Origin: Rhizobiales bacterium 62-47
GTDB taxonomy: Bacteria > Pseudomonadota > Alphaproteobacteria > Rhizobiales > Xanthobacteraceae
Direction: 5' to 3'
NCBI GenBank assembly: GCA_001899255.1
Contig: MKVX01000020.1
Coordinates: 62,001 to 126,000 of the forward strand
DNA: 64,000 nt
Shown here: positions 1 to 64,000 of the stretch, piece after piece
Numbering within the stretch: the stretch's first letter is position 1
How the letters are laid out: every line of letters starts with the position of its first letter
Notes under the pieces: model-generated
Told to the model about the DNA's origin: nothing
The model's database searches: none
What the model saw: the letters and a program-made list of their open reading frames with translations, nothing else
Program-made: the position numbers and the translations under genes

Positions 1-18
1 ATGCCCGTGACATGACAT

Positions 19-45
19 GGAAGGCGGCGGCGAACGCCGCCTTCC
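19..45 (+). repeat. Perfect 11-bp hairpin ahead of urtB
   Basis: The arms GGAAGGCGGCG (19-29) and CGCCGCCTTCC (35-45) pair perfectly around a 5-base loop. There is no T-run after it, so it looks like an intercistronic mRNA-stabilising or attenuating hairpin between an off-window urtA and urtB rather than a full terminator. It also argues that urtB starts downstream of it. Bases 1-18 give no recognisable coding end. Confidence 0.6.
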
Positions 46-68
46 GCTTCTTCCGCCGAGGTATCGCC

Positions 69-1706
69 GTGCCGTTCAATTCCACGATCCGTCGTTGTAT
101 CGCCCGTTTGCTGAAGCAAGCATCTGCCATCGCTGCGCTTGCCATCGTCGCGTGCACGACAATTCACGCACAGGCGACGTCCTTCGACGATGCCGTGGCG
201 CTGTTCGCGGCGCGCTCCTTCGCCGATTCCGAACAAGCCGTTGGCCAGCTTCAGATCAGCGGCAATCCGCAGGCCTATTCCATCATCAGCGCTCTGCGCG
301 ATGGCCGACTCTATGCCGATGACGATACCAAGAAGGTTTTCATCAAGGCCGCCGACGGCAAGATCACCGATGCCGCGACAGGTCAGCCCGTTGCGACTAT
401 GCCTGATGTGGCCGGTGTCGTGCGGCTGAACAATCGGCTGCGCCGGACTGTCGAAGCTGCGCTGGGTAACCTGACCTTGCTGTCGCCAGATGTGACGACA
501 CGCCTGCAGGCCGCGCAGTCGGTGTTCAAGAACCATGACTCCGCCGCGCTGCCGTTGGTCGATGCCGCGCTCAAGACAGAAACCAACGAGACGGTGAAAC
601 GCGCGCTGGCCGTCGCCCGTGCAGCAATCGTGCTGTTCAAGTCGGACGCCAGCGAAGCGGAAAAGCTCGATGCTGTCGCCGCCGTCAAGGCACGCGGCGA
701 TCAGGAGGCGCTGGCGCTGCTGTCGAGCCTGCCCGGCGATCTGTCGCCCGCAGTGGCGCGCGGCGCGACGAGCGCCATGGCTTCGATCAAGAGCAATCTC
801 GCGCTGTGGTCGACGGTGCAGGACGCCTGGTACGGCATCTCGCTCGGCTCGGTGCTGCTGCTGGCTGCCATCGGCCTCGCCATCACCTTCGGCGTAATGG
901 GCGTCATCAATATGGCGCACGGCGAAATGGTGATGCTGGGTGCTTACACCACCTTCGTCGTTCAGGATGCCATCCGCACCTACCAGCCGGCGATGTTCAA
1001 CTACTCGCTGCTGATCGCGGTGCCGCTGGCGTTCCTCGTCGCCGGCATCATTGGCGTTCTGGTCGAACGTACTATCATTCGCTTCCTTTACGGTCGGCCG
1101 CTGGAAACCCTGCTGGCGACGTGGGGGCTTTCGCTGGTGTTGCAGCAAGCAGTGCGAACGATTTTCGGCCCGAACAACCGCGAAGTCGGCAACCCCTCCT
1201 GGATGAGCGGTGCATTCGAATTGGGCCAGATCACCATCACTTACAACCGTCTGTGGATCCTGTGCTTCTCGCTCGCCGCATTCACCATCCTGCTCGCCAT
1301 GCTGCGCTATACCCGCCTTGGCCTCGAAATGCGCGCCGTGACGCAGAACCGCCGCATGGCCGCGTCGATGGGCATTGCGACCTCGCGCGTCGATGCGCTG
1401 ACGTTCGGATTGGGTTCGGGGATTGCCGGGATCGCCGGCGTGGCACTATCTCAGATCGATAACGTCAGCCCCAACCTCGGGCAGAGCTACATCATCGATT
1501 CATTCATGGTTGTAGTGTTCGGCGGCGTCGGAAATCTGTGGGGCACGCTGGTCGGCGCCTTCACACTCGGCATTGCCAACAAATTCCTCGAACCCGTCGC
1601 GGGCGCCGTGCTCGGCAAGATCGCCATTCTGGTCCTCATCATCCTGTTTATTCAGAAGCGCCCGCGCGGCCTGTTCGCGCTCAAGGGGCGCGCGGTGGAT
1701 GCATGA
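69..1706 (+). CDS. urtB: Urea ABC transporter permease UrtB
   Basis: Inner-membrane permease of the urea-type branch of the branched-chain amino acid ABC family; it would pair with UrtC. I chose GTG at 69 because it follows a GAGG ribosome site at 57-60 and lies beyond the hairpin at 19-45; an in-frame ATG at 12 would place that hairpin in the coding region. The 545-residue product starts with a signal-like hydrophobic stretch ending ..HAQA, then a roughly 230-residue periplasmic helical region typical of UrtB, then permease segments beginning near SVLLLAAIGLAITFGVMG. The family motif INMAHGEMVMLGAY is present, and the end KRPRGLFALKGR is characteristic. urtC overlaps its stop. Confidence 0.9.
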   Translation: MPFNSTIRRCIARLLKQASAIAALAIVACTTIHAQATSFDDAVALFAARSFADSEQAVGQLQISGNPQAYSIISALRDGRLYADDDTKKVFIKAADGKITDAATGQPVATMPDVAGVVRLNNRLRRTVEAALGNLTLLSPDVTTRLQAAQSVFKNHDSAALPLVDAALKTETNETVKRALAVARAAIVLFKSDASEAEKLDAVAAVKARGDQEALALLSSLPGDLSPAVARGATSAMASIKSNLALWSTVQDAWYGISLGSVLLLAAIGLAITFGVMGVINMAHGEMVMLGAYTTFVVQDAIRTYQPAMFNYSLLIAVPLAFLVAGIIGVLVERTIIRFLYGRPLETLLATWGLSLVLQQAVRTIFGPNNREVGNPSWMSGAFELGQITITYNRLWILCFSLAAFTILLAMLRYTRLGLEMRAVTQNRRMAASMGIATSRVDALTFGLGSGIAGIAGVALSQIDNVSPNLGQSYIIDSFMVVVFGGVGNLWGTLVGAFTLGIANKFLEPVAGAVLGKIAILVLIILFIQKRPRGLFALKGRAVDA

Positions 1707-2872
1707 TGCGGCACACTTTGACTCGCTCGCTCGACCGCAGCGCGACAACCTTCCTGCTCATTGTCGCCGGTGCCGGCATCCTGTTGCCGCTCTCGAATCT
1801 GCTGTTGCCGGCGTCCTCGCCCCTGCACGTTCCCACCTACGTCATGACGCTGTTCGGCAAATACGTTTGCTACGCGGTGCTGGCGCTGTCGATCGATCTC
1901 ATCTGGGGCTATTGCGGCATCCTTTCGCTGGGCCACGGCGCATTCTTCGCGCTCGGCGGCTACGCCATGGGCATGTACCTGATGCGGCAGATCGGGCCAC
2001 GCGGTGTCTACGCCGATCCGGTCCTGCCGGATTTCATGGTGTTTCTGAATTGGAAGACACTGCCGTGGTACTGGTACGGCTTCGATATGTTCTGGTTCGC
2101 CATCTTGATGGTGGTGCTTGTGCCAAGCCTACTGGCCTTCTGCTTTGGCTGGCTGGCGTTCCGCTCGCGTGTCACCGGCGTCTACTTCTCGATCATCACG
2201 CAGGCCATGACCTATGCGCTGCTACTGGCTTTCTTCCGTAACGACTTCGGCTTCGGCGGCAACAACGGCCTGACGGATTTCAAGGATCTGCTCGGCTTCA
2301 ACGTGCAGGCATCAGGTACGCGCGCCGCGCTGTTCGCGACGAGTTGCCTGCTGCTGGCCCTCAGCTTCCTGATGTGTCGTGCGGTGGTTCGCTCGAAGCT
2401 CGGCAAAATATTGATCGCCATTCGCGACGCAGAATCCCGCACCCGATTTCTCGGCTACCGTGTCGAATCCTACAAGCTGTTCGTATTCACGCTGTCCGCC
2501 TGCATCGCGGGTCTCGCCGGCGCGCTGTATGTGCCGCAGGTCGGCATCATCAATCCGAGTGAATTCGCGCCGGGCAACTCAATCGAAGCCGTGATCTGGG
2601 TCGCCGTGGGCGGCCGCGGCACGCTGGTGGGCGCCGCACTCGGTGCCGTCGTCGTCAACTACGCCAAGACGCTGTTCACATCGGGCGCGCTCGCACCCTA
2701 CTGGCTATTCATGCTCGGCGCCCTGTTCATTTTGGTGACGCTGCTGTTGCCGAAAGGCCTTGTCGGCACCTGGTACGCCTGGCGCGAGGGAAGACAGCGA
2801 GCGGCGCTATCGCTCGACGCTGACAGCGCGGCTTTCGAAGATAGCGGCGTCAAGCCACACATGGCGGAGTGA
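1703..2872 (+). CDS. urtC: Urea ABC transporter permease UrtC
   Basis: Second permease of the urea importer, LivM-like, 389 residues with about eight to ten membrane segments. The sequence shows the family signature LSLGHGAFFALGGYAMGMY near the first third and AIRDAESRTRFLGY in the cytoplasmic loop that contacts the ATPases. I set the start at ATG 1703, which overlaps the urtB stop as ATGA and implies translational coupling; ATG at 1706 is an equal alternative. The C-terminal tail after LLPKGLVGTWY is hydrophilic, as usual. urtD begins four bases after the stop. Confidence 0.92.
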   Translation: MMRHTLTRSLDRSATTFLLIVAGAGILLPLSNLLLPASSPLHVPTYVMTLFGKYVCYAVLALSIDLIWGYCGILSLGHGAFFALGGYAMGMYLMRQIGPRGVYADPVLPDFMVFLNWKTLPWYWYGFDMFWFAILMVVLVPSLLAFCFGWLAFRSRVTGVYFSIITQAMTYALLLAFFRNDFGFGGNNGLTDFKDLLGFNVQASGTRAALFATSCLLLALSFLMCRAVVRSKLGKILIAIRDAESRTRFLGYRVESYKLFVFTLSACIAGLAGALYVPQVGIINPSEFAPGNSIEAVIWVAVGGRGTLVGAALGAVVVNYAKTLFTSGALAPYWLFMLGALFILVTLLLPKGLVGTWYAWREGRQRAALSLDADSAAFEDSGVKPHMAE

Positions 2873-2876
2873 CTCC

Positions 2877-3641
2877 ATGAGCAGCGCGATCGATCCCCGT
2901 GCGACATCGGCCATGCTCTATCTCGACGGTGTGCACGTCACGTTCGACGGCTTTCACGCCATCAACAACCTGTCGCTGACTATCGCGCCCGGCGAGATGC
3001 GCGCCATCATCGGTCCCAACGGTGCCGGCAAGACCACCATGATGGACATCATCACCGGCAAGACCAAGCCGGATGAGGGCGACGTGCTGTTCGACGGCAT
3101 TACCGATTTGACTCGTCTGGACGAAACGCAAATCGCCGAACTGGGCATCGGCCGCAAATTCCAGAAGCCCACCGTATTCGAAAGCCAGACCGTCGAGGAC
3201 AATCTGTTGCTGGCCTTGAATGCCGATCATCGCGTCCGGTCGACCTTGTTCTGGCAGCGATCGAAAGCCGACGACGCTGCGATCGATTGCGTACTCGACA
3301 CCATTCGTCTCGACAATGCGCGCCGCCAACTGGCCGGCAGCCTGTCGCACGGTCAGAAGCAATGGCTCGAAATCGGTATGCTGCTAGCGCAAGATCCCAA
3401 ATTGCTGCTGGTCGACGAACCCGTCGCCGGCATGACCGATATCGAAACACACCAGACCGCCGAACTGCTTAAGGAAATCAACCGCGACAAAACCGTCGTC
3501 GTGGTCGAGCACGACATGACGTTCGTGCGTGAACTCGGCGTCAAGGTCACCTGTCTGCACGAGGGATCGGTTTTGGCCGAAGGCAGCATCGATCAAGTTT
3601 CTGCCAACGACCGGGTCATCGAAGTCTATCTGGGTCGCTGA
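2877..3641 (+). CDS. urtD: Urea ABC transporter ATPase UrtD
   Basis: LivG-type ATP-binding subunit of 254 residues. Walker A GPNGAGKTT, signature LSHGQKQWLEIG, Walker B LLLVDEPVAGM and the switch histidine in VVEHDM are all visible. The signature reads LSHGQ rather than LSGGQ, which is usual for UrtD. The ATG at 2877 lies just after the urtC stop and leaves a normal short N-terminus; a longer upstream reading would run through the end of urtC. urtE starts three bases downstream, so the four transporter genes form one tight operon. Confidence 0.92.
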   Translation: MSSAIDPRATSAMLYLDGVHVTFDGFHAINNLSLTIAPGEMRAIIGPNGAGKTTMMDIITGKTKPDEGDVLFDGITDLTRLDETQIAELGIGRKFQKPTVFESQTVEDNLLLALNADHRVRSTLFWQRSKADDAAIDCVLDTIRLDNARRQLAGSLSHGQKQWLEIGMLLAQDPKLLLVDEPVAGMTDIETHQTAELLKEINRDKTVVVVEHDMTFVRELGVKVTCLHEGSVLAEGSIDQVSANDRVIEVYLGR

Positions 3642-3644
3642 ACC

Positions 3645-4340
3645 ATGCTTGAGGTCAAGGATATCAACCTCTATTACGGCGCCGCGCAGGCGCTCCGCAC
3701 TGTTTCGCTTGCGGCGACCGCCGGTAAGGTCACTTGCGTACTGGGCCGCAATGGGGTCGGCAAAACCAGCCTGCTGCGTGCATTGGTCGGTCAGCAGCAA
3801 ATCGCCAGCGGTGCCATCCAGTTCGACGGTGCCGATATCACATCGTTCAAGCCATATGAGCGGGCGCGACGCGGCATTTCGCTGGTGCCGCAGGGTCGCG
3901 AGATTTTCCCGTTGCTGACAGTCGGCGAAAATCTCAAGACCGGATATGCACCGCTGAAACGGCGCGACCGCAGTATTCCCGACGATGTCTTCTCACTGTT
4001 TCCGGTGCTGCAATCGATGCTGGATCGGCGCGGCGGCGATCTCTCCGGCGGCCAGCAGCAGCAACTCGCCATTGGCCGCGCGCTGGTGATGCGGCCGAAA
4101 CTCTTGCTACTGGACGAACCCACCGAAGGCATCCAACCATCGATCATCAAGGATATCGGCCGCGCCATCAGCTATCTGCGTAGTCTTGGCAACATCGCTA
4201 TCGTTCTTGTCGAGCAGTATCTCGATTTCGCCTGCGAACTCGGCGACGACTTCATCGTGATGGATCGTGGTGCAGTGAAGTATCGCTGCAACCGGGCAAC
4301 GCTCGATCCTGCCGAGATTGGGCGACAAATGGCGCTTTGA
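3645..4340 (+). CDS. urtE: Urea ABC transporter ATPase UrtE
   Basis: LivF-type ATP-binding subunit, 231 residues, the normal length. Walker A GRNGVGKTS, signature LSGGQQQQLAIGRAL and Walker B LLLLDEPTEGIQPS are intact, and VLVEQYLDFA carries the LivF/UrtE version of the H-loop region, where glutamine replaces the usual histidine. It would pair with UrtD to energise UrtB-UrtC. It is the last transporter gene; 279 bases separate it from the carboxylase, leaving room for an internal promoter. Confidence 0.92.
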   Translation: MLEVKDINLYYGAAQALRTVSLAATAGKVTCVLGRNGVGKTSLLRALVGQQQIASGAIQFDGADITSFKPYERARRGISLVPQGREIFPLLTVGENLKTGYAPLKRRDRSIPDDVFSLFPVLQSMLDRRGGDLSGGQQQQLAIGRALVMRPKLLLLDEPTEGIQPSIIKDIGRAISYLRSLGNIAIVLVEQYLDFACELGDDFIVMDRGAVKYRCNRATLDPAEIGRQMAL

Positions 4341-4356
4341 CTGTGCGGCAACAAGC

Positions 4357-4374
4357 GCGGCACCTCCCGTGCGT
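4357..4374 (+). promoter_or_regulatory. Candidate sigma-54 (-24/-12) promoter
   Basis: CGGCAC then CTCCC then GTGCG places GG at 4359-4360 and GC at 4371-4372 with exactly ten bases between, the spacing required by RpoN. It matches TGGCAC at five of six positions. Nitrogen-regulated urea genes are commonly under RpoN/NtrC, which makes the site plausible. It is about 250 bases before urea carboxylase. I saw no clear NtrC sites, so it remains a candidate. Confidence 0.3.
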
Positions 4375-4555
4375 GCATAGAGAATTCGCAAATCGCCTAA
4401 TTCATATGCAGAACATGCCAGCCGCGCATTTCGCACGCTGCGCAAGGGTTGAGCAGCGGTTGGCAATGGCCTCCTATTCCCCTGATTCATCGGGAGAACA
4501 CTGCGCGCATCCATAGAAGAGCGATTGGTACGAACTTTGCTGAAGGGATCTGGTC

Positions 4556-4627
4556 ATGATCGCAATCGTTCAGACGATTCGCGTCATGGCCCGCCGATTC
4601 ATCGCAGAGGTCGTGCCCGATGCCTAA
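4556..4627 (+). CDS. 23-residue leader ORF overlapping the carboxylase start
   Basis: ATG at 4556 is preceded by AAGGGA at about 4543-4548, a better ribosome site than that of the carboxylase. The frame reads 23 residues (MIAIVQTIRVMARRF then IAEVVPDA) and stops at TAA 4625-4627, just past the carboxylase ATG at 4620. This geometry suits translational coupling or a leader peptide. The peptide resembles a short amphipathic basic helix. It could equally be chance; no homology is claimed. Confidence 0.3.
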   Translation: MIAIVQTIRVMARRFIAEVVPDA

Positions 4628-7600
4628 GTTCAAGACTGTTCTGGTTGCCAATCGCGGAGAAATCGCCGCTCGCATCATCCGCACCCTCCGATCGATGGGC
4701 ATCCGCAGCATTGCCATCCATTCCGATCCTGATCGCGGCAGCCCCCATGTGACGCTTGCCGATGCAGCGATCCATCTGCCGGGCAATAGCGCAGCCGAAA
4801 CCTATTTGCGTGGCGATATCATCATCGCCGCAGCCAGGCAGCACGGTGTCGACGCCATCATTCCAGGCTACGGATTTCTGGCCGAGAACGCCGACTTTGC
4901 CGAACAGTGCGAAGCCTCCGGTATCAACTTCATCGGTCCGACACCCGATCAGATTCGCCGGTTTGGATTGAAGCATGCGTCGCGCGAGATCGCCGCGCGT
5001 GTCGGCGTGCCGCTCGTTCCGGGAACAGGATTGCTTGCGAGCCTGGACGAAGCGCTGACGGCCGCCAACCGGCTCGGCTATCCGGTGATGCTGAAATCGA
5101 CGGCGGGCGGCGGCGGCATTGGCCTGACTCGTTGCGCCGATGCGACGACGCTTACCGCCGCCTTTGATTCAGTGCAGCGCCTGGCACTGAATTTCTTCAA
5201 CGAACCCGGGGTCTTTCTCGAACGCTGCATCGACGACGCGCGTCACATCGAGGTGCAGATTTTCGGCGATGGCCGCGGCAAGGTGGTGGCCCTCGGCGAG
5301 CGCGACTGCTCGCTGCAGCGACGCAACCAGAAAGTCGTCGAGGAAACACCAGCGCCCAATTTTCCCGCGGCCACGCGGGCGCGCATGCTGGCCGCAGCGG
5401 AAGCGCTCGGCACCGCCGTTGACTACCGCTCGGCAGGCACGGTCGAATTCATCTATGACCACGCCCGCGACGAATTCTATTTCCTCGAGGTCAATACGCG
5501 CTTGCAGGTCGAACATCCGGTAACCGAAAGCGTGCTCGGCATCGATCTCGTCGCGTGGATGGTGCAGACCGCGGCCGGCAATCCGCCCAATCTGACCGAA
5601 CTGCCGCCCCCCAGCGGCGCGTCGATCGAAGTGCGGCTCTATGCCGAAGACCCCATCCACGATTTCCAGCCGTCGCCCGGTGTCCTGACCGATGTCGCCT
5701 TCCCCGACAACGTTCGCATCGATGGCTGGGTTGCCACCGGCACGGACGTTTCGGCCTACTACGATCCAATGCTGGCCAAGCTGATCGTCCACGGCGCCGA
5801 TCGTGCTGACGCCATAAACAGGATGAAACGCGCACTTTCAGAAACGCGATTGGCCGGCATCGCAACCAATCTCGACTATCTCCGGCAAATCATCGATTCA
5901 CCGATGTTTGCAGCAGGCGACGTCTCGACCCGCGCATTGTCACGGCTGTCGTATCGTCCGCGGGCCATCGAAGTGCTGGCACCCGGCGCGTTCACTACGG
6001 TACAGGATTATCCAGGGCGTGTGGGCCACTGGGATGTCGGCGTGCCACCGTCTGGTCCGATGGACGATTACGCCTTCCGTCTCGGCAATCGCATTGTCGG
6101 CAATGATGCTTCAGCCGCGGCACTCGAATGCACGCTTGCCGGGCCGACGCTGAAATTCCACTGCGATTCGGTGATCGCGTTGACGGGAGCCCGCGCTGAA
6201 GCCACACTGGACGGCATAGAAGTGAAGTGGTGGGAGCCGGTTTCGGTGCTCGCCGGCCAGACACTGAGCATCGGCCGCGCCACATCGGGTTGCCGGACCT
6301 ATCTCGCCGTGCAAGGCGGCATCGACGTACCGCTTTACCTCGGCAGCCGGGCGACATTCGTACTCGGCCAGTTCGGCGGGCACGCCGGGCGCACGTTACG
6401 CGTCAACGATATGCTTCCCCTCGCCTCATCTACGACCACCAGCGCCAACGCTGGCGCCGCACCGGCATCGCTTATCCCTGCCTACACCTCTGACTGGGAA
6501 GTCGGCGTGCTTTACGGACCGCACGGTGCGCCGGATTTCTTCACGGGGGACGCCATCGAGACCTTCTTCAGTACCGCATGGGAGGTGCACTACAATTCCA
6601 ATCGCCTCGGCATTCGTCTAATCGGGCCCAAGCCGACCTGGACCCGAAGCGACGGCGGCGAGGCCGGATTGCATCCATCGAACATTCATGACTGCGAATA
6701 CGCCATCGGCTCGATCAACTTCACCGGTGACATGCCGGTGATCCTGACCCGCGACGGACCAAGCCTCGGCGGCTTCGTCTGTCCGGTCACCATCGCGAAA
6801 GCGGAACTGTGGAAAGTCGGCCAGGCCAAACCCGGTGACCGCATTCGCTTCAGGCTGATGTCCTTCGACGAAGCGCTGACACTGGAGAAAGCGCAGGATC
6901 GCGCCGTCGCCGCGCTGAGGCCGATCGAACCGCCACCCGTTGAAGCACCGCTGCTTGGGCTCGCCGCTGCAGCCTCGGCGGTACTCGCGACGCTGCCGGC
7001 CAAGGGCGACCGCCCGACGGTAACGTATCGGCAGGCCGGCGACCATTACATCCTGCTTGAATACGGCCCCAACGAGCTCGATCTTCGCTACCGTTTCCGC
7101 GTCCACGCCTTGATGGAGGAACTCAAGGCCAGCCGGATCGATGGCATCCTCGAACTGTCGCCGGGTGTCCGCTCATTGCAGATCAACTACGATGGTCGCG
7201 TGTTGCATCAGAAGGAGCTGCTCCAAATCCTGCTTGCAGCCGAAGACCGCCTGCCGCCGGTCGAGACCATGAAACTGACGACGCGCGTCGTACACCTCCC
7301 GATGACGTTCGAGGATTCCGCTACCCTCGATGCAGTCAAACGTTATCGCGAAACCGTCCGCGACGAAGCCCCGTGGCTGCCGAACAACGTCGACTTCATC
7401 CAGCGCATCAACGGGCTCGCCAGCCGCGACGAAGTGCGCGACATCATCTTCAAGACCAGTTACATGGTGCTTGGACTCGGCGACGTTTATCTCGGCGCAC
7501 CGTGCGCCGTGCCGGTCGATCCGCGGCACCGTTTGCTGACATCGAAATACAATCCGGCGCGCACCTTCACCGCCGAAGGTACCGTCGGCATCGGCGGCGT

Positions 7601-8219
7601 CTACATGTGCATCTATGGCATGGACAGCCCCGGTGGCTACCAGCTCGTCGGACGCACGCTGCCGATCTGGAACAAGTTTGTGCAGAATCCCGTCTTCGCA
7701 CCGGGCGAACCGTGGCTATTGCGCTTTTTCGATCAGGTCCGTTTCTATCCGGTCGACGAAGATGAACTCGCTCGCCTGCGGGAGGATTTCCGCCAGGGTC
7801 ATGCCAGCATCCGCATCGAGGAAGAAGTCTTCGACCTCGGCGCTTACCACGCATTCCTCGAGCGTGAGGCCGATTCTATCGCTGCATTCAAAGAGCGCCA
7901 GCAGGTGGCATTCCGCGACGAGGTGTCGCGATGGCAGATCGACGGCCCGACAACCTCCGACACCGAAGTGGACGTTATCATCGAAGACGACGGTGTCGAC
8001 GGGCACCTGGTATCGTCGGACATCCATGGCAATGTCTGGAAGATTCTCGTTGAAGAAGGCCAAGCCATTGAAGCCGGTATGCCGATCGTCATCCTCGAAG
8101 CCATGAAAACCGAACTGAGCATCATCGCACCACTATCCGGCGTCGTGCGAACGCTCTATTGCCGCCCGGGCCGCCAGGTCACGACCGGCGATCGGCTATT
8201 GCTCATCGAACCCGCTTGA
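4620..8219 (+). CDS. uca: Urea carboxylase (biotin-dependent)
   Basis: Carboxylates urea to allophanate using ATP and bicarbonate (EC 6.3.4.6). The 1199-residue protein has the full bacterial layout: biotin carboxylase from residue 1 (KTVLVANRGEIAARIIR) to about 450, including HIEVQIFGDG and FLEVNTRLQVEHPVTE; a KipA/AHS2 carboxyltransferase half from about 450 to 770 (TTVQDYPGRVGHW); a KipI/AHS1 half at roughly 790-1020; and a C-terminal biotinyl domain with EAMKTE, where Lys1163 is the biotinylation site. Allophanate hydrolase follows after 20 bases. Related enzymes next to guanidine riboswitches act on guanidine, but I saw no ykkC-type element and no accessory carboxylase-associated genes, so urea is preferred. 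Confidence 0.9.
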   Translation: MPKFKTVLVANRGEIAARIIRTLRSMGIRSIAIHSDPDRGSPHVTLADAAIHLPGNSAAETYLRGDIIIAAARQHGVDAIIPGYGFLAENADFAEQCEASGINFIGPTPDQIRRFGLKHASREIAARVGVPLVPGTGLLASLDEALTAANRLGYPVMLKSTAGGGGIGLTRCADATTLTAAFDSVQRLALNFFNEPGVFLERCIDDARHIEVQIFGDGRGKVVALGERDCSLQRRNQKVVEETPAPNFPAATRARMLAAAEALGTAVDYRSAGTVEFIYDHARDEFYFLEVNTRLQVEHPVTESVLGIDLVAWMVQTAAGNPPNLTELPPPSGASIEVRLYAEDPIHDFQPSPGVLTDVAFPDNVRIDGWVATGTDVSAYYDPMLAKLIVHGADRADAINRMKRALSETRLAGIATNLDYLRQIIDSPMFAAGDVSTRALSRLSYRPRAIEVLAPGAFTTVQDYPGRVGHWDVGVPPSGPMDDYAFRLGNRIVGNDASAAALECTLAGPTLKFHCDSVIALTGARAEATLDGIEVKWWEPVSVLAGQTLSIGRATSGCRTYLAVQGGIDVPLYLGSRATFVLGQFGGHAGRTLRVNDMLPLASSTTTSANAGAAPASLIPAYTSDWEVGVLYGPHGAPDFFTGDAIETFFSTAWEVHYNSNRLGIRLIGPKPTWTRSDGGEAGLHPSNIHDCEYAIGSINFTGDMPVILTRDGPSLGGFVCPVTIAKAELWKVGQAKPGDRIRFRLMSFDEALTLEKAQDRAVAALRPIEPPPVEAPLLGLAAAASAVLATLPAKGDRPTVTYRQAGDHYILLEYGPNELDLRYRFRVHALMEELKASRIDGILELSPGVRSLQINYDGRVLHQKELLQILLAAEDRLPPVETMKLTTRVVHLPMTFEDSATLDAVKRYRETVRDEAPWLPNNVDFIQRINGLASRDEVRDIIFKTSYMVLGLGDVYLGAPCAVPVDPRHRLLTSKYNPARTFTAEGTVGIGGVYMCIYGMDSPGGYQLVGRTLPIWNKFVQNPVFAPGEPWLLRFFDQVRFYPVDEDELARLREDFRQGHASIRIEEEVFDLGAYHAFLEREADSIAAFKERQQVAFRDEVSRWQIDGPTTSDTEVDVIIEDDGVDGHLVSSDIHGNVWKILVEEGQAIEAGMPIVILEAMKTELSIIAPLSGVVRTLYCRPGRQVTTGDRLLLIEPA

Positions 8220-8239
8220 TACGATTTCCAGGACTGCCA

Positions 8240-10045
8240 ATGCTGCAGGACTTTCCAACGATTGGCGATCTGCATGCCGCATACGCCGCAGGCCAACAGC
8301 CCGCCGAGGTGATCAGCGACATCTATCGGCGCGTGGCTGCCGTCAACGATCCCGGCATTTTCATCACATTGCTTCCGGAAACCACCGCGCTCGCTGCAGC
8401 GGCACAACTTCCAGCGTTCGACCCGGGCACGAAGCCGCTGTGGGGCATTCCCTTCGCGGTCAAGGACAACATCGACGTTGCCGGTGTTCTAACAACCGCC
8501 GCTTGCCCGGCCTTCGCCTATACGCCCGGCGAAACTGCGTTCGCGGTCCAGCGGCTTCTCGATGCCGGCGCCATCCTGATCGGCAAGACCAACCTCGATC
8601 AATTCGCGACCGGTCTGGTCGGCGTGCGCACGCCCTATCCGGTGCCACGCAACGCTATCGATCCGGCATATGTTCCCGGCGGCTCGAGCAGCGGCTCCGC
8701 CATCGCCGTCGCTCATGGTCTGGTGACGTTTGCGCTCGGCACCGACACCGCCGGATCCGGGCGCGTGCCGGCGGCCCTCAACAATATCGTCGGGTTGAAG
8801 CCATCGCTCGGCAGTGTGTCGGCGCGCGGGGTCGTTCCGGCGTGTCGAACGCTCGATACCATCTCGGTATTTGCCGGCAGCGTTGCCGACGCCGATGCGG
8901 TCTACCGCGTCATGCAGGTCCACGATCCCGACGATAGCTGGTCGCGGCAATTGCCGGTCGCGAAGCCCGCCGCCGTGCCGCCCCATATTCGCCTCGGCGT
9001 GCCAGACTGCAAAGGCCGCCGTTTCACCGGCGATGCCCGTTCCGAACAGGCGTTCGATGCAGCGATTGCAGACCTGACCCGTATCCTCGACGACCGTCGC
9101 TTCGCCGCCATCGATATGGCCCCATTGTTCGAAGTCGCCGGCCTGCTCTACAGCGGGCCATGGGTCGCCGAGCGCTATCATGCCGTTCGCGAGTTGATCG
9201 AGCGCAATCCCGATGCACTGCATCCGACGACACGGCGCATCATCGCCAAGGCAACCTCCTACAGCGCCGTCGATGCGTTCGAGGGACTTTACAGGCTGGC
9301 CGATCTTCGCCGCCTGACCCAACCGATCTGGAAGCAAATCGACGTTCTGGTGGTACCGACGTTTCCGCGGCCGCGCACGCTCGCCGACCTCGCGGCCGAC
9401 CCTATCGGTCCTAACAGTGAACTCGGGACCTACACCAATTTCGTCAATTTACTCGACCTCTGCGCGCTCGCCATCCCAGGCCGCCGCCGTAGCGATGGCC
9501 TGCCGTCCGGTCTAACGCTCATCGCGCCGCGCGGGCAGGATGGCCTTCTCGCGGCCATCGGCGCCCGGCTGCATGCGGCTTCCGACGTAACGATCGGTGC
9601 GACGTCTATGCCGCTACCGCGCCTGAAAGAAGCAACGATAACGGCGGCTCCGGACGAGATCGAACTGGTCGTCGTCGGAGCCCATTTGTCCGGGATGCCG
9701 TTGAACCACGAACTGACTGGACGCGGTGCACGCTTCCTGCGCATCGGCGCCACAACGCCTGACTACAAGCTCTTCGCCCTGGCAGGCGGGCCGCCGTTAC
9801 GCCCGGGGTTGATGCGCGTCACGCCCGGCGGCGGCAGATCGATTGCAACCGAGGTCTGGGCACTTACACCAGCGGCACTCGGCAGCTTCATGGCGGGGAT
9901 TCCGGCACCCCTCGGAATCGGCACCACGACACTGACCGACGGCAGTGCCCCAAAAGGCTTCATCGTCGAAGCGGAGGGCGTCGTCGGTGCTCGGGATGTG
10001 TCCGAGTATGGCGGCTGGAGGGCCTACATGGCGGGCCTCGGCTAG
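8240..10045 (+). CDS. atzF: Allophanate hydrolase
   Basis: Splits allophanate to ammonia and CO2, completing urea degradation with the preceding carboxylase. It is an amidase-signature enzyme of 601 residues. The triad is visible as Lys75 (FAVKDN), Ser149 in GGSSSGSA and Ser173 in DTAGSGRVPA, with the same relative spacing as in AtzF. After about residue 450 comes the AtzF-type C-terminal domain. ATG 8240 was chosen because CCAGGA lies at 8228-8233; a longer reading would extend into the carboxylase gene. The pair forms an ATP-driven, nickel-independent alternative to urease. Confidence 0.9.
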   Translation: MLQDFPTIGDLHAAYAAGQQPAEVISDIYRRVAAVNDPGIFITLLPETTALAAAAQLPAFDPGTKPLWGIPFAVKDNIDVAGVLTTAACPAFAYTPGETAFAVQRLLDAGAILIGKTNLDQFATGLVGVRTPYPVPRNAIDPAYVPGGSSSGSAIAVAHGLVTFALGTDTAGSGRVPAALNNIVGLKPSLGSVSARGVVPACRTLDTISVFAGSVADADAVYRVMQVHDPDDSWSRQLPVAKPAAVPPHIRLGVPDCKGRRFTGDARSEQAFDAAIADLTRILDDRRFAAIDMAPLFEVAGLLYSGPWVAERYHAVRELIERNPDALHPTTRRIIAKATSYSAVDAFEGLYRLADLRRLTQPIWKQIDVLVVPTFPRPRTLADLAADPIGPNSELGTYTNFVNLLDLCALAIPGRRRSDGLPSGLTLIAPRGQDGLLAAIGARLHAASDVTIGATSMPLPRLKEATITAAPDEIELVVVGAHLSGMPLNHELTGRGARFLRIGATTPDYKLFALAGGPPLRPGLMRVTPGGGRSIATEVWALTPAALGSFMAGIPAPLGIGTTTLTDGSAPKGFIVEAEGVVGARDVSEYGGWRAYMAGLG

Positions 10046-10133
10046 CATCAGGCCCTCCGCAGGACAGTGACGCACAGAATCTATTGTAAGTCTTGTCGAC
10101 AGGTGTTCCATTCGATGCCGAGGAGATACTCGG

Positions 10134-11057
10134 TTGAACGGAATCCGTGCCAGACATCCGATGCCGATCCGGAAAGGCCTGCCAGACAGGCTGGGCGGGG
10201 CATGCTTATGCGTAGCTCTCGGCATGCTCGCGCTGCTTGTGGTGCCGCAACTTGCGTTTGCGCAAGACGATGATGCCGACGACACCACGACCAAGGCCAA
10301 ATCGACTTTGCCAACGACCTATCTGGATTTGCGGACGATCTATACGACCTTGCCTGCCAACACGCTTGCGATCGGCTTCAGCAACCCCGCAATTGCCGCC
10401 AACCTCGGAACGCTGTCATCTCCCTCCAGCCGGAGTCTCGCGGTCGATGTCCCTTTTACGGTGGATGTCACCGACGGGGTTTCGTTGTATGGCGGATTCA
10501 GCGCCAGCACCGTGAGCACCGACGTCTCCTCATGGACGTCGGTCGCCGTGAGCAGCTGGAATCTCGGATTTCAGGCCGATGTCTATAATCAGAATGGCGG
10601 GAGCATTCCCACGATCACGATCCAATCGACGATGACGCGCTCGGTCCCGGAGTTCCCGCTGACAACGACATCGTTCAACACGATCGTCGAAGCGAACTAC
10701 GCGTTGAACAAAGACGAGACCAAGGGCTTCCTGGCCGGCATCCAATACACCAAGGTTTTGGTCGATAGTCCGCTTGCCACCGTCAATCCCGATATCGTCG
10801 GCTATGTCGGCGCCTACTATCAGTGGGACAACAACTGGAAACTCACCGGCCGCGCTGGAATTCAATCGTTCAATGGCGCACGGGTCCTCAATCTGCCACC
10901 ATTTGAAGCTTTCACGCAGCCTATCCTGCGATTTGACCTCGATCAAATGGACGATAACGACAATCGTCTGTTCGGCGTCACGGCTCAGATCGCGTGGACG
11001 CCCAAACCGTCGTATCAGTTGATCCTCAGAACGCCGCTGTATTTCATTCGCCCATGA
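10134..11057 (+). CDS. Exported predicted outer-membrane beta-barrel protein
   Basis: I do not recognise a named family. The 307-residue product has a basic N-terminus, a hydrophobic core and a signal cleavage point at ..LAFA|QDDD, followed by an acidic linker. The rest alternates short hydrophobic and polar strands rich in Ser, Thr, Tyr and Asn and ends in an aromatic residue near the C-terminus (LYFIRP), as expected for a porin-like barrel. The start is TTG at 10134, supported by AGGAGA at 10121-10126; ATG 10161 is an alternative. It lies 88 bases after atzF on the same strand, so it may serve solute entry for the urea system, but that is inference. Confidence 0.6.
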   Translation: MNGIRARHPMPIRKGLPDRLGGACLCVALGMLALLVVPQLAFAQDDDADDTTTKAKSTLPTTYLDLRTIYTTLPANTLAIGFSNPAIAANLGTLSSPSSRSLAVDVPFTVDVTDGVSLYGGFSASTVSTDVSSWTSVAVSSWNLGFQADVYNQNGGSIPTITIQSTMTRSVPEFPLTTTSFNTIVEANYALNKDETKGFLAGIQYTKVLVDSPLATVNPDIVGYVGAYYQWDNNWKLTGRAGIQSFNGARVLNLPPFEAFTQPILRFDLDQMDDNDNRLFGVTAQIAWTPKPSYQLILRTPLYFIRP

Positions 11058-11090
11058 GCGGACGTCATCCGTAGCGACACCAGCACAACC

Positions 11091-12299
11091 TTATCGGTCT
11101 CGCATGGCGTCTGTCCGCTCCCGAAGCGACCGCTCGACTTTTCCCGCACCATTCAGTCCGATCTCGGCCAATCCGTCCTTGCGCTTCGCCAGCCACCAGC
11201 CCGCGGACACATCCCACGATTCGAAATTGGGATCGATGCCAAATTCTTGCGCCGCATGATGCGCCCAGAACGGGTCATAAAGCGCCTGCCGGCCAATCGC
11301 GACGAAATCCGCGTGCTGCTCGTTGAGCACCTGTTCCGCTTGACGCCCGTCGAGGATCAATCCAACCGCGACCGTCGCGATACCGGCCTCCCGTTTGATC
11401 TGCGATGCGTAGGTCACCTGATAGCCAGGATACCGCTTGGCGTTTTCGAGCGCCGTCGACTGGCGAAGGCCACCTGATGAGCAATCGATGATGTCGACAC
11501 CGCAGCGCTTGAGTTCGCGCGCGAGATTGACCGAATCCTCGATCTTCCAGCCTTCAGGGTGGCCATCGACGCTCGATAATCGGAAGATCAACGGCTTGTG
11601 TTGCGGCCAGTGCGAGCGGACCGCCTCCGCAACCTTCAACGCAAACCGAATCCTGCCGGCAAAATCGCCGCCATATTCGTCGTTGCGTGTATTGATCACC
11701 GGCGAGAGAAAACTGGCGATCAGATAGCCATGACCGGCGTGCACTTCGATGATGTCAAAGCCGGCGGCGTCGGCGCGTGCTGCGGCGTTGGCATAGCTGC
11801 GCAATACGTCGTCGATGCCATCCAGCGACAACTGCTCCGGGACGACATGACCCGGCCCCAGAGCCTCGCGCGTCGGACTGACCAGCGGCCACGGCGGCTC
11901 GCCGCGCTTGGCATCGGTCTCGTTCAACGGACCAAAACCTTGCCACGGCCGCTGCGACGCACCCTTGCGCCCGGAATGCGCCAGTTGAACTCCCGGCGTA
12001 GCGCCCATATTGCGGAGATAATTGCAAACCCGCCGCAGCCCCGGGATATGCTCGTCCGCCCAGATGCCGAGATCGCCATGCGCCACACGGCCGTTGCGTT
12101 CGATCGCCGTCGCCTCGGTCATGATGATGCCGAAGCCGCCCAGCGCAAACTTGCCGAGATGAACCAGCAACGAGTCGTCCGCAAAGCCGTCATGCGCGCG
12201 ATGCTGGTTCATCGGCGACAGCATGATACGATTGCGGATCGTCACGCCTCTGATGGTGATCGGCGTAAACAGCATGGGCCTCACGTTTTGTTCTTTCAT
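11091..12299 (-). CDS. Old Yellow Enzyme-family NADH:flavin oxidoreductase
   Basis: FMN-dependent TIM-barrel reductase of 402 residues, YqjM-like class. Visible landmarks are the N-terminal FTPITIRGVTIRNRIMLSPM motif, GVQLAHSGRKG, the active-site pair in EVHAGHGYL (His-x-x-His type), LSPVINTRNDEYGG, and the phosphate-binding DFVAIGRQALYDP. Such enzymes reduce activated C=C bonds, including 2,4-dienoyl or enoyl thioesters. It is the last gene of the long minus-strand operon starting with livH, next to a crotonase, which fits reduction of an unsaturated acyl-CoA or acid intermediate. The actual substrate cannot be read from sequence. Confidence 0.85.
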   Translation of the reverse strand: MKEQNVRPMLFTPITIRGVTIRNRIMLSPMNQHRAHDGFADDSLLVHLGKFALGGFGIIMTEATAIERNGRVAHGDLGIWADEHIPGLRRVCNYLRNMGATPGVQLAHSGRKGASQRPWQGFGPLNETDAKRGEPPWPLVSPTREALGPGHVVPEQLSLDGIDDVLRSYANAAARADAAGFDIIEVHAGHGYLIASFLSPVINTRNDEYGGDFAGRIRFALKVAEAVRSHWPQHKPLIFRLSSVDGHPEGWKIEDSVNLARELKRCGVDIIDCSSGGLRQSTALENAKRYPGYQVTYASQIKREAGIATVAVGLILDGRQAEQVLNEQHADFVAIGRQALYDPFWAHHAAQEFGIDPNFESWDVSAGWWLAKRKDGLAEIGLNGAGKVERSLRERTDAMRDR

Positions 12300-12333
12300 T
12301 GGTTTTCACCCAGCAAGAGGTGGCGGCAGATCA

Positions 12334-13167
12334 TCACGAGGACTTGCCCTCAAGCCGTTGCTCGCGCCAAGCCAGCGCCTTGGCCATACCCTCTTCGCGG
12401 ACGACCTTCAGAAATCCGCGTTTCAGATCCGTCCCCTCGCCTTCGATCATGATGTCGATATCGAGCGCGGAACGCAGCGCATCTTTCATGCCCATGATTT
12501 CATAGGTGCGGTTGACCGCCATCTTGGTGCGCCGAAGCACCATCGGATCCATGCGCGCCAGCTTGCGGGCGACCGCCATCGCCTCCGGCATCAGTTGCTC
12601 CGGCTCGACGATCTTGTTGATGAGACCCCATTCCAGCGCCTGCTTGGCGGAGATGGCATCGTCCCCAGTATAGATGACGCCCTTGGCGATCTTCGGCGTG
12701 ACGTACCACGGCAATAGCATGGCGACGATGCCGGCACCGAACTTCAGCTCTGGTTCACCGAACACCGCTGATTCCACCGCAACCGCCAGGTCGCACCCCA
12801 TCATCAATTCAAAGCCGCCAGCCAAAGCCGGACCATTGACCGCCGCGACCGACGGCTTCGACAGATTCCAGAACGACATGATGCCCTTGAAATCGATTTC
12901 CAGTAGCGGCACCCAATCCTTCACACCGCTGGGCATGGCGTCCGCCTGATCCTTGAGATCGAACCCGGAACTGAACGCCGAACCTGCCCCCGTCACGACG
13001 ACACAGCGAACTTCATCGTCATCGGTCAGAACGCGGCAAATATCCTCCAGTTCATGGAGCATCTGCTGGCTGATGGCATTGGCCCGTCGCGGCCGGTTGA
13101 ACGTGACAACCGCGATGCCCGGCTCCGGCTTCTCGTAACCCAGTGTTTCCCAATTCATTGCAGGCAT
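12334..13167 (-). CDS. Enoyl-CoA hydratase/isomerase (crotonase), catalytically complete
   Basis: Crotonase fold, 277 residues. Both catalytic glutamates of hydratases are present: Glu120 in GGFELMMGCDL and Glu140 in FGEPELKFG, 20 residues apart as in rat mitochondrial hydratase. The oxyanion-hole element SAFSSGFDL is present as well. It should hydrate or isomerise an enoyl-CoA made by the pathway encoded in the same operon. It lies between the MFS transporter and the Old Yellow Enzyme gene with gaps of only 23 and 34 bases. Compare the second crotonase at 18663-19424, which lacks both glutamates. Confidence 0.88.
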   Translation of the reverse strand: MPAMNWETLGYEKPEPGIAVVTFNRPRRANAISQQMLHELEDICRVLTDDDEVRCVVVTGAGSAFSSGFDLKDQADAMPSGVKDWVPLLEIDFKGIMSFWNLSKPSVAAVNGPALAGGFELMMGCDLAVAVESAVFGEPELKFGAGIVAMLLPWYVTPKIAKGVIYTGDDAISAKQALEWGLINKIVEPEQLMPEAMAVARKLARMDPMVLRRTKMAVNRTYEIMGMKDALRSALDIDIMIEGEGTDLKRGFLKVVREEGMAKALAWREQRLEGKSS

Positions 13168-13190
13168 CCTCTGTTGTTCGAACTAATGAA

Positions 13191-14393
13191 TTAACGGCGT
13201 CCGCCGGCAAGGCGGAGTGATTCCGGCTGCTTCCTGAGTCGCAGCATCGCGAGCACACCGAATGCAGGACCCATGGCCAGCACAATAAAAGCATAACGCC
13301 AACCGAGCATCTGGATCACAACCGGCATCGCTTGAATGGTGAGAAACGTCAGCAGAAATCCGGCGCAGGTTTGCAACGTCAGCATCGTTCCGATCAGATG
13401 CGGCTCGGCGAGTTCTGCCACGGTCGCCGAGAATTGCGCGGAATCCGCGACGATGCTGATGCCCCAGACAATCGCGATGGCCATGACGACGACACTACCG
13501 GCGCTCGGCGAGAAGCCAATGACGGTGGCACAACTGCCGCTGATCACCATGGCGGCCGTCGTCACCACGGTCCGGCCGATACGATCCGCCAACAGGCCGG
13601 CGATGACGCAGCCGACCGCGCCGCTGGCGATGACGATGAAAGTCAGGATATCGGTGTGGCGCGCCATGGCAGCATCGGTTTGCCCGATCGACCATTTCAA
13701 AAACACGCCGATCCAGGCCCACATCGCGTAAAGCTCCCACATGTGACCGAGATAACCGGCATTCGCCAGCAGCATCGGACGACGGCGAAGGGCGCCGAGC
13801 GCCTCAGCCGCGCGAAAGCGAGGTGCGATCTGCAGCCGCGGTCCGATCTCGGTCGAGAGGATGGCCAGAGCGCCGACCACAGCGCAGCTCGACGATGCGA
13901 TGATCGTCGTGTGCCATTCCAGACCTGAAATCGAATTGAACAAATAAGGGAGCGACGAGCCGAGCGTCAAAGCGCCGACGACGGTGCCGATCATCAGGCC
14001 GACGCTGCATTCGGTCCATGCAGCCGCCATCTTCATGCCCACCGGATAAACGCCAGCCAAGGCGGCTCCGGTGATGAAACGCAACACAACTGTCGTCGCG
14101 CTATCGAAACCGACCAACAACAGCAGCAAATTGGCGATCGCTCCAATCAGCGTCGAAATCGCAAATAGCCGTCGCGGATCCAGACGATCCGCCAGCCCCA
14201 GCAACGCACTGCCCAGCGTCCCCGCAACGAAACCCAGTTGAACCGCACCGGTCAACAGCGCGGCCTGCTGACCGGAGAGGTCCCCGGCGGCGACCATTGC
14301 CGAAGCAGCGGCCGTCGCCGAGAACCACAGTGTCATTCCGGAGACCTGACAGAAGACGATCAAAGCGATCGACCCGGCTTTGGTCACCATCAT
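13191..14393 (-). CDS. MFS transporter
   Basis: A 400-residue major facilitator with twelve predicted membrane segments. The loop LADRLDPRR between helices 2 and 3 and GLLADRIGR in the second half are the MFS A-motif copies, and FITGAALAGVYPVGMKMAAAW marks helices 4-5. The start at 14393 has GGAGA about seven bases upstream; the next codon is also ATG. Its place beside an ABC importer and CoA enzymes suggests either a low-affinity uptake route for the same substrate or export of a pathway product. Confidence 0.85.
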   Translation of the reverse strand: MMVTKAGSIALIVFCQVSGMTLWFSATAAASAMVAAGDLSGQQAALLTGAVQLGFVAGTLGSALLGLADRLDPRRLFAISTLIGAIANLLLLLVGFDSATTVVLRFITGAALAGVYPVGMKMAAAWTECSVGLMIGTVVGALTLGSSLPYLFNSISGLEWHTTIIASSSCAVVGALAILSTEIGPRLQIAPRFRAAEALGALRRRPMLLANAGYLGHMWELYAMWAWIGVFLKWSIGQTDAAMARHTDILTFIVIASGAVGCVIAGLLADRIGRTVVTTAAMVISGSCATVIGFSPSAGSVVVMAIAIVWGISIVADSAQFSATVAELAEPHLIGTMLTLQTCAGFLLTFLTIQAMPVVIQMLGWRYAFIVLAMGPAFGVLAMLRLRKQPESLRLAGGRR

Positions 14394-14421
14394 GCGATCT
14401 CCGGATTGTCGCGCTGCGCGA

Positions 14422-15627
14422 TCAGAGCCCCTTGCAGCCGGTGTTGGCGAGTTCGATCTTGGTCTGCTCCCAGGTCAGCGGCGTCAGCGTTTTCCATGCG
14501 ACGGTGGCGCCGAACTTCTCCTTGGGAAGCGCCTGCGCTTCGGAAATGTAGGCGCCGAGCATGCCCTGATGGTCCTCCTTACGAATCTTGATCGTGCCGA
14601 CCACGGTATCGGCCGACGTCGTTTCCAGGGACTTGATGATCGTATCGGTGTTCAACTCGCTGGCCGCATTGAGTGCGGCAAGGGTGAACTGCAGACCCGC
14701 ATAGGCCTGAATGGCCTGATAGCCCGGCACGATGCCAAACTTGGCATGATAGGCTTTGACCATTTCGGCAATCTTCGGATTGCTGTCTTCCTGTGTCCAT
14801 GACGTCGTCAGCGCCGCCGCGACCATGCCGACGCCATTCTTGCCAAGCGCCTGCAACATCGAGTCCGGAATGCCGACCGGCGTCATCATCGGGAAATTGA
14901 TGCCGAAGCCGCGTGCCTGATTGACGAAGGCGGTCAGATCGTCGCCGACCGCCAGTGCAAGATAGACTCCGTCGGCCTTGCTGGCCTGAATTTGCGCAAT
15001 GGCGCTCGACCAATCCGCAGTGCCGACCGGACGGCCAGCCTCGCCGGCGATCTTGATGCCGGGAATCTTCGCGAACTCAGCCTTATTGCTGATGCCATAG
15101 GCGAAGTCGTGATAGATCACGAACCAGTTCTTGTTCAGCAGATCCTTGCGTTCCTGCATCATGATCGCGCTGGCCTTGGCTGACATCGCATCGTTAGGAA
15201 CCGTTCTGAACAGGAAGCGGCTGCATTGCTCGCCGGTAATGCCGACCGCTTGTGCATTGGTCGTAATGATCGGCACGTTGAGCCGCGCGGATTGCGCGTT
15301 GATACCGAGCGTGACCGAGCTCGCGGCACCGCCGATCAGCAACGTAGCTTTGTCTTCTAGGACCAGCTTCTGCGCCTTGCGCAAACCGTTGGCTGGATTG
15401 GCCGCCGTATCTTCGATGACCAGACGCACCGGGCGCCCCTTGACGGTGGCACCTTGTGCCGCCAATTCGAAGCCGTTCTTCATGTCGTTCCCCAGCGGCG
15501 CGAGCACGCCGGTGGTGGGCACGAAGACGCCGAGCACAACTTCCTGCGCCGCTGCGTATCCGATGCTGAGAGTGCTGACTGCCGCCAGCGCGAGCGTCGA
15601 GATCGATAACTTCCGTACAATTCCCAT
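14422..15627 (-). CDS. ABC transporter periplasmic substrate-binding protein (LivJ type)
   Basis: Type I periplasmic binding protein, 401 residues. The signal peptide runs to ..GYAAAQ before EVVLGVFVPTTG, the usual start of the Peripla_BP_6 fold. Typical motifs include the GRPVRLVIEDTAANP region and LIGGAASSVTLG. ATG at 15627 has a textbook AGGAGG ten bases upstream; readings starting further upstream lack a signal peptide. It would deliver ligand to LivHMGF encoded at the head of the same operon, an unusual separation of about 4 kb. The ligand is unknown; many relatives bind aromatic or short-chain acids rather than amino acids. Confidence 0.88.
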   Translation of the reverse strand: MGIVRKLSISTLALAAVSTLSIGYAAAQEVVLGVFVPTTGVLAPLGNDMKNGFELAAQGATVKGRPVRLVIEDTAANPANGLRKAQKLVLEDKATLLIGGAASSVTLGINAQSARLNVPIITTNAQAVGITGEQCSRFLFRTVPNDAMSAKASAIMMQERKDLLNKNWFVIYHDFAYGISNKAEFAKIPGIKIAGEAGRPVGTADWSSAIAQIQASKADGVYLALAVGDDLTAFVNQARGFGINFPMMTPVGIPDSMLQALGKNGVGMVAAALTTSWTQEDSNPKIAEMVKAYHAKFGIVPGYQAIQAYAGLQFTLAALNAASELNTDTIIKSLETTSADTVVGTIKIRKEDHQGMLGAYISEAQALPKEKFGATVAWKTLTPLTWEQTKIELANTGCKGL

Positions 15628-15695
15628 AAGCCTGTTTCCTCCTGTGTGAATGTTATGGACCTTGGGTAGATCGACTCTGCGTTCGCCGCGCACCG

Positions 15696-16526
15696 CTATT
15701 TCAGCGTTCTGCGCTCGACCGCTGGTTTCCGGACGCTGACTTTTGCCGCTTCTGTCACCGCGGCCTGTTGCTCTTCACGCTCCAGCTCGATCAACGCGGA
15801 CATTGCTGCCGCCTTGATGTCGCTGAGCAGATCGTGCGCGGCTTGCCTCGCCTGTTTGACACTGCCGGCGCGAATACCTTCGACGATGTTGCGCCAATTG
15901 TTCGACCATGTGTCGCGATGCGCACGATTTTCGAATACACGCCGGGTCAACGACAGCGTCTGACGTCCAAGCGAAAACAGGATGGTTCGCGCGATGTCGT
16001 TGCCGGAGGCCTCGGCCAGATACATGCTGAGCTGATAGACGACGACGATATATTCGCCGACGTCGCCGCTCGCGCTGGCCTTGAACAGCTTGGCCGTCCC
16101 CTCGTCGAGGTTGGCCTGAATTTTTATTGAGCCGCGTTCGGCGAGTTCCTCGGCGCAGATCGCCATCAACGCCGAACGTACGGAGAAAATGTCTCTGAGA
16201 TGCTTCTCGGTGAGCTTGGCGACCGATGCGCCGCGATGCGACAGCATGACGACGAGGCCTTCACGCTCAAGCAATCGCAGCGCCTCGCGCACCGGACCTC
16301 GACTGACGCCGAACAGTTCGGCCAGCTTCATCTCATGCAGCCGCTGCCCCGGCGCATAGACGCCGCGGATGATCTGCTCGACCAGCTTTTCCGCGAGTTG
16401 CTCCGGCAATGTCTTGATGGCGCTGGTGCGAGCTCCAAACGAGTTGAAGAACGCTCCGGCGAGGTCGGTTCGCGATCCGAACCGCTCGCTTTCCGTCTCG
16501 AGTCTTTCTGTCTTATCGTGTTCCAC
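15696..16526 (-). CDS. GntR-family (FCD) transcriptional regulator
   Basis: A 276-residue repressor-type regulator. An N-terminal winged helix at about residues 40-105 carries the GntR signature ELFGVSRGPVREALRLLEREG, followed by an all-helical FCD ligand domain (LRDIFSVRSALMAICAEELA onward). The first 35 residues and the Ala/Glu/Lys-rich last 30 are extensions of unknown role. FCD regulators usually bind TTGT-NN-ACAA-like palindromes and sense organic acids. Such a site, 22809-22822, overlaps the predicted livH promoter, so this is probably the local regulator of its own operon. Confidence 0.88.
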   Translation of the reverse strand: MEHDKTERLETESERFGSRTDLAGAFFNSFGARTSAIKTLPEQLAEKLVEQIIRGVYAPGQRLHEMKLAELFGVSRGPVREALRLLEREGLVVMLSHRGASVAKLTEKHLRDIFSVRSALMAICAEELAERGSIKIQANLDEGTAKLFKASASGDVGEYIVVVYQLSMYLAEASGNDIARTILFSLGRQTLSLTRRVFENRAHRDTWSNNWRNIVEGIRAGSVKQARQAAHDLLSDIKAAAMSALIELEREEQQAAVTEAAKVSVRKPAVERRTLK

Positions 16527-16531
16527 GGGCT

Positions 16532-18640
16532 TCAGCCTTTCACCAGTCGTGCTTGTGCGCGAACCGCACGCGACGTCGTGGGATAGACGGAAATGCCCTG
16601 CTTCATCAACTTGATGCGTTGCGCGCGGACGAAATCGTCCTGATATTTGTCACCTGAGCTGCGTAGCGCCAGCGACATCGGCGCACCGTCCGGCCGGGCG
16701 CGCGCAATCGAGGCGCAGATGGCATCCAGCGCCTTCAGGCCCTCGATATCGTTCTCTATGAAATCCAGCACCCAGCCCATCTCGACGAAAACGACGATGC
16801 GGTCGATGTTGCCGTCGACCTTGAGCAAGTTGATGATCTCCTCGAAAATGTAGCGCTCGCCATCGCGCAGGCCCCAGACCGGGATATCGATTGGATTGGC
16901 GACGCTGGTTCCGGGGATGCCAAAGCGCCGCAAGCCATCGCCCGTGGCCTGCTGCAGTTGCGGGATCTTGAGGCCCACCTGCGCCGCCACGTCCGACGAG
17001 GTGACGCTGACGCCGCCACCTGAACCGAACAGTGCAAGCCTGTTGCCCTCACTTCGCCCATGCACCGACAGCGCCAGCAGGGTATCCATCAAGTCGTCCA
17101 TGCTGCCGACCTGGATGACGCCGGATTGCGCGATACCGGCGTCCCACAGCACGCGATCAGTCGCCAGCGCCGCGGTGTGGCTCGATGCCGCCACCTGACC
17201 CTGCTCGGTCATTCCGCCGCGCAGAATGACGACCGGTTTGCGCATCGCTCGCGCGGCGCGGAAGAACAACCCCGGATCGCGCAACGACTCGATATAGAAC
17301 GCAACGATCTTTGTGTTGGGATCGGCATCTGCATAGAGCAAGAGATCGAGCATATCGAGATCGGCGCAATTGCCACACGACAACGCCCGCGCGACCGGCA
17401 GACCCCAGACTTGCGCTCGGCGGACCACATCACCCGCGTAAGTGCCGCTCTGCGAATAGAACGTGATGCCGCCCGGCTCGGTCGGGTTGTAGCGCGGCGC
17501 GCCGATGGCCATGCGTGTGCTCGACGAGAACGTGCCGATGCAATTCGGGCCGATCATGCGCATCGAGCCAATGGCCAGTTGTTCCCGCATGGCCTGCTCG
17601 AGCCCGGCGCTGTCGCTGGAATACTCGGAGAAGCCGGCGGTCAACACCTGCGCCACCTTCACGCCCTTGTCGCGGCATTGCGCCAGCACATCGGGCACCA
17701 GCTTGTTGCCGACGGCGATATAGGCACGGTCAACTTCCGCCGGAATCGATGCCACGGACGGATACGCCTTGAGGCCGCAGATTTCGGTCGCAGTCGGATG
17801 TACCGGATAGATTTTGCCGGTGAAACCAAACTCGACAAGGCTTTGAATTAACTGATAGCCGAGCTTGTCTTTCGAGGTGGACGCACCGACGAAGGCAATC
17901 GCCTTGGGATCGAAGATGGCATCGAGTCCTGCCAGCCGCGCCTTGCGCCGCGCAATGGCTTGCTGCATGTCCTCGTCGGACCGCAACTCGTTCGATGTCA
18001 ATTGAGCGGGCTCGCCGGCGACCGCATCGACAGCGACGGCCGTCGCGCCATTGACGATCACCGGATTGATATCGATTTCATCGACCGTCTCACGCATCAT
18101 CAGCCCGTCGCGACCGCCGACAGCCAAAAGATAGCGCGCCAGCACCTGACGGCCTTCCGCGCCGCCATTGGCGAAGCGGCCGGGGAAAGCTGCATCGATC
18201 AGGGCGAACGCCTTACTTTCATCGATCGGTGCCAGCGCCGCTTTCGGCTTGGCGCGCTGCTCGACGCCGGAACCGCCCTGCCCCACCAGCAGGACCGGGC
18301 CGTAGTCACGGTCGAGGCGCGCGCCGATGAACACTTCGAGACCGCGGGGCACCATCTCCTCGACGAGTACGCCTTCAATCGCCGCATCGGGATGAGATTT
18401 TCGGCAAGCGTCGATGATCGACTGGTAGGCTTCGGCAGCCTGCGCCGCATTGACGGACAGACGAACGCCGCCGGCATCTACCTTGTGCACGATATCCGGC
18501 GAAACCACCTTGAGCGCGCAAGGATGACCGAGACGTTGCACGACGTCGGCCGCCATCGCCGCGGATGTCGCCAGCGTCGGATTGGTAGTGGCGATACCAT
18601 AGCGCGCCAGCAACTTCTTGGATTCGATTTCAGTCTTCAT
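16532..18640 (-). CDS. ADP-forming acyl-CoA synthetase with beta-alpha domain order
   Basis: Makes an acyl-CoA from acid, ATP and CoA through a phosphohistidine, releasing ADP (acetate-CoA ligase family). In 702 residues an ATP-grasp subdomain comes first (SKKLLARYGI, LGHPCALKVVSPDIVHK), then the CoA-binding region (DPKAIAFVGASTSKDKLGYQ) and the catalytic-histidine domain, where His488 in SSHTAALATD is the expected phosphorylated residue. The usual fused order is alpha then beta, so this is the permuted arrangement. ATG 18640 has GAAAGG upstream. It sits between a GntR gene and a crotonase, and is probably the activating enzyme of the pathway. Confidence 0.85.
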   Translation of the reverse strand: MKTEIESKKLLARYGIATTNPTLATSAAMAADVVQRLGHPCALKVVSPDIVHKVDAGGVRLSVNAAQAAEAYQSIIDACRKSHPDAAIEGVLVEEMVPRGLEVFIGARLDRDYGPVLLVGQGGSGVEQRAKPKAALAPIDESKAFALIDAAFPGRFANGGAEGRQVLARYLLAVGGRDGLMMRETVDEIDINPVIVNGATAVAVDAVAGEPAQLTSNELRSDEDMQQAIARRKARLAGLDAIFDPKAIAFVGASTSKDKLGYQLIQSLVEFGFTGKIYPVHPTATEICGLKAYPSVASIPAEVDRAYIAVGNKLVPDVLAQCRDKGVKVAQVLTAGFSEYSSDSAGLEQAMREQLAIGSMRMIGPNCIGTFSSSTRMAIGAPRYNPTEPGGITFYSQSGTYAGDVVRRAQVWGLPVARALSCGNCADLDMLDLLLYADADPNTKIVAFYIESLRDPGLFFRAARAMRKPVVILRGGMTEQGQVAASSHTAALATDRVLWDAGIAQSGVIQVGSMDDLMDTLLALSVHGRSEGNRLALFGSGGGVSVTSSDVAAQVGLKIPQLQQATGDGLRRFGIPGTSVANPIDIPVWGLRDGERYIFEEIINLLKVDGNIDRIVVFVEMGWVLDFIENDIEGLKALDAICASIARARPDGAPMSLALRSSGDKYQDDFVRAQRIKLMKQGISVYPTTSRAVRAQARLVKG

Positions 18641-18662
18641 TCCGAGAAACCTTTCATTCTTC

Positions 18663-19424
18663 TTATTGGAAGCGTGGCGGCCGCTTCTCGAGAAACGCAT
18701 TCATTCCTTCATCGGCGTCGGCGCTGCTCTGCAGCAGACGCCCCTCGCTCGACTCGAAGCGCCGCGCGGCGTCTTCGCCGTCGCGCATGAAAATGCCGAG
18801 ACCGGTTTTGATACCGGCCAGGACTGCCGACGAATTGGCAGCCAACGCCCTGGCGACTTCCAGTCCCAATTCCATTGCGCAGCCAGGCTCGGCGATACGA
18901 TTGACGAAGCCGAATTGCGCAGCTTCGCTGGCAGGCACGCGGCGCGCAGTCGCGAGAATGTCGTAGGCGACACCCAACGGCACCAGCGACGGAAGCCGGC
19001 TGATCTGCCCGCCGATCGGCAACAGACCGATCTTTGCTCCCGGCGCGGCGAAATCCGCATGCGGTTCGCAAATCCGCATGTCGCAAGATAGTGCGAGGAT
19101 GAAGCCGCCGGCATGCGCAGCACCGTTGACCACTGCAATCGTCGGCGTCGTCATTCGCTGCGGCTTGAAGAACGGTTCGTTGAGCTTTTCGTCGGCGGCG
19201 TGATCGCGATGCGTCAACAATTCATTGAGATCGTGACCGCTGGAGAAGGCCCGGTCTCCCGCGCCCGTCACTACGACACAACGCACCGAGCGATCGGCTT
19301 CCGCCACATCCAGCAACTCACCGAGGCGCGCGGTCATGCCATGGGTGAAGGCATTGCGCTTCGCTTCGTTGTCGATGGTCAGGATCAGGATGCTGCCGTC
19401 CCGACGGCTGTGAATGGCGGGCAC
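18663..19424 (-). CDS. Crotonase-like protein lacking both hydratase glutamates
   Basis: Crotonase superfamily, 253 residues, with the fold motifs RAFSSGHDLNELL (oxyanion hole) and HAGGFILALSCDMRI. Where hydratases have two catalytic glutamates this protein has Ile109 and Gly129 (FAAPGAKIG). It therefore should not be an ordinary enoyl-CoA hydratase. Crotonase relatives without these residues act as isomerases, hydrolases, C-C lyases or decarboxylases. It lies four bases after livF and 22 bases before the acyl-CoA synthetase, so it acts in the same pathway. The specific reaction cannot be stated. Confidence 0.85.
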   Translation of the reverse strand: MPAIHSRRDGSILILTIDNEAKRNAFTHGMTARLGELLDVAEADRSVRCVVVTGAGDRAFSSGHDLNELLTHRDHAADEKLNEPFFKPQRMTTPTIAVVNGAAHAGGFILALSCDMRICEPHADFAAPGAKIGLLPIGGQISRLPSLVPLGVAYDILATARRVPASEAAQFGFVNRIAEPGCAMELGLEVARALAANSSAVLAGIKTGLGIFMRDGEDAARRFESSEGRLLQSSADADEGMNAFLEKRPPRFQ

Positions 19425-19427
19425 GGC

Positions 19428-20135
19428 CTACTCCACTGTCAACATGTTGGCGAGCCGATCCGGCGCGGCGAGCACCTCGTCACGAACGAACGATTGCACG
19501 ATCTGGCCATTCTCCATGACGTAGAAACGATCGCCGACCGCGAGCGCCAATGGTAGACTTTGCTCGACGAGGACGATACCGATGCCGCGATTGCGCGCGG
19601 CGTCGATCGACTGCTTGATGGCGTCGACGTAACTGGGCGCCAGACCTTCGGTCGGCTCGTCGAGCATCATGTAATGCGGATTGGCCAGCATGGCGCGCGC
19701 GACGACGAGCATCTGCTGTTCGCCGCCGCTCAGAGTTCCGGCCTTCTGGCTCATGCGTTCACCGAGTCGCGGGAAGATCTCCAGTGCCTCGGCGATGGTG
19801 AAGTCCTGGCCGCGCGCGGCCTTGCGTTTGGCGACACGGAGATTCTCGTCCACCGTCAGATTCGGAAATACCTTGCGATCTTCCGGCACCAGCGTGATGC
19901 CCATCTGCGAACGGCGATAAGTCGGCCCGCGCAGCTCTTCGCCATTCAGCACGACCTTGCCTTCGAGCCGGTCCACCAGCCCCATGGTGGCGCGAAGCGT
20001 CGTCGTCTTGCCCATGCCGTTCAAACCCAGCAGGCAGGCCACCGTGCCCTGACCGACCTCGAAGCTGACGCCGTGAAGGATCTGGCTGGAGCCATAAAAG
20101 GCGCAGAGATTGTCGTAAACCAGCGCGCCGCTCAT
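19428..20135 (-). CDS. livF: Branched-chain-type ABC transporter ATPase LivF
   Basis: ATP-binding subunit, 235 residues. Walker A GLNGMGKTT, signature LSGGEQQMLVVARAM and Walker B MMLDEPTEGLAPS are intact, with VLVEQSL as the LivF-type H-loop. Its ATG overlaps the livG stop as ATGA. It works with LivG on the LivH-LivM permease. The adjacent enzymes suggest an organic-acid rather than amino-acid cargo. Confidence 0.9.
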   Translation of the reverse strand: MSGALVYDNLCAFYGSSQILHGVSFEVGQGTVACLLGLNGMGKTTTLRATMGLVDRLEGKVVLNGEELRGPTYRRSQMGITLVPEDRKVFPNLTVDENLRVAKRKAARGQDFTIAEALEIFPRLGERMSQKAGTLSGGEQQMLVVARAMLANPHYMMLDEPTEGLAPSYVDAIKQSIDAARNRGIGIVLVEQSLPLALAVGDRFYVMENGQIVQSFVRDEVLAAPDRLANMLTVE

Positions 20136-20884
20136 GCCGCAAAACTCCCGTGCAGATAAGCCTTGCGAACAGCTTCGTTGTCGCGAATTTCGGCCGGCGG
20201 CGCATCGGCGATCACCTCGCCGTGCTGCATGACGGTGATGCGGTCGGACAGTCGCATCACCATGGCGACGTCGTGCTCAACCACGACGATGGTGACACCG
20301 AGCGACGCGCGAAGTTCCGTGATGAGCGCGGCAATGGTCTCGCGGTCGCCCCGCGACATGCCGGCCAGCGGTTCGTCCATGAGGATCAGCTTCGGCTTGA
20401 GCGCGAGGCCGATGGCTATATCGAGCGCGCGCTGATAACCGTGCGCGAGCGCTCCGGCCTTGTCCTTGTCGCGTCCGCGCAGCCCGACCTTGCCGAGAAC
20501 ATCCATCGCCTCGGAGACAATCGCCTGCTCGCTCGCAGTGGATTGCCAGATCGACCGGCTGACACCCTCTCGCGAGCGGATGGCAAGGGCGACGTTCTCG
20601 ACGACAGACAGATTTTTGAAGATGCTGGTGCGCTGGAAGGTACGCGCCAGCCCGACCTTCGCCAGCCGCTCGGGCGACCAGCCAGTGACATCGTTGCCAT
20701 CGAATACCACGTGGCCTGCCGCCGGTGGAATCGCCCCGGTAATCAAGTTGAATAGCGTCGTCTTGCCGGCGCCGTTGGGGCCGATGATGGAATGAATCGC
20801 GCCCGGTGCGATCTTCAGATTGACGCCACTGACGGCTTTAAGTCCGCCGAAGTGCTTCGTGATGTTTGATGTTTCGAGGATCAT
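20132..20884 (-). CDS. livG: Branched-chain-type ABC transporter ATPase LivG
   Basis: ATP-binding subunit of 250 residues. Walker A GPNGAGKTT, signature region LAHGYQRALDIAIGLA and Walker B LILMDEPLAGMSRGD are present, as is the H-loop VVVEHDVAMVM. The signature reads LAHGYQ, a common LivG variant. Both ends overlap their neighbours by ATGA, showing tight coupling in the livHMGF block. Confidence 0.9.
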   Translation of the reverse strand: MILETSNITKHFGGLKAVSGVNLKIAPGAIHSIIGPNGAGKTTLFNLITGAIPPAAGHVVFDGNDVTGWSPERLAKVGLARTFQRTSIFKNLSVVENVALAIRSREGVSRSIWQSTASEQAIVSEAMDVLGKVGLRGRDKDKAGALAHGYQRALDIAIGLALKPKLILMDEPLAGMSRGDRETIAALITELRASLGVTIVVVEHDVAMVMRLSDRITVMQHGEVIADAPPAEIRDNEAVRKAYLHGSFAA

Positions 20885-21885
20885 GACGCCGCTCCCCGCC
20901 GCGACGCTCCAAAGCGCGACCAGAGGCTCGACAGCGCACCGAACAAGCCGCCCGGCGCGACGATGACGATGAGCACGAAGAAGCCACCGAAGTAGATCAG
21001 CCAGGAATTTGTGATGCTGCTGACGTAGTGCTCAGTGATCGTGAACACCGCCGCGCCAATGACCGGGCCGATAATGGTGCCGACGCCGCCGAGCACCACA
21101 TACATCAGCACCTTGCCGGACTCGAACCAGTTGAGCAGGTCGGATGAGGCTGCACCATTGAACAAGGCAAACAAACCGCCTGCAAGCGCCGCCAGTGTCG
21201 CCGACACCACATAGGAGAGCAGCTTGAGCGACCCGGTATCCAATCCGATGAACCGCGCACGTTCCGTATTTTCGCGGATCGCAAGCCATGCCTTGCCAAG
21301 CGGCGAACGGCGAATATGAAACGACGCGAGGATGGCGGCGAGCAGCACGCCATATAGAATCCAGTACCAGACGTCCGGGCGAACCACCGGAATGCCGAAT
21401 GCCTTCGGCACCGGGATGCCTTGCAGCCCGTCTTCCCCGCCGGTCACACCGGACATCACGAACACCAGCGCAAACATGATCTGGCCCAACGCGAGCGTCA
21501 GGATCGCGAAGGTCTTTCCAATCTGCCGGACCAGCACGAAGCCGATGATCGTCGCCAGTACGATGGTCGCAACCAGCGTGAGCGGCAACACGATCAGCAT
21601 TTCCGGTGTCAGTAATTTGGCGGCGAGGCCTGTGAGATAAGCGCCAAAGCCATACCACGCAGCATGGCCGAACGAGAGCAAGCCGGTGCTGCCCATCAGC
21701 AGATCGAGGCTGAGCGCCACGATGGCCGCAATCACTGCCTGCGATGCGAGGATGAGAAGGAACGGCATGCTGCCGGTCCACAGCGGCACACTTGCGCCGA
21801 GCGCCGCCACCACCACCAGAGCGTAGGTCGTGGTGCGCACCATATCGCGCGACAAGGTCGCGCTTGCAGCGAGACTGTCGCTCAT
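20881..21885 (-). CDS. livM: Branched-chain-type ABC transporter permease LivM
   Basis: Membrane permease, 334 residues with about nine or ten hydrophobic segments. The motif TGLLSFGHAAWYGFGAY corresponds to the family signature LS.GH..F...GAY, and AIRENTERARFIGLDT is the ATPase-contact loop. ATG 21885 overlaps the livH stop as ATGA and has AGGACGG upstream, so I prefer it over an in-frame start 36 bases earlier. Confidence 0.9.
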   Translation of the reverse strand: MSDSLAASATLSRDMVRTTTYALVVVAALGASVPLWTGSMPFLLILASQAVIAAIVALSLDLLMGSTGLLSFGHAAWYGFGAYLTGLAAKLLTPEMLIVLPLTLVATIVLATIIGFVLVRQIGKTFAILTLALGQIMFALVFVMSGVTGGEDGLQGIPVPKAFGIPVVRPDVWYWILYGVLLAAILASFHIRRSPLGKAWLAIRENTERARFIGLDTGSLKLLSYVVSATLAALAGGLFALFNGAASSDLLNWFESGKVLMYVVLGGVGTIIGPVIGAAVFTITEHYVSSITNSWLIYFGGFFVLIVIVAPGGLFGALSSLWSRFGASRRGAAS

Positions 21886-22748
21886 TCCGTCCTGCCTTCC
21901 CCGAAGAATCCTCGCGGCCAATTGATCAGCATGGCCATGACGAGGACGAACAGCAGCATCAGTGCGAGTTGGCCACCGAAGTAACCTTCACCGAAGACCG
22001 TGATCAGGCCGACGACATAGGCTGCGACGATGGCACCGCGCAGACTCCCAAGGCCGCCGAGAATGACGGTCATGAATGCGAGGATGAGAATCTTGTCGCC
22101 GACCGCCGCATAGGCTGTGAAGATTGGTGCGCCGACGACGCCGGAGACTGCAGCCAACGCGGCACTGACTCCAACCACCGAGTGCATCAGATTTTCACGA
22201 TCGATGCCGAGGCAGGCGCCCATCTCCGGATCGTCATTGGCGGCGCGAACACGCAGGCCCCAATCCGAATTCTTCAGGAACAACAGCAGCGCGATTGTCA
22301 GCAGGATCGCCAGTAGCGACAGAAACACGCGGTACATCGGCAGCTTGATCGCGCCGATATCGACAACGCCTTGCAGCGCTGAAGGTATCGCCAGAATCTG
22401 GACGTTGCGGCCGCCGAGTTCGTAGAGCACGCCGGTGATCAGCAACGCGAGGCCGAAGGTGAGGAGAAGGCTGTCGACCATCGGCCGATCGCGGATGCGC
22501 GCGAAAACCGCCCAGTCGAGCAAAACGCCAAGCAATCCGACGCCGATCGGAGCGATCAGCAGTGCAGCCCAGAACGGCAGACCAGAATTGGCCAGCCAAA
22601 TGCCAGCCATCGCGCCGAGACTGAAGAAAGCGCCGTGCGCAAAATTGACGATGCGCCCAACACCGTAGATCAGAGTCAGGCCCAGGCTGAACAACAGCAG
22701 CACTGACCCCATCACCAAGCCGTTTAGTGCCAACGACGCCGCAAGCAT
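21882..22748 (-). CDS. livH: Branched-chain-type ABC transporter permease LivH
   Basis: Membrane permease, 288 residues, first gene of the minus-strand operon that runs down to 11091. The family motif GVGRIVNFAHGAFFSLGAM appears near residue 30-50 and MTVILGGLGSLRGAIVAAYVVG near the C-terminus. ATG 22748 has GGGGGGA just upstream. An in-frame TTG at 22802 would begin inside the predicted promoter region and is less likely. The promoter/operator lies at 22790-22822. Confidence 0.9.
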   Translation of the reverse strand: MLAASLALNGLVMGSVLLLFSLGLTLIYGVGRIVNFAHGAFFSLGAMAGIWLANSGLPFWAALLIAPIGVGLLGVLLDWAVFARIRDRPMVDSLLLTFGLALLITGVLYELGGRNVQILAIPSALQGVVDIGAIKLPMYRVFLSLLAILLTIALLLFLKNSDWGLRVRAANDDPEMGACLGIDRENLMHSVVGVSAALAAVSGVVGAPIFTAYAAVGDKILILAFMTVILGGLGSLRGAIVAAYVVGLITVFGEGYFGGQLALMLLFVLVMAMLINWPRGFFGEGRTE

Positions 22749-22789
22749 GCGGTCCCCCCAGCCTTGTTGTGCTTCTTCCCTGGGAACTG

Positions 22790-22822
22790 AGCTTACGGTC
22801 AACTTTCAGATTGTCAACAATC
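22790..22822 (-). promoter_or_regulatory. livH operon promoter with GntR/FCD-type operator
   Basis: Read on the minus strand, TTGACA (22817-22812) and TAAGCT (22795-22790) are separated by 16 bases and form a good sigma-70 promoter ending about 42 bases before the livH ATG. The palindrome GATTGT-CA-ACAATC (22809-22822) covers the -35 box and matches the TTGT-NN-ACAA shape bound by FCD-type GntR regulators. The likely ligand is the GntR protein encoded at 15696-16526 in the same operon, acting as a repressor. Promoter and palindrome are seen directly; the pairing with the regulator is inferred. Confidence 0.6.
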
Positions 22823-23286
22823 TTACATTCCGGACGTCAATTAGGGTACTCGCGCTGCCAGTTTCGAGGCCCGAGGCCACCCCCGGCAACGAGGGGTGAA
22901 GCCGGCCTAAGCAATTCAATTCATTTTCGTTTCGCGAAATCGTCTTGTGTCTCCTGCGATGAGACGACCGCAATGCAAGCTTGTGGGTTGCTTCTCGAGA
23001 GGCAGGCCGCAGCCATCGCCATTCAATTGCGATGGCGGGGGACCAGATGAACGATTGCGAACTGACCCCCGCCATCGGAACCAACTTCCTTGCATCGCTT
23101 CTCGACGCGGCAGCATTGAATCCGCAAACGCAAGATTCGCATCACAAACTGCCGCATGGTGCGGGAGTCTCGGCTCCTCTCGGATATCGTCGATGCGATC
23201 GGCCAATCGCGCACGAAGGGAATAGAATCGACCTAAGAGATAGTCTGCGCGGACGAGATTGCTTCGGTTGCGCCTCAATAGCTTTG
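22823..23286. other. 464-base gene-free stretch
   Basis: No open frame here has a credible ribosome site or recognisable product. Possible peptides on both strands are Arg/Cys-rich shadows. It contains the nested hairpins at 23012-23076 and a small hairpin AATAG-CTTTG-CTATT at the stop codon of the gene ending at 23287. It may be a decayed element or the 3' region of the exported-protein gene. Confidence 0.5.
23012..23076. repeat. Mutually exclusive nested inverted repeats
   Basis: GCCATCGC (23012-23019) can pair with GCGATGGC (23029-23036). The overlapping GATGGCGGGGG (23031-23041) can instead pair with CCCCCGCCATC (23066-23076), a perfect 11-bp stem with a 24-base loop. Only one of the two stems can form in a transcript. 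No T-run follows on either strand. The structure resembles an attenuator switch or the relic of a mobile-element end. Confidence 0.5.
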
Positions 23287-23769
23287 CTATTCTGACCACA
23301 CGATATCGAAGCGATTGAGGCCAATCGACTTGGTCACGAACTTGAGGGATTTACCTGACAAGCTCGTCAACGAACCGGTGGCAAACTTGACCAGTGCTTT
23401 GCCCGAACCGGTCAACCCGGCCGGTTTGCCATCCTTCATATCGATCGATGCAGTGCCCTCCTGCATTTGGGTTACAGCAAAACCACCGGCTATCCTGTGA
23501 ACGCCACCCACCAGGAGAAGTTTGCCTTTTGATCCATCCCATTCACTTACGTTCATTGCGGAGTATACGGCGCCCTTCAGCAGGCCGTCGACACCGACGC
23601 AGGAAAATTGATACGACGCCAATCCGTGGCTGGCGCGATCACCTATCGGCTCGGGAGTGGAAGCACCGAGAATGTTGCACTCATAACGTCCGATTACATC
23701 TGAATGCGCGACATTTATCGACCCGACAATGCCAAGCATGGCGCAAGCAATCATTAAAATTGCGCGCAT
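23287..23769 (-). CDS. Exported hypothetical protein
   Basis: Unrecognised 160-residue protein with a clear signal peptide (MRAILMIACAMLGIVGSI.. ending ..VAHS). The mature part contains VIGRYECNILGAS and a C-terminal half rich in Gly, Ser and Lys with alternating strands (KALVKFATGSLTSLSGKSLK), suggesting a small beta-rich periplasmic domain. Two cysteines in the mature part could form one disulfide. GAGG lies eight bases before ATG 23769, so I prefer this start over ATG 23775, which is too close to that site. Base composition is somewhat more AT-rich than in the operon downstream. Confidence 0.65.
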   Translation of the reverse strand: MRAILMIACAMLGIVGSINVAHSDVIGRYECNILGASTPEPIGDRASHGLASYQFSCVGVDGLLKGAVYSAMNVSEWDGSKGKLLLVGGVHRIAGGFAVTQMQEGTASIDMKDGKPAGLTGSGKALVKFATGSLTSLSGKSLKFVTKSIGLNRFDIVWSE

Positions 23770-23913
23770 GATCATGACCTCACTGCGCTGACACAATGTG
23801 GTGCCAAATTAGAATGTGCAGGGAGATGCGGCTTGATCGAATTCAAGACGTGAAATGGTCGATCTCTTCTCCGAAAGCAATCTTCCAGCGAGATAGTGCC
23901 GACTGCCACCGCA

Positions 23914-25101
23914 CTAGAACAATTTTGGCTGCCGCTGCCGCTGAATTCGCACATACGTCAACAAATTTGCGAATCCTATCAAGAGCAAAACTCCCCCGAC
24001 GCTCATCGCGATCCGCATCGCCAAGCCGCCGTCAATTCGCTCCAGCAAGACTTGGCAACCAAACGCCAGAAGCACTCCACCGCAGTACACTTCCAAAGAA
24101 TTCTCACCGCAAAGGATTGCACCGCGGAGTAAGGTCGACGCACTGCGAATACGAGCCATCGCAATCCGCGACACAATCACCGCCAAGGCGATGAAGTGAA
24201 GCAACCGCAGCACATCGAGGTTGGGCTTATCGATCGGATAAATCCATTGCATGGCCGAGTTGGGCAAGAATCTATCTAGCGCCGGAATGTGCCAACTAAC
24301 TGTAATGATAGTGCTTAGCAACAGATAGATCGCTGCAATAACAGTCACCTCGCGCTTCATTAGTATTCGCGACAGGCGATGCCGTCCCTCTATGACCCAC
24401 CAGGCTCCAAAAACGACCAGAACCTGCCACGCAAAAGGATTGAAATACCATTGACCACTTGGCCACTGAGGAAGATTCCAACCAAAGATTTGGACCGAAA
24501 AGTAGATCGCGAACGAGCCTGCCAGCGTCAAATTAGGCGCCTTCAATAGCGACCACAGCAGCCCAGCAAACAGCGCGTGGTATACGACAAAATTTGGAAG
24601 CACGTCCGTGTTCACGGAACGGTACTGCAAGATCAGTGCCTGACTAAGTGCCGCTCCGGGATCATTCATGAAAATCTGGATATTCATCTGATCGGCAAAC
24701 CGATCGGCCCCCGCGAGATGGACCGAGACTATGCAAGCCAGAATAAGAAGCAGAAATGCGCAGTAGATTTCCCAACTTCGGCCGACGGCGTGGCTGACGA
24801 CGGCGCACCACCCCTCGCGCTTCTGAATCTTATGATAGGCCACTGCGCATGTCATGCCGGAGACGAACATGAACACTTCTGTTGCGTCACTAAAGCCGTA
24901 ATAGCGAAGAGTGAGCCAACTCGCCGGATTGTTCGGAATGTGATCGACGAACACAAACCACAGCGCTATCCCTCGATAAACGTCGAGCTGCGTTTCTCTT
25001 GCGACGAAATTAGACATGAGTATCAAACGCTCACAGAGCCCCCAATCATCAATCGCCTTTGAAACGATCTTGCCTACAATAAACGATATCAAGAACGGCA
25101 T
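23914..25101 (-). CDS. OpgC-type membrane acyltransferase-like protein
   Basis: About ten membrane segments in 395 residues. The family opening ETQLDVYRGIALWFVFVDHIPNNP matches OpgC, which succinylates periplasmic glucans. Motifs GFSDATEVFMFVSGMTCAVAYHK and MQWIYPIDKPNLDVLRLLHF are typical. ATG 25101 has GGAAAG directly upstream and overlaps the protease gene by 13 bases, implying coupling; ATG 25017 would give the shorter conventional N-terminus. In Rhizobiales such genes are numerous and their acceptors are often unknown, so succinylation is inferred from the family only. Confidence 0.8.
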   Translation of the reverse strand: MPFLISFIVGKIVSKAIDDWGLCERLILMSNFVARETQLDVYRGIALWFVFVDHIPNNPASWLTLRYYGFSDATEVFMFVSGMTCAVAYHKIQKREGWCAVVSHAVGRSWEIYCAFLLLILACIVSVHLAGADRFADQMNIQIFMNDPGAALSQALILQYRSVNTDVLPNFVVYHALFAGLLWSLLKAPNLTLAGSFAIYFSVQIFGWNLPQWPSGQWYFNPFAWQVLVVFGAWWVIEGRHRLSRILMKREVTVIAAIYLLLSTIITVSWHIPALDRFLPNSAMQWIYPIDKPNLDVLRLLHFIALAVIVSRIAMARIRSASTLLRGAILCGENSLEVYCGGVLLAFGCQVLLERIDGGLAMRIAMSVGGVLLLIGFANLLTYVRIQRQRQPKLF

Positions 25102-25859
25102 CTTTCCAGACGGACCTGCGACAACAAACTGCGAATAGCGCTCGCAGACACGGCAAGACCATATCCGCTGCTGCGGCCTATGTGCGCAACATTGATCCCG
25201 ACGAGCCCGCCACGCATGTTGACCAATGCGCTGCCCGAACTGCCTTGATCGATCAAGGCGTCGGTCACGATCAGATCGCGACTCTCCAGAGGGGCGTATG
25301 ATTGATGCACAGCGCCGATCATGCCAAACGTGGCGATCGGACCAATTCCGAGGGGGTAACCGATGGAGACGACAAACTCGCCAACCTTCGGCTCGTAGCG
25401 ATCATCGATCGTCGCCTCGACCAAGCCGTCGGCGGGTACGAGGATAATTGCGAGATCATCGTTCTGAGAGGTGGCGATCCGCTTAGCCTCAACGCGATGT
25501 CCATCTTTGAGTTCGACAGAGATGGAACTTGCGTTCTCGATCAAGTGATTCGCTGTCACCACAATGCAGCGATCGGCATCAACGATCACGCCCGAGCCGC
25601 TTATCTGGCGTCGGACAGGTGGATCGGGAAATCCCCCATCTGGAACGATAGGCTGCGTATGAAATGCGCGATCGATCGTTCCGGTCAACGCAACAACGGA
25701 AGGCGAGACACGTTCGATGATCTGATCGAGGGTTGCGAGCTGAGAAGTGACATCATCGCTTGCCTTGCCATCCCGAATGGCAACGCTCGAAATTGCGGAG
25801 AACAGTAATCCGAATCCCAATATTGTTTGCGCCTTCGTCAGACCGAGAATTCTTCGCAT
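25089..25859 (-). CDS. Trypsin-like serine protease (HtrA-like, no PDZ domain)
   Basis: A 256-residue exported protease. An N-terminal hydrophobic helix (TILGFGLLFSAISSVAI) serves as signal or anchor. The triad is His105 (VTANHL), Asp135 (NDDLAIIL) and Ser208 in QGSSGSALVN; the motif reads GSSGS where DegP has GNSGG. There is no room for a PDZ domain after the catalytic domain. It overlaps the OpgC-like gene, so the two are probably co-expressed and act at the cell envelope. Confidence 0.8.
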   Translation of the reverse strand: MRRILGLTKAQTILGFGLLFSAISSVAIRDGKASDDVTSQLATLDQIIERVSPSVVALTGTIDRAFHTQPIVPDGGFPDPPVRRQISGSGVIVDADRCIVVTANHLIENASSISVELKDGHRVEAKRIATSQNDDLAIILVPADGLVEATIDDRYEPKVGEFVVSIGYPLGIGPIATFGMIGAVHQSYAPLESRDLIVTDALIDQGSSGSALVNMRGGLVGINVAHIGRSSGYGLAVSASAIRSLLSQVRLERCRS

Positions 25860-25902
25860 GATTCAATTTTCCCTCGGACGACTTTGTGCCCGTCGGATGA
25901 AC

Positions 25903-26127
25903 TCAGACCGACCACGTTTCTTTGAGTAAATTCTTCATCTCGGTCTGCACTACATCCGCACGACGCGCCAGTCGCTCGTAATCCGTCGCAACTTTCAAAA
26001 GACGCGCCTTTAACGCCTCGTCATTCAGCGACTCCGCTTTCGCTCGCGTCAGCTCTGCGCGCAGCCTCCAGAAATTTCCATTATAGGCTTGCTGAGGTGT
26101 AATGGGCTTACTGTCGTTAAGATACAT
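25903..26127 (-). CDS. Small helical protein of unknown function
   Basis: A 74-residue soluble protein, almost entirely helical and charged (ELTRAKAESLNDEALKAR, LKVATDYERLARRADVV), with no membrane segment or cysteine. CAGGAGA lies seven bases before ATG 26127, which makes it a convincing gene. It is the first gene of the minus-strand run towards the protease. A near-consensus FixK box lies 128 bases upstream, too far to be sure of control. Confidence 0.7.
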   Translation of the reverse strand: MYLNDSKPITPQQAYNGNFWRLRAELTRAKAESLNDEALKARLLKVATDYERLARRADVVQTEMKNLLKETWSV

Positions 26128-26477
26128 AAGCGGATCTCCTGAAGCATGCTCGCATTCGACGCAGGAAGGCGACCGATGACTCTAGGCTCGATCGAATAGA
26201 CACCATCTCATGATAATGAGAAGTTTAAAGATGCGCTGTACCATATGGTGCAAATCTGATCTGGATCAAACTTCCTTGTTCCGATCATCCTATTTTTAGG
26301 TTGTAGAGTTGGACGGATCAGCCGTTTCGATTGGATTTGCGAACAGATCGCATCAAGTCTCATGACACCGAAGGTTCAGGGACTTTGCAAGAATTTTCCG
26401 TCTCGCCCTAGCTGATCAAAGTCGCTTGCCGTTGGCATTGTCGCTCTTCATCTGGCCGCGATTGCGAGGAGGTTGTG
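26128..26477. other. 350-base intergenic region between divergent small genes
   Basis: No gene seen. It contains a one-mismatch FixK box at 26256-26269 and AT-rich tracts suitable for two divergent promoters. Nothing else is recognised. Confidence 0.5.
26256..26269. promoter_or_regulatory. FixK/FNR box, one mismatch
   Basis: CTGATCTGGATCAA differs from TTGA-N6-TCAA at the first base. It lies 208 bases before the plus-strand gene at 26478 and 128 before the minus-strand gene starting at 26127, so assignment is uncertain. Confidence 0.4.
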
Positions 26478-26717
26478 ATGAATAGTTATCGGGTCTCCTT
26501 CTACAAGGATCGGTTTAATTCAGAAGGTCATAGCTTCAAATGCCTGCAGCATCAGATCGTGGTCCAGTCGGATGGGCCGTCCCAGGCATTGGTCCTCGCC
26601 GAGCAGCTAATCGGACATGCACCTCTCGACATCGATCGCGTTGAAGTGATGCATTTGACGCGCGGGCATCGCGAGCTCAGGCATCCGGAGATTGAGCCGC
26701 TCACTCTTTGTACGTAG
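26478..26717 (+). CDS. Small hypothetical protein
   Basis: A 79-residue protein of unrecognised family. It starts at ATG 26478, preceded by a full AGGAGG at 26467-26472, which strongly supports expression. The product looks like a small alpha/beta domain (SYRVSFYKDR, HQIVVQSDGPSQALVLAEQL) and resembles small stress-associated proteins common in Bradyrhizobium-type genomes. There is one internal cysteine and no signal peptide. It stands alone between two minus-strand genes. Confidence 0.65.
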   Translation: MNSYRVSFYKDRFNSEGHSFKCLQHQIVVQSDGPSQALVLAEQLIGHAPLDIDRVEVMHLTRGHRELRHPEIEPLTLCT

Positions 26718-26974
26718 CGCTCATACCCTAACGAGCACACTCGGCATAAAGTGCCGCCTCGGGTTTTGCACTACGCGGAAAAGACCGTCGTTCGCTGCAA
26801 GACCATCGTTGACACAACGAGTTCAGCCTCGCTGCGCAAATCCAAAGCGAATTCACGTCATCGATGGGCGAATTGCAAATGACGAGGCGGCCTCCCGACA
26901 GCAACTACTCGGTGATGGCAACGGAAGGGACCGCGGAAAAACTGCACATCATTTCCCGCGGGATCGGAGGAGCA

Positions 26975-27430
26975 TCAGATTGACGCGTCCTTGACAAGAT
27001 GCATTTCGATTTCGCTGACCGGGTGCTTGGTCAAATCCTTGCCTATCTCGGCAAGGACGCAGGCCTTCACATCCGGATGAAAGGCATTCCGCAAATCTGC
27101 CAATGTCCTCGGCGGAGCGACCACAATGAGAGCCTTTGCTTTGCTCGTCCGGACCAGCTGCTCCATCGCAGCCGCGACCGTACGCGCAAACCTGTGTTCT
27201 TCGATATCGTGCCAGTTGGTCGGCTCAACGGCACTCTTTCGACCGGGTAGCGCGGCCTCGCTTATCCGCCCTGGACGATCACCCCCTTGCTCGTGAGTCA
27301 GCGGGTTGACGTCTTCGAAAACTTTCTCGGTCTTCAAATTTGGCGACATGGCGTCGCCGGCATTTCGCAGAAACAACGCCTTTCGGCCGTCGCCGACGAA
27401 TACCAGCGCATTGTGAGGAATCTTGAACAT
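26975..27430 (-). CDS. Host attachment protein family (baeRF-like)
   Basis: A 151-residue protein matching the family annotated as host attachment protein, a bacterial relative of the release-factor eRF1 middle domain. Visible features are NALVFVGDGRKALFLRN at the N-terminus, the central polar segment ending in HDIEEHRFARTVAAAMEQL, and ALIVVAPPRTLADLRNAF. GAGGAG lies nine bases before ATG 27430. The attachment phenotype comes from an Agrobacterium relative and may not be the true role; members often sit in stress clusters, as here next to the methyltransferase-esterase fusion. Confidence 0.75.
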   Translation of the reverse strand: MFKIPHNALVFVGDGRKALFLRNAGDAMSPNLKTEKVFEDVNPLTHEQGGDRPGRISEAALPGRKSAVEPTNWHDIEEHRFARTVAAAMEQLVRTSKAKALIVVAPPRTLADLRNAFHPDVKACVLAEIGKDLTKHPVSEIEMHLVKDASI

Positions 27431-27484
27431 ATTGAGTTGCTCCTCGGAATAATTGAATTCTCTTCAGCATGCCGGGGCACCGGC

Positions 27485-29485
27485 TCACACACCAAACGGA
27501 TAGGTATCCGGAAGACCCTTGATGATTGTCGTCTCCAGCGGAGTGACCGCTCGAGTATTATCGAACCAGATATATTCATCGAACTGTTGCGGAAGACTCG
27601 CCTGGAAGTAGTGACTGGCGCGTTCGGTTTCCGGCCGATAAATGACACCGATCGCCCGTTCAAGGCGCTCCTTGCCCAAGCCGGCAGGCCCGCACAGATC
27701 GTCACGGCCGCGCATGCCGAGCAGGAAGCGCGCCAGACCGGTTGTGTGACAGATGTGTTCGTAACTGTTCACAAGGGCTGGACGAACTGTTTTCACCTCC
27801 ATTGGTCCATCCCAATCAGAGGCCGCAGCGACTGTTCCGCTGTGGGTTCCGAATCCGACCAGGTAGGCTTGCGCACCGAGTTCGTTGCGGCAAAGCTGAC
27901 CAAGATTGTATTCACCCCGCGCGGCCATCTCGGTCGCCCCGGCGTTGCCAACGTGCGAGTTGTGCGCCCATACGATAGCCTTGCTATCCGGGCCGTGAAA
28001 CGCGAGAAGGTTCTTCAGCGTTTCGAACATATGCTGGTCCCGCAGATTCCACGATGCACGCGAGCCGTAGTACATGATGCGATAGTAGCGTTCGGCATTT
28101 GCGATCAGGCGCGCATTCTGTTCGGCATCGAGGAACCGTTCGCCATCGTGCTCCGCGTACGCCCGGCGCTTTGCCAGCAAATCTGTGAGCGCACGAACCA
28201 CGTCGGCTTCGCACTTCGGATAGGATCCGGTCAGGGCCGCGTGCCCGTAGGTTGCCGGATCTTTCTGCCACGGGGTCAAACAGCCATAACGCTCTCGCGC
28301 AACCCGTGCCGATTCCGGATCGACCTCGTCAAGATAGTTCAAGACCGATCGAATCGAATCATAGAGGCTGTAGATATCCAGGCCGTGGAATGCCACACGA
28401 TCATGGCGTTCGACCGTACCGTTATGCTTGCGAAGCCAACTCACGAAATCACGCACCTCGGCGTTTCGCCACATCCAGGTCGGAAACCGGGCGAACGCGG
28501 TCCACTCGGACGGCGGATACTGGAAGTGTCGCACATAGTGATCGACCCGCGCGGCGTCCGGCCAGTCGGCCTCGATGGCCACGAAGCGAAAACCCTTCGC
28601 GATGATAAGATCGCGAGTGATGCGCGCGCGCATTTTGTAGAATTCAGAAGTGCCGTGAGTTGCCTCCCCTAACAGGACGATCCGTGCTGAACCGATGCGC
28701 TCGATCAGCGGGGCAATATCCGCGTCCTCAATCGAGAGAAACGATTCCGCTGCATCCGCCAGATTACGAACCAGAATTTCCTCATTCGAATAGACAGGAT
28801 GCTGCACGCCGCGGACTCGCGTCCGGCTACCTCCAGCAGATGTCGCCCATCCCTCTTCTCCGATCAACGGAACGAAGCGAACGTCGGCGATATCTTCGCT
28901 GCGATACTCGTTTGCCGAAACCCGCGTGACACGCACCAATTCCTGACTGCGCTGATCCGCCCCGACCGGGATCACCAGCCGGCCCCCAATCTTCAATTGC
29001 TGCTTGAGGGCTTCCGGAACCTGCGGTCCACCGGCTGCAACAACGATCGCGTCATAGGGAGCGTACTCCGGCCACCCCTTCGTGCCGTCACCGTGCAGCA
29101 CGTGAACGTTATCGTAGCCGAGTTCGGTAAGAAGGACTGCAGCCTTCTCCGCGAGCGGACCGAGCCGTTCGACCGTGTAGACATCACCCGCGATTTTCGC
29201 CAGCACTGCGGCCGCGTAGCCGGACCCGGCTCCGATCTCCAGAACTCTCTCACCACCCTTGAGCATCAGGGCTTCCGCCATGAAAGCAACGATATAGGGC
29301 TGCGAGATGGTTTGCTCACCGGCAATCGGCAGCGGCGCGTCCTCGTAAGCAAACTCACGAAGATTGTCGGGCAAAAACAGCTCACGCGGCACCTCGCGCA
29401 TGGCGTCAAGGACAAGCTCATCGCGGACACCACGTGCCGCAATATGACGCTCGACCATCTGCTTGCGAAGCGACTTGCAATCCAT
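27485..29485 (-). CDS. Protein-L-isoaspartate methyltransferase fused to erythromycin esterase-like domain
   Basis: A 666-residue two-domain protein. Residues 1-215 are a PCMT repair methyltransferase with TISQPYIVA at 59-67 and the SAM-binding VLEIGAGSGY at 81-90. Residues about 240-660 are an EreA-type hydrolase domain with GEATHG at 273-278 and WAHNSHVGN further on. The Ere superfamily includes macrolide esterases and many members of unknown substrate; the mycobacterial DosR gene Rv2030c also carries this domain. A perfect FixK box (29532-29545) lies 46 bases upstream and is shared with the divergent nitroreductase. The role is probably repair of aged proteins or turnover of damaged compounds in non-growing cells. 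Confidence 0.85.
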   Translation of the reverse strand: MDCKSLRKQMVERHIAARGVRDELVLDAMREVPRELFLPDNLREFAYEDAPLPIAGEQTISQPYIVAFMAEALMLKGGERVLEIGAGSGYAAAVLAKIAGDVYTVERLGPLAEKAAVLLTELGYDNVHVLHGDGTKGWPEYAPYDAIVVAAGGPQVPEALKQQLKIGGRLVIPVGADQRSQELVRVTRVSANEYRSEDIADVRFVPLIGEEGWATSAGGSRTRVRGVQHPVYSNEEILVRNLADAAESFLSIEDADIAPLIERIGSARIVLLGEATHGTSEFYKMRARITRDLIIAKGFRFVAIEADWPDAARVDHYVRHFQYPPSEWTAFARFPTWMWRNAEVRDFVSWLRKHNGTVERHDRVAFHGLDIYSLYDSIRSVLNYLDEVDPESARVARERYGCLTPWQKDPATYGHAALTGSYPKCEADVVRALTDLLAKRRAYAEHDGERFLDAEQNARLIANAERYYRIMYYGSRASWNLRDQHMFETLKNLLAFHGPDSKAIVWAHNSHVGNAGATEMAARGEYNLGQLCRNELGAQAYLVGFGTHSGTVAAASDWDGPMEVKTVRPALVNSYEHICHTTGLARFLLGMRGRDDLCGPAGLGKERLERAIGVIYRPETERASHYFQASLPQQFDEYIWFDNTRAVTPLETTIIKGLPDTYPFGV

Positions 29486-29531
29486 CGTCAGTCCTTTAGA
29501 GCCAAAATACTCAGCTCATCGCACCCGCAAC

Positions 29532-29545
29532 TTGATCGATATCAA
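29532..29545. promoter_or_regulatory. FixK/FNR box, exact
   Basis: TTGATCGATATCAA matches TTGA-N6-TCAA and is nearly a full palindrome. It lies between divergent genes, 63 bases before the nitroreductase start and 46 bases before the methyltransferase-esterase start, so it may activate both. Confidence 0.75.
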
Positions 29546-29608
29546 GGGCCGACCAGCCCTCTGGGGTTTGAATGCAACACGCCTTTGCAAATCGATCAGG
29601 AAGAGACA

Positions 29609-30172
29609 ATGGACGTCAGAGAAGCCATCTTCGGTCGACGCGCCGTCCGCGAGTTCACGACGGCGCCAGTCGACGAGTCGGCATTACGCGAACTCGTTGA
29701 TGCCGCAATTCAAGCCCCCAGTGCGGTCAATCAGCAACCTTGGCTATTCACAATCGTTAGGAACAAAGAACTATTGGCCCGCATATCGTCCGAAGCAAAA
29801 TCTCATATGCTGAAAACGTCGCCGGCGGCACTGGCGTCCCACCATTTTCATTTCCTGCCGATTCTGAACGATCCGAAATTTGACATCTTCTATGGTGCCC
29901 CAGTCCTGATCGTCATCTCCGCGCCCGCAGGTCCATGGGCAATCGAGGACTGCTCGCTCGCGGCGGAAAACTTGATGCTCGCCGCACATGCTCGAGGACT
30001 AGGGACCTGTTGGATCGGATTTGCACAGGGCTGGCTCGGAACGCCAGAAGGCAGGACTGCTCTCAAGATTTCTCACTCCGATATGCCGGTGGCCCCCGTC
30101 GTCGTCGGACATCCGAAATCGGCTTCTCCTGCCGTCGCGCGAAAGCCTCCGAGGATCGAGTGGATTTCGTAA
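29609..30172 (+). CDS. Nitroreductase-family flavoprotein
   Basis: FMN-dependent NAD(P)H oxidoreductase, 187 residues. The signature FGRRAVREFTTAPVDESAL and the FMN phosphate-binding APSAVNQQPWLF are at the N-terminus, with ARGLGTCWIGFAQ in the second half. The start at 29609 follows CAGGAAGAG. A longer in-frame reading runs back through the antisense of the neighbouring gene and is rejected. The FixK box 63 bases upstream suggests induction by low oxygen. DosR-regulated nitroreductases (acg, Rv3131) are the functional parallel; the substrate is unknown. Confidence 0.85.
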   Translation: MDVREAIFGRRAVREFTTAPVDESALRELVDAAIQAPSAVNQQPWLFTIVRNKELLARISSEAKSHMLKTSPAALASHHFHFLPILNDPKFDIFYGAPVLIVISAPAGPWAIEDCSLAAENLMLAAHARGLGTCWIGFAQGWLGTPEGRTALKISHSDMPVAPVVVGHPKSASPAVARKPPRIEWIS

Positions 30173-30361
30173 TCGCTGTTGTTGAGGTTTGGAATGACGC
30201 CGGTTGCGCTTCGGCATTCACGCAAGCATCGGCCACCAAACGATGTCATGAGATTGGCGCAGGACCCACAGATGACACTGGCCAATCGGACCGCATTGCT
30301 TGGATCAATTCGGACGTGTCGTGGAATCCGATAGCCCCAAAATTGTTGTGAGGATCAGCGC

Positions 30362-30583
30362 TTGCCCTATGCATCAGTCGACGATCTCCCATCATCCGTG
30401 CGGTCGCATCTGCCACCGCACGCCCGGGAAATCTATCTTGCTGCTTTCAACAATGCCTGGACAGAATATGACGGCGACAGCCCCGCACGGCGCGAACAGA
30501 CGGCCCACCGTGTGGCCTGGGCAGCGGTGAAACGCAAATACCTGAAATTCGGCGACTCCTGGATTCCTCGCCCATCGCATTGA
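30362..30583 (+). CDS. ChaB-family protein
   Basis: A 73-residue protein matching ChaB across its whole length: MPYASVDDLPSSVRSHLP at the start, then AREIYLAAFNNAWTEY and AHRVAWAAVKRKY. The start is TTG at 30362, fixed by homology at MPY.s.ddLP and by GAGG at 30350-30353. ChaB was named for cation transport regulation in E. coli, but the biochemical role of the family is not established. It stands alone between the nitroreductase and NUDIX genes. Confidence 0.8.
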   Translation: MPYASVDDLPSSVRSHLPPHAREIYLAAFNNAWTEYDGDSPARREQTAHRVAWAAVKRKYLKFGDSWIPRPSH

Positions 30584-30599
30584 ACATCGCGTCAGACAT

Positions 30600-30613
30600 T
30601 TGACGTGTATCAA
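30600..30613. promoter_or_regulatory. FixK/FNR box, exact
   Basis: TTGACGTGTATCAA lies 53 bases before the NUDIX start at 30667, ideal for class II activation of the NUDIX-phaC operon. Confidence 0.75.
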
Positions 30614-30666
30614 GCACAGCTTCGCCGCACCGGGATAGTCGTTCAACAATCGAGGTCGGAGAATGC

Positions 30667-31254
30667 ATGTTGCCTGAGCCGCCTTTATCGCCCGGTCCGC
30701 AACAAAACATACCGGGCCGCCTCTGCGAAAGACTAGGCTACGATAATCTGGATCTACGCATGGCAAGCACGAGTGCTGGAATTCTGATGTATCACGGCAA
30801 CGACGACGGCATCGACGTTGTCCTGGTCCACCCGGGCGGACCATATTGGTCCAAACGCGACTTGGGCGCTTGGTCGATTCCGAAAGGAGAACTAAGCGAC
30901 GGAGAGGATCCGGAGAACGCCGCTCGGCGCGAATTTGCGGAAGAACTCGGCGTTCCGGCGCAAGGTCGACTTTATTCGCTCGGCTGCGTGCGTCAGCGGG
31001 CAGGAAAGGTCGTTCATAGCTACGCATTAGCGGGCGACATCGATGTCCGCACCATCCGCAGCAATGATGTCACTGTCGAATGGCCGCTACGCAGCGGCCG
31101 AGTCATCTCCTTTCCCGAAATCGATCGCGCTGCGTGGTTTTCCATTCCCTGCGCCCGTGAGAAAATTCTCGCCAGTCAACGACCACTACTCGATCGTCTC
31201 GAGACCTTCTGCAAGAAGGCATCTCGCCTGTATCAGCAGGAGGCCGCGAGATGA
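30667..31254 (+). CDS. NUDIX hydrolase
   Basis: Pyrophosphohydrolase of 195 residues. The NUDIX box is complete: GELSDGEDPENAARREF followed by AEELGV. The domain begins near residue 32 (MASTSAGILMYHG), leaving a proline-rich N-terminal extension if ATG 30667 is used; GGAG at 30658-30661 supports that start, and ATG 30760 is the alternative. Its stop overlaps the phaC start as ATGA, so the two are coupled. Family substrates include nucleotides and dinucleotides such as ADP-ribose; which one applies cannot be read here. Confidence 0.85.
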   Translation: MLPEPPLSPGPQQNIPGRLCERLGYDNLDLRMASTSAGILMYHGNDDGIDVVLVHPGGPYWSKRDLGAWSIPKGELSDGEDPENAARREFAEELGVPAQGRLYSLGCVRQRAGKVVHSYALAGDIDVRTIRSNDVTVEWPLRSGRVISFPEIDRAAWFSIPCAREKILASQRPLLDRLETFCKKASRLYQQEAAR

Positions 31255-33008
31255 CGTCAAATCGCGCCTTGGCGAAGTTGTCCGATACCGCAACGAGTCT
31301 CGCCAAGTATCCTAACGACATCATGCGTGAATTCGATCGACGTCGTCGCGGTCGCCTTGGATTGCTTCTCGGCGGACAATCGCCTTGGGCCGCCTTCCAG
31401 GCTTGGGAGGATTGGGCGTTCCACCTGATGCTCTCTAGTGGCAAGCAACTGGAGCTCTACGAATTGGCCACTGAAACGGCTTTCTCCCTCAGCAACGCGG
31501 CGTTGACCCGAACCCCCAGCGACATCGGATCGGGGTGCAATGATCGCCGCTTCCGCGATCCGAGCTGGAAGATTCCACCCTTCAATTTGCTCGCCCAAGC
31601 TCAACTTGCCGCGGAAGCATATTGGCATGCCGCCACGCGCGACATTCCCGGTATGGGGCGCCACCACGCAAAGCGCGTGGATTTCCTCGGCAGCCTCATG
31701 TTGAACGCGTTCGCTCCAGTTAACTTTGCCTGGAGCAACCCGTTAGTTCTGCAAGCCGCAAGTCGAACAGGCGGCGCAAACTTCGCCGCCGGGCTGTCGC
31801 TGCTCGCGGAGGATCTTGTCCGTCTCGCGAGTGGTGCGAAATTGAAAGGGCTGGACGAGTTCAAAATCGGCCAGAACATCGCCCTGACCCCGGGCAAAGT
31901 CGTATTTCGCAACGAGCTGATGGAGTTGATCCAGTATGCACCAACGACCTCGCAGGTCCACGAGGAGCCGCTGCTGATCGTCCCGGCATGGATCATGAAA
32001 TACTATATTCTCGATCTCAGCCCGGAGAACTCCCTGGTTCGCTATCTCGTCAGCCAGGGCTTTACCGTATTCATGGTATCCTGGAAGAATCCCGGCGTTG
32101 AGTTGAAAGACATCTCCTTCGATGACTATCGCAGCGAAGGTGTGATGACAGCGATCGACACCATCAACCAGATCGTTCCCGGAAAAAAGCTGCACGCTGT
32201 AGGATATTGTCTGGGCGGCACGATTCTGGCGATCGCCGCGGCGGCGATGGATCGCGATCATGACGACAGACTCGCCAGTCTCAGCCTGCTCGCCGCTCAG
32301 ACCGATTTTACCGAAGCCGGCGAATTAATGCTGTTCATCGACGAAAGCCAGCTCGCACTCCTCGACGACATCATGCATGTTCAGGGCTTTCTCGATACCA
32401 AACAAATGGCGGGTGCTTTCTACATTCTGCGCGCCAATGAGATGATCTTTTCCCAGTTCGTCGACCGATACCTTCTGGGCACCCCTCGTGTTCCAACCGA
32501 CCTCGATGCTTGGCTTGCCGACCCCACTCGCATGCCGGCGCGAATGCACAGCGAGTATCTCCGCCAGCTTTTCCTGAACAACAGTTTTATCCACGGCAAC
32601 TATCTCGTCGACGGACGCGCCGTTGCAATGAAGGATATCAAGACATCCATTTTCGCACTGGGCGCCGAGCGGGATCACATCGCACCGTGGCGCTCGGTCT
32701 ATAACCTCGAACTCTACAGTTCTGCAGATACTGAATTTGTGCTGACCGGCGGCGGACATAATAGCTCCGTGGTCAGCCCGCCCGCGAAGCCGGGGACTTA
32801 CTATCGCGTGAACACTTGCGGGCCCAACGGAAAATATGTCGACCCCGATACGTGGCTGGCCTCGGCTATCCAGAGAGAGGGATCGTGGTGGCCAGAATGG
32901 GTGCGCTGGCTTGATACGCAATCTTCGCCTGCAAGAGTAACACCGCCACTTTCGACCCGCGAGACGACATATGGTCCAGCGCCGGGATCGTATGTCTTCG
33001 AGACCTGA
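31251..33008 (+). CDS. phaC: Poly-beta-hydroxyalkanoate synthase (PhaC-like)
   Basis: Polymerises (R)-3-hydroxyacyl-CoA into storage polyester. In 585 residues the N-terminal PhaC domain is followed by an alpha/beta-hydrolase fold. The lipase-box cysteine is Cys320 in GYCLGG; the other triad residues are seen in LGAERDHIAPW (Asp) and TGGGHNSS (His). Length fits class I. It is translationally coupled to the NUDIX gene and lies behind a FixK box, suggesting polymer synthesis as an electron and carbon sink when oxygen falls. No phasin or phaAB genes are adjacent, so it may be an additional paralogue. Confidence 0.85.
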   Translation: MTSNRALAKLSDTATSLAKYPNDIMREFDRRRRGRLGLLLGGQSPWAAFQAWEDWAFHLMLSSGKQLELYELATETAFSLSNAALTRTPSDIGSGCNDRRFRDPSWKIPPFNLLAQAQLAAEAYWHAATRDIPGMGRHHAKRVDFLGSLMLNAFAPVNFAWSNPLVLQAASRTGGANFAAGLSLLAEDLVRLASGAKLKGLDEFKIGQNIALTPGKVVFRNELMELIQYAPTTSQVHEEPLLIVPAWIMKYYILDLSPENSLVRYLVSQGFTVFMVSWKNPGVELKDISFDDYRSEGVMTAIDTINQIVPGKKLHAVGYCLGGTILAIAAAAMDRDHDDRLASLSLLAAQTDFTEAGELMLFIDESQLALLDDIMHVQGFLDTKQMAGAFYILRANEMIFSQFVDRYLLGTPRVPTDLDAWLADPTRMPARMHSEYLRQLFLNNSFIHGNYLVDGRAVAMKDIKTSIFALGAERDHIAPWRSVYNLELYSSADTEFVLTGGGHNSSVVSPPAKPGTYYRVNTCGPNGKYVDPDTWLASAIQREGSWWPEWVRWLDTQSSPARVTPPLSTRETTYGPAPGSYVFET

Positions 33009-33072
33009 GCCGCACACGCGTCACATTGGGTGCACCTGCCTGCGCCGTGACCTTCCGGACTTACGCGCCTGG

Positions 33073-34428
33073 CTAGACGGCCGCACTATGGATCCGCATC
33101 GATTGATCCAGATAAGCATCGAATGCGGCCGCGACGCTGCGGACCAGGAAGCGCGACGTTTCCGGCACCGTGAGCAACGCTCCCTCAAGTCTCGCGATCC
33201 CGTTGGCTATCAGGTCATCGAGGCGGTGCGTCGCTTTCAAGACATCATCAGAGAGAACGCCATGCCAGGCGCATATCTGCGCGAGATCGACACTGAAATC
33301 ACACATGATGCGCTCGATAATATCGGCACGTAGCTTGTCGTCGCTGGACAGCGTAAATCCTCTCGCCGTTGCCAGATTACCGGAGGATATTCTCTCTAGA
33401 TACGCGTGAATTCCGGTTTCGTTCTGCACATAGCCGTGCTCCAGGTATCCGATGGCACTCGCACCAAAGCCGAGCAAAACATGTCCGGTATCGGTCGTGT
33501 AGCCCTGGAAATTTCGACGCAGCTTGCCGCTCATCATGGAGGTCACCATCGAATCTTCGGGCAGCGCAAAATGATCGAGTCCGACCTGAATGTAACCTGC
33601 TTTCTTCAAAGCATCGCCAATCGCAACAGATTGACGGTGCCGTTCGAGGCTATCAGGGAGCCAAGCTTGTTCGATTTTTCTCTGATGTTTCTTGAATGTT
33701 GGAACATGTGCATAGCCAAAGACGGAGAGACGATTCGGCCGTAGTTCGATGCTTCGCCTGACTGTATCCAGGCACGATGCCATGGTCTGATGAGGTAGCC
33801 CATAGATCAAATCGAAGTTGATATTCGAAACGCCGGCACGCCGAAGTCCCTCGGTCACGGTGGCGGTGTCCTCAAAGCTCTGCAACCTATTGATTGCCTG
33901 CTGTACGGCAGGATCGAAACTCTGAACGCCAAGGCTCACCCGATTGACCCCGGCCGATGCCAGCGCGCCGATCATTTCCTCTGTCAGCGTCCGCGGATCG
34001 ATTTCGACGGCGATCTCTGCCTGAGATGAAACAATGAACGATTGCCTCAAAGCCTGGACAAGACCCATGAAGAGTTCAGGCGCCATGATGGTTGGCGTGC
34101 CACCGCCGAAATGAATATGGTTGACCACGACTGGTTGGCTGGTTTGTTCGGATATCAACCTGATTTCTCGGTGCAACGCAGCCACATAGGTCGCAATCGG
34201 CTGGTCGCGGCGGCTGATGGTCGTGTGGCAGCCGCAGTACCAGCACATGGAACGGCAGAACGGCACATGCAAATACAGTGAGGCGCTGCTGTTCGGTGCG
34301 ATCGATCGTAACCATTCAGCATAGGTTCTGGGATCGACCGCATTGGAGAAATGTGGAGCTGTCGGATAGCTTGTATACCTGGGCAACCGCTCCTGTCCGT
34401 AACGGGCAACGAGACCAGCGTTCATCAT
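33073..34428 (-). CDS. hemN: Oxygen-independent coproporphyrinogen III oxidase
   Basis: Radical-SAM enzyme that decarboxylates coproporphyrinogen III to protoporphyrinogen IX without oxygen. The 451-residue product has the cluster motif Cys58-x3-Cys62-x2-Cys65 (CRSMCWYCGC) and the HemN opening RYTSYPTAPHF. HIHFGGGTPT and NRVSLGVQSFD are SAM-domain motifs. ATG 34428 has AAAGGA just upstream; a GTG at 34452 is possible. It supplies haem for FixL and high-affinity oxidases at low oxygen. I found no exact FixK box, only a 19-base palindrome at 34530-34548. Confidence 0.9.
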   Translation of the reverse strand: MMNAGLVARYGQERLPRYTSYPTAPHFSNAVDPRTYAEWLRSIAPNSSASLYLHVPFCRSMCWYCGCHTTISRRDQPIATYVAALHREIRLISEQTSQPVVVNHIHFGGGTPTIMAPELFMGLVQALRQSFIVSSQAEIAVEIDPRTLTEEMIGALASAGVNRVSLGVQSFDPAVQQAINRLQSFEDTATVTEGLRRAGVSNINFDLIYGLPHQTMASCLDTVRRSIELRPNRLSVFGYAHVPTFKKHQRKIEQAWLPDSLERHRQSVAIGDALKKAGYIQVGLDHFALPEDSMVTSMMSGKLRRNFQGYTTDTGHVLLGFGASAIGYLEHGYVQNETGIHAYLERISSGNLATARGFTLSSDDKLRADIIERIMCDFSVDLAQICAWHGVLSDDVLKATHRLDDLIANGIARLEGALLTVPETSRFLVRSVAAAFDAYLDQSMRIHSAAV

Positions 34429-34529
34429 GTAATCCTTTGCCGAATCGATCACAGGCCAAATTGCGCGGCAGTGAAATTGCCAATCGGATGATTACCCAAT
34501 GTGACGCAACTGCCTCATCGTTCTTTGCA

Positions 34530-34548
34530 GTTACGCAAAGTGCGTAAC
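34530..34548. promoter_or_regulatory. 19-base perfect palindrome upstream of hemN
   Basis: GTTACGC-AAAGT-GCGTAAC has two perfect 7-bp arms. It lies about 100 bases upstream of hemN and 66 bases after the ATPase stop, with no T-run to suggest a terminator. It differs from the FixK box and looks like a dimeric-regulator operator of unknown owner. Confidence 0.5.
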
Positions 34549-34614
34549 GATTGGCCATTCTCACGTCAGCAATCGCTTGACTGGCGAGGCATATGCCGGG
34601 ACAGCAATCTGTCC

Positions 34615-37212
34615 CTAAACGGATATCTGGCGCGCACCTCGATCCCGGTGCATGACGCTCCGCTTCAGAATCTCCGCCGTGACGAGATAAACGCCGGTCA
34701 CGCCAACAAGGGCGGCCAGGACATGTGGCGGCAGTGCGACAAATCCCACGAAGTAGCCAAGCGGCGTCAGCGCCAGAAGCAGGGCGCAAGCCAGGGCGCC
34801 CAGCGACGTCGCCACGAGCACAGGATGGGCACGACTTGCCCAAAACGGCTTGGCGGTACGGATCACGAAAATGACGAGAATCTGAGTAGCGATGGATTCA
34901 ACGAACCAAGCCGTACGAAATACTGCCTCATCGGCGGCGAATCCAAGACGGAGCAGCGCAAACGTCGCTGCGTCGAATAACGAAGACAAAGGGCCCATCA
35001 CCAGCGTGAATTGCAGCACGGCCTTCATGTCCCATGCCTGGGGGCGGACCAGTTCATCTTCGTCGGCCGTATCGAACGGAATTCCGATCTCGGAAATATC
35101 GTAGAGAAGATTATTGAGAAGAATCTGTAGCGACGTCAGGGGAAGGAATGGCAGCACCAGGGATGCAAGCGCCATCGACAGCATGTTACCGAAGTTCGAG
35201 CTGGTTCCCATGCGAACATACTTCATGATGTTGGCGTAGGTGCGTCGCCCTTCCGCGACGCCGTCGGCCAATACGCCGAGATCGGGCGCGAGAAGAATGA
35301 TGTCGGCCGCCGCCCGCGCCACATCCGTACCGCCGTCAACGGAGATGCCGACGTCGGCCACATGAATCGCTGGCGCGTCATTGATCCCATCGCCCAAGAA
35401 GCCGACAGTATGTCCGCTCCGGCGCAGCACACGCCCTATCCTCATCTTTTGATCCGGCGAAATGCGGACGAAGATATCCGTCTCCTCCAGCCGCGCCGCC
35501 AGCGCCGCGTCGGTCATCGCAGCCATCTCTTCACCAGACAGCAGCCCACGTGCCGGAAGTGCGAGCGTCTGGACGAGGTGCAGAACGACAGGCGCAGCAT
35601 CTCCCGAAATGATCTTGACGCGTATGCCCGCCTTAATCAGGTCATTGACAGCTTTGGTCGCAGACGCCTTCGGTGGATCGACAAAGGCGGCGCACCCGGC
35701 AAAAACAAGATCAGATTCGTCCCGAACGTCGATCCTGCTGCGGTCAGCGGCGATCTCTCGCCAGGCGACACCGAGCAGGCGAATTCCCTGTCGGCCGTTC
35801 TCATCAAACAATGCAATAATTCTCGCGCGCATCTCCGCGTTAAGGGGTACGATCGAACCATCTGCGGCTTCAACCCGCGTGCAGAAGGGCAGTAACCCTT
35901 CCGGCGATCCCTTGGTTATCATCATGAGCGCGCTAGATTGCTGTACGAGGACCGATGATCGCCGCCGTTCGAAATCGAACGGCAAGTCATGAAGACACTT
36001 CACCCCATCGCTGGCGGGCGGAACGTTGAACATGATGGCATCGTCAAGACTGCTACGCATGCCGCTAGCGAATCGGCTGTTGAGACGAACCAGATCCGTG
36101 ACACGCGCGCTTGTCGCCCCATCGCAGCCGAAACTACCGACATGGAAGATCTTGGCTTCAGTCAGCGTACCTGTCTTGTCGGTGCACAGAATATCCATGG
36201 CGCCAAGGTCATGAATGGCCGAAAGCCGCTTGACCACGACCTTGCGCGCGGCCATTCGCACCGCGCCGCGCGACAACGTTACAGTCATGACCATCGGCAG
36301 GAGTTCCGGCGTGAGGCCGACGGCCAGAGCCACAGCGAACAGAAAACTCTCAAGGGAAAGCTGTTGCTTGATGAGCTGGGTCAGCAGCACGAACAGCACC
36401 AGAAATCCGGTCAAGCGGAGAATCAGCATGCCAAGTGCATGGACGCCGCGCTCAAACGCCGTCGGAGCAACCCTGTCCTGAAGCGAGGCGGCGATGGCAC
36501 CGAAACGGGTCGCCCCAGCCGTAGCGACGACCAGCATTGTCGCCTCCCCGCCTACCAAGCTGGTCCCGCTGAAGAGCGCGTTGAAGGCATCGACCGGCAA
36601 TGTGGCATCGCATGGACCGCAACGCTTCTCCACCGGGTATGGTTCGCCCGTCAGAATTGCTTCGTTGGCCAGCGCGCCGCGGCTCCGGAGCACGATGCCG
36701 TCCGCCGGCACGAGATCGCCTGCGCGAAGCTGGACGAGGTCTCCGGGGACGAGATCCCGCACCGGAATTTCACAGAATTGCCCGTCACGCAGCACGGAAG
36801 CCTTGACTGCAACAGAGCGTCTCAGAGCCTCGACAGTCGTCTCCGCCCTTTGTTCCTGAAAAACATCGAGCGCGATCGAGAACAGGACGATGAGGACGAT
36901 CACAACGAAGCTTTGCCAGTCACCCACCGCACCGGAAATCAACGCGGCAATGAGAAGAATGGCAATTAACGGCTCCGCAAGTCGCCTGCCGAACTTGATG
37001 ATGAGGCTGCGCCGAAGATTCACCACAGCGAGGTTGGGACCGTAGACGGACAACCGCTCGCTTGCTTCCGCTCCCGTCAACCCCTCCTCACGACTCGCGA
37101 GAGCGAGCAGAAGGCTGTCGTTGCTGTCCGTCCAAAATATCTCGCTTGTTGCAGGGATCCCGACGTGACGACCGCCGAAGCCACCCGAATGCTTCGTCTG
37201 GGCCATCGTCAT
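34615..37212 (-). CDS. mgtA: P-type cation-transporting ATPase (MgtA-like, P3B)
   Basis: Membrane cation pump of 865 residues. The phosphorylation motif DKTGTLTE, the actuator LTGEPYPVEK, the hinge FLGDGINDAPAI and the TM4 motif VGLTPELLPMVMT are all visible. The TM4 PELLPM sequence is that of bacterial Mg2+ importers. ATG 37212 has GGAGA seven bases upstream. The DosR regulon of M. tuberculosis also contains a P-type cation ATPase (ctpF), which is why its place in this island is notable. I saw no FixK box at its start. Mg2+ as cargo is inferred from family. Confidence 0.85.
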   Translation of the reverse strand: MTMAQTKHSGGFGGRHVGIPATSEIFWTDSNDSLLLALASREEGLTGAEASERLSVYGPNLAVVNLRRSLIIKFGRRLAEPLIAILLIAALISGAVGDWQSFVVIVLIVLFSIALDVFQEQRAETTVEALRRSVAVKASVLRDGQFCEIPVRDLVPGDLVQLRAGDLVPADGIVLRSRGALANEAILTGEPYPVEKRCGPCDATLPVDAFNALFSGTSLVGGEATMLVVATAGATRFGAIAASLQDRVAPTAFERGVHALGMLILRLTGFLVLFVLLTQLIKQQLSLESFLFAVALAVGLTPELLPMVMTVTLSRGAVRMAARKVVVKRLSAIHDLGAMDILCTDKTGTLTEAKIFHVGSFGCDGATSARVTDLVRLNSRFASGMRSSLDDAIMFNVPPASDGVKCLHDLPFDFERRRSSVLVQQSSALMMITKGSPEGLLPFCTRVEAADGSIVPLNAEMRARIIALFDENGRQGIRLLGVAWREIAADRSRIDVRDESDLVFAGCAAFVDPPKASATKAVNDLIKAGIRVKIISGDAAPVVLHLVQTLALPARGLLSGEEMAAMTDAALAARLEETDIFVRISPDQKMRIGRVLRRSGHTVGFLGDGINDAPAIHVADVGISVDGGTDVARAAADIILLAPDLGVLADGVAEGRRTYANIMKYVRMGTSSNFGNMLSMALASLVLPFLPLTSLQILLNNLLYDISEIGIPFDTADEDELVRPQAWDMKAVLQFTLVMGPLSSLFDAATFALLRLGFAADEAVFRTAWFVESIATQILVIFVIRTAKPFWASRAHPVLVATSLGALACALLLALTPLGYFVGFVALPPHVLAALVGVTGVYLVTAEILKRSVMHRDRGARQISV

Positions 37213-37372
37213 CTCTCGATCTCCGTGAACTCGATTGGATCGGTACCGCCCGAGCGCCTTCCCAGTCCGTTTCATTGGCTCTCACACGGACCCGGAACAT
37301 CACCGCCGAAACCGGACCATCCTCAAAATACGACCTTTAGGTGTGAGCCTCTCTTCGGCCGCCTCCTCTACC

Positions 37373-38203
37373 CTAATGCGATAAGAACACGGGAACCGTC
37401 ATCGTCGACAGTATTCCAAGCGTTGCTCCACCCAACACGAATTCACGCAGGCGAGAATGGCCATAGCCTCCCATGACAAGCATACTGGCCGAACAGTCTG
37501 CCGCATGAGACAGGATGGCGTCTGCCACATCAATATCCGGGGCCGGGGTGGTTTCCACCTCCACCTTGACATCGTGTCGCGCGAGATGCCGACCAATCTC
37601 GGCACCGCTGAGCACCTGTTCGTTCGCGGTCTTCTCATTTTCGATGATGAACAGTTCGACGGCATTGGCCTTCTTCAAAAATGGCATCGCATCATTGATC
37701 GCACGTGCGGCAGCGCGGCTTCCGTTCCAGCAGCACACCACGCGGTCGAGCTTGAGCAGAGTCCGTTGGGTGTAAGGAATCACCATCAGCGGCCGGCCGG
37801 AATCAAACAGTGCCGCTTCGATGAGGAGGTCGTTATTGATGCCGACATCATCGTCCGACTGCATGATGATGCTGAGGTCGAAATTCCGTGCCATCTCCGC
37901 AAATGTCCTCGTCGGACCAAATTCGCTCTGCAAGATAAGCCGAGGCTCCGCCGAAAGATCTTCTCGCTTCACCGCCGATTCAAATCGGCTGATCGCTCCG
38001 CGTGCGGCCGCTTCACTCTCGGAAAGCATGTTGGCGAGAACATCCGCGGGGAAATCCGGCATGATGTAATTGGGAATATTCGCCGCGAAGGCAAAGGAAA
38101 CTCCCGTCAGATGCGCCCCGAATGTCTCAGCCGTCGAAACGGCAAAATCGCGAACGGCATCGCGGGACGAGTCACGTTCCAGATGAAGGATAATGTCTTT
38201 CAT
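37373..38203 (-). CDS. Universal stress protein (two-domain UspA), copy 1
   Basis: A 276-residue tandem Usp protein. The C-terminal domain ends in LVMGGYGHSRLREFVLGG followed by ATLGILSTMTVP, where the nucleotide motif G-x2-G-x9-G is kept but the usual final Ser/Thr is Gly. The N-terminal domain has lost the motif. ATG 38203 gives the standard MKDIILHL opening. An exact FixK box (38260-38273) lies 57 bases upstream. It shares its closing pattern with the other two Usp genes here, pointing to local duplication. Usp proteins promote survival in non-growing cells by unclear mechanisms. Confidence 0.85.
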   Translation of the reverse strand: MKDIILHLERDSSRDAVRDFAVSTAETFGAHLTGVSFAFAANIPNYIMPDFPADVLANMLSESEAAARGAISRFESAVKREDLSAEPRLILQSEFGPTRTFAEMARNFDLSIIMQSDDDVGINNDLLIEAALFDSGRPLMVIPYTQRTLLKLDRVVCCWNGSRAAARAINDAMPFLKKANAVELFIIENEKTANEQVLSGAEIGRHLARHDVKVEVETTPAPDIDVADAILSHAADCSASMLVMGGYGHSRLREFVLGGATLGILSTMTVPVFLSH

Positions 38204-38259
38204 GATCCAATTTACTCCCAATCGATGCATGTGTGTATGCGCATCGACATTCCATCGCA

Positions 38260-38273
38260 TTGACGCATATCAA
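38260..38273. promoter_or_regulatory. FixK/FNR box, exact (Usp copy 1)
   Basis: TTGACGCATATCAA lies 57 bases before the minus-strand Usp start at 38203. A second box for the divergent cytochrome gene follows 30 bases on, so each promoter has its own site. Confidence 0.75.
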
Positions 38274-38302
38274 AACAACCACTAGCTTCTGAGGTTGAGA
38301 CT

Positions 38303-38316
38303 TTGATCTGAATCAA
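38303..38316. promoter_or_regulatory. FixK/FNR box, exact (cytochrome c)
   Basis: TTGATCTGAATCAA lies 59 bases before the cytochrome ATG at 38375. A -10-like TTAAGA at 38338-38343 sits at the position expected for a start site 41.5 bases from the box centre. Confidence 0.78.
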
Positions 38317-38374
38317 CAAGGGTGATCCAAGCCCTCTTAAGAATACAAAAAGTCCAATTTCTCGCAGAACAGCA

Positions 38375-38701
38375 ATGCGCCCAGCCATCTCATCCTTGCT
38401 TCTGTCGTTGTCCATCATTTTTATCCCGGGAGTGGTTCAACGCGTTGAAGCTGCCAACGTCGCGCAGGGTCGACACCTGGCGCAGCTTTATTGCGCAAGG
38501 TGTCACGCAATCGACAAGGTGAGTCCCAGCCCGCTTCGGATTGCGCCGCCGTTCCGCGATTTGCACAATCGCTATCCGGTCGAAACATTGGAGGAGGCTC
38601 TCGCTGAAGGAATCGTGACCGGGCACCCCACCATGCCCCAGTTCCGGTTCGAACCTGATCAGATCAGCGATTTCATCCTGTTTCTCAAATCTCTCGAATG
38701 A
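38375..38701 (+). CDS. Small periplasmic cytochrome c
   Basis: Class I monohaem cytochrome, 108 residues with a signal peptide (ending about ..QRVEAA). The haem site is CARCH, and the likely methionine ligand is in HPTMPQF near the C-terminus, followed by DQISDFILFLKSLE, the usual final helix. It could feed a terminal oxidase or accept electrons from a periplasmic dehydrogenase. The FixK box 59 bases upstream suggests low-oxygen expression. Confidence 0.85.
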   Translation: MRPAISSLLLSLSIIFIPGVVQRVEAANVAQGRHLAQLYCARCHAIDKVSPSPLRIAPPFRDLHNRYPVETLEEALAEGIVTGHPTMPQFRFEPDQISDFILFLKSLE

Positions 38702-38764
38702 GCCTTTCTGACAGAGTCCCAAGGAATTGGACGAGCGTCAGGCCGCGAACCACCACAAACCCAA

Positions 38765-38778
38765 TTGAGCTACGTCAA
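38765..38778. promoter_or_regulatory. FixK/FNR box, exact (Usp copy 2)
   Basis: TTGAGCTACGTCAA lies 67 bases before the Usp ATG at 38846. A longer in-frame reading of that gene would begin inside this box, which supports the shorter start. Confidence 0.72.
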
Positions 38779-38845
38779 TATATCGCAGCCGGTCTTGCAG
38801 AATGCTTGCGCCACGGTTCATCGTCCCGCGTCGCTGGAGATAGGC

Positions 38846-39682
38846 ATGCTCAAGAATCTTCTCGTTCATATCCCTTCGGAACGGCCGCTGCGACCGGTGA
38901 TCGATGGCGCGGTCTCATTGGCGATGATCTGGACCGCGCAGCTCGATGCCATTTCCGTCGGCTACGAAACCACCAGCGCCGGCGTCACCTCGATCGGCAA
39001 CATGGAACTCACTACGATAATAGAGGATCAACGTAAGAAAGCGCTTGAGCGATCCGATGCTGCTCTCGCGGTGTTCGACGCGGAGGCACGAAATGCCGGC
39101 ATTGCGTACAACTGTCGCTCGATCAGCGCCTTGCCGGACGAAGCCGCCGACATCGTCAGCGGCGCCGCACGTCTTTACGACTTGACGATCGTATTGCAAC
39201 CGGACTCCAACGACAGGACATTCGATAATTCGATCCCGCAAGAAGTGCTGTTTCAATCGGGCGGCCCGGTTCTTTTCATTCCCCACGTACACAAGGGGCC
39301 GGTGGCGCCTCAGCATATTGGCATAGCCTGGGATGGAAGCCGACTTGCGGCGCGCGCGTTGCGCGACGCGCTGCCTTTCCTGAAGCGAGCTCAAACCATA
39401 CTGGTGATAGCCGTGAATGAGAGCCGGTTAGCGCCATCGGATTTGTCCTGCGCGGCGGTTGTCAAACGTCTCGAACAGCGTGGGCTCAAGGCTAGCGTGC
39501 TCCGTCTGACTGCTGACGACGCTGAAGTGGACCAAACCATCCTCTCGGCCGCCGCGGACGAATGCCTCGATTTGATGATTATGGGAGGCTACGGCCACTC
39601 GCGTCTTCAGGAACGTTTTCTGGGTGGCGTCACGCGCGGCATGCTGCAATCGATGACGCTCCCGACCCTGATGTCCCATTGA
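38846..39682 (+). CDS. Universal stress protein (two-domain UspA), copy 2
   Basis: Tandem Usp protein, 278 residues, beginning MLKNLLVHIPSE, with GGAGA just upstream of ATG 38846. The C-terminal domain carries LMIMGGYGHSRLQERFLGG and TRGMLQSMTLPTLMSH, nearly the same ending as copies 1 and 3. The second half begins HIGIAWDGSRLAARALRDALPF, a Usp hallmark. It is downstream of its own FixK box. Neighbouring cytochromes suggest a respiratory-stress context. Confidence 0.85.
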   Translation: MLKNLLVHIPSERPLRPVIDGAVSLAMIWTAQLDAISVGYETTSAGVTSIGNMELTTIIEDQRKKALERSDAALAVFDAEARNAGIAYNCRSISALPDEAADIVSGAARLYDLTIVLQPDSNDRTFDNSIPQEVLFQSGGPVLFIPHVHKGPVAPQHIGIAWDGSRLAARALRDALPFLKRAQTILVIAVNESRLAPSDLSCAAVVKRLEQRGLKASVLRLTADDAEVDQTILSAAADECLDLMIMGGYGHSRLQERFLGGVTRGMLQSMTLPTLMSH

Positions 39683-39763
39683 TCCCACTATCCGACGGTT
39701 GGTGAGACAGCCAAAACAGGTTTGTCTCATCATGAGTGGGCAACCAAGCAGCTAGCGATGCCT

Positions 39764-40231
39764 TTAAGGCTTGGCCGCAGGCTCGAATATCTGATTGCTG
39801 AATGGAGACGACGTCGGGACCTGGATCAAGATGAAACCACGGCCGATCGCTTGATGGCAACCATTGCATGCGACCGTCAGCTCATTGAAAGCCGCGGAGA
39901 ATTTTTGAGAATCCTTCTTCTCGATTGCTTCCCTGAGCCGCCGAACGGGATCCGCCACAATCGTCATGTCCGTAACCGGTATACCCGGATAAAGCGTGGC
40001 GGCGTCCTGAAAACTTTCCACGATTTGTTCCAGCTCGTACGCGGCAAGATCCCAGTTACGCAACTTACCCGCGAATGACAGTTTGAAATGGCGAAGCTGC
40101 GTCGCCCCCATGATGTCGCCGAGATGCGGAATGTAGTTTGGGCTTGAGGATCCGCCCGGAGCTTGAGCTGCCGCGAAGGAGATCAGCATCGCTGCGGCAC
40201 ACGCCATAGCAGCCAACATACGAGGGCGCAT
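39764..40231 (-). CDS. Cytochrome c'-like monohaem protein
   Basis: A 155-residue exported protein with signal peptide ending ..SFAAAQ. The only haem motif, CNGCH, lies close to the C-terminus (ELTVACNGCHQAIGRG), and the preceding region is mainly helical. That layout is the one seen in four-helix cytochrome c' proteins and their relatives, which bind NO or shuttle electrons. The sequence is divergent, so c'-like is a structural guess; the haem attachment is certain. It converges with Usp copy 2. Confidence 0.65.
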   Translation of the reverse strand: MRPRMLAAMACAAAMLISFAAAQAPGGSSSPNYIPHLGDIMGATQLRHFKLSFAGKLRNWDLAAYELEQIVESFQDAATLYPGIPVTDMTIVADPVRRLREAIEKKDSQKFSAAFNELTVACNGCHQAIGRGFILIQVPTSSPFSNQIFEPAAKP

Positions 40232-40272
40232 GTCGTACTTCCTTTTGATAGAATGCCGGTTTGTTAAACTGC

Positions 40273-40491
40273 CTATTCGACGACCAGATTCGTAAAAAAT
40301 GGCGTGACGATCTCGGCATCCGTTACGCTCTCCTCGTCAGCGTCCAGCGTTGTGAACTCATTGTTGCAGTCGATACACTTCCAAAGCTTGCGCAGCTGGT
40401 GTGGGTCGAGACGCTCCTCCCACTCCAGACGGGTCAGATGTGAGCCACATTGCGTGCAGATCCGTTCGGGTGCATTTGTGGTCGATGCCAT
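40273..40491 (-). CDS. Small zinc-ribbon protein
   Basis: A 72-residue protein with two CxxC pairs, CTQC and CIDC, about 27 residues apart, forming a predicted zinc ribbon, followed by an acidic tail (TTLDADEESVTDAE). ATG 40491 has AAGGA eight bases upstream; a GTG at 40512 is less well supported. A one-mismatch FixK box lies 58 bases upstream. The partner is unknown; such ribbons often act in transcription or as adaptor domains. Confidence 0.7.
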   Translation of the reverse strand: MASTTNAPERICTQCGSHLTRLEWEERLDPHQLRKLWKCIDCNNEFTTLDADEESVTDAEIVTPFFTNLVVE

Positions 40492-40549
40492 CGTCAAATT
40501 CCTTCGTTGCACATTCTTTTATAGATCGCATATCTGGCTCGCCACGATT

Positions 40550-40563
40550 CTGATCTAGGTCAA
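40550..40563. promoter_or_regulatory. FixK/FNR box, one mismatch (zinc-ribbon gene)
   Basis: CTGATCTAGGTCAA has C for T at the first position. Its distance of 58 bases to the start at 40491 is the same as for the exact boxes, which supports function. Confidence 0.6.
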
Positions 40564-40627
40564 AGCGCGCCCTGACTGATCCGCGCGAGGATTTTTCGTG
40601 AACGCGTCTCACGCGTCGCACACCGCG

Positions 40628-41734
40628 CTACAGGACATCCACGGTCCATGCGATGATGCCCTTGGCGATCCGCGCGAAAGCGTCGTTGAACGCGATGACG
40701 GCGGCGGCGGGTTCCAACTTGTCCAGCGTCTGGGTTTCCTGAAACAAGCGCGAAGCGACAATCTTGCCGTTCTTGTCGAGGATCCGTACCGATAATCCAA
40801 TATCTGCGACCGGATCGGCATCTGTCGTAATCTGGAAACGCCGGATATCGATCAAGAGCTGATAGTCAGCCTGCCCTTCATCCACCGATCGTAACGGGGC
40901 ATGCGCGATGTCATAATTCTCGAAGCTTTCAAGCAGCTTGGCTTGCAACAGCTTCGGAATGCTGTCAGCCCACATCGCATTTGCAAAGGCCGGAACATCG
41001 TTGGCAGGCGAGAACAGAAATCGCTGTGTCTCCAGCATGGCCACCGCTGTCGGTTCCGGAACAACCAGGCCACTCTTCAGGGCCTTGCGGGATGCATCGG
41101 AAAATGTACGCGCAGCACGCAGATCATATGTCACTTTCGAAGTCGATGAGCCGCCAGCCGTCATTCGCTCGAGGCCGCTGATGATGCCATCCAGCTTACT
41201 GGTATTGCGCGCCAAACCGTCGGAAAAAATCTGCAGATTGGCGATCGTCGTCTTGAGCGGCTCCGCATTTTCCGCCAGCACCGTATCGACGCGACGAAGC
41301 GCATCGCGGGCTGCCTGGGTCATGCTCTGTCCTGCACCTGCTTCCGCGATCAAAGTCGGGACCGTTCCGGAGGCGCTGAATTGCTGGCCGCCTTCCAACG
41401 CAACGACCGGCACCCCTGTCAAACCCTGAAATTCGAGACCGACCTTGGTATCCGCTCGTACCGGTGTAGGCGATGCCACGGCGATCGTGGCATCGACGCG
41501 GCGCGGCTGATCCGGCACCAGGCTCAGTTCTGTCACCTCACCGACACGAATGCCGTTGAAGAGAACCGCCGCGCCAACGAGCAGGCCTGGTACCGAGCCT
41601 TCGAACTGAATGTGATAGCTGGTTCTCGGGCCGATGCCTCCGGTATTGTGCAGCCAATAGACGAAGCCGAATACTGCGGCGATGGCCGCCAGCACGAAGG
41701 CACCGATCATGACAAAGGGAGCGCGGGTTTCCAT
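40628..41734 (-). CDS. MlaD-like MCE protein fused to an ABC-transport auxiliary domain
   Basis: Substrate-binding component of an MCE/Mla-type lipid transporter, 368 residues. An N-terminal anchor helix (FVMIGAFVLAAIAAVFGFVYWL) is followed by an MCE domain (GLLVGAAVLFNGIRVGEVTEL) and a helical stretch. From about residue 205 comes a domain resembling the auxiliary lipoprotein component (PF03886 type: YDLRAARTFSDASRK, IPKLLQAKLLESFENYDIA), normally a separate gene. The fusion ties the inner-membrane MCE ring to the periplasmic partner. It is the last gene of the mlaE-mlaF-mlaD operon. Confidence 0.8.
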   Translation of the reverse strand: METRAPFVMIGAFVLAAIAAVFGFVYWLHNTGGIGPRTSYHIQFEGSVPGLLVGAAVLFNGIRVGEVTELSLVPDQPRRVDATIAVASPTPVRADTKVGLEFQGLTGVPVVALEGGQQFSASGTVPTLIAEAGAGQSMTQAARDALRRVDTVLAENAEPLKTTIANLQIFSDGLARNTSKLDGIISGLERMTAGGSSTSKVTYDLRAARTFSDASRKALKSGLVVPEPTAVAMLETQRFLFSPANDVPAFANAMWADSIPKLLQAKLLESFENYDIAHAPLRSVDEGQADYQLLIDIRRFQITTDADPVADIGLSVRILDKNGKIVASRLFQETQTLDKLEPAAAVIAFNDAFARIAKGIIAWTVDVL

Positions 41735-41737
41735 TTC

Positions 41738-42517
41738 TCAACTCGCCTGTGGATGCAGCATCAAAGAACGCTTGCCATGGAAGTATGCCCGAACCCAGGG
41801 GTGTTCGGAGCGCAACAACTCCGGCATCGGCCCAATAGCAACAATCTTGCCGTCCGCCAGTGCAGCGACGCGATCGCAGACGGTATTCAGGCTGGCGAGA
41901 TCGTGTGTGACCATGAACACCGTCAAACCCAGCGTTCGCTGAAGAGTTTTGATCAGCGTATCGAAATCGCCGGCCGCGATCGGATCGAGTCCCGAGGTTG
42001 GCTCGTCGAGGAATACAATCGGCGGGTCCAGCGCCAGCGCGCGTGCCAGCGCCACGCGTTTGGTCATTCCACCCGATAACTCGGACGGAAACTTGTCGCC
42101 GTCCTCGGCATTCAGGCCGACCATTTCCAGTTTGGCCGTGGCGATTTCGTCCATGAGCGGCTCCGACAACTCAAGACTTTCGCGCAGCGGGAACTGGATA
42201 TTCTGCCGCGCGGTAAGCGAAGAGAACAACGCCCCCTGCTGAAATAGCACACCCCACCTGCCCGCAGCCGCCTGCGTTCCACGATCGTTTGCCGTCCCGA
42301 TCCTGACGCCCATCACTTCGATCTCACCGCTTTGCCGCGGGATCAGGCCGATGATAGTCCGCATCAGCACTGATTTGCCGCCTCCGGATGCTCCGACCAA
42401 CCCGAGGATTTCGCCGCGACGGACATCGAGCGAAAGATGGTCGATGACGACCCGGCGCCCGAAGCCGACGACGAGATCGCTGACGTGGATTGCGACCTGT
42501 TTCACCGGAGCATCCAT
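41738..42517 (-). CDS. MlaF-like ABC transporter ATPase
   Basis: ATP-binding subunit, 259 residues. Walker A GASGGGKSV, signature ELSGGMTKRVALARAL and Walker B IVFLDEPTSGLDP are intact; the SGGM signature is characteristic of MCE-type importers. ATG 42517 lies two bases after the mlaE stop and gives a normal N-terminus (MDAPVKQVAIHVSDLVVGF). It would power phospholipid or other hydrophobic substrate movement across the envelope with MlaE and the MlaD fusion. Confidence 0.88.
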   Translation of the reverse strand: MDAPVKQVAIHVSDLVVGFGRRVVIDHLSLDVRRGEILGLVGASGGGKSVLMRTIIGLIPRQSGEIEVMGVRIGTANDRGTQAAAGRWGVLFQQGALFSSLTARQNIQFPLRESLELSEPLMDEIATAKLEMVGLNAEDGDKFPSELSGGMTKRVALARALALDPPIVFLDEPTSGLDPIAAGDFDTLIKTLQRTLGLTVFMVTHDLASLNTVCDRVAALADGKIVAIGPMPELLRSEHPWVRAYFHGKRSLMLHPQAS

Positions 42518-42519
42518 TG

Positions 42520-43662
42520 CTACATTCCAATCGATGCGAAAAACACGGCGAACAACCCATCGAGCACGATCACCAGGAAGATCGACTTCACCACCGAGGT
42601 GGTGGTCTGCCTGCCAAGCGACTCGGCGCTGCCCTTGACGCGCAGCCCCTCGCTGCACGCCACAATGCCTATCACCAGCGCCATGAACGGCGCCTTGATC
42701 ATGCCAACCTCGAAATGCTCCACTGAAACTGCATCGTGCAACCGCTCAATGAACACTGACGGATCCATGCCGCCATAGAACCACGCGACCAAGCCACCGC
42801 CATAAAGTGCGGCCATCGATCCAATGAAAGTCAAAATCGGCAGCGCCGCAATCAGCGCCAGGATCCGTGGCAGGATCAAGACGACGACGGGATCGAGCCC
42901 CATGGTCAACAAGGCGTCGATCTCTTCGCGCATCTTCATGGAGCCAAGTTCGGCCGTATACGCGCTGCCCGACCGGCCAGCGACCATGATCGCGACGATC
43001 AGCACGCCAAGCTCGCGCAGCACGAGAATTCCGACCATATCGACGACGTAGGATTCGGCGCCGAACTTGCGAAAGTGAAAGATGCCCTGTTGCGCGATGA
43101 TCGCACCAATCAGAAACGTAATTAACAAGATAATGGGAATCGCCTGCCAGCCGACCCGGTAAAGTTGATAGACCAGCGAAGTCACCCGCAATGAACGGGG
43201 CCGGCGAACGATGCCGAACAACGCGACGCAAAGTGATCCGAGCATCTGCAGGAACACCGTGGCTTCTTCGCCAAAACCCCATACGAAACGACCGACCTCC
43301 TCGACCCTTGCGATCACGGGATTGCGTGCAGCGGGAGGCGGCGGATTGTGGCGATTGACATGCCGAACCTCATCGATAAGACCGGCATAATTCTCGGATA
43401 CCCCGAAAACCTCGGCCTGATAACCGCCTGCCGTTCCACGTCGCGACAGCCTTTCGAGCAGCCAGGCTCCCAACGTATCGAGTTCGCTCACACCCCCCAT
43501 ATCCAGCCGGAGGGATTTGGCCTGCTCAACGCGCGAAGCCACCGAGGTCGCGAGCCTTTCCAGGACGCCGACATTTGCCGCGATCCAGGAACCACTCGGC
43601 CGAATTTCAACTCCGTCGCCGGTCGAGGTGACTATCAATTGAGGTTCCGTCGCCAAATCCAA
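42520..43662 (-). CDS. MlaE-like permease with N-terminal STAS domain
   Basis: MCE-type ABC permease, 380 residues. Residues about 1-100 form a STAS-like domain (SLRLDMGGVSELDTLGAWLLERL) replacing the separate MlaB protein. The membrane part has the MlaE hallmarks GAIIAQQGIFHFRKFGAESYV, ELGSMKMREEIDALLTMGLDP and a C-terminal anchor. The start is TTG at 43662 or 43656; AGGAG lies directly upstream and spacing favours the latter. An exact FixK box lies about 92 bases upstream, so the envelope transporter may belong to the low-oxygen response. Confidence 0.85.
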   Translation of the reverse strand: MDLATEPQLIVTSTGDGVEIRPSGSWIAANVGVLERLATSVASRVEQAKSLRLDMGGVSELDTLGAWLLERLSRRGTAGGYQAEVFGVSENYAGLIDEVRHVNRHNPPPPAARNPVIARVEEVGRFVWGFGEEATVFLQMLGSLCVALFGIVRRPRSLRVTSLVYQLYRVGWQAIPIILLITFLIGAIIAQQGIFHFRKFGAESYVVDMVGILVLRELGVLIVAIMVAGRSGSAYTAELGSMKMREEIDALLTMGLDPVVVLILPRILALIAALPILTFIGSMAALYGGGLVAWFYGGMDPSVFIERLHDAVSVEHFEVGMIKAPFMALVIGIVACSEGLRVKGSAESLGRQTTTSVVKSIFLVIVLDGLFAVFFASIGM

Positions 43663-43753
43663 ACTCCTATCGTGCTTTCCATAGGCCGTCGGTCGGGCGC
43701 CGACGTTGACCTACCTCAAGCTGTACGGACGCAACGGTTCGTCGAACCTGATC

Positions 43754-43767
43754 TTGATGCAAATCAA
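43754..43767. promoter_or_regulatory. FixK/FNR box, exact
   Basis: TTGATGCAAATCAA lies in the divergent region, 91 bases before mlaE and 105 bases before the gene at 43873. Both distances are longer than elsewhere, so either target needs a longer leader. Confidence 0.65.
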
Positions 43768-43872
43768 CCGGCTGACACGTCCCGGATGTAACTTTAGTAA
43801 GTCGCCAATTAGCAGCGCCGGGACAAAACTGGGCCCATCAGAGGCCGTCGAGCAGATACAGGAACGACCATC

Positions 43873-44274
43873 ATGAATCTCAAGCCCATCCTGAACGCGT
43901 CCCTGCCGCTGCAATTCCGGCAAATTCGCCTTGAACTCGCGCGTGAGCCGGACCACCCCGAAGGGGACAGCGACGTCGGCTATATCGTTATCGCTCCACT
44001 GGCAGCCGACAACCGCATCGATCCCGAGTCATGGAAAGAGCATCGTGAGGCCTGTCGCGTGACACGCATACGCCCGGACGGAGATAACGATGTGGGTCAT
44101 CTTGTCCACCGCCCCGGCGGTACTTGGGTATTCCATTACGATGGCGTCGCCAACCTGCCCGACGAAGCCGGCTATCATTTCGCGGACGAGCGTTTCGTGC
44201 CGGGAGAGTACGTTTCGATCAACGAACGAGGCACCATGCACACCTACCGCGTCAAATCGGTGGCTCATCTGTGA
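43873..44274 (+). CDS. Conserved-looking hypothetical protein
   Basis: A 133-residue cytosolic protein, family not recognised. It is acidic and beta-rich, with the stretches SDVGYIVIAPLAADNRIDP, NDVGHLVHRPGGTWVFHYDG and RFVPGEYVSINERGTMHTY, which read like a small barrel or hydrolase-like fold. It has a single cysteine and no membrane segment. It is divergent from the Mla operon with a FixK box between and converges with the synthetase-acetyltransferase gene. Confidence 0.65.
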   Translation: MNLKPILNASLPLQFRQIRLELAREPDHPEGDSDVGYIVIAPLAADNRIDPESWKEHREACRVTRIRPDGDNDVGHLVHRPGGTWVFHYDGVANLPDEAGYHFADERFVPGEYVSINERGTMHTYRVKSVAHL

Positions 44275-44301
44275 TGCGATCATCAATAGGGCGTGCTTGG
44301 A

Positions 44302-46995
44302 TTAAAGCGCAAGCTTGACGTGACAAATGTCACGTTCGACGGGATCAGCCGAGATCTCGAAGCCGAGATTCCGACACATCGTCAGCATCACCGTATTCTC
44401 CACCAACACGTCACCGGCAATATGCTTCAAGCCCTCGGATTTGGCATAGTCGATGATCAGCTGCATCAATAGCCACCCCAACCCCCGCCCCTTCAAATCC
44501 GAGCGCAGCAATATCGCATACTCACCGGTTTCATAGATTGAATCCGAATGGATGCGAACGACGCCGAGCATCTCACCGGTGGCCTCGTCGAAAGCCACGA
44601 AAGCCATCGCGCGCGCGTAGTCAAGCTGCGTCAATCGCGCAATGAATTCGTGACTAAATTGTTTCATCGCCGCGAAGAACCGGAGCCTCAGGTCTTCCTT
44701 GGTAACGCGACGCAGAAACTCGTGGATCCGTGGCTCGTCGTCAGGCCGGATCGGACGAACTACGATTCGCCAATTGTCCTTAAGCTCGTAGTGCCGCACC
44801 CATTGCGACGGATACGGCCGAACCGCGAAATTGGCATTGCCCGGCCCGGCAAATTTCCGCACCGGAGGCCCTACGGCGATACGGGCATCGACCGAAAGAA
44901 CGCCGGACTCATCGGCAAGTAGCGGATTGATGTCGAGTTCGCCGATCTCGGGCACGTCTGCCGCAAGTTGTGCCAGCTTCACCAGCGTCAAGGGTATTTC
45001 ATCCTGCTTGACGGCCGGCACATCGCGATAGGCGCACAGCAGGCGAGATACGCGGGTACGATCCACAATCTCACGTGCAAGCTTGAGGTCGAGCGGCGGC
45101 AGGACAAGCGCCTTGTCATTGATGACTTCCACCGCCGTGCCGCCATGACCGAACACAATAACGGAACCGAATGTCGGATCGTTGGCGATTCCCAGAATGA
45201 GCTCTCGTGCCTTCGGCCGCAGCACCATCGGTTGCACCATAAAGCCATCGATCTTCGCATCTGGACGCTTCGCTTTCGCGCTCGCGAGAATACTGGCGGC
45301 AGCTGCGCGCACGGAGTCGGCATTCGTCAGATTCAGGACAACGCCCCCAACGTCGGATTTATGCGAAATGTCACGCGACAACACCTTGAGCACGACGGTC
45401 GCTCCCTGTGCGATCCACGGCATCGCATGAGCTGCGGCTTCTTCGGCGTTGGCGGCCACCCGAGTCGGAACACTGGGAATCCCGTAGGCATTGAGCACGC
45501 CCATGGCTTCGATCGGATCGAGCCACTGCCGCCCCTCCGCCACCGCAGGACCGACGATGCGGCGCGCCGCTTCTACATCCGGCACGAATTCTTGTGGCAA
45601 GCTTGGAGGAACGGCCGCTAGCGATTCGATTGCCTCGCGATGATGAACGAGATGCATGAAGCCAAGCACGGCGTCGTCTTCGGTCGGAAAATTGGGAATC
45701 CCCGCATTGATGAATGCTTCCGAAATCCTCTCATCGGCGCCTACCCATACCGACAACACCGGCTTTGCAGAAGCTGCGCGCTCATGTCGATCTGCATCGA
45801 TGCGCCGAATAACCGCCGAGGCGATCTCCGCCGAATCGGCAATGGCCGTTTGGACATTCATGACGAGTACGGCGTCGCTGTCGTTATCCTCCAGGAGGAT
45901 CTGAAGCGCGGCAACGTAACGGGCCGCGTCGGCATCGCCAATGATATCGACCGGATTGGAACCGGACCAGGTTGGCGGCAAGACGGCATCGAGACGCTGT
46001 TTGACGGCAGGACTGAGTGCCGCGGCAATCCCTCCCAATTCGACAAGCCGATCGACTGCGAGAACACCGATACCGCCGCCATTGGTGAGCATCGCCAATC
46101 GCTTGCCAGACGGGAATTTCGCCCGGCTCAGGGTTTCCGCGCAATCAAACAATTCGCGCAGGTCGAATACCCGCAGCATGCCGGCGCGGCGGAATGCTGC
46201 GTCGTACACGGCATCGGAGCCGGCGAGCGCACCTGTGTGGGTCGCTGCAGCCTTGGCTCCCTGCGCCATGCGTCCGGATTTGACGACGACAACCGGCTTG
46301 ACGCGCGCTGCGGCCCGCGCTGCTGACATGAATTTCCGCGCGTCCTTGATCGCTTCAATGTACATCAGGATCGCCTTGGTGTCGGCGTCCAGCGCAAAGA
46401 AGTCCAGCAGATCGGCAATATCGACATCCAGCTGGTCGCCGACCGAGACAATTCCCGAAAATCCGACCTTACGGTGCGCCGCCCAATCCACCATCCCGGT
46501 CGCTATCGCTCCCGATTGGGAGATTAAAGCCAGATTGCCCGCGCGAGGCATATGAGCCGAGAAACTCGCATTCAGATTTATCCCGGGCATCAAGATGCCG
46601 AGGCAATTGGGGCCGATCAATCTCATGCGGTACGTGCGCGCTGCCCGGTCGACGGCCTCCGCCAATGAGCCCGCGCCGTGACCGAGACCGGCGCTGACAA
46701 CGATGGCTCCAGCAACGCCAAGGCGGCCCGCCTCACCAACGATCTCCGGGATCGTTGGTGCCGGCGTCGTGACGATAATCACCTCGGGAACAAACGGCAG
46801 TTCAGCCAATCGACTGACTGTTGGCATGCCGGCAATTTCCGAATAGTGAGAATTGACGACACCGAACGCTCCTTCGAAACGCGCGGCACGGATATTCCTC
46901 AGGATTGCCTGTCCGACCGAACCTCGCCGCCTGCTCGCGCCGACAAGTGCCACCGACTTCGGCTCGAGCAAACTATTCAAACGATAAATCGACAT
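44302..46995 (-). CDS. ADP-forming acyl-CoA synthetase fused to GNAT acetyltransferase (Pat-like)
   Basis: An 897-residue fusion. Residues 1-460 are the CoA-binding/ligase part (SLLEPKSVALVGASRRRGSVG, LISQSGAIATGM, and AATHTGALAGSD, whose His would be the phosphorylated one). Residues about 490-700 form the ATP-grasp part (GATVVLKVLSRDISHKSDVGG). The last 160 are a GNAT acetyltransferase (RFFAAMKQFSHEFIARLTQL, LKGRGLGWLLMQLIIDYA). The layout equals Pat/AcuA-type protein lysine acetyltransferases that silence acetyl-CoA synthetase. The ligase histidine and ATP-grasp motifs look intact, so residual ligase activity is possible. ATG 46995 has GAAGG upstream. Confidence 0.85.
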   Translation of the reverse strand: MSIYRLNSLLEPKSVALVGASRRRGSVGQAILRNIRAARFEGAFGVVNSHYSEIAGMPTVSRLAELPFVPEVIIVTTPAPTIPEIVGEAGRLGVAGAIVVSAGLGHGAGSLAEAVDRAARTYRMRLIGPNCLGILMPGINLNASFSAHMPRAGNLALISQSGAIATGMVDWAAHRKVGFSGIVSVGDQLDVDIADLLDFFALDADTKAILMYIEAIKDARKFMSAARAAARVKPVVVVKSGRMAQGAKAAATHTGALAGSDAVYDAAFRRAGMLRVFDLRELFDCAETLSRAKFPSGKRLAMLTNGGGIGVLAVDRLVELGGIAAALSPAVKQRLDAVLPPTWSGSNPVDIIGDADAARYVAALQILLEDNDSDAVLVMNVQTAIADSAEIASAVIRRIDADRHERAASAKPVLSVWVGADERISEAFINAGIPNFPTEDDAVLGFMHLVHHREAIESLAAVPPSLPQEFVPDVEAARRIVGPAVAEGRQWLDPIEAMGVLNAYGIPSVPTRVAANAEEAAAHAMPWIAQGATVVLKVLSRDISHKSDVGGVVLNLTNADSVRAAAASILASAKAKRPDAKIDGFMVQPMVLRPKARELILGIANDPTFGSVIVFGHGGTAVEVINDKALVLPPLDLKLAREIVDRTRVSRLLCAYRDVPAVKQDEIPLTLVKLAQLAADVPEIGELDINPLLADESGVLSVDARIAVGPPVRKFAGPGNANFAVRPYPSQWVRHYELKDNWRIVVRPIRPDDEPRIHEFLRRVTKEDLRLRFFAAMKQFSHEFIARLTQLDYARAMAFVAFDEATGEMLGVVRIHSDSIYETGEYAILLRSDLKGRGLGWLLMQLIIDYAKSEGLKHIAGDVLVENTVMLTMCRNLGFEISADPVERDICHVKLAL

Positions 46996-47050
46996 GGAGC
47001 CTTCGCAGACTTCCGTATTGCCTTTAAGCCATTGCAATACGTGAGGACAC

Positions 47051-47074
47051 GCATTGAAATGATAGCATTGAAAT
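47051..47074. repeat. Short direct repeat upstream of the Pat-like gene
   Basis: GCATTGAAAT occurs at 47051-47060 and again at 47065-47074, with 14-base periodicity. It may be two half-sites of an activator or a chance duplication. Confidence 0.35.
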
Positions 47075-47100
47075 CACGCCGGTCGAGTTGAATCGTGTTG

Positions 47101-47125
47101 ATTGCGCACCGAGCGCATGCGCAAT
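47101..47125. repeat. Inverted repeat ATTGCGCA-N9-TGCGCAAT
   Basis: Perfect 8-bp arms at 47101-47108 and 47118-47125 lie between the Pat-like gene, about 105 bases upstream of its start, and the end of the CBS gene at 47178. It is either an operator or the end hairpin of the CBS transcript; no T-run follows. Confidence 0.45.
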
Positions 47126-47177
47126 GGCAGGCAGAACGCCCGTTGATCATGATCGACTGGCGGCGTTCAGATAGCTG

Positions 47178-47618
47178 TCAAGAGGTAGACGGCTTGCAAG
47201 CGGTGCAGTCCCGTAACGCGCGCATGATGTCTTCACGCGAGATGATACCGATCAGGCGCTGGCCCGAACCGAGAACCGGAATGCTGCGAAGTCGATGCTC
47301 GACCATCAATTGCAACACTCGCACCAGCTTCGTCGTCGCGCCTACATAGATAAATTCGTTGATCATCACGTCGGAAACGGTTCGCTTCATGAGATCGTCA
47401 TATCGCGGAACCATCGAGTTCAGCGTGAGAGCAAAGCATTTCAGAAAATCGAACTTTGTCACCATACCAACGATTTGCGTATCTTCGATGACTGGATAGG
47501 CATTGAAGTCATCTCCAGCGAACAGGCTGTTGAGCTTGTCCATCGTGACGTCACGCGACACGGTTTTCACATCTCGCGTCATGTAGTGGTCGACGGTCTT
47601 CTCGATAAATTGATACAA
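47178..47618 (-). CDS. CBS-domain-pair protein
   Basis: About 146 residues containing two CBS motifs: HYMTRDVKTVSRDVTMDKL..FNAYPVIEDTQIVGMVTKFD and TVSDVMINEFIYVGATTKL..RSIPVLGSGQRLIGIISRED. CBS pairs bind adenosine nucleotides and sense energy charge. The frame continues open upstream to 47876 but that part is antisense-like, Arg-rich and overlaps the frameshifted hsp20 tail, so I place the start at TTG 47618 (GTG 47630 is possible). It probably follows hsp20 in one transcript. DosR-regulated Hrp1 (Rv2626c) is a comparable stand-alone CBS pair. Confidence 0.75.
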   Translation of the reverse strand: MYQFIEKTVDHYMTRDVKTVSRDVTMDKLNSLFAGDDFNAYPVIEDTQIVGMVTKFDFLKCFALTLNSMVPRYDDLMKRTVSDVMINEFIYVGATTKLVRVLQLMVEHRLRSIPVLGSGQRLIGIISREDIMRALRDCTACKPSTS

Positions 47619-47712
47619 GGCACCACCCACTCGGCCGAATGCGATCCCATCCCAGCCATCAATCCGGCCGGCACGCGCGTATAACTTCGCGCGCGCGCCG
47701 AAGTTCACCAGA

Positions 47713-48187
47713 TCAGGCCGCCGTTTTGACTTCGATCTTCTTGGCTTGCGCCGGTGCCGGCTTCGGTATCGTGACCTTGAGGACACCCTTCGACATCTCA
47801 GCCTTAATGGAATCAAGGTTGACGCCGGGCGGCAGTTCGACAGTTCGGACAAACGAACCGTAGCTCCGTTCGACAAGGTCGATAGTCCTTTTCCTTCTCC
47901 TCGCGCCGATTCTTTTTCTCGCCGCGGATCGTCAGTTGATTGTCAACGACGTTCAGCTGCACATCTTTCTCTTCCATGCCCGGCAGTTCCGCCGTCAACT
48001 CGATCTCCTTGTCCGTTTCGGCAAGATCCATGCTCGGCATCAGCACTCGCGACGACAGACCGGTAAAGCTCCTGCTGAAACCATCGAACAACCGATCCAT
48101 TTCTTGCTGCAACATCGCGAATGGATTGGCTTCGGAGCGCGCCAGGGAGCTGTCCCGCCCTATCGGAATGAGCGACTTCATCGTCAT
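47713..48187 (-). pseudogene. Hsp20 small heat-shock protein with a +1 frameshift
   Basis: ATG 48187 has GGAGG seven bases upstream. The first 103 residues are a normal Hsp20 N-terminus and half alpha-crystallin domain (SSRVLMPSMDLAETDKEIEL, NQLTIRGEKKNRREEKEKDY). After codon 103 (47881-47879) the frame breaks; removing one C near 47878 restores 54 further residues (LVERSYGSFVRTVELPPGVN, then KGVLKVTIPKP) to TGA at 47715-47713, for a 157-residue protein with the GVL motif intact. As given, translation ends at 47813 in nonsense sequence. It is either a recent mutation or a sequencing error. A FixK box lies 68 bases upstream. Confidence 0.85.
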
Positions 48188-48255
48188 GATTGTTCCTCCA
48201 AAAATGGGCCTCCAATTGGCCTATGATAATTACATCATGCATTGGCGGACCGTTT

Positions 48256-48269
48256 TTGATCGAAGTCAA
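48256..48269. promoter_or_regulatory. FixK/FNR box, exact (hsp20 / adh)
   Basis: TTGATCGAAGTCAA lies 68 bases before hsp20 on the minus strand and 89 before the alcohol dehydrogenase on the plus strand. The hsp20 distance fits class II activation best; the dehydrogenase operon may share it. Confidence 0.75.
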
Positions 48270-48358
48270 AACAAGGATCGCCGTTGCACGGCAATGAATG
48301 TCCGCGATATTGATCAAGGTGGCCGGATTTTCGCCGGTCGCGTTGAGAGGCATGTTCC

Positions 48359-49342
48359 ATGCGCGCGATGGTGCTCTCGGCTCCAGCTACACCGCTGCGG
48401 ATGGAGCAGCGCGCGGATCCGATCCCGGACGATGGCGAGATTCGCGTCAGGATCAGCGCATGCGGCGTTTGCCGTACCGACCTTCATGTCATCGATTCGG
48501 AACTTCCCGGTATTCGCTATCCGATCATTCCCGGGCACGAAATCGTTGGCCGGATCGACCTGATGGGCCGCAACGTCACAGGCCATCGGATCGGCGAGCG
48601 CGTCGGTATCCCCTGGCTCGGATACACATGCGGTAAATGCCGCTATTGCTGCCTCGGCATGGAAAACCTGTGCGACCACCCGTTGTTCACCGGTTACACC
48701 CGCGATGGCGGGTTCGCGACCCACGCCATCGCCGATGCGCGATACGCCTTCGCCCTCGGCGAGACCGGCAACGATGCGTCGACCGCGCCGCTGCTCTGCG
48801 CCGGCTTGATCGGCTGGCGATCGCTGGTCATGACCGGACGCGCCGAGCGGCTTGGCATCTACGGGTTTGGTGCGGCAGGCCATATCGTCGCTCAAATCGC
48901 AGCCTGGCAGGGGCGTTCGGTATTCGCTTTCACGCGCTCCGGAGATGTCGCAGCGCAAGGCTTCGCCCTGCAACTCGGGGCTTCCTGGGCCGGTCCATCG
49001 GATCAGCGACCACCGGAAGCACTGGATGCCGCCATCATCTATGCTCCAGCAGGAGATCTGGTACCGCTAGCACTGCGTGCCGTTCGCAAGGGCGGACAGG
49101 TTGTATGTGCTGGTATCCACATGAGCGACATTCCGACATTTCCGTATAATCTCCTTTGGGAGGAGCGGAAACTAATGTCCGTCGCCAATCTGACACGACA
49201 AGACGGTATCGACTTCTTCAAGATCGTTCCGCAGGCCGGGATTCAGATTCGGACCACCACCTTTCCCCTCGATCAGGCGAACGAGGCGATTGCGATGCTG
49301 CGTACAGGACAATTGCTCGGAGCGGCTGTTCTCCAGCCCTGA
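48359..49342 (+). CDS. Zinc-dependent alcohol dehydrogenase
   Basis: Medium-chain dehydrogenase/reductase, 327 residues. The catalytic zinc ligands are Cys35 (CGVCRTDLHV) and His60-Glu61 (PGHEIVG). The structural zinc uses Cys91, Cys94, Cys97 and Cys105. The nucleotide-binding glycine motif is GIYGFGAAGH. It resembles the AdhA-like alcohol dehydrogenases of Bradyrhizobium-type bacteria. It starts the adh-kinase-CHAD set (12-base gap, then overlap). It would dispose of reducing equivalents or aldehydes in microaerobic cells. Confidence 0.87.
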   Translation: MRAMVLSAPATPLRMEQRADPIPDDGEIRVRISACGVCRTDLHVIDSELPGIRYPIIPGHEIVGRIDLMGRNVTGHRIGERVGIPWLGYTCGKCRYCCLGMENLCDHPLFTGYTRDGGFATHAIADARYAFALGETGNDASTAPLLCAGLIGWRSLVMTGRAERLGIYGFGAAGHIVAQIAAWQGRSVFAFTRSGDVAAQGFALQLGASWAGPSDQRPPEALDAAIIYAPAGDLVPLALRAVRKGGQVVCAGIHMSDIPTFPYNLLWEERKLMSVANLTRQDGIDFFKIVPQAGIQIRTTTFPLDQANEAIAMLRTGQLLGAAVLQP

Positions 49343-49354
49343 CATGCGACAGCC

Positions 49355-50938
49355 ATGACCAGCCCGATCGAACAAGACGAGGTCGTTCAGCAGCAGGTGT
49401 TTGCCTTCCTGGCCGCCCCCGCGACGCATGGCGTCATCGACGTTCGTCGTATCGAGACCCATGCTGCCGTCGTCTTTCTCGCAGGCAACCGGGCGCTGAA
49501 GGTCAAGCGCGCCATTCGGTTTCCATTCCTTGACTATTCGACATTGGCGAAACGAAAGATGGCCTGCGACGAGGAGATCAGGATCAATCGTCCGGTCGCG
49601 CCGCAAATCTACCGCCGTGTTGTGGCCATTACCCGAGACCGCGAGGGCTCATTCGGCATCGATGGTTCCGGACCTCCCGTCGAATACGCCATCGAGATGT
49701 TCCGTTTCGACGAACGATCGACGCTGGATCACCTCGCACAGGCTGGCGCTCTGGATCCTGCGTTCGTCGAGAATCTGGCCGATGTCATCGCGGCGTCGCA
49801 CAAAGCCGCACCCGTTATCAAGATCGATGGCTGGATTCATTCCATTCCATCGATCATCGCTGCCAATACAACCTCCTTCAGGGCGTCCGGTCGCTTCCCG
49901 GAAGGCGACATCGAAACACTCGACGCGGCGAGTCTGGCGGCGTTCGCGCGCATTCAGGCCTGCCTGGAGCGACGCTACCACCGTGGATTGGTTCGACGCT
50001 GCCATGGGGATCTTCATCTCGGCAATATCGTGAGGATCGCGGACAAACCTGTCCCGTTCGATGCAATTGAGTTCGATCCTGCACTCGCCTCGATCGATAT
50101 CCTTTACGATCTATCGTTCACGCTGATGGACCTGCTTCACTACGGACGCCGGAGCGAGGCCAATCTCCTTCTCAACAGATACCTGACGACAACCTTCGAC
50201 GACAATGTCGACGGACTGGCGACACTACCACTGTTCATGTCGGTGCGTGCTGCAGTTCGCGCCAATGTTCTGCTCGCTCGCCTTAACGAGGCTGACGGCG
50301 ATGGAACAACGACACTATCCGCGGCTCGCCGTTACTTCGCACTGGCATGCCAACTGGTTTCCCCGTCTCCACCAACGCTTGTTGCCATTGGTGGCCTGTC
50401 CGGAACCGGAAAAACCGTGTTGGCTCGCGCGCTCGCCGGTGTCATCGATCCTGCACCCGGGGCCGTCATCCTGCGATCCGATATCGCACGCAAGCAATAT
50501 TTTCATGTTCGCGACACTGAAAAATTGCCTGCAAGCGCCTACCAGCCGGAGATGAGCGAGGTCATCTACAAAATCCTGACAGATCGAGCCGAACAGATTT
50601 TGTCGCAGGGTCACTCAGTCATTCTCGATGCGGTCTTTGCCAAACCTTCGGAGCGACTTGCAGCCGCGGCTATCGCTCGAAAATTCGACCTGCCATTCGC
50701 TGGCCTCTTCCTCGTCAGCGATCTTGCGACCCGTACCAGGCGCGTCGGACAACGCTCCGGCGATGCATCAGATGCCACGGTCGATCTCGTCAAACATCAG
50801 GAGGAATATGATATCGGCTCGCTCGACTGGCACACGATCGATGCCTCCGGGACGCCTGAGCAAACATTGCAGCGCAGCCGAGTAGCACTTGGAAAGCCGG
50901 AAACTCATGCAGCGCCGATAGCGCTGGAGCCGCAATGA
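49355..50938 (+). CDS. Aminoglycoside-phosphotransferase-like / AAA kinase two-domain protein
   Basis: A 527-residue protein with a kinase-like first half and a P-loop second half. The first half has the APH catalytic motif RRCHGDLHLGNIV followed by FDAIEFDPALASIDILYDLSF. The second half has Walker A GGLSGTGKTVLARAL and LRSDIARKQYF, typical of zeta-toxin or gluconate-kinase-type P-loop kinases. The same architecture is found in Rv2004c of the mycobacterial DosR regulon. The substrate is unknown; a small-molecule or sugar kinase is likely rather than antibiotic resistance. Its stop overlaps the CHAD gene. Confidence 0.82.
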   Translation: MTSPIEQDEVVQQQVFAFLAAPATHGVIDVRRIETHAAVVFLAGNRALKVKRAIRFPFLDYSTLAKRKMACDEEIRINRPVAPQIYRRVVAITRDREGSFGIDGSGPPVEYAIEMFRFDERSTLDHLAQAGALDPAFVENLADVIAASHKAAPVIKIDGWIHSIPSIIAANTTSFRASGRFPEGDIETLDAASLAAFARIQACLERRYHRGLVRRCHGDLHLGNIVRIADKPVPFDAIEFDPALASIDILYDLSFTLMDLLHYGRRSEANLLLNRYLTTTFDDNVDGLATLPLFMSVRAAVRANVLLARLNEADGDGTTTLSAARRYFALACQLVSPSPPTLVAIGGLSGTGKTVLARALAGVIDPAPGAVILRSDIARKQYFHVRDTEKLPASAYQPEMSEVIYKILTDRAEQILSQGHSVILDAVFAKPSERLAAAAIARKFDLPFAGLFLVSDLATRTRRVGQRSGDASDATVDLVKHQEEYDIGSLDWHTIDASGTPEQTLQRSRVALGKPETHAAPIALEPQ

Positions 50939-51843
50939 CCTCCCGGGCATCCCAACAGCACCGTCGCGACGCGCCGACGCGGCCGGCTCGAACGATGACG
51001 TGCCAGACAGCATTCTCAACGATTGCTCACGGATGCCTGCATGACCTGGCCGCGAATCAAGGCGCAGCTTGCGACGGCGATCGCGAAGCCGTGCACAGGA
51101 TGCGTATTGCCCTCACCCGATTGCGAACCGCTCGATCCTTCTTCTTGCCGTTTACGGCGACTACGCGATGGGCATATTTGAGGGCAGAACTGAAGTGGTT
51201 GAACAGACATCTGAGCAAGGTACGCGATCTTGATGTCGCAGCGGAAAGGCTTCCACCGCTCGATAGGCAGGCCCTCGAAGCGCAATCGCTTCGCGAAACA
51301 TGGCAGAGAGCGTGCAACGCTAGCCATAGGCAGCTCAAACGCGCACTCCGCTCAAATCGTTATCGAACGCTGATTCACGAGACCTCGAACTGGATCAAGC
51401 GCGCGGACAGTTCAAACAGCCCGGAACAATCCCGCCAGGGAAAGCCCCGCTCTCTCATGACGTATTCGACACGCCAGCTTGGTCGATGGCACCGCAAGCT
51501 GTTCAAACAGGGACGTTCTGTTGAAAACATGAGCGTGCGCCGGCGCCATCAACTCCGGAAGAAGAGCAAGCGGCTCCGCTACGCGGTCGAATTTTTCGAG
51601 CCGTTAGTTCCAAAGTCCGAAAGCAAGGCTCTGCTGCGATCGCTCCGCAAGATTCAAAAATGCCTGGGACAACTGAACGATGCCGAGCAAGGCCGAACTA
51701 TCGCGCTTGCATTGGAGAAGAAAGCGCGGGACGACACAACGAGATGGCATCTGCTCTTCCGGACGGACCAGAAGACCGAAAGACGGATGCTCAAAACCGC
51801 CTTTCGGACGTTTCGGCAGATGGAAGAGTTAAAGCCATTCTGA
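50935..51843 (+). CDS. CHAD-domain protein
   Basis: A 302-residue helical, strongly basic protein. The CHAD signatures are present: DREAVHRMRIALTRLRTARSFF near the N-terminus and VRRRHQLRKKSKRLRYAVEFF in the middle, supplying conserved His, Arg and Lys residues. CHAD domains bind inorganic polyphosphate and often locate to polyphosphate granules. It overlaps the upstream kinase by four bases, which suggests that kinase may have a polyphosphate- or phosphate-related role. No CYTH triphosphatase domain is attached. Confidence 0.85.
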   Translation: MTSRASQQHRRDAPTRPARTMTCQTAFSTIAHGCLHDLAANQGAACDGDREAVHRMRIALTRLRTARSFFLPFTATTRWAYLRAELKWLNRHLSKVRDLDVAAERLPPLDRQALEAQSLRETWQRACNASHRQLKRALRSNRYRTLIHETSNWIKRADSSNSPEQSRQGKPRSLMTYSTRQLGRWHRKLFKQGRSVENMSVRRRHQLRKKSKRLRYAVEFFEPLVPKSESKALLRSLRKIQKCLGQLNDAEQGRTIALALEKKARDDTTRWHLLFRTDQKTERRMLKTAFRTFRQMEELKPF

Positions 51844-51973
51844 CAGAACGATCTGCTCGCAGTGAACCTTGCGTCTGATTATAACAGAGCCCTCGGCAAC
51901 AGGCGCGCGGGTAACGGACCTGCGTCAACGCAGACCAGAGCTAACAACCGGTCTTTTTCAATCCAACAGAGAC

Positions 51974-51987
51974 ATGATCCATATCAA
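51974..51987. promoter_or_regulatory. FixK/FNR box, one mismatch (Usp copy 3)
   Basis: ATGATCCATATCAA has A at the first position. It lies 63 bases before the Usp start at 52051, and TAGGCT at 52010-52015 is a suitable -10. Confidence 0.62.
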
Positions 51988-52050
51988 AATCGAGTGCCGG
52001 CGGCGCGGCTAGGCTAACGGGCAGATACCTCAAAGGCCGAGGGCCGCCAC

Positions 52051-52881
52051 ATGCTCAAGGATTTTCTCGTTCATATTCCAGTTGACGATCGAACCAACGC
52101 GATCATCGATTGCTCGATATCGTTGGCGCAGCACTTCGGCGCGCATCTGGATGGCGTCGTGCGGGTTTATGAAACCTTTAATTCTGCGGTCGCTATCGCC
52201 GTGCCGAGCACGGCAATGGAATTGACGACAGTGTTCGAACCCAATCTCGAAATAGCTGCGGGGATCCTCGAGCAATTCGAGACCGCTGCAAAGGCAGCCG
52301 GGATACCGCATGGTTTTAGAACCATCTGCGAAGAGGCTTCCTCGGTCTGGCAAAGTGCGACTGACCTCTCTCGACTTTACGACCTCATCGTCGTCGCCCA
52401 GCCGGATTTGGGAAAACCAACCAACGACGATCCATTGGTGGAGACACTTCTGCTTCGTGGCGGGCGCCCATTGCTAGTGGTCCCCTATATTCACCGCGGG
52501 CCGCTGCAAGCCAATCACATCATGATCTGCTGGGATGGCGGATCGTCGGCAGCCAGAGCTGTTCACGACGCGATGCCGTTTCTTCGCAAGGCGACCACGG
52601 TTGACGTAGTTGCGGTCAACGGCAGCGAAGCCGCAGCCAGGAATGCACCCGAAGCGCTGAAAGATCACTTGGCGCGACATGGAGTAGCTGCCCATGTTCA
52701 CCGGCTATTCTCGGATGAAACCGAGGTTCATGATGTGCTGCTTTCATTCGCAGCGGATGTCGATGCTGGCCTGATCGTCATGGGCGGCTACGGCCATTCC
52801 AAGCTGCGCGAATATGTTCTCGGTGGCGTGACGCGTGGAATTTTGGAGACAATGACCGTTCCGGTCCTGATGTCGCATTGA
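52051..52881 (+). CDS. Universal stress protein (two-domain UspA), copy 3
   Basis: A 276-residue tandem Usp protein that opens MLKDFLVHIPVDD and closes LIVMGGYGHSKLREYVLGG, then TRGILETMTVPVLMSH. It is more similar in its ends to copies 1 and 2 than Usp proteins normally are, suggesting duplication within the island. As in the others, the G-x2-G-x9-G motif lacks the final Ser/Thr, so ATP binding is uncertain. It stands between the CHAD gene and a CBS-BON gene, each with separate FixK sites. Confidence 0.87.
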   Translation: MLKDFLVHIPVDDRTNAIIDCSISLAQHFGAHLDGVVRVYETFNSAVAIAVPSTAMELTTVFEPNLEIAAGILEQFETAAKAAGIPHGFRTICEEASSVWQSATDLSRLYDLIVVAQPDLGKPTNDDPLVETLLLRGGRPLLVVPYIHRGPLQANHIMICWDGGSSAARAVHDAMPFLRKATTVDVVAVNGSEAAARNAPEALKDHLARHGVAAHVHRLFSDETEVHDVLLSFAADVDAGLIVMGGYGHSKLREYVLGGVTRGILETMTVPVLMSH

Positions 52882-52956
52882 TCCGTGCGTTGACGAGAGT
52901 GTGACACCTCGCCAATAGCGGATTCGCCTCCGATACGAGACCAGCACCGGTCTCGC

Positions 52957-52970
52957 TTGATTTGGGTCAA
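52957..52970. promoter_or_regulatory. FixK/FNR box, exact (CBS-BON 1)
   Basis: TTGATTTGGGTCAA lies 64 bases before ATG 53035. TATTCA at 52993-52998 sits exactly where a class II -10 box is expected. Confidence 0.78.
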
Positions 52971-53034
52971 GCCGCGGCAATCGCAACTGCGGTATTCAGC
53001 TACTCGCTAAAATTCAGACTTCTGGAGCCATGTC

Positions 53035-53763
53035 ATGCGCGCCCATCAGATCATGACCAGACGGGTCATCACCGTCAGTCCCGAAACGACCATCTTCGAC
53101 GCAGCGAACACTATGCTCAGCCAGCATATCAGCGGCCTTCCCGTGATCAATGCGGCTGGAAAATTGGTCGGAATCGTTTCGGAAGGCGACTTCATTCGTC
53201 GCTCCGAAATCGGCACGCAGCGCAGAAGAGCCAGGTGGCTGAAATTCCTGCTCGGTGCTGGCCGCGGTGCATCAGACTTCGTGCATGAGCAGGGCCGGAA
53301 GGTTGGTGAGATTATGACGCCGAATCCAACCACCATTCCGGAGGATGCGCGGCTGGAAGACATCGTAGCGGCAATGGAGAAGCACAGGGTCAAGCGGTTG
53401 CCGGTGATGCGACAGGATACGATCGTTGGCATTGTTACTCGCGCCAACCTGCTTCAGGCGGTGGCTGAACTGTCACGCGAAGTTCCAGATCCTACTGCGG
53501 ATGACGATCACATTCGCGACCGCATCACGACAGTTTTGGAAAAGAGCGAATGGTGCCCCTTCGGATTAAGCGTCATCGTGCGCGGCGGCGTCGTCCATCT
53601 GAGCGGAGTAATTACCGACGATCGAGTACGCCAAGCCAGCATCGTCGCCGCGGAGAATGTTCCAGGCGTCAAGAAAGTTCACGATCATCTTTGCTGGATC
53701 GATCCTACATCCGGAATGTATCTGAACTCTCCCGAAGATGACAAACTTGCCATCGCGAGTTGA
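53035..53763 (+). CDS. CBS-pair plus BON-domain protein 1
   Basis: A 242-residue protein with CBS motifs at about residues 5-60 (IMTRRVITVSPETTIFDAAN, GIVSEGDFIRR) and 95-150 (IMTPNPTTIPEDARLEDI, GIVTRANLLQ), then a BON domain at about 165-230 (GLSVIVRGGVVHLSGVITDD). The CBS pair should sense adenylates; BON domains bind membranes or polymers. There is no signal peptide, so it is probably cytosolic. A close paralogue lies at 58627-59304. Confidence 0.87.
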   Translation: MRAHQIMTRRVITVSPETTIFDAANTMLSQHISGLPVINAAGKLVGIVSEGDFIRRSEIGTQRRRARWLKFLLGAGRGASDFVHEQGRKVGEIMTPNPTTIPEDARLEDIVAAMEKHRVKRLPVMRQDTIVGIVTRANLLQAVAELSREVPDPTADDDHIRDRITTVLEKSEWCPFGLSVIVRGGVVHLSGVITDDRVRQASIVAAENVPGVKKVHDHLCWIDPTSGMYLNSPEDDKLAIAS

Positions 53764-53924
53764 TGCCAGACGGCCGGCACGCTCGAACGGGAAACACCAC
53801 GGTCGATCGGATGCGTCGAAACGATGCCCCTCCTGTCGTCCGTTATTCATGAACTTCCCGCATGAATGCGGTTACGTACCCTCTTAACGAGCAAGGGAAT
53901 TATTTCTGCGATGCATACCATCGC

Positions 53925-53938
53925 TTGATTCTGATCAA
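53925..53938. promoter_or_regulatory. FixK/FNR box, exact (BON protein)
   Basis: TTGATTCTGATCAA lies 58 bases before the BON gene start at 53997, the same spacing as most other boxes in the island. Confidence 0.75.
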
Positions 53939-53996
53939 TATGACGCATCGTGGATGAGCCAAGTTGCCGACTTAATCTCATCTCTGGAGCAAGATC

Positions 53997-54644
53997 ATGA
54001 CGGACGCTCAGCTTCGACAAGATATCATTGATGAATTCGAGTTCGATCCGACGTTCGATGGCGAACATATCGGCGTCGCCGTCGACAAGAATGTCGTCAG
54101 CCTGACCGGGCACGTTACGAGCTACGCGCAGAAGGTGGCTGCGATCGCTGCCGCGCGCCGCGTCAAGGGCGTGCACGCCATCGCGGAGAATATTGAAGTC
54201 CGCTATCCGTTCCAAGCCAAGCTTGCGGACGACCAGATCGCCAAACGCGCGATGGACATTCTCAAATGGGACGTTCTCATTCCCGGGACGATCGACGTGC
54301 TTGTACAGGATGGTTGGGTCACCCTGAGCGGAACCGTCAATTGGTACTACGAAAAGACGGCCGCGGAAGACGACGTCCGCAAACTCTCCGGGGTGCAGGG
54401 CGTCACCAACAACATCAATATCAAGCCCCGCGTTGAAGCGTCGAACATCAAGGCCAAGATCGAACAGGCACTCAAACGCCACGCTGAAGTGGAAGCCAAC
54501 GCGATCCGCATCTCAGTTCAGAATGGCAACAAGGTCATCCTCGATGGCAAAGTCGACAATTGGGATGAGCGGCGGGCTGTCGAAAACGCGGCATGGTCTG
54601 CGCCGGGCGTGGCTTTCGTCGAAGATCATCTGACGATTCGTTGA
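53997..54644 (+). CDS. Triple BON-domain protein
   Basis: A 215-residue protein made of three BON domains with little else, at about 1-70 (GVAVDKNVVSLTGHVTSYAQK), 78-145 (DVLVQDGWVTLSGTVNWYYEK) and 150-215 (ISVQNGNKVILDGKVDNWDE). Each shows the conserved V.L.G.V glycine pattern. There is no signal sequence, unlike the periplasmic BON protein OsmY, so it should be cytosolic. Such proteins accompany Usp and CBS proteins in stress islands; their ligands are not known. It converges with a 50-residue gene. Confidence 0.87.
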   Translation: MTDAQLRQDIIDEFEFDPTFDGEHIGVAVDKNVVSLTGHVTSYAQKVAAIAAARRVKGVHAIAENIEVRYPFQAKLADDQIAKRAMDILKWDVLIPGTIDVLVQDGWVTLSGTVNWYYEKTAAEDDVRKLSGVQGVTNNINIKPRVEASNIKAKIEQALKRHAEVEANAIRISVQNGNKVILDGKVDNWDERRAVENAAWSAPGVAFVEDHLTIR

Positions 54645-54695
54645 TCGTCGCCACGCAGCATTCGCTGCCGATGGCTGGGCATACTAACGCCAACG

Positions 54696-54848
54696 CTATT
54701 TTTTCTTCTCTGCGGGGGAAGGCGGCAGCTGACTTGCCTCCTCCTCCGCCAGCAGTTTCAGGATGATCTTGCGCTTCGTTTCATCCGTCGTTTCTGCGAG
54801 CAGCCTGCGGTAGAGAAGAAGATTTTCTTCATGAACATAGCGATGCAT
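54696..54848 (-). CDS. 50-residue highly charged small protein
   Basis: A short gene supported by AGGAAGGGA seven or so bases before ATG 54848. The product (MHRYVHEENLLLYRRLLAET, then TDETKRKIILKLLAEEEA and a Lys-rich end) is one or two amphipathic helices rich in Glu, Lys and Leu. It resembles short conserved proteins of Rhizobiales with no assigned function. It lies upstream of and divergent from fixL and converges with the BON gene. Confidence 0.7.
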   Translation of the reverse strand: MHRYVHEENLLLYRRLLAETTDETKRKIILKLLAEEEASQLPPSPAEKKK

Positions 54849-54957
54849 GGGCGATTCCCTTCCTGGGGAGGCGAAAAGTCAAAGCTTTGCCCAAGAACCA
54901 CGTTGGCCCCAACGCTAATAAAAGTATAAGTTACCTTACGGAGTTTTCTTGACCGGG

Positions 54958-54974
54958 CAAAGCCCTAGGCTTTG
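54958..54974. promoter_or_regulatory. 17-base palindrome upstream of fixL
   Basis: CAAAGCC-CTA-GGCTTTG has perfect 7-bp arms and lies 77 bases before the fixL start. It is not a FixK box. It could bind a regulator of the fixLJ operon. Confidence 0.4.
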
Positions 54975-55051
54975 TATCAATGGCCTGTCCGCCCACTACC
55001 AATAGCGGTCTGGATCCGGAGTAACGGGATTATCATACCGGGACATGAACC

Positions 55052-56587
55052 GTGACCAGTAACAATATGTTGTCCGTGACAAGTCTACTCCGAGACGACG
55101 ATCTGCAGCGGGGACTAGACGACTCCGGGATTGGCATGTGGGATCTCGATCTCGAGACCCGGGCACTGTTCTGGTCAAAAGCGACGCGCAAACTTTTTGG
55201 CGTGTCAGAACATGACGCCGTCAGTTACGAGCTTTTCCTGTCGCTGCTCCTGCCGGAAGATCGCGCCCGAACGGAATCGGCGATCCAGCGCTCGATCGCG
55301 ACCGGACAGAAGATCGATATTCAGTGCCGGATCCGACAGCGATCGGAAGGGAGCCACTGGGTTAGAGCGCGCGGGGGCCTCGTAACGGACAAGGACGGAG
55401 TGCCGCGCCGCCTGATCGGCGTAGTGCTCGACATCCATGATCAGAAGCGTCTCGAAGAGGCGCTACGCGCGCGTGAAGAGCACCTTCGATTGATCCTCGA
55501 GACGATCCCCGATGCCATGATCGTCATTGATGATCGCGGCATCGTGGAGCACTTCAGTTCGGCGGCCGAGCGCCTGTTCGGTTATTCTGAACCCGAAGCC
55601 ATCGGACAGAACGTCAGCATCTTGATGCCTGAACCGGATCGCAGCCGGCATGACGGCTATCTGGCCCGTTATCAATCCACCGGCGAACGCCATGTCATCG
55701 GCATTGGCCGTATCGTGACCGGGAAACGCCGGGACGGGGCGACTTTTCCGATGCATCTCTCCGTCGGAGAAACGCTTTCCGGCGGAAAGCGTCATTTCAC
55801 CGGCTTTGTACGTGACCTCACTGAGCATCAGGAAACACAGGCAAAGCTTCACGAATTGCAGTCCGAACTGATTCACATATCGCGCTTGAGCGCGATGGGC
55901 GAAATGGCTTCGGCTCTGGCACATGAATTGAACCAGCCGCTTGCGGCTATCAGCAACTACATGAAAGGGTCGCGTCGCCTTCTCGCGGCAAGCGCCAACC
56001 CGGACATGTCGAAAATCGAAACGGCACTGGACCGTGCGGCCGATCAAGCCATCCGAGCCGGTCAGATCATTCGGCGGTTGCGCGATTTTGTCACGCGGCG
56101 GGAATCCGAAAAGCGTATCGAAAGCCTGGCGAAGCTGATGGAAGAAGCCGGCGCACTGGGTCTCACCGGCGCACGCGAACAGAACGTCGTTCTGCGGCTG
56201 GAGCTGGATCCCGAATGCGACCGCATCCTCGTCGATCGCGTGCAAATTCAGCAAGTGCTGGTCAATCTGTTTCGAAACGCCTTGGAAGCAATGGCAACCT
56301 CAACTAAACGAGAGCTAACAGTTTCGAGCACAAATGCTGCAGACGATATGGTCGAGGTATCGATCTCGGATACCGGCCACGGCTTCAGCGAGGCGACGCT
56401 CGCAAATCTGTTCGAGACTTTCTTCACGACCAAAGAAACCGGCATGGGTGTCGGACTTCCGATCAGTCGATCGATCGTGGAAGCCCACGGCGGCCGGATG
56501 TGGGCTGAAAAAAACACGTCCGGCGGCGCCACTTTCCGAATGACCCTGCCTGCCGCGCCGCCCGAGGATTTATCCGATGTCGCTTAA
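55052..56587 (+). CDS. fixL: Oxygen-sensor histidine kinase FixL
   Basis: Haem-PAS histidine kinase, 511 residues. A first PAS domain spans about 20-135. The haem-binding PAS (about 140-258) has the proximal ligand His200 in [11 protein letters not shown] and Arg220 in GIGRIVTGK, the residue that controls O2 binding. The kinase core has His291 in [13 protein letters not shown] and the N, G1 and G2 boxes ([29 protein letters not shown]). All three residue numbers match those I recall for Bradyrhizobium FixL. Without O2 it phosphorylates FixJ. The start is GTG 55052; ATG 55067 is possible. No membrane helices, so it is cytosolic. Confidence 0.93.
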
Positions 56588-57194
56588 GAGATACGTCTAC
56601 GTCATCGATGATGATACCGCGATGCGGGACTCCCTCGCATTTCTGCTCAGCTCGGCAGGCTTTGACGTTGTCGTTTTCAAATCGGCTGCGGAGTTTCTCC
56701 TTGCCGGGACCGACCTCGACTTCGGATGCGTGCTATCCGATGTGCGCATGCCCGGCATTGACGGAATGGATTTGCTTCGACGCCTCAAAGCCGATGCCTC
56801 GCCCTTGCCCGTCATCATCATGACTGGACACGGGGACATCCCCCTTGCGGTCGAGGCGATAAAGCTGGGCGCACTCGATTTTATCGAAAAGCCGTTTGAA
56901 GATGAGCGGTTGATCGAGACCATCGAAGCCGCATTCCGCCAGTGCCAAGATCCCTTGAAGAACGACGCGACTGCAATCGACATTGCATCCAGGGTGGCAA
57001 GCCTCAGTCAACGCGAACGCCAAGTCCTGGACGGTCTCGTCGCCGGGCTATCCAACAAACAGATCGCTCGCGAGTACAATATCAGCCCCCGGACCATCGA
57101 GGTCTACCGGGCGAACGTCATGACTAAAATGCAAGCGCATAATCTGTCAGAATTGATTCGGATGGCGCTGCGTGCCGGCATTTTGAACGATTGA
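56577..57194 (+). CDS. fixJ: Response regulator FixJ
   Basis: A 205-residue regulator, start overlapping fixL by 11 bases. The receiver holds the acid pocket (VIDDD), phospho-acceptor Asp55 in [11 protein letters not shown], Thr in MTGHGD and Lys in EKPFED. A LuxR-type helix-turn-helix follows at about 140-200 ([36 protein letters not shown]). Once phosphorylated by FixL it should activate fixK, encoded 615 bases downstream. Its stop codon is itself part of the FixK box for the next gene. Confidence 0.93.
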
Positions 57195-57204
57195 GTCAGA
57201 TCAA
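57191..57204. promoter_or_regulatory. FixK/FNR box, exact (receiver gene), overlapping the fixJ stop
   Basis: TTGAGTCAGATCAA contains the fixJ TGA stop at 57192-57194. It lies 56 bases before the receiver gene, with TATCGT at 57226-57231 as the -10. The receiver gene can thus be expressed from its own FixK-dependent promoter. Confidence 0.75.
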
Positions 57205-57260
57205 ATCGTCATCTTTGCGTTCTGGTATCGTTTTATTGGCGTTACGACTCCTGGAACCAG

Positions 57261-57641
57261 ATGACTGACCCGAGAATTCCAAAGCAAACCGTCTGCGTCC
57301 TCGACGACAACTTGGACGTGCTCCAATCTTTGCAATTTCTTCTAGAATGCCACGGCTTTCTGGTTCGCGCATTCAGTGCCGCGGTCGCGCTGCTAGTTTC
57401 CATCAATCCGGACGACGTCGATTGCCTGGTGATCGACTACAAGATGCCCCATATGGACGGTCTCGACGTCGCCATTCGTTTGCGTCAACGCAACGTCTCG
57501 GCGCCAATCATTCTCGTGACTGGCTATGATGACGAGCAAATGACGGAAAAGGCTACCGCTGCGGGCATAAATCATGTTTTATTCAAGCCGCATCTGGAAG
57601 ATAGCCTCGTGAGGCGCATTCGAGATGTGATCGCCCGATAA
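57261..57641 (+). CDS. Single-domain response regulator (RrpA-like)
   Basis: A 126-residue stand-alone receiver. Acidic pocket LDDN, phospho-acceptor Asp59 in VIDYKMPHMDG, Thr in LVTGYDDE and Lys in LFKPHLED are present; there is no output domain. Its place between fixJ and fixK matches the small receiver gene (orf138/rrpA) in the Bradyrhizobium fixLJ-fixK2 region, as I recall it. With its FixK box it probably compounds a feedback loop, for instance by drawing phosphate from FixL, though no such function is proved by the sequence. Confidence 0.85.
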   Translation: MTDPRIPKQTVCVLDDNLDVLQSLQFLLECHGFLVRAFSAAVALLVSINPDDVDCLVIDYKMPHMDGLDVAIRLRQRNVSAPIILVTGYDDEQMTEKATAAGINHVLFKPHLEDSLVRRIRDVIAR

Positions 57642-57721
57642 GAATGATCAAGGCAGCCAAGGCCAAGGTAATTGCTCAGTATCCGCCAGTTGGTTCATCC
57701 CGTCACCTCCGGGACTCTACC

Positions 57722-57737
57722 TAGGGCACGCCCCCTA
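57722..57737. promoter_or_regulatory. Inverted repeat TAGGG-N6-CCCTA upstream of fixK
   Basis: A short palindrome with 5-bp arms lies 73-88 bases before the fixK ATG. It is where a phospho-FixJ site would be expected. The match to a FixJ consensus is not something I can verify, so it stands only as a candidate. Confidence 0.35.
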
Positions 57738-57809
57738 AGATAATCGACGCAATATCTACAGTTAACAAAGCGCCTTACAAAGCCGTCACCCCCACCACGG
57801 AGACGGCGC

Positions 57810-58496
57810 ATGTTCACGCAGTCAGTCGGCACCTACAAAACTCCTCAAAACCGTAAACCTCCGATTGAAACCGGAGACAAATTTGGGCTCATTGTCGGTC
57901 GTGCCAATCTCGTTGCGACCGAATTCACCTACAATCGCGAGGAGGAAATCTACGGCGAAGACGAACCTGCGGAATACGTCTACCAGGTTCTGAGCGGCGC
58001 CGTTCGCACCTACAAGTTGCTATCGGATGGCCGGCGCCAGATCGGCGCATTCCACTTGCCGGGAGACGTCTTCGGCCTCGAAATTGGCCCGAACCACCGG
58101 TTGACCGCAGAAGCCATTCTCGACACGAGTGTCCGTCTTATAAAGCGCCACAGCCTGGAGCAGGCCGCGACAACCGATGTCGATGTCGCCCGCAAGCTGT
58201 GGAGCATGACGGCTAGCGATCTTCAGCATGCCGAAAATCACATGCTGTTGCTTGGCCGCAAGACCGCCATGGAGCGAGTCGCGGCCTTCCTGCTGGAAAT
58301 GGACCGGCGCCTCTCCGCAGCAGCCATGATGGCGTTGCCCATGTGTCGGCGCGATATCGGAGACTATCTCGGGCTGACGCTGGAAACGGTCTCGCGGGCG
58401 CTCTCCGAGCTTCATGATCGCGGCATCCTCGAACTGTCGGGAGCCCGTCAGATCATCCTTCGCAACCGCCAGCATTTACGCAGCATGAATGCCTGA
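57810..58496 (+). CDS. fixK: Crp/Fnr-type regulator FixK (FixK2-like)
   Basis: A 228-residue CRP-family activator without the N-terminal cysteine cluster of Fnr, so it does not sense O2 itself. The cyclic-nucleotide-like roll spans about 25-125 (VYQVLSGAVRTYKLLSDGRR), then a dimer helix and a helix-turn-helix (MCRRDIGDYLGLTLETVSRA). Cys179 beside the DNA-binding helix corresponds to the redox-sensitive cysteine of Bradyrhizobium FixK2. The recognition helix LTLETVSR fits TTGA-N6-TCAA sites, found here 14 times exactly. It should be the output regulator of the island. I saw no FixK box on its own promoter. Confidence 0.92.
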   Translation: MFTQSVGTYKTPQNRKPPIETGDKFGLIVGRANLVATEFTYNREEEIYGEDEPAEYVYQVLSGAVRTYKLLSDGRRQIGAFHLPGDVFGLEIGPNHRLTAEAILDTSVRLIKRHSLEQAATTDVDVARKLWSMTASDLQHAENHMLLLGRKTAMERVAAFLLEMDRRLSAAAMMALPMCRRDIGDYLGLTLETVSRALSELHDRGILELSGARQIILRNRQHLRSMNA

Positions 58497-58626
58497 CAAG
58501 CCGTCGGCCGGATTCGGTCCATACCCGAACAGCAGGATGGATCGATCCGGCCAAATCCATGCCAAGCAGAGCGGCAGCCGGCAGACCTGAGGCGGAGCAC
58601 AGCGAGCTCGTCGTTGAGCTCCACGC

Positions 58627-59304
58627 TCAGTGCGGCAACTCGTCCCGCACTTTCAAATGATCCGAAATACGCTCAATTCCCGTAACGTTCTCGATCAAGG
58701 CTTTCAGCGCGTTACGCTGATTCCGATCGACAATCACGCCCCACATCTGAACTTCATCGTTGGTCACGAGAACGTCGACGATGGCACCTGCCGTCCAGCT
58801 TTGCTTGCGGATTGCAGCAAGAATGTCGTCGCGAACACCTCGTCCGGACCCTGTGCTCTGATCGAATCGGCGCTCAACGGCTGAAAGCAGTTCGGCCTTC
58901 GAGATCATGCCGACAACTGCTCCGTTCGACACCACCGGAATTTGCGCAACGTGGCGACCTTCCATCAAGGCGATCGCCTCGGTTAGATCCGCATCGTGCG
59001 CCACGCAGACCGGATCCCGTGTCATAATCTCGTCGACGCGGCGGCCATAAGCACGCGCAAAGGCCATCGCGCTCTCGCCGGCTCCGAAAATAGCGTCGAA
59101 CCATGGGCGATCTCTTGGCGCTGTCTCGAGCTCGATGCGGCGCAGGAAATCGCCTTCCGACACGATCCCGACGAGCACACCGGAATGATCCACGACAGGC
59201 AGCCCCCGACGACCAGTTTCCATCAAAAGCCGAACCGCATCAATCACACGGCAATCCGGCGCGACACTCACCGCCGGAGACCTCATCACATCTGAAACCT
59301 TCAT
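58627..59304 (-). CDS. CBS-pair plus BON-domain protein 2
   Basis: A 225-residue paralogue of the protein at 53035. CBS motifs are VMRSPAVSVAPDCRVIDAVR..GIVSEGDFLRRIE and IMTRDPVCVAHDADLTEAI..GMISKAELLSAVE; the BON domain follows (VDVLVTNDEVQMWGVIVDRN). It ends nearly opposite fixK, converging with it. An exact FixK box lies 53 bases upstream. Two paralogues under the same control suggest distinct ligands or hetero-oligomers. Confidence 0.87.
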   Translation of the reverse strand: MKVSDVMRSPAVSVAPDCRVIDAVRLLMETGRRGLPVVDHSGVLVGIVSEGDFLRRIELETAPRDRPWFDAIFGAGESAMAFARAYGRRVDEIMTRDPVCVAHDADLTEAIALMEGRHVAQIPVVSNGAVVGMISKAELLSAVERRFDQSTGSGRGVRDDILAAIRKQSWTAGAIVDVLVTNDEVQMWGVIVDRNQRNALKALIENVTGIERISDHLKVRDELPH

Positions 59305-59357
59305 CGCAGCACCGATCTTTGTTTCTCGCGTTTATCCGGCACGTTGGCGCCGACGCC

Positions 59358-59371
59358 TTGATCCACATCAA
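59358..59371. promoter_or_regulatory. FixK/FNR box, exact (CBS-BON 2)
   Basis: TTGATCCACATCAA lies 53 bases before the start at 59304. The small membrane protein on the plus strand begins 107 bases away and might share it. Confidence 0.75.
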
Positions 59372-59477
59372 CAACAACCGACAACACCGTAGGCCCTCGC
59401 GCCATTTGAGATGGCTCAATGCTGCATCGCCAGTCCGTGCTGTATTGCTCACCATGACATGGTCAGGATGATCGCTC

Positions 59478-59666
59478 ATGAACTCCGAGCCCACCCCGGC
59501 GGAGCCACCGCTGTCCTCGCCGCCGCCCACGATCCCCAAGCAGCCGATCCGCCAAAACGTCGATCAGCCCGTTCCCTGGTATGGACGGATTTTACTCGCA
59601 GGCGTGGTGATCGGTGCGACGTTCGAATTTTTCCGGCTTCTGTTTTTACTCATTATGTCGAACTAG
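59478..59666 (+). CDS. Small proline-rich single-pass membrane protein
   Basis: A 62-residue protein: a Pro/Ser-rich N-terminal half (TPAEPPLSSPPPTIPKQPIR), then one membrane helix (ILLAGVVIGATFEFFRLLFLLIM) ending at the C-terminus. This gives a tail-anchored layout. The putative ribosome site CAGGATGA is moderate. No family recognised. It is followed by a hairpin at 59714-59734 that would end its transcript. Confidence 0.55.
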   Translation: MNSEPTPAEPPLSSPPPTIPKQPIRQNVDQPVPWYGRILLAGVVIGATFEFFRLLFLLIMSN

Positions 59667-59713
59667 ATGGCCAGCATCTGATCCCTGATCAATTCTCCAG
59701 TTCAAAATGGAAA

Positions 59714-59734
59714 CGGCGGCCCAAGGAGCCGCCG
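59714..59734. terminator. Bidirectional hairpin terminator candidate
   Basis: CGGCGGC-CCAAGGA-GCCGCCG forms a 7-bp G/C stem between converging genes. It is flanked by CTTTCATAATTT on the plus strand and by TTTCCATTTT on the minus strand, adequate though weak U-tracts. Confidence 0.55.
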
Positions 59735-59758
59735 CTTTCATAATTTCGGAATGGCGAT

Positions 59759-60172
59759 TCATTGGCAACGATGCATCAGGCCGTCGTCGAGTTTCACCAA
59801 AGTGCCAGGCCGACAGACAAAGCCGTTTGCCGCCGCGTAGTCTTGCACGGGATAACCATACGATGCGTACGGACCTCCATAGTAATAACCTGCCCTGCCA
59901 TAATAGGGCGCCCCAGCGACTACACCGGCCGTCGCGATCGCTGCAGCCGTACCAACCGCCGCAGCTCCAGCAACGCCAGTACCGTACACAGCTCGCCGCG
60001 TTTGCCGGCGTGCAACACCCGCAACACTCACGGGTGTCAGCGGCCGCCCGACCCTTGCCTGCGCGCCTTCAACTGACATCGATAGGCCGCCTTGCGGAGA
60101 CCAACTGAACGTGAGCAGGGTCATACAAGTGAAAGCAGAAGCTGCAATCGCAATCTTCTTAATATTCTTCAT
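59759..60172 (-). CDS. Exported Gly/Ala/Tyr-rich hypothetical protein
   Basis: A 137-residue protein with a Lys-rich signal peptide (MKNIKKIAIAASAFTCMTLL). The mature part has a hydrophobic Ala/Gly segment (GVAGAAAVGTAAAIATAGVVAG) followed by a Tyr/Gly-rich stretch (YYGRAGYYYGGPYASYGYP) and a C-terminal pair of cysteines (FVCRPGT, HRC). It resembles abundant small envelope proteins of Bradyrhizobium-type bacteria with no known role. GGAGAAGG precedes ATG 60172. A FixK box lies 65 bases upstream. Confidence 0.7.
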   Translation of the reverse strand: MKNIKKIAIAASAFTCMTLLTFSWSPQGGLSMSVEGAQARVGRPLTPVSVAGVARRQTRRAVYGTGVAGAAAVGTAAAIATAGVVAGAPYYGRAGYYYGGPYASYGYPVQDYAAANGFVCRPGTLVKLDDGLMHRCQ

Positions 60173-60237
60173 GGACCTTCTCCGTTGTGCATTGAACATC
60201 CACGTCACACTTTACCTGCACTCCCAAGTTATCGCGC

Positions 60238-60251
60238 TTGACCTAAATCAA
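60238..60251. promoter_or_regulatory. FixK/FNR box, exact (exported Tyr-rich protein)
   Basis: TTGACCTAAATCAA lies 65 bases before ATG 60172 on the minus strand, the standard spacing of the island. Confidence 0.75.
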
Positions 60252-60378
60252 GGCGACCGATGTTCCGCCGAACATGCATCATGATCGTTTGAATATCGCG
60301 CTATCCCGCACTCAAGCGTTTGGCGATCCGCAATTGAATTTGAGTAGCTGTGTCCCCGGCAGAGAGGCGCGGTGGAAC

Positions 60379-60813
60379 TCACTGCAGCAGAATTCTGATC
60401 CTACTGAGATTTGCAGCGAACTCCATCCCCGCTCTTGGCCCGCGCAGTTTGATCACGACGCCGTTTTCGTTTCTCAAGTGGGTGGTCCCCGCGCCACCCA
60501 CCAAGGCACCACCACCGCCGATTGAGCGATATGTTCCGGCGAAATCGCTCAACTTGTGAATTCCAGTGACCCAGCCTTCGAGACGACCGACCGATGCGCC
60601 AGCGGTCAATCCGACACTGACACCGACAACTCGGAATGGATAGTCGCGACCGCGATAGCTGAGGACGCCATGTCCCACGCCGCCACCCGCCACCAAGCCC
60701 GCCTTCACGATTTTGATCTGGAGATGACCCGGCACTTGGGCAAGTGACGGCGCCGTCGGAACGGCAAACACGAACAGCATCACCATGACCCAACGAGCCG
60801 CACAAGATTGCAT
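60379..60813 (-). CDS. Exported glycine-rich hypothetical protein
   Basis: A 144-residue protein. Signal peptide from MQSCAARWVMVMLFVFAV to ..SLAQ. The mature part is beta-prone and glycine-rich (GLVAGGGVGHGVLSYRG, SIGGGGALVGGAGTTHL), like small lipid-interacting or barrel-forming envelope proteins; I do not recognise a family. ATG 60813 has GGAAGG seven bases upstream. Longer in-frame readings upstream lack a signal sequence and are rejected. The nearest FixK box is 183 bases away and more likely serves the divergent acetyltransferase. Confidence 0.6.
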   Translation of the reverse strand: MQSCAARWVMVMLFVFAVPTAPSLAQVPGHLQIKIVKAGLVAGGGVGHGVLSYRGRDYPFRVVGVSVGLTAGASVGRLEGWVTGIHKLSDFAGTYRSIGGGGALVGGAGTTHLRNENGVVIKLRGPRAGMEFAANLSRIRILLQ

Positions 60814-60995
60814 CGCTCTGCCTTCCGCATTCGGGGATCTGCGTTGCAACCGGTGCCGGCCCGCAATCAGACCGATATCCATCGGCCCTCGCACTCGAAT
60901 GATGGATCGTGACCGGTGGATCGCGCCTCCGGCAGCTCGACTCGATACGAGAGCAACGATGCGCAAAACGTTCGCAGGCCCTTCGCCCGTCAGCC

Positions 60996-61009
60996 TTGAT
61001 ACAGATCAA
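60996..61009. promoter_or_regulatory. FixK/FNR box, exact (GNAT gene)
   Basis: TTGATACAGATCAA lies 59 bases before ATG 61069, in class II position for the acetyltransferase gene. Confidence 0.75.
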
Positions 61010-61068
61010 GCGCCACCGAGACGTCACATGGCTTCGATTGATATCGATTCCCGGTGAGAGCACGCCAC

Positions 61069-61590
61069 ATGTCAGACCTGGCCAATTACTCCGCGCACGA
61101 AGTCCTCAAGAATGGCTGTTCAATAGAAATTCGCGCATTGCAGCCGGAAGATGAACCCGACATGCTTACGGCGGTCGGAAAGACCAGTCCCCAGTCGTTA
61201 CGGCGCCGATTTTTCGCGCCCAAGAATAGCTTTTCGCAGAAGGAGCGCTCCTTCTTCATGAAAATCGACTTCAGCAATCACATTGCGCTCGTCGCGCTTC
61301 ATGAGGAGGGTAGCGAGCATCTGATCGTGTGCGGTGGACGGTATATCGTCACCTCGCCCGGAACAGCCGAATTGGCATTAATTGTCATCGATCAATGGCA
61401 GGGACGTGGTATCGGTTCGCTTTTGCTGCGCCACCTCATTGGGATCGCGCAAAATCGCGGCGTAACGAAACTGATCGCTGAGGTCTTACCGGAAAACGCC
61501 GCAATGCTCACAGTGTTTCGGAAATTTGGCTTTCGAACCGTACCCGGCTCGGATCCGCAAACGATCCATCTGTCTCTCAAGTTCACGTGA
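61069..61590 (+). CDS. GNAT-family N-acetyltransferase
   Basis: A 173-residue acetyltransferase. Motif A is present as ALIVIDQWQGRGIGSLLLRHL (acetyl-CoA binding R/Q-x-x-G-x-G), and LPENAAMLTVFRKFGF is motif B. Its N-terminal phrase SIEIRALQPEDEPDML and RRRFFAPKNSFSQKERSFF resemble the GNAT domain of the large synthetase fusion at 44302-46995, so it may be a free-standing protein acetyltransferase of the Pat type. ATG 61069 is preceded by GAGAG; GTG 61054 is possible. FixK box 59 bases upstream. Confidence 0.82.
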   Translation: MSDLANYSAHEVLKNGCSIEIRALQPEDEPDMLTAVGKTSPQSLRRRFFAPKNSFSQKERSFFMKIDFSNHIALVALHEEGSEHLIVCGGRYIVTSPGTAELALIVIDQWQGRGIGSLLLRHLIGIAQNRGVTKLIAEVLPENAAMLTVFRKFGFRTVPGSDPQTIHLSLKFT

Positions 61591-61641
61591 GCGACGCTCC
61601 CTGGCGCGTCACCCATTCGCTTGTCGGTCACCGGCGCACGA

Positions 61642-62055
61642 CTACAGCGTGCAGCGAGTGTAATTCATCGACATTCCCGGCACCTCAGGAATTATTCGGG
61701 AAATATTATTGTCATCGATAACCGTCAGATTGAATACAACACTCGATGTCATGATGCCGGTCGCGCAAGATGACGCGAGTCGAATGTTATTGCCGTCCTG
61801 CGTTCTCGATTCAATCGTGCACTGGGCAGCCTTCGCCTTGATTTGCTTGCCATTGATGATGAAGCCCGAGCCGTAGAAATCGGAAAGGTCAGTGAACGCG
61901 ATTTGATCGCCTTTCTTCGTGAACAAAAGTTTGCAAAGGTCAGACTGCGTCGTCCAGGCGCCTGTTAGCTCGATCGCCTGACTCGGAACCGAAAGCAAAA
62001 TGGCCGAGCCGAAAAGGACGACTCCAAAAGCTGACAATCGGCCGACATTAGACAT
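61642..62055 (-). CDS. Exported hypothetical protein (small beta-rich domain)
   Basis: A 137-residue protein with a signal peptide ending ..VPSQA. The mature start IELTGAWTTQSDLCKLLF suggests a secreted lipocalin-like or small barrel domain; four cysteines could form two disulfides. GAGGAG lies six bases before ATG 62055, which I prefer over ATG 62061 because that one abuts the ribosome site. It is the last gene of the set beginning at 63290, whose first member also begins with a LTGAY/W motif. Confidence 0.65.
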   Translation of the reverse strand: MSNVGRLSAFGVVLFGSAILLSVPSQAIELTGAWTTQSDLCKLLFTKKGDQIAFTDLSDFYGSGFIINGKQIKAKAAQCTIESRTQDGNNIRLASSCATGIMTSSVVFNLTVIDDNNISRIIPEVPGMSMNYTRCTL

Positions 62056-62136
62056 GCTCATCTCCTCAAATTGAACCGGAAGTCATACTGGCTCTGATCG
62101 ACGCATACCGGTTGGCCCCGGCGATGAAGTATCGGA

Positions 62137-62454
62137 TCAATGCCCCGCCTCCAGTTGATCCATGGCGACATGAAAAAACTCATTCATTTTTTGACCGACC
62201 TGCTCGGCTGAAATACCTTTTTGGAAAAGATCGTCTGCAACTTTGCGCAACGTGTCGTCATCGCTTTGATTTCCGATATCTGCCGTAACAAGTTCGTTTG
62301 CGTAGGAAATGGCTGCCTGGCCTCTCAGGTCTAACAGGTCGGCAGCCCAACTACCCAACAGTTTGTTGCGTCTCGCGATGGCTTTGAACTTCAATTCTTC
62401 GTCGTGGATGAATTTCGCTTCGAAGCCCTTCTCACGCTTGTCGAACGTTGTCAT
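62137..62454 (-). CDS. ATP synthase inhibitor subunit zeta-like protein (DUF1476)
   Basis: A 105-residue protein with the alphaproteobacterial zeta-subunit pattern: the N-terminal inhibitory segment MTTFDKREKGFEAKFIHDEE, then KFKAIARRNKLLGSWAADLL. In Paracoccus this protein blocks the hydrolytic direction of F1-ATPase by inserting its N-terminus. The C-terminal half (MNEFFHVAMDQLEAGH) looks more divergent than the N-terminal half. It lies next to an epsilon-like gene but far from any other F1Fo genes in the window. A main copy is expected elsewhere, so this may be a condition-specific paralogue. Confidence 0.83.
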   Translation of the reverse strand: MTTFDKREKGFEAKFIHDEELKFKAIARRNKLLGSWAADLLDLRGQAAISYANELVTADIGNQSDDDTLRKVADDLFQKGISAEQVGQKMNEFFHVAMDQLEAGH

Positions 62455-62517
62455 GATCCCGATCCCACATCCAGCTTTGCACGTCTCTTGAAATCCGACC
62501 CTGACATCCGCAGCGCT

Positions 62518-62931
62518 TCAGAAAGCGGTCGTGGGGGCCAAGGTCGTGTGAATCGATTTGTAGTGATCGAGCTGCGCAATCGCGCGATCAAGTCCATCAC
62601 CCTTCTGCTCCGCCAATCCTTCCTTGATTTCGTCGATCTGAGTCTTGAGGCCGGCGAGATCAAAGTCTTCGGCCGAGATAGCGGAATCTGCCAATATCGT
62701 AAGGTCGTCCAGCGAGAACTCAGCCACGCCACCGAGCACGACAAACTTTTCGCGGCCGCTCCCCGCGATGACGGTCACGATACCCGGGCGAAGCATCGCA
62801 ACGATCGGTGCATGGCCGGCAAGTACGCCAAGATCGCCCTCGGCACTCGGCGGCGCTCCACTCCGGCACAAGAACATTCTGCTCCATGAACCGGATTCAG
62901 TGTCTACAGGCTTGCTCACAGCCGTACCCAA
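62518..62931 (-). CDS. ATP synthase epsilon-like protein with abnormal N-terminus
   Basis: Residues from SAEGDLGVLAGHAPIVAMLR onward match the epsilon subunit, including VVLGGVAEFSLDDLTILAD and a C-terminal helical pair. The N-terminal beta strands are not canonical: between the SG that normally opens the second strand and PSAEGD about five residues are missing, and the region before it does not resemble FELVSPEK. The start is TTG 62931, or ATG 62877 with GGAG just upstream. This is either a decaying copy or a deliberately shortened regulatory version. It is followed by the zeta-like gene. Confidence 0.7.
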   Translation of the reverse strand: MGTAVSKPVDTESGSWSRMFLCRSGAPPSAEGDLGVLAGHAPIVAMLRPGIVTVIAGSGREKFVVLGGVAEFSLDDLTILADSAISAEDFDLAGLKTQIDEIKEGLAEQKGDGLDRAIAQLDHYKSIHTTLAPTTAF

Positions 62932-62936
62932 TCTGA

Positions 62937-63290
62937 TTACTTTCGACGACGTCCTTCCGTCGGCACTCCGAGGTCACGTTGCCAGATCGTGCCGTTGTCG
63001 AATTGAATCAACATGCCATCTGGAGAAAACACGGCGCCTTCGTTCCAGCTATCGATCCAGATCCTGGTTCTCGGCGAAAACCAATCCGGCCAAGCCCGCG
63101 CTGATTCACCTGCCTCGTTCAGAAGATTCAGGTCGGCGCCGTTCTGCGTGATATAGGCAGAGTTTCCGACCAATCCCAAACGACACGTTTGGATACACCT
63201 GTATGCGCCGGTGAGATTGACTGACTGCGCCGAGGCTTGGGTTACAGCAAGGATTGCAAAGGCTCCGATAATCGACAGTAGTCTTCTCAT
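62937..63290 (-). CDS. Exported hypothetical protein
   Basis: A 117-residue protein, signal peptide MRRLLSIIGAFAILAVTQAS ending ..AQ. The mature part begins VNLTGAYRCIQTCRLGLVG and has two close cysteines that may form a disulfide, and a Trp-rich middle (WPDWFSPRTRIWIDSW). Family not recognised; similar in size and layout to the protein at 61642. The next gene begins within six bases of its stop, so it probably heads the epsilon-zeta transcript. An exact FixK box lies 95 bases upstream. Confidence 0.65.
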   Translation of the reverse strand: MRRLLSIIGAFAILAVTQASAQSVNLTGAYRCIQTCRLGLVGNSAYITQNGADLNLLNEAGESARAWPDWFSPRTRIWIDSWNEGAVFSPDGMLIQFDNGTIWQRDLGVPTEGRRRK

Positions 63291-63385
63291 TGGAGATCGC
63301 TCCGCTGTTCAGGTGAACCAACCGTGGCGCGAGACGGCTGCCACAATCCGACGCGGAAGAAATATTCTATCAGCGGCGCAATCTC

Positions 63386-63399
63386 TTGATCTGGGTCAA
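63386..63399. promoter_or_regulatory. FixK/FNR box, exact (epsilon-zeta operon)
   Basis: TTGATCTGGGTCAA lies 95 bases before the gene starting at 63290, somewhat further than the usual 45-70, so a longer leader is implied. A short plus-strand frame starts here but has no ribosome site. Confidence 0.7.
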
Positions 63400-63559
63400 G
63401 CCAAGAGCCGCAAATCCACGCTCCGTCGCCTTTCGCGGTCGCGGGATTATCATGGCCATCGGCTCGGAGTCGGACGATGGGCGGCAGTATCCCATTCGGG
63501 TTCTGACGTCTGAAAGCTTGTTTGCCGCATCATCACATGACAAAGGCGGCGCACTCGCA

Positions 63560-64000
63560 TCAGATCGTATTCGGTATCTTTGCTGATCGATCGCGGACGA
63601 ATTGAATGATGCGGTTTTTGTTCTTGTCGATCTCTTCATCCCGCGCAATCACCGCCAGCACCGCTGTCAGCTGATCTTTCCGGCCAAAAAACGGAATCGC
63701 GATGGCGCAGACCTGAGGCGTTAGATGCCCACGGTTGATGGCGAAATGCGCGCGCCTGATCTCGTCCAGCGCCTCCTTGAGGGCCTTTCGGCTACGAACG
63801 ATCGAGTCGGTGCGGTCGCGAGCGGCAAACGCTTCATCGACAAGCGGCCGGGTGATCACCGCCGGCAGCAGCGCACAGAACACCAATCCCGTGGCCGTCG
63901 CGAGCGTTGGAAGCACCGCACCGACTTTCATGGTCATGATGACCGGCTGGCTGCTGTCTTCGACATGGACGATGGTCGGGCCTTTGTTACCCCAGACCGA
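63560..64000 (-). CDS. IclR-family transcriptional regulator (C-terminal part, gene runs off the window)
   Basis: Only the last 146 residues are inside the window; the frame is open to base 64000. The visible sequence is the IclR effector domain, opening SVWGNKGPTIVHVEDSSQPV, with MTMKVGAVLPTLATATGLVF, VCAIAIPFFGRKDQLTAVLA and a closing helix. The DNA-binding N-terminus lies beyond the edge. IclR regulators commonly sense aromatic or short organic acids. Its relation to the FixK island is unknown; it converges towards the 63386 box region rather than being driven from it. Confidence 0.85.
   Translation of the reverse strand, partial: SVWGNKGPTIVHVEDSSQPVIMTMKVGAVLPTLATATGLVFCALLPAVITRPLVDEAFAARDRTDSIVRSRKALKEALDEIRRAHFAINRGHLTPQVCAIAIPFFGRKDQLTAVLAVIARDEEIDKNKNRIIQFVRDRSAKIPNTI

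Follow-up and report, generated by a model that had tools for sequence, protein, structure and literature searches.

We analysed a 64-kb stretch of DNA (the window) from a bacterium related to Nitrobacter. About 30 stress, storage and maintenance genes lie here beside the oxygen sensor genes of the host. They form an island at positions 26256-63399, or 0.8% of the genome, and most of them have a common FixK-type low-oxygen switch upstream. Gene families were called with Pfam and NCBIfam and by family searches of the whole genome, and transcription units were inferred from strand and spacing. Candidate FixK boxes are consensus matches of the TTGATN4ATCAA type. A unit was counted as boxed if a box with at most one mismatch occurred within 300 bp.

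The left edge of the island is marked by the FixK-type box CTGATCTGGATCAA (26256..26269, one mismatch). The erythromycin-esterase-domain protein described in an earlier note on this DNA is indeed present (27485..29485, reverse strand; Pfam, PDB search), with the esterase-like domain fused behind a protein-L-isoaspartate methyltransferase (PCMT), an isoaspartate repair enzyme. The second gene of its inferred operon encodes a baeRF family 12/Host_attach protein (26975..27430, reverse strand; Pfam). The fusion has matches in 10 of the 61 genomes of the family, own included, two of them partial, and a search of the open-licence literature found no paper that brings erythromycin esterase together with isoaspartate and universal stress. 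The box TTGATCGATATCAA (29532..29545, no mismatches) separates this gene from that of the nitroreductase (29609..30172, forward strand), also reported earlier and assigned here by PF00881 (G000:C20:91630-92028) and PDB search as a single-domain protein of 187 amino acids. Upstream of the NUDIX-phaC pair lies the box TTGACGTGTATCAA (30600..30613); the NUDIX hydrolase gene (30760..31254, forward strand; Pfam, run with the longer start 30667) is followed by that of a PhaC-like PHA synthase (31251..33008, forward strand; Pfam, under the NCBIfam class I cut-off).

On the reverse strand, the gene of the universal stress protein Usp 1 (37373..38203; Pfam, PDB search) heads an inferred operon with genes for a P-type ATPase (34615..37212; run with the longer start 37275) and for HemN, the oxygen-independent coproporphyrinogen III oxidase (33073..34452; TIGR00538, 426 bits at a cut-off of 325). 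The ATPase had been placed in the CtpF class. It is a P-type cation ATPase, but it fits the Mg2+-translocating family TIGR01524 (765 bits at a cut-off of 610.75), and thus the name CtpF is valid at the superfamily level only. The divergent promoter region (38260..38316) contains two boxes, TTGACGCATATCAA and TTGATCTGAATCAA. Beyond it are the genes of a small cytochrome c (38375..38701, forward strand; Pfam) and of Usp 2 (38846..39682, forward strand; Pfam, run with the longer start 38765; PDB search), whose best upstream box has two mismatches. All three Usp genes claimed earlier were found. However, they are not in tandem, as Usp 1 and Usp 2 are neighbours in divergent orientation, with the third 12 kb off.

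The middle part begins with the operon of an MlaE-MlaF-MlaD type lipid ABC transporter (40628..43656, reverse strand; Pfam). The box TTGATGCAAATCAA (43754..43767) lies between mlaE and a conserved gene of the core cluster (43873..44274, forward strand), which encodes a hypothetical protein without a Pfam match. Three genes on the reverse strand follow. They encode an ADP-forming acyl-CoA ligase fused to a GNAT acetyltransferase domain (44302..46995; Pfam, NCBIfam, run with the longer start 47037), a protein with a bare CBS pair (47178..47708; Pfam on the longer ORF 47178-47876, PDB search) and Hsp20 (about 47728..48022; family search of the genome). The expected Hsp20 is thus represented, but not by an intact gene: its two halves are in different frames, so that either the gene is broken or the sequence contains an error here. 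The box TTGATCGAAGTCAA (48256..48269) is situated between hsp20 and a run of forward-strand genes, the first of which encodes a zinc alcohol dehydrogenase family protein (48359..49342; TIGR02822). The APH-AAA kinase-like protein comes next (49355..50938) and agrees with the earlier description, with AAA_33 over the Pfam cut-off and the APH part under it (20.3 bits at a cut-off of 23.2). The run continues with a CHAD-domain protein (50935..51843; Pfam), Usp 3 (52051..52881; Pfam, PDB search; box centred at -70, one mismatch), a CBS-BON protein (53035..53763; Pfam; box at -71) and a triple-BON protein (53997..54644; Pfam; box at -65, no mismatches). Together with a second CBS-BON protein (58627..59304, reverse strand; Pfam; box at -60, no mismatches), this accounts for the three CBS proteins named previously, one bare and two combined with BON.

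The regulators are encoded on the forward strand. The haem-sensor kinase/regulator pair of the earlier note was confirmed as FixL (55067..56587; Pfam, PDB search) and FixJ (56577..57194; Pfam). FixL has both a haem-PAS domain and a kinase core, and the haem-PAS region matches B. japonicum FixL in PDB (E 5e-64). FixJ consists of a receiver and a GerE domain, whereas the boxes ahead of the targets are of the FixK type. A single-domain receiver (57261..57641; Pfam; box at -63, one mismatch) precedes FixK (57810..58496), a CRP/FNR family protein of the FixK2 type (PDB 4i2o, E 4e-107) in which the Fe-S cysteine cluster is absent by eye. FixK has a cysteine where the chain of 4i2o, which we take to be a Cys-to-Ser form of FixK2, has a serine. 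It thus belongs to the FixK2 type and has the redox cysteine, which is discussed in PMC2908626. Alignment of 16 fixK upstream regions revealed a conserved block at 57704..57758 (forward strand), a putative FixJ site. This candidate contains words like the published FixJ motifs (quoted in PMC4999443), with spacing unlike the published positions. The genome contains 17 HTH_Crp_2 matches, 12 over the cut-off. These 12 loci include FixK itself, a FixK-like paralogue on contig C13 (60% identical), four genes 22-26% identical to FixK, and six loci in which no usable ORF was found. An Fe-S FNR is a less likely, though still conceivable, reader of the island boxes; no regulator of this type was recognised among the six readable CRP/FNR paralogues.

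The right part contains two small hypothetical proteins on the reverse strand (59759..60208 and 60379..60966; box at -36 in both cases) and a GNAT acetyltransferase (61054..61590, forward strand; Pfam; box at -51). The last box, TTGATCTGGGTCAA (63386..63399), is upstream of a run formed by the ORF 62937-63290 and second copies of ATP-synthase epsilon (62518..62931, reverse strand) and of the F1-ATPase inhibitor zeta (62137..62454, reverse strand; PF07345). The N-terminal part of the epsilon copy has no match, its first 27 residues do not align, and the gene is possibly broken. A second match to zeta is seen in 10 of 61 genomes, own included, and adjoins a second epsilon only in the own genome and in genome G043, where a box was looked for near the pair and none was found. 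The idea that this pair acts as an ATPase brake is weakened by these observations. Genes absent from the earlier list are those of HemN, PhaC, the MlaEFD transporter, cytochrome c, alcohol dehydrogenase, the CHAD protein, the ADP-forming CoA ligase-GNAT, the single-domain receiver and the zeta/epsilon pair.

FixK boxes were found upstream of 22 of the 27 inferred units in 26256-63399, or 19 of 24 if three small doubtful ORFs are set aside. As divergent units share boxes, the 22 boxed units rest on 15 boxes. The five units without a box are Usp 2, the ORFs at 39764 and 61642, fixLJ and fixK. Permuted palindromes (n=19) gave 0-2 of 27 units, and none of 18 genes of the left flank had a box. Twelve of the 60 strict boxes in the genome fall within the island, at an expectation of 0.45 by length (binomial 3e-14). 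Both the clustering around fixLJ-fixK and the link to FixK look real, and the sites suggest that, as proposed earlier, these genes may be placed under FixL-FixJ-FixK and thereby under oxygen control. In relatives, 64 of 125 orthologue upstream regions contain a box (controls, 0-6 of 125); the other 61 are boxless at this stringency, and part of the genes concerned may be internal members of operons. The mlaE box has no mismatches in G043, G028, G005 and G050, and only two-mismatch boxes were seen in G040 and G019. No box was found upstream of the CoA ligase-GNAT gene in any of the 10 relatives tested.

The neighbourhood of fixL is partly conserved across genera. Besides the own genome, 40 genomes have a FixL match; we compared the fixL regions of 11 of these, leaving out G007 (FixL 66% identical), where fixL is at a contig end. 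In nine of the 11, representing eight genera, 6-20 non-regulatory island homologues (at least 45% identity) lie within 30 kb of fixL, the spans being unequal because of contig ends (3.5 kb in G040 and 10 kb in G046 on one side). The remaining two, G008 and G038 (FixL 58-61% identical), have four and two homologues, with 40 and 20 kb covered. In control DNA from the own genome (nine stretches, 144 kb), the FixK paralogue was the only hit. Among the nine relatives, CBS-BON is near fixL in all nine; the bare CBS protein (CBS1), PhaC, cytochrome c and a Usp in eight each; MlaEFD, the CoA ligase-GNAT, APH-AAA and the gene at 43873 in seven each; alcohol dehydrogenase in four; the Mg-type ATPase in three; Hsp20 in two; and the triple-BON protein in one. 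The fixK gene adjoins fixJ and the receiver gene in eight of nine and lies at a distance of about 20 kb in G019. The flank examined at four Nitrobacter loci (L007-L010) revealed no FixK homologue, and the second fixL locus of G024 has only CBS1 nearby.

On the gene content, the box enrichment, the partly conserved neighbourhood, the block ahead of fixK and the family membership of FixL and FixK, the island probably serves survival at low oxygen, as a gene cluster controlled by the FixL-FixJ-FixK cascade encoded within it. Oxygen control would be expected from the families named and by analogy with B. diazoefficiens. When oxygen leaves the FixL haem, FixL would phosphorylate FixJ, FixJ would switch on fixK, and FixK would bind the TTGATN4ATCAA boxes ahead of about four fifths of the units. 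The Usp, CBS and BON proteins, and Hsp20 where intact, may brake and protect energy-starved cells. PCMT would repair aged proteins and HemN would keep haem synthesis going without oxygen, with PhaC, alcohol dehydrogenase and nitroreductase serving storage and disposal of reducing power, MlaEFD envelope maintenance and the CoA ligase-GNAT the tuning of acyl-CoA pools. We infer survival without growth as the outcome. One can also imagine, with rather little confidence, a self-contained non-growth programme of an origin independent of DosR, uniting the sensor, the regulator and the majority of the effectors in a single block. It would be ancestral at the fixL locus of the Nitrobacter-Bradyrhizobium group, and the FixK-boxed second copy of zeta (with that of epsilon) by which it is extended here would block ATP hydrolysis once oxygen is exhausted.

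The survival reading has to be weighed against an ordinary FixK microoxia regulon serving low-oxygen growth, with the stress proteins as accessories and no dormancy programme. This is a real possibility, if the less probable of the two. Ordinary low-oxygen genes (hemN, phaC, cytochrome c) are in the island and fit growth at low oxygen as well, as does alcohol dehydrogenase; in B. diazoefficiens, microoxic culture induces similar classes, some of which are also induced in bacteroids (PMC6515984). In the island the hsp20 gene is broken, and the epsilon copy may be too. A ccoNOQP-like (cbb3-like) operon, recognised by eye, with a two-mismatch box occurs elsewhere in the genome. On the other hand, this operon is outside the cluster, many genes of the cluster belong to the Usp, CBS, BON, Hsp20, PCMT and MlaEFD classes, and the comparable lxa locus is tied to anoxic persistence in Burkholderia strains having it.

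Random adjacency of unrelated stress genes, which the earlier note had accepted as grounds for giving up its reading, is very improbable. It does not hold for the core, where it is rejected on the box enrichment, on the neighbourhoods in relatives, with CBS-BON, CBS1, a Usp, MlaEFD, the CoA ligase-GNAT and APH-AAA so often near fixL, and on the near lack of homologues in control DNA. Individual genes near either edge (left, 26-31 kb; right, 58-63 kb) could still be there by chance: PCMT-esterase is within 45 kb of fixL in only three of the 10 genomes with a match (own, G040 and G024), several of the others being drafts with the genes on separate contigs, and, among the nine relatives, nitroreductase is linked to fixL only in G024 and triple-BON only in G040, besides the own genome. 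Recent acquisition as a genomic island is improbable too, if less so. GC content is 57% in the island and 61% in other DNA sampled from the genome, the drop beginning at about 22 kb, and inspection by eye suggested an integrase-like ORF some 5.6 kb beyond the right edge. However, much of the block is common to other genera at the fixL locus, no tRNA was found in the 64-kb window, and there is no sign of recent transfer.

Under the preferred reading, a survival cluster run by its own FixL-FixJ-FixK cascade, the island adds a clearly marked case to the oxygen-starvation gene sets already known. The statement that it goes well beyond the usual FixK role was too strong. In PMC2908626, the FixK regulon predicted for alphaproteobacteria, with its clearest definition in Bradyrhizobium, Nitrobacter and Rhodopseudomonas, already includes fixL and fixJ together with genes for Hsp20, CBS, ABC and kinase proteins, cytochrome c and alcohol dehydrogenase. 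FixL, the receiver and FixK of Bradyrhizobium diazoefficiens belong to the same families as those of the island. At 0.5% O2, Usp, CBS, MCE/ABC/MlaE, GNAT, PhaC2 and host-attachment proteins are induced there (PMC6515984). Marked FixK2 targets are Usp blr2761 and bll6069, PhaC2, CBS blr6074 and the microoxia-induced 'host attachment protein' bll5315, to which the island counterpart is likened by name; the MCE, ABC, MlaE and GNAT proteins are induced but not marked as targets (PMC6515984). The likeness is by protein class, and B. diazoefficiens is a nitrogen fixer with separate clusters (bll2757-blr2762 and bll6059-blr6074, limits from gene numbers), whereas the island is one block. A genome search for nifH gave only a 36-residue partial match to PF00142, so that the nifH of a nitrogen-fixation fix regulon is not seen here. 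The cascade is thus set apart from nitrogen fixation, its regulators lying inside a box-dense stress and maintenance block, and the question whether FixK is primarily a survival regulator becomes testable on one block.

The lxa locus of the betaproteobacterium Burkholderia cenocepacia comprises, according to PMC6127331, PMC9733578 and PMC9104464, about 50 clustered genes up at low oxygen, including those of six Usps, a heat shock protein, a BON protein, cytochrome c and a flavin/nitro-reduction protein. It is tied there to anoxic persistence in J2315 and K56-2 and likened to DosR; FixLJ (BCAL2210/2211) and a FixK homologue (BCAM0049) are elsewhere. The likeness to the island is by description: the island has a similar clustering of Usp, Hsp20 (broken), BON, cytochrome c and nitroreductase genes. 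Strain H111, according to PMC9104464, survives anoxia without lxa, and hence survival does not necessarily depend on a block of this kind. The Anr/FNR stress regulons resemble the island in box type and Usp targets (PMC2908626, PMC9104464). In the OsdR/OsdK regulon of Streptomyces coelicolor, an actinobacterial DosR relative with a different box, a DosRS-like pair lies inside a cluster of Usp, nitroreductase and alcohol dehydrogenase genes (PMC5069765). With lxa and DosR/OsdR, the island is a further lineage uniting Usp, CBS, Hsp20 and nitroreductase classes under what would be oxygen control; repeated assembly of this kind would point to convergent demand, not common descent. The lxa locus and the Bradyrhizobiaceae FixK regulon are closer precedents than DosR. 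Anr and FNR are themselves Fe-S sensing regulators.

The proposed mirroring of the DosR regulon holds for gene classes and for a haem kinase acting with a NarL-type regulator, but not as a special relation. Usp, alpha-crystallin, CBS, nitroreductase, esterase-domain, P-type ATPase and APH-AAA proteins are common to both sets. The DosR regulon of Mycobacterium tuberculosis has no CRP/FNR tier and is spread over several loci. DosS and DosT sense haem via a GAF domain, whereas FixL has PAS domains and no GAF by Pfam. Compared with the domain make-up of the single M. tuberculosis genes (the CtpF, Acg and Rv2030c forms), the island has a Mg-type ATPase, a single-domain nitroreductase of 187 amino acids and an esterase fused to PCMT. 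With differences in the type of sensor, the ATPase subfamily, the fusion of the esterase and the form of the nitroreductase, descent from DosR is unsupported, and the likeness to the tuberculosis dormancy set would be one of gene types. Homology of the island with the mycobacterial system, whether through transfer or through common descent, is the least credible of the alternatives and is rejected on the PDB matches, the ATPase type and the domain forms, even though the broad classes coincide with the DosR list in PMC4082495, which gives few domains and does not include Rv2004c. In PDB, no mycobacterial protein matches any of the three Usps at E 0.01 or better. For the first CBS-BON protein, Rv2626c is 30th of 38 PDB sequences (E 5e-7). 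The bare CBS protein at 47178 speaks otherwise, as it does match Rv2626c, the seventh of 26 PDB sequences (E 3e-10).

The block at 26256-63399, about 37 kb around fixLJ-fixK, lies on contig C20 of a 4.92 Mb genome; the window covers positions 62001-126000 of that contig. In their best segments, FixL shares 83-84% identity with two MAG records, 75-82% with five Nitrobacter records and 67-68% with the nearest three Bradyrhizobium records, and these values place the organism near Nitrobacter. Domain scans recovered the gene classes reported in the earlier note, and further classes besides. From the left, the order is baeRF, PCMT-esterase, nitroreductase, NUDIX, PhaC, HemN, Mg-type P-ATPase, Usp, cytochrome c and Usp. 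The middle of the island holds MlaEFD, a conserved hypothetical gene, CoA ligase-GNAT, CBS, Hsp20, alcohol dehydrogenase, APH-AAA and CHAD, followed by Usp, CBS-BON, triple BON, FixL, FixJ, a single receiver and FixK. The right side consists of a CBS-BON gene, two small hypothetical genes, GNAT and an epsilon/zeta pair. Whole-genome family searches located the nitroreductase and Hsp20, and the Hsp20 match is split over two frames (47728-48022). Within 16 kb of it, the epsilon copy (62518-62931) is perhaps broken at its start, the first 27 residues having no alignment; both cases may reflect gene decay or assembly error. Over the island (about 22000-63400) the GC content is lower, about 57% compared with 61% outside. 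To the right of the window, an integrase-like ORF (L001:7016-8383) followed by plasmid-like genes, all recognised by eye, is a possible integrated element.

The island is dense in candidate FixK-type boxes. Allowing at most one mismatch to TTGATN4ATCAA, it contains 16 sites versus 1.4 expected from 20 Markov sequences; the first 23 kb of the window contain 1 versus 0.5 expected. The strict pattern TTGAYN4RTCAA occurs 60 times genome-wide (once for the reversed control pattern), and 12 of these sites fall in the island, where 0.45 would be expected by length. Strand and spacing define 27 putative transcription units. A box is present within 300 bp of 22 of them, or 19/24 if three small doubtful ORFs are omitted; these 22 units rest on 15 boxes, shared between divergent units. 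Each of 19 permuted palindromes marked at most two of the 27 units, and none of 18 left-flank genes had a box. Upstream of orthologues in relatives, boxes were found in 64 of 125 regions (controls, at most 6). No box was observed upstream of the CoA ligase-GNAT gene in any of the 10 relatives examined. The island scan found no box upstream of fixLJ or fixK, which is consistent with FixJ driving fixK.

A block containing TAAG and a CSNAATWT-like word is shared by 16 aligned fixK upstream regions. Elements of these types are quoted for FixJ in PMC4999443; the words are similar to those published there, but the spacing is different. The PAS region of FixL aligns with B. japonicum FixL (E 5e-64), with the histidine at the axial position retained and an arginine where the 1y28 chain has alanine. 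FixK aligns with FixK2 (E 4e-107) and has a cysteine in place of the 4i2o serine. The FixL-FixJ-FixK cascade is known from the families so named. Low oxygen would activate FixL and, through FixJ, fixK, and FixK would switch on the island block, as the sites suggest. The single-domain receiver (57261-57641), between fixJ and fixK, has its own FixK box and adjoins fixJ in all nine relatives having the conserved block; it is possibly a feedback or phosphate-sink protein. A FixK-like paralogue on contig C13, 60% identical to FixK, is also preceded by a box. It belongs to a second group of FixK-type boxes (C13:412001-446477), which also has a DUF3141 gene and ORFs that look, by eye only, like phosphate acetyltransferase and acetate kinase; the group may be a fermentation branch of the island's regulon.

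The island's 37 kb contain three of the nine Usp and six of the 30 CBS domain matches of the genome. FixL matches at 1e-100 were found in 41 of 61 family genomes, this one included, and the fixL surroundings were compared in 11 of the other 40: nine with FixL identity of at least 64%, spanning eight genera including that of the window organism, and two with PCMT-esterase. Each of the nine has 6 to 20 homologues of non-regulatory island genes (at least 45% identity) within 30 kb of fixL. The count falls to 4 and 2 in the other two genomes, where the stretches compared are shorter, and to one at the second fixL locus that one of the nine possesses. Control DNA from the island's own genome (nine stretches, 144 kb) matches only the FixK paralogue. 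CBS-BON is near fixL in all nine; the bare CBS-pair protein (47178-47708), PhaC, cytochrome c and a Usp in eight; MlaEFD, CoA ligase-GNAT, APH-AAA and the conserved hypothetical gene (43873-44274) in seven; alcohol dehydrogenase in four, the Mg-type ATPase in three, Hsp20 in two and triple BON in one. Four of five named Nitrobacter loci carry much of the block, and the N. winogradskyi locus retains just a few of its genes. The left end is less fixed in position across relatives than the rest: PCMT-esterase matches occur in 10/61 genomes, of which only this one, G040 and G024 have the match no more than 45 kb from fixL, and the nitroreductase is linked to fixL only in this genome and G024. The PCMT/erythromycin-esterase-like fusion itself (27485-29485) is full length in seven relatives (56-86% identity). 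Rhizobium loci (L072-L077) around a more distant FixL have boxes and varying sets of homologues (25-58% identity) from the BON, Hsp20, alcohol dehydrogenase, Usp, baeRF or P-ATPase classes; these classes may have been gathered there independently.

The earlier note proposed that the island mirrors the mycobacterial DosR regulon. The likeness holds for the gene classes and the haem-kinase design. However, the ATPase subfamily is different (Mg-type in the island), the nitroreductase is single-domain, the esterase is fused to PCMT, sensing is by PAS rather than GAF, and the island has a CRP/FNR tier. The CBS proteins give a mixed picture: the bare CBS-pair protein matches Rv2626c seventh of 26 PDB sequences (E 3e-10), and for the CBS-BON protein Rv2626c is 30th of 38. 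The three Usps have no mycobacterial PDB match at E 0.01; all their matches are to Usp structures of archaeal or other type (3loq, MJ0577 and 4wny). The island would work somewhat like the DosR regulon, whose gene list is given in PMC4082495; membership by descent is not supported by these comparisons.

The central idea of the earlier note has direct precedents in published FixK regulons and in the lxa locus. The predicted FixK regulon of PMC2908626 includes fixL, fixJ and genes for ABC, Hsp20, phosphoketolase, CBS, cytochrome c, kinase and alcohol dehydrogenase proteins. In B. diazoefficiens at 0.5% O2, MCE, ABC, MlaE, GNAT, Usp, PhaC2, CBS and host-attachment proteins are induced (PMC6515984). 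The same paper lists two of the Usps, PhaC2, one CBS protein and the host-attachment protein as FixK2 targets, but not the MCE, ABC, MlaE and GNAT proteins. The Burkholderia lxa locus has about 50 genes, among them six for Usps and others for heat shock, BON, cytochrome c and nitro-reduction proteins. It is linked to anoxic persistence and compared with DosR in PMC6127331, yet B. cenocepacia H111 lacks it and survives anoxia all the same (PMC9104464). The island is a new, box-dense case of this cluster type.

Nitrogen fixation is unlikely as its output, because no real nifH match was found in the genome. There are three haem-copper oxidases; the one with ccoOQP-like downstream ORFs (by eye) is on another contig, with a two-mismatch box at -87. 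Since the island content is mostly protection, repair, storage and envelope upkeep, we favour, with moderate confidence, survival of energy-starved cells over growth.

Finally, the ATP-synthase inhibitor zeta and epsilon genes (62137-62931), in the run behind the box at 63386, are second copies, the others being at C18:253841 and C2:370328. A similar pair in the family genome G043 has no box found nearby. In G012, of another genus, a second zeta-inhibitor copy (L144:8860-9183) lies some 5-8 kb from acetate kinase-like and enoyl reductase-like ORFs, recognised by eye, in a stretch with one FixK-type box.
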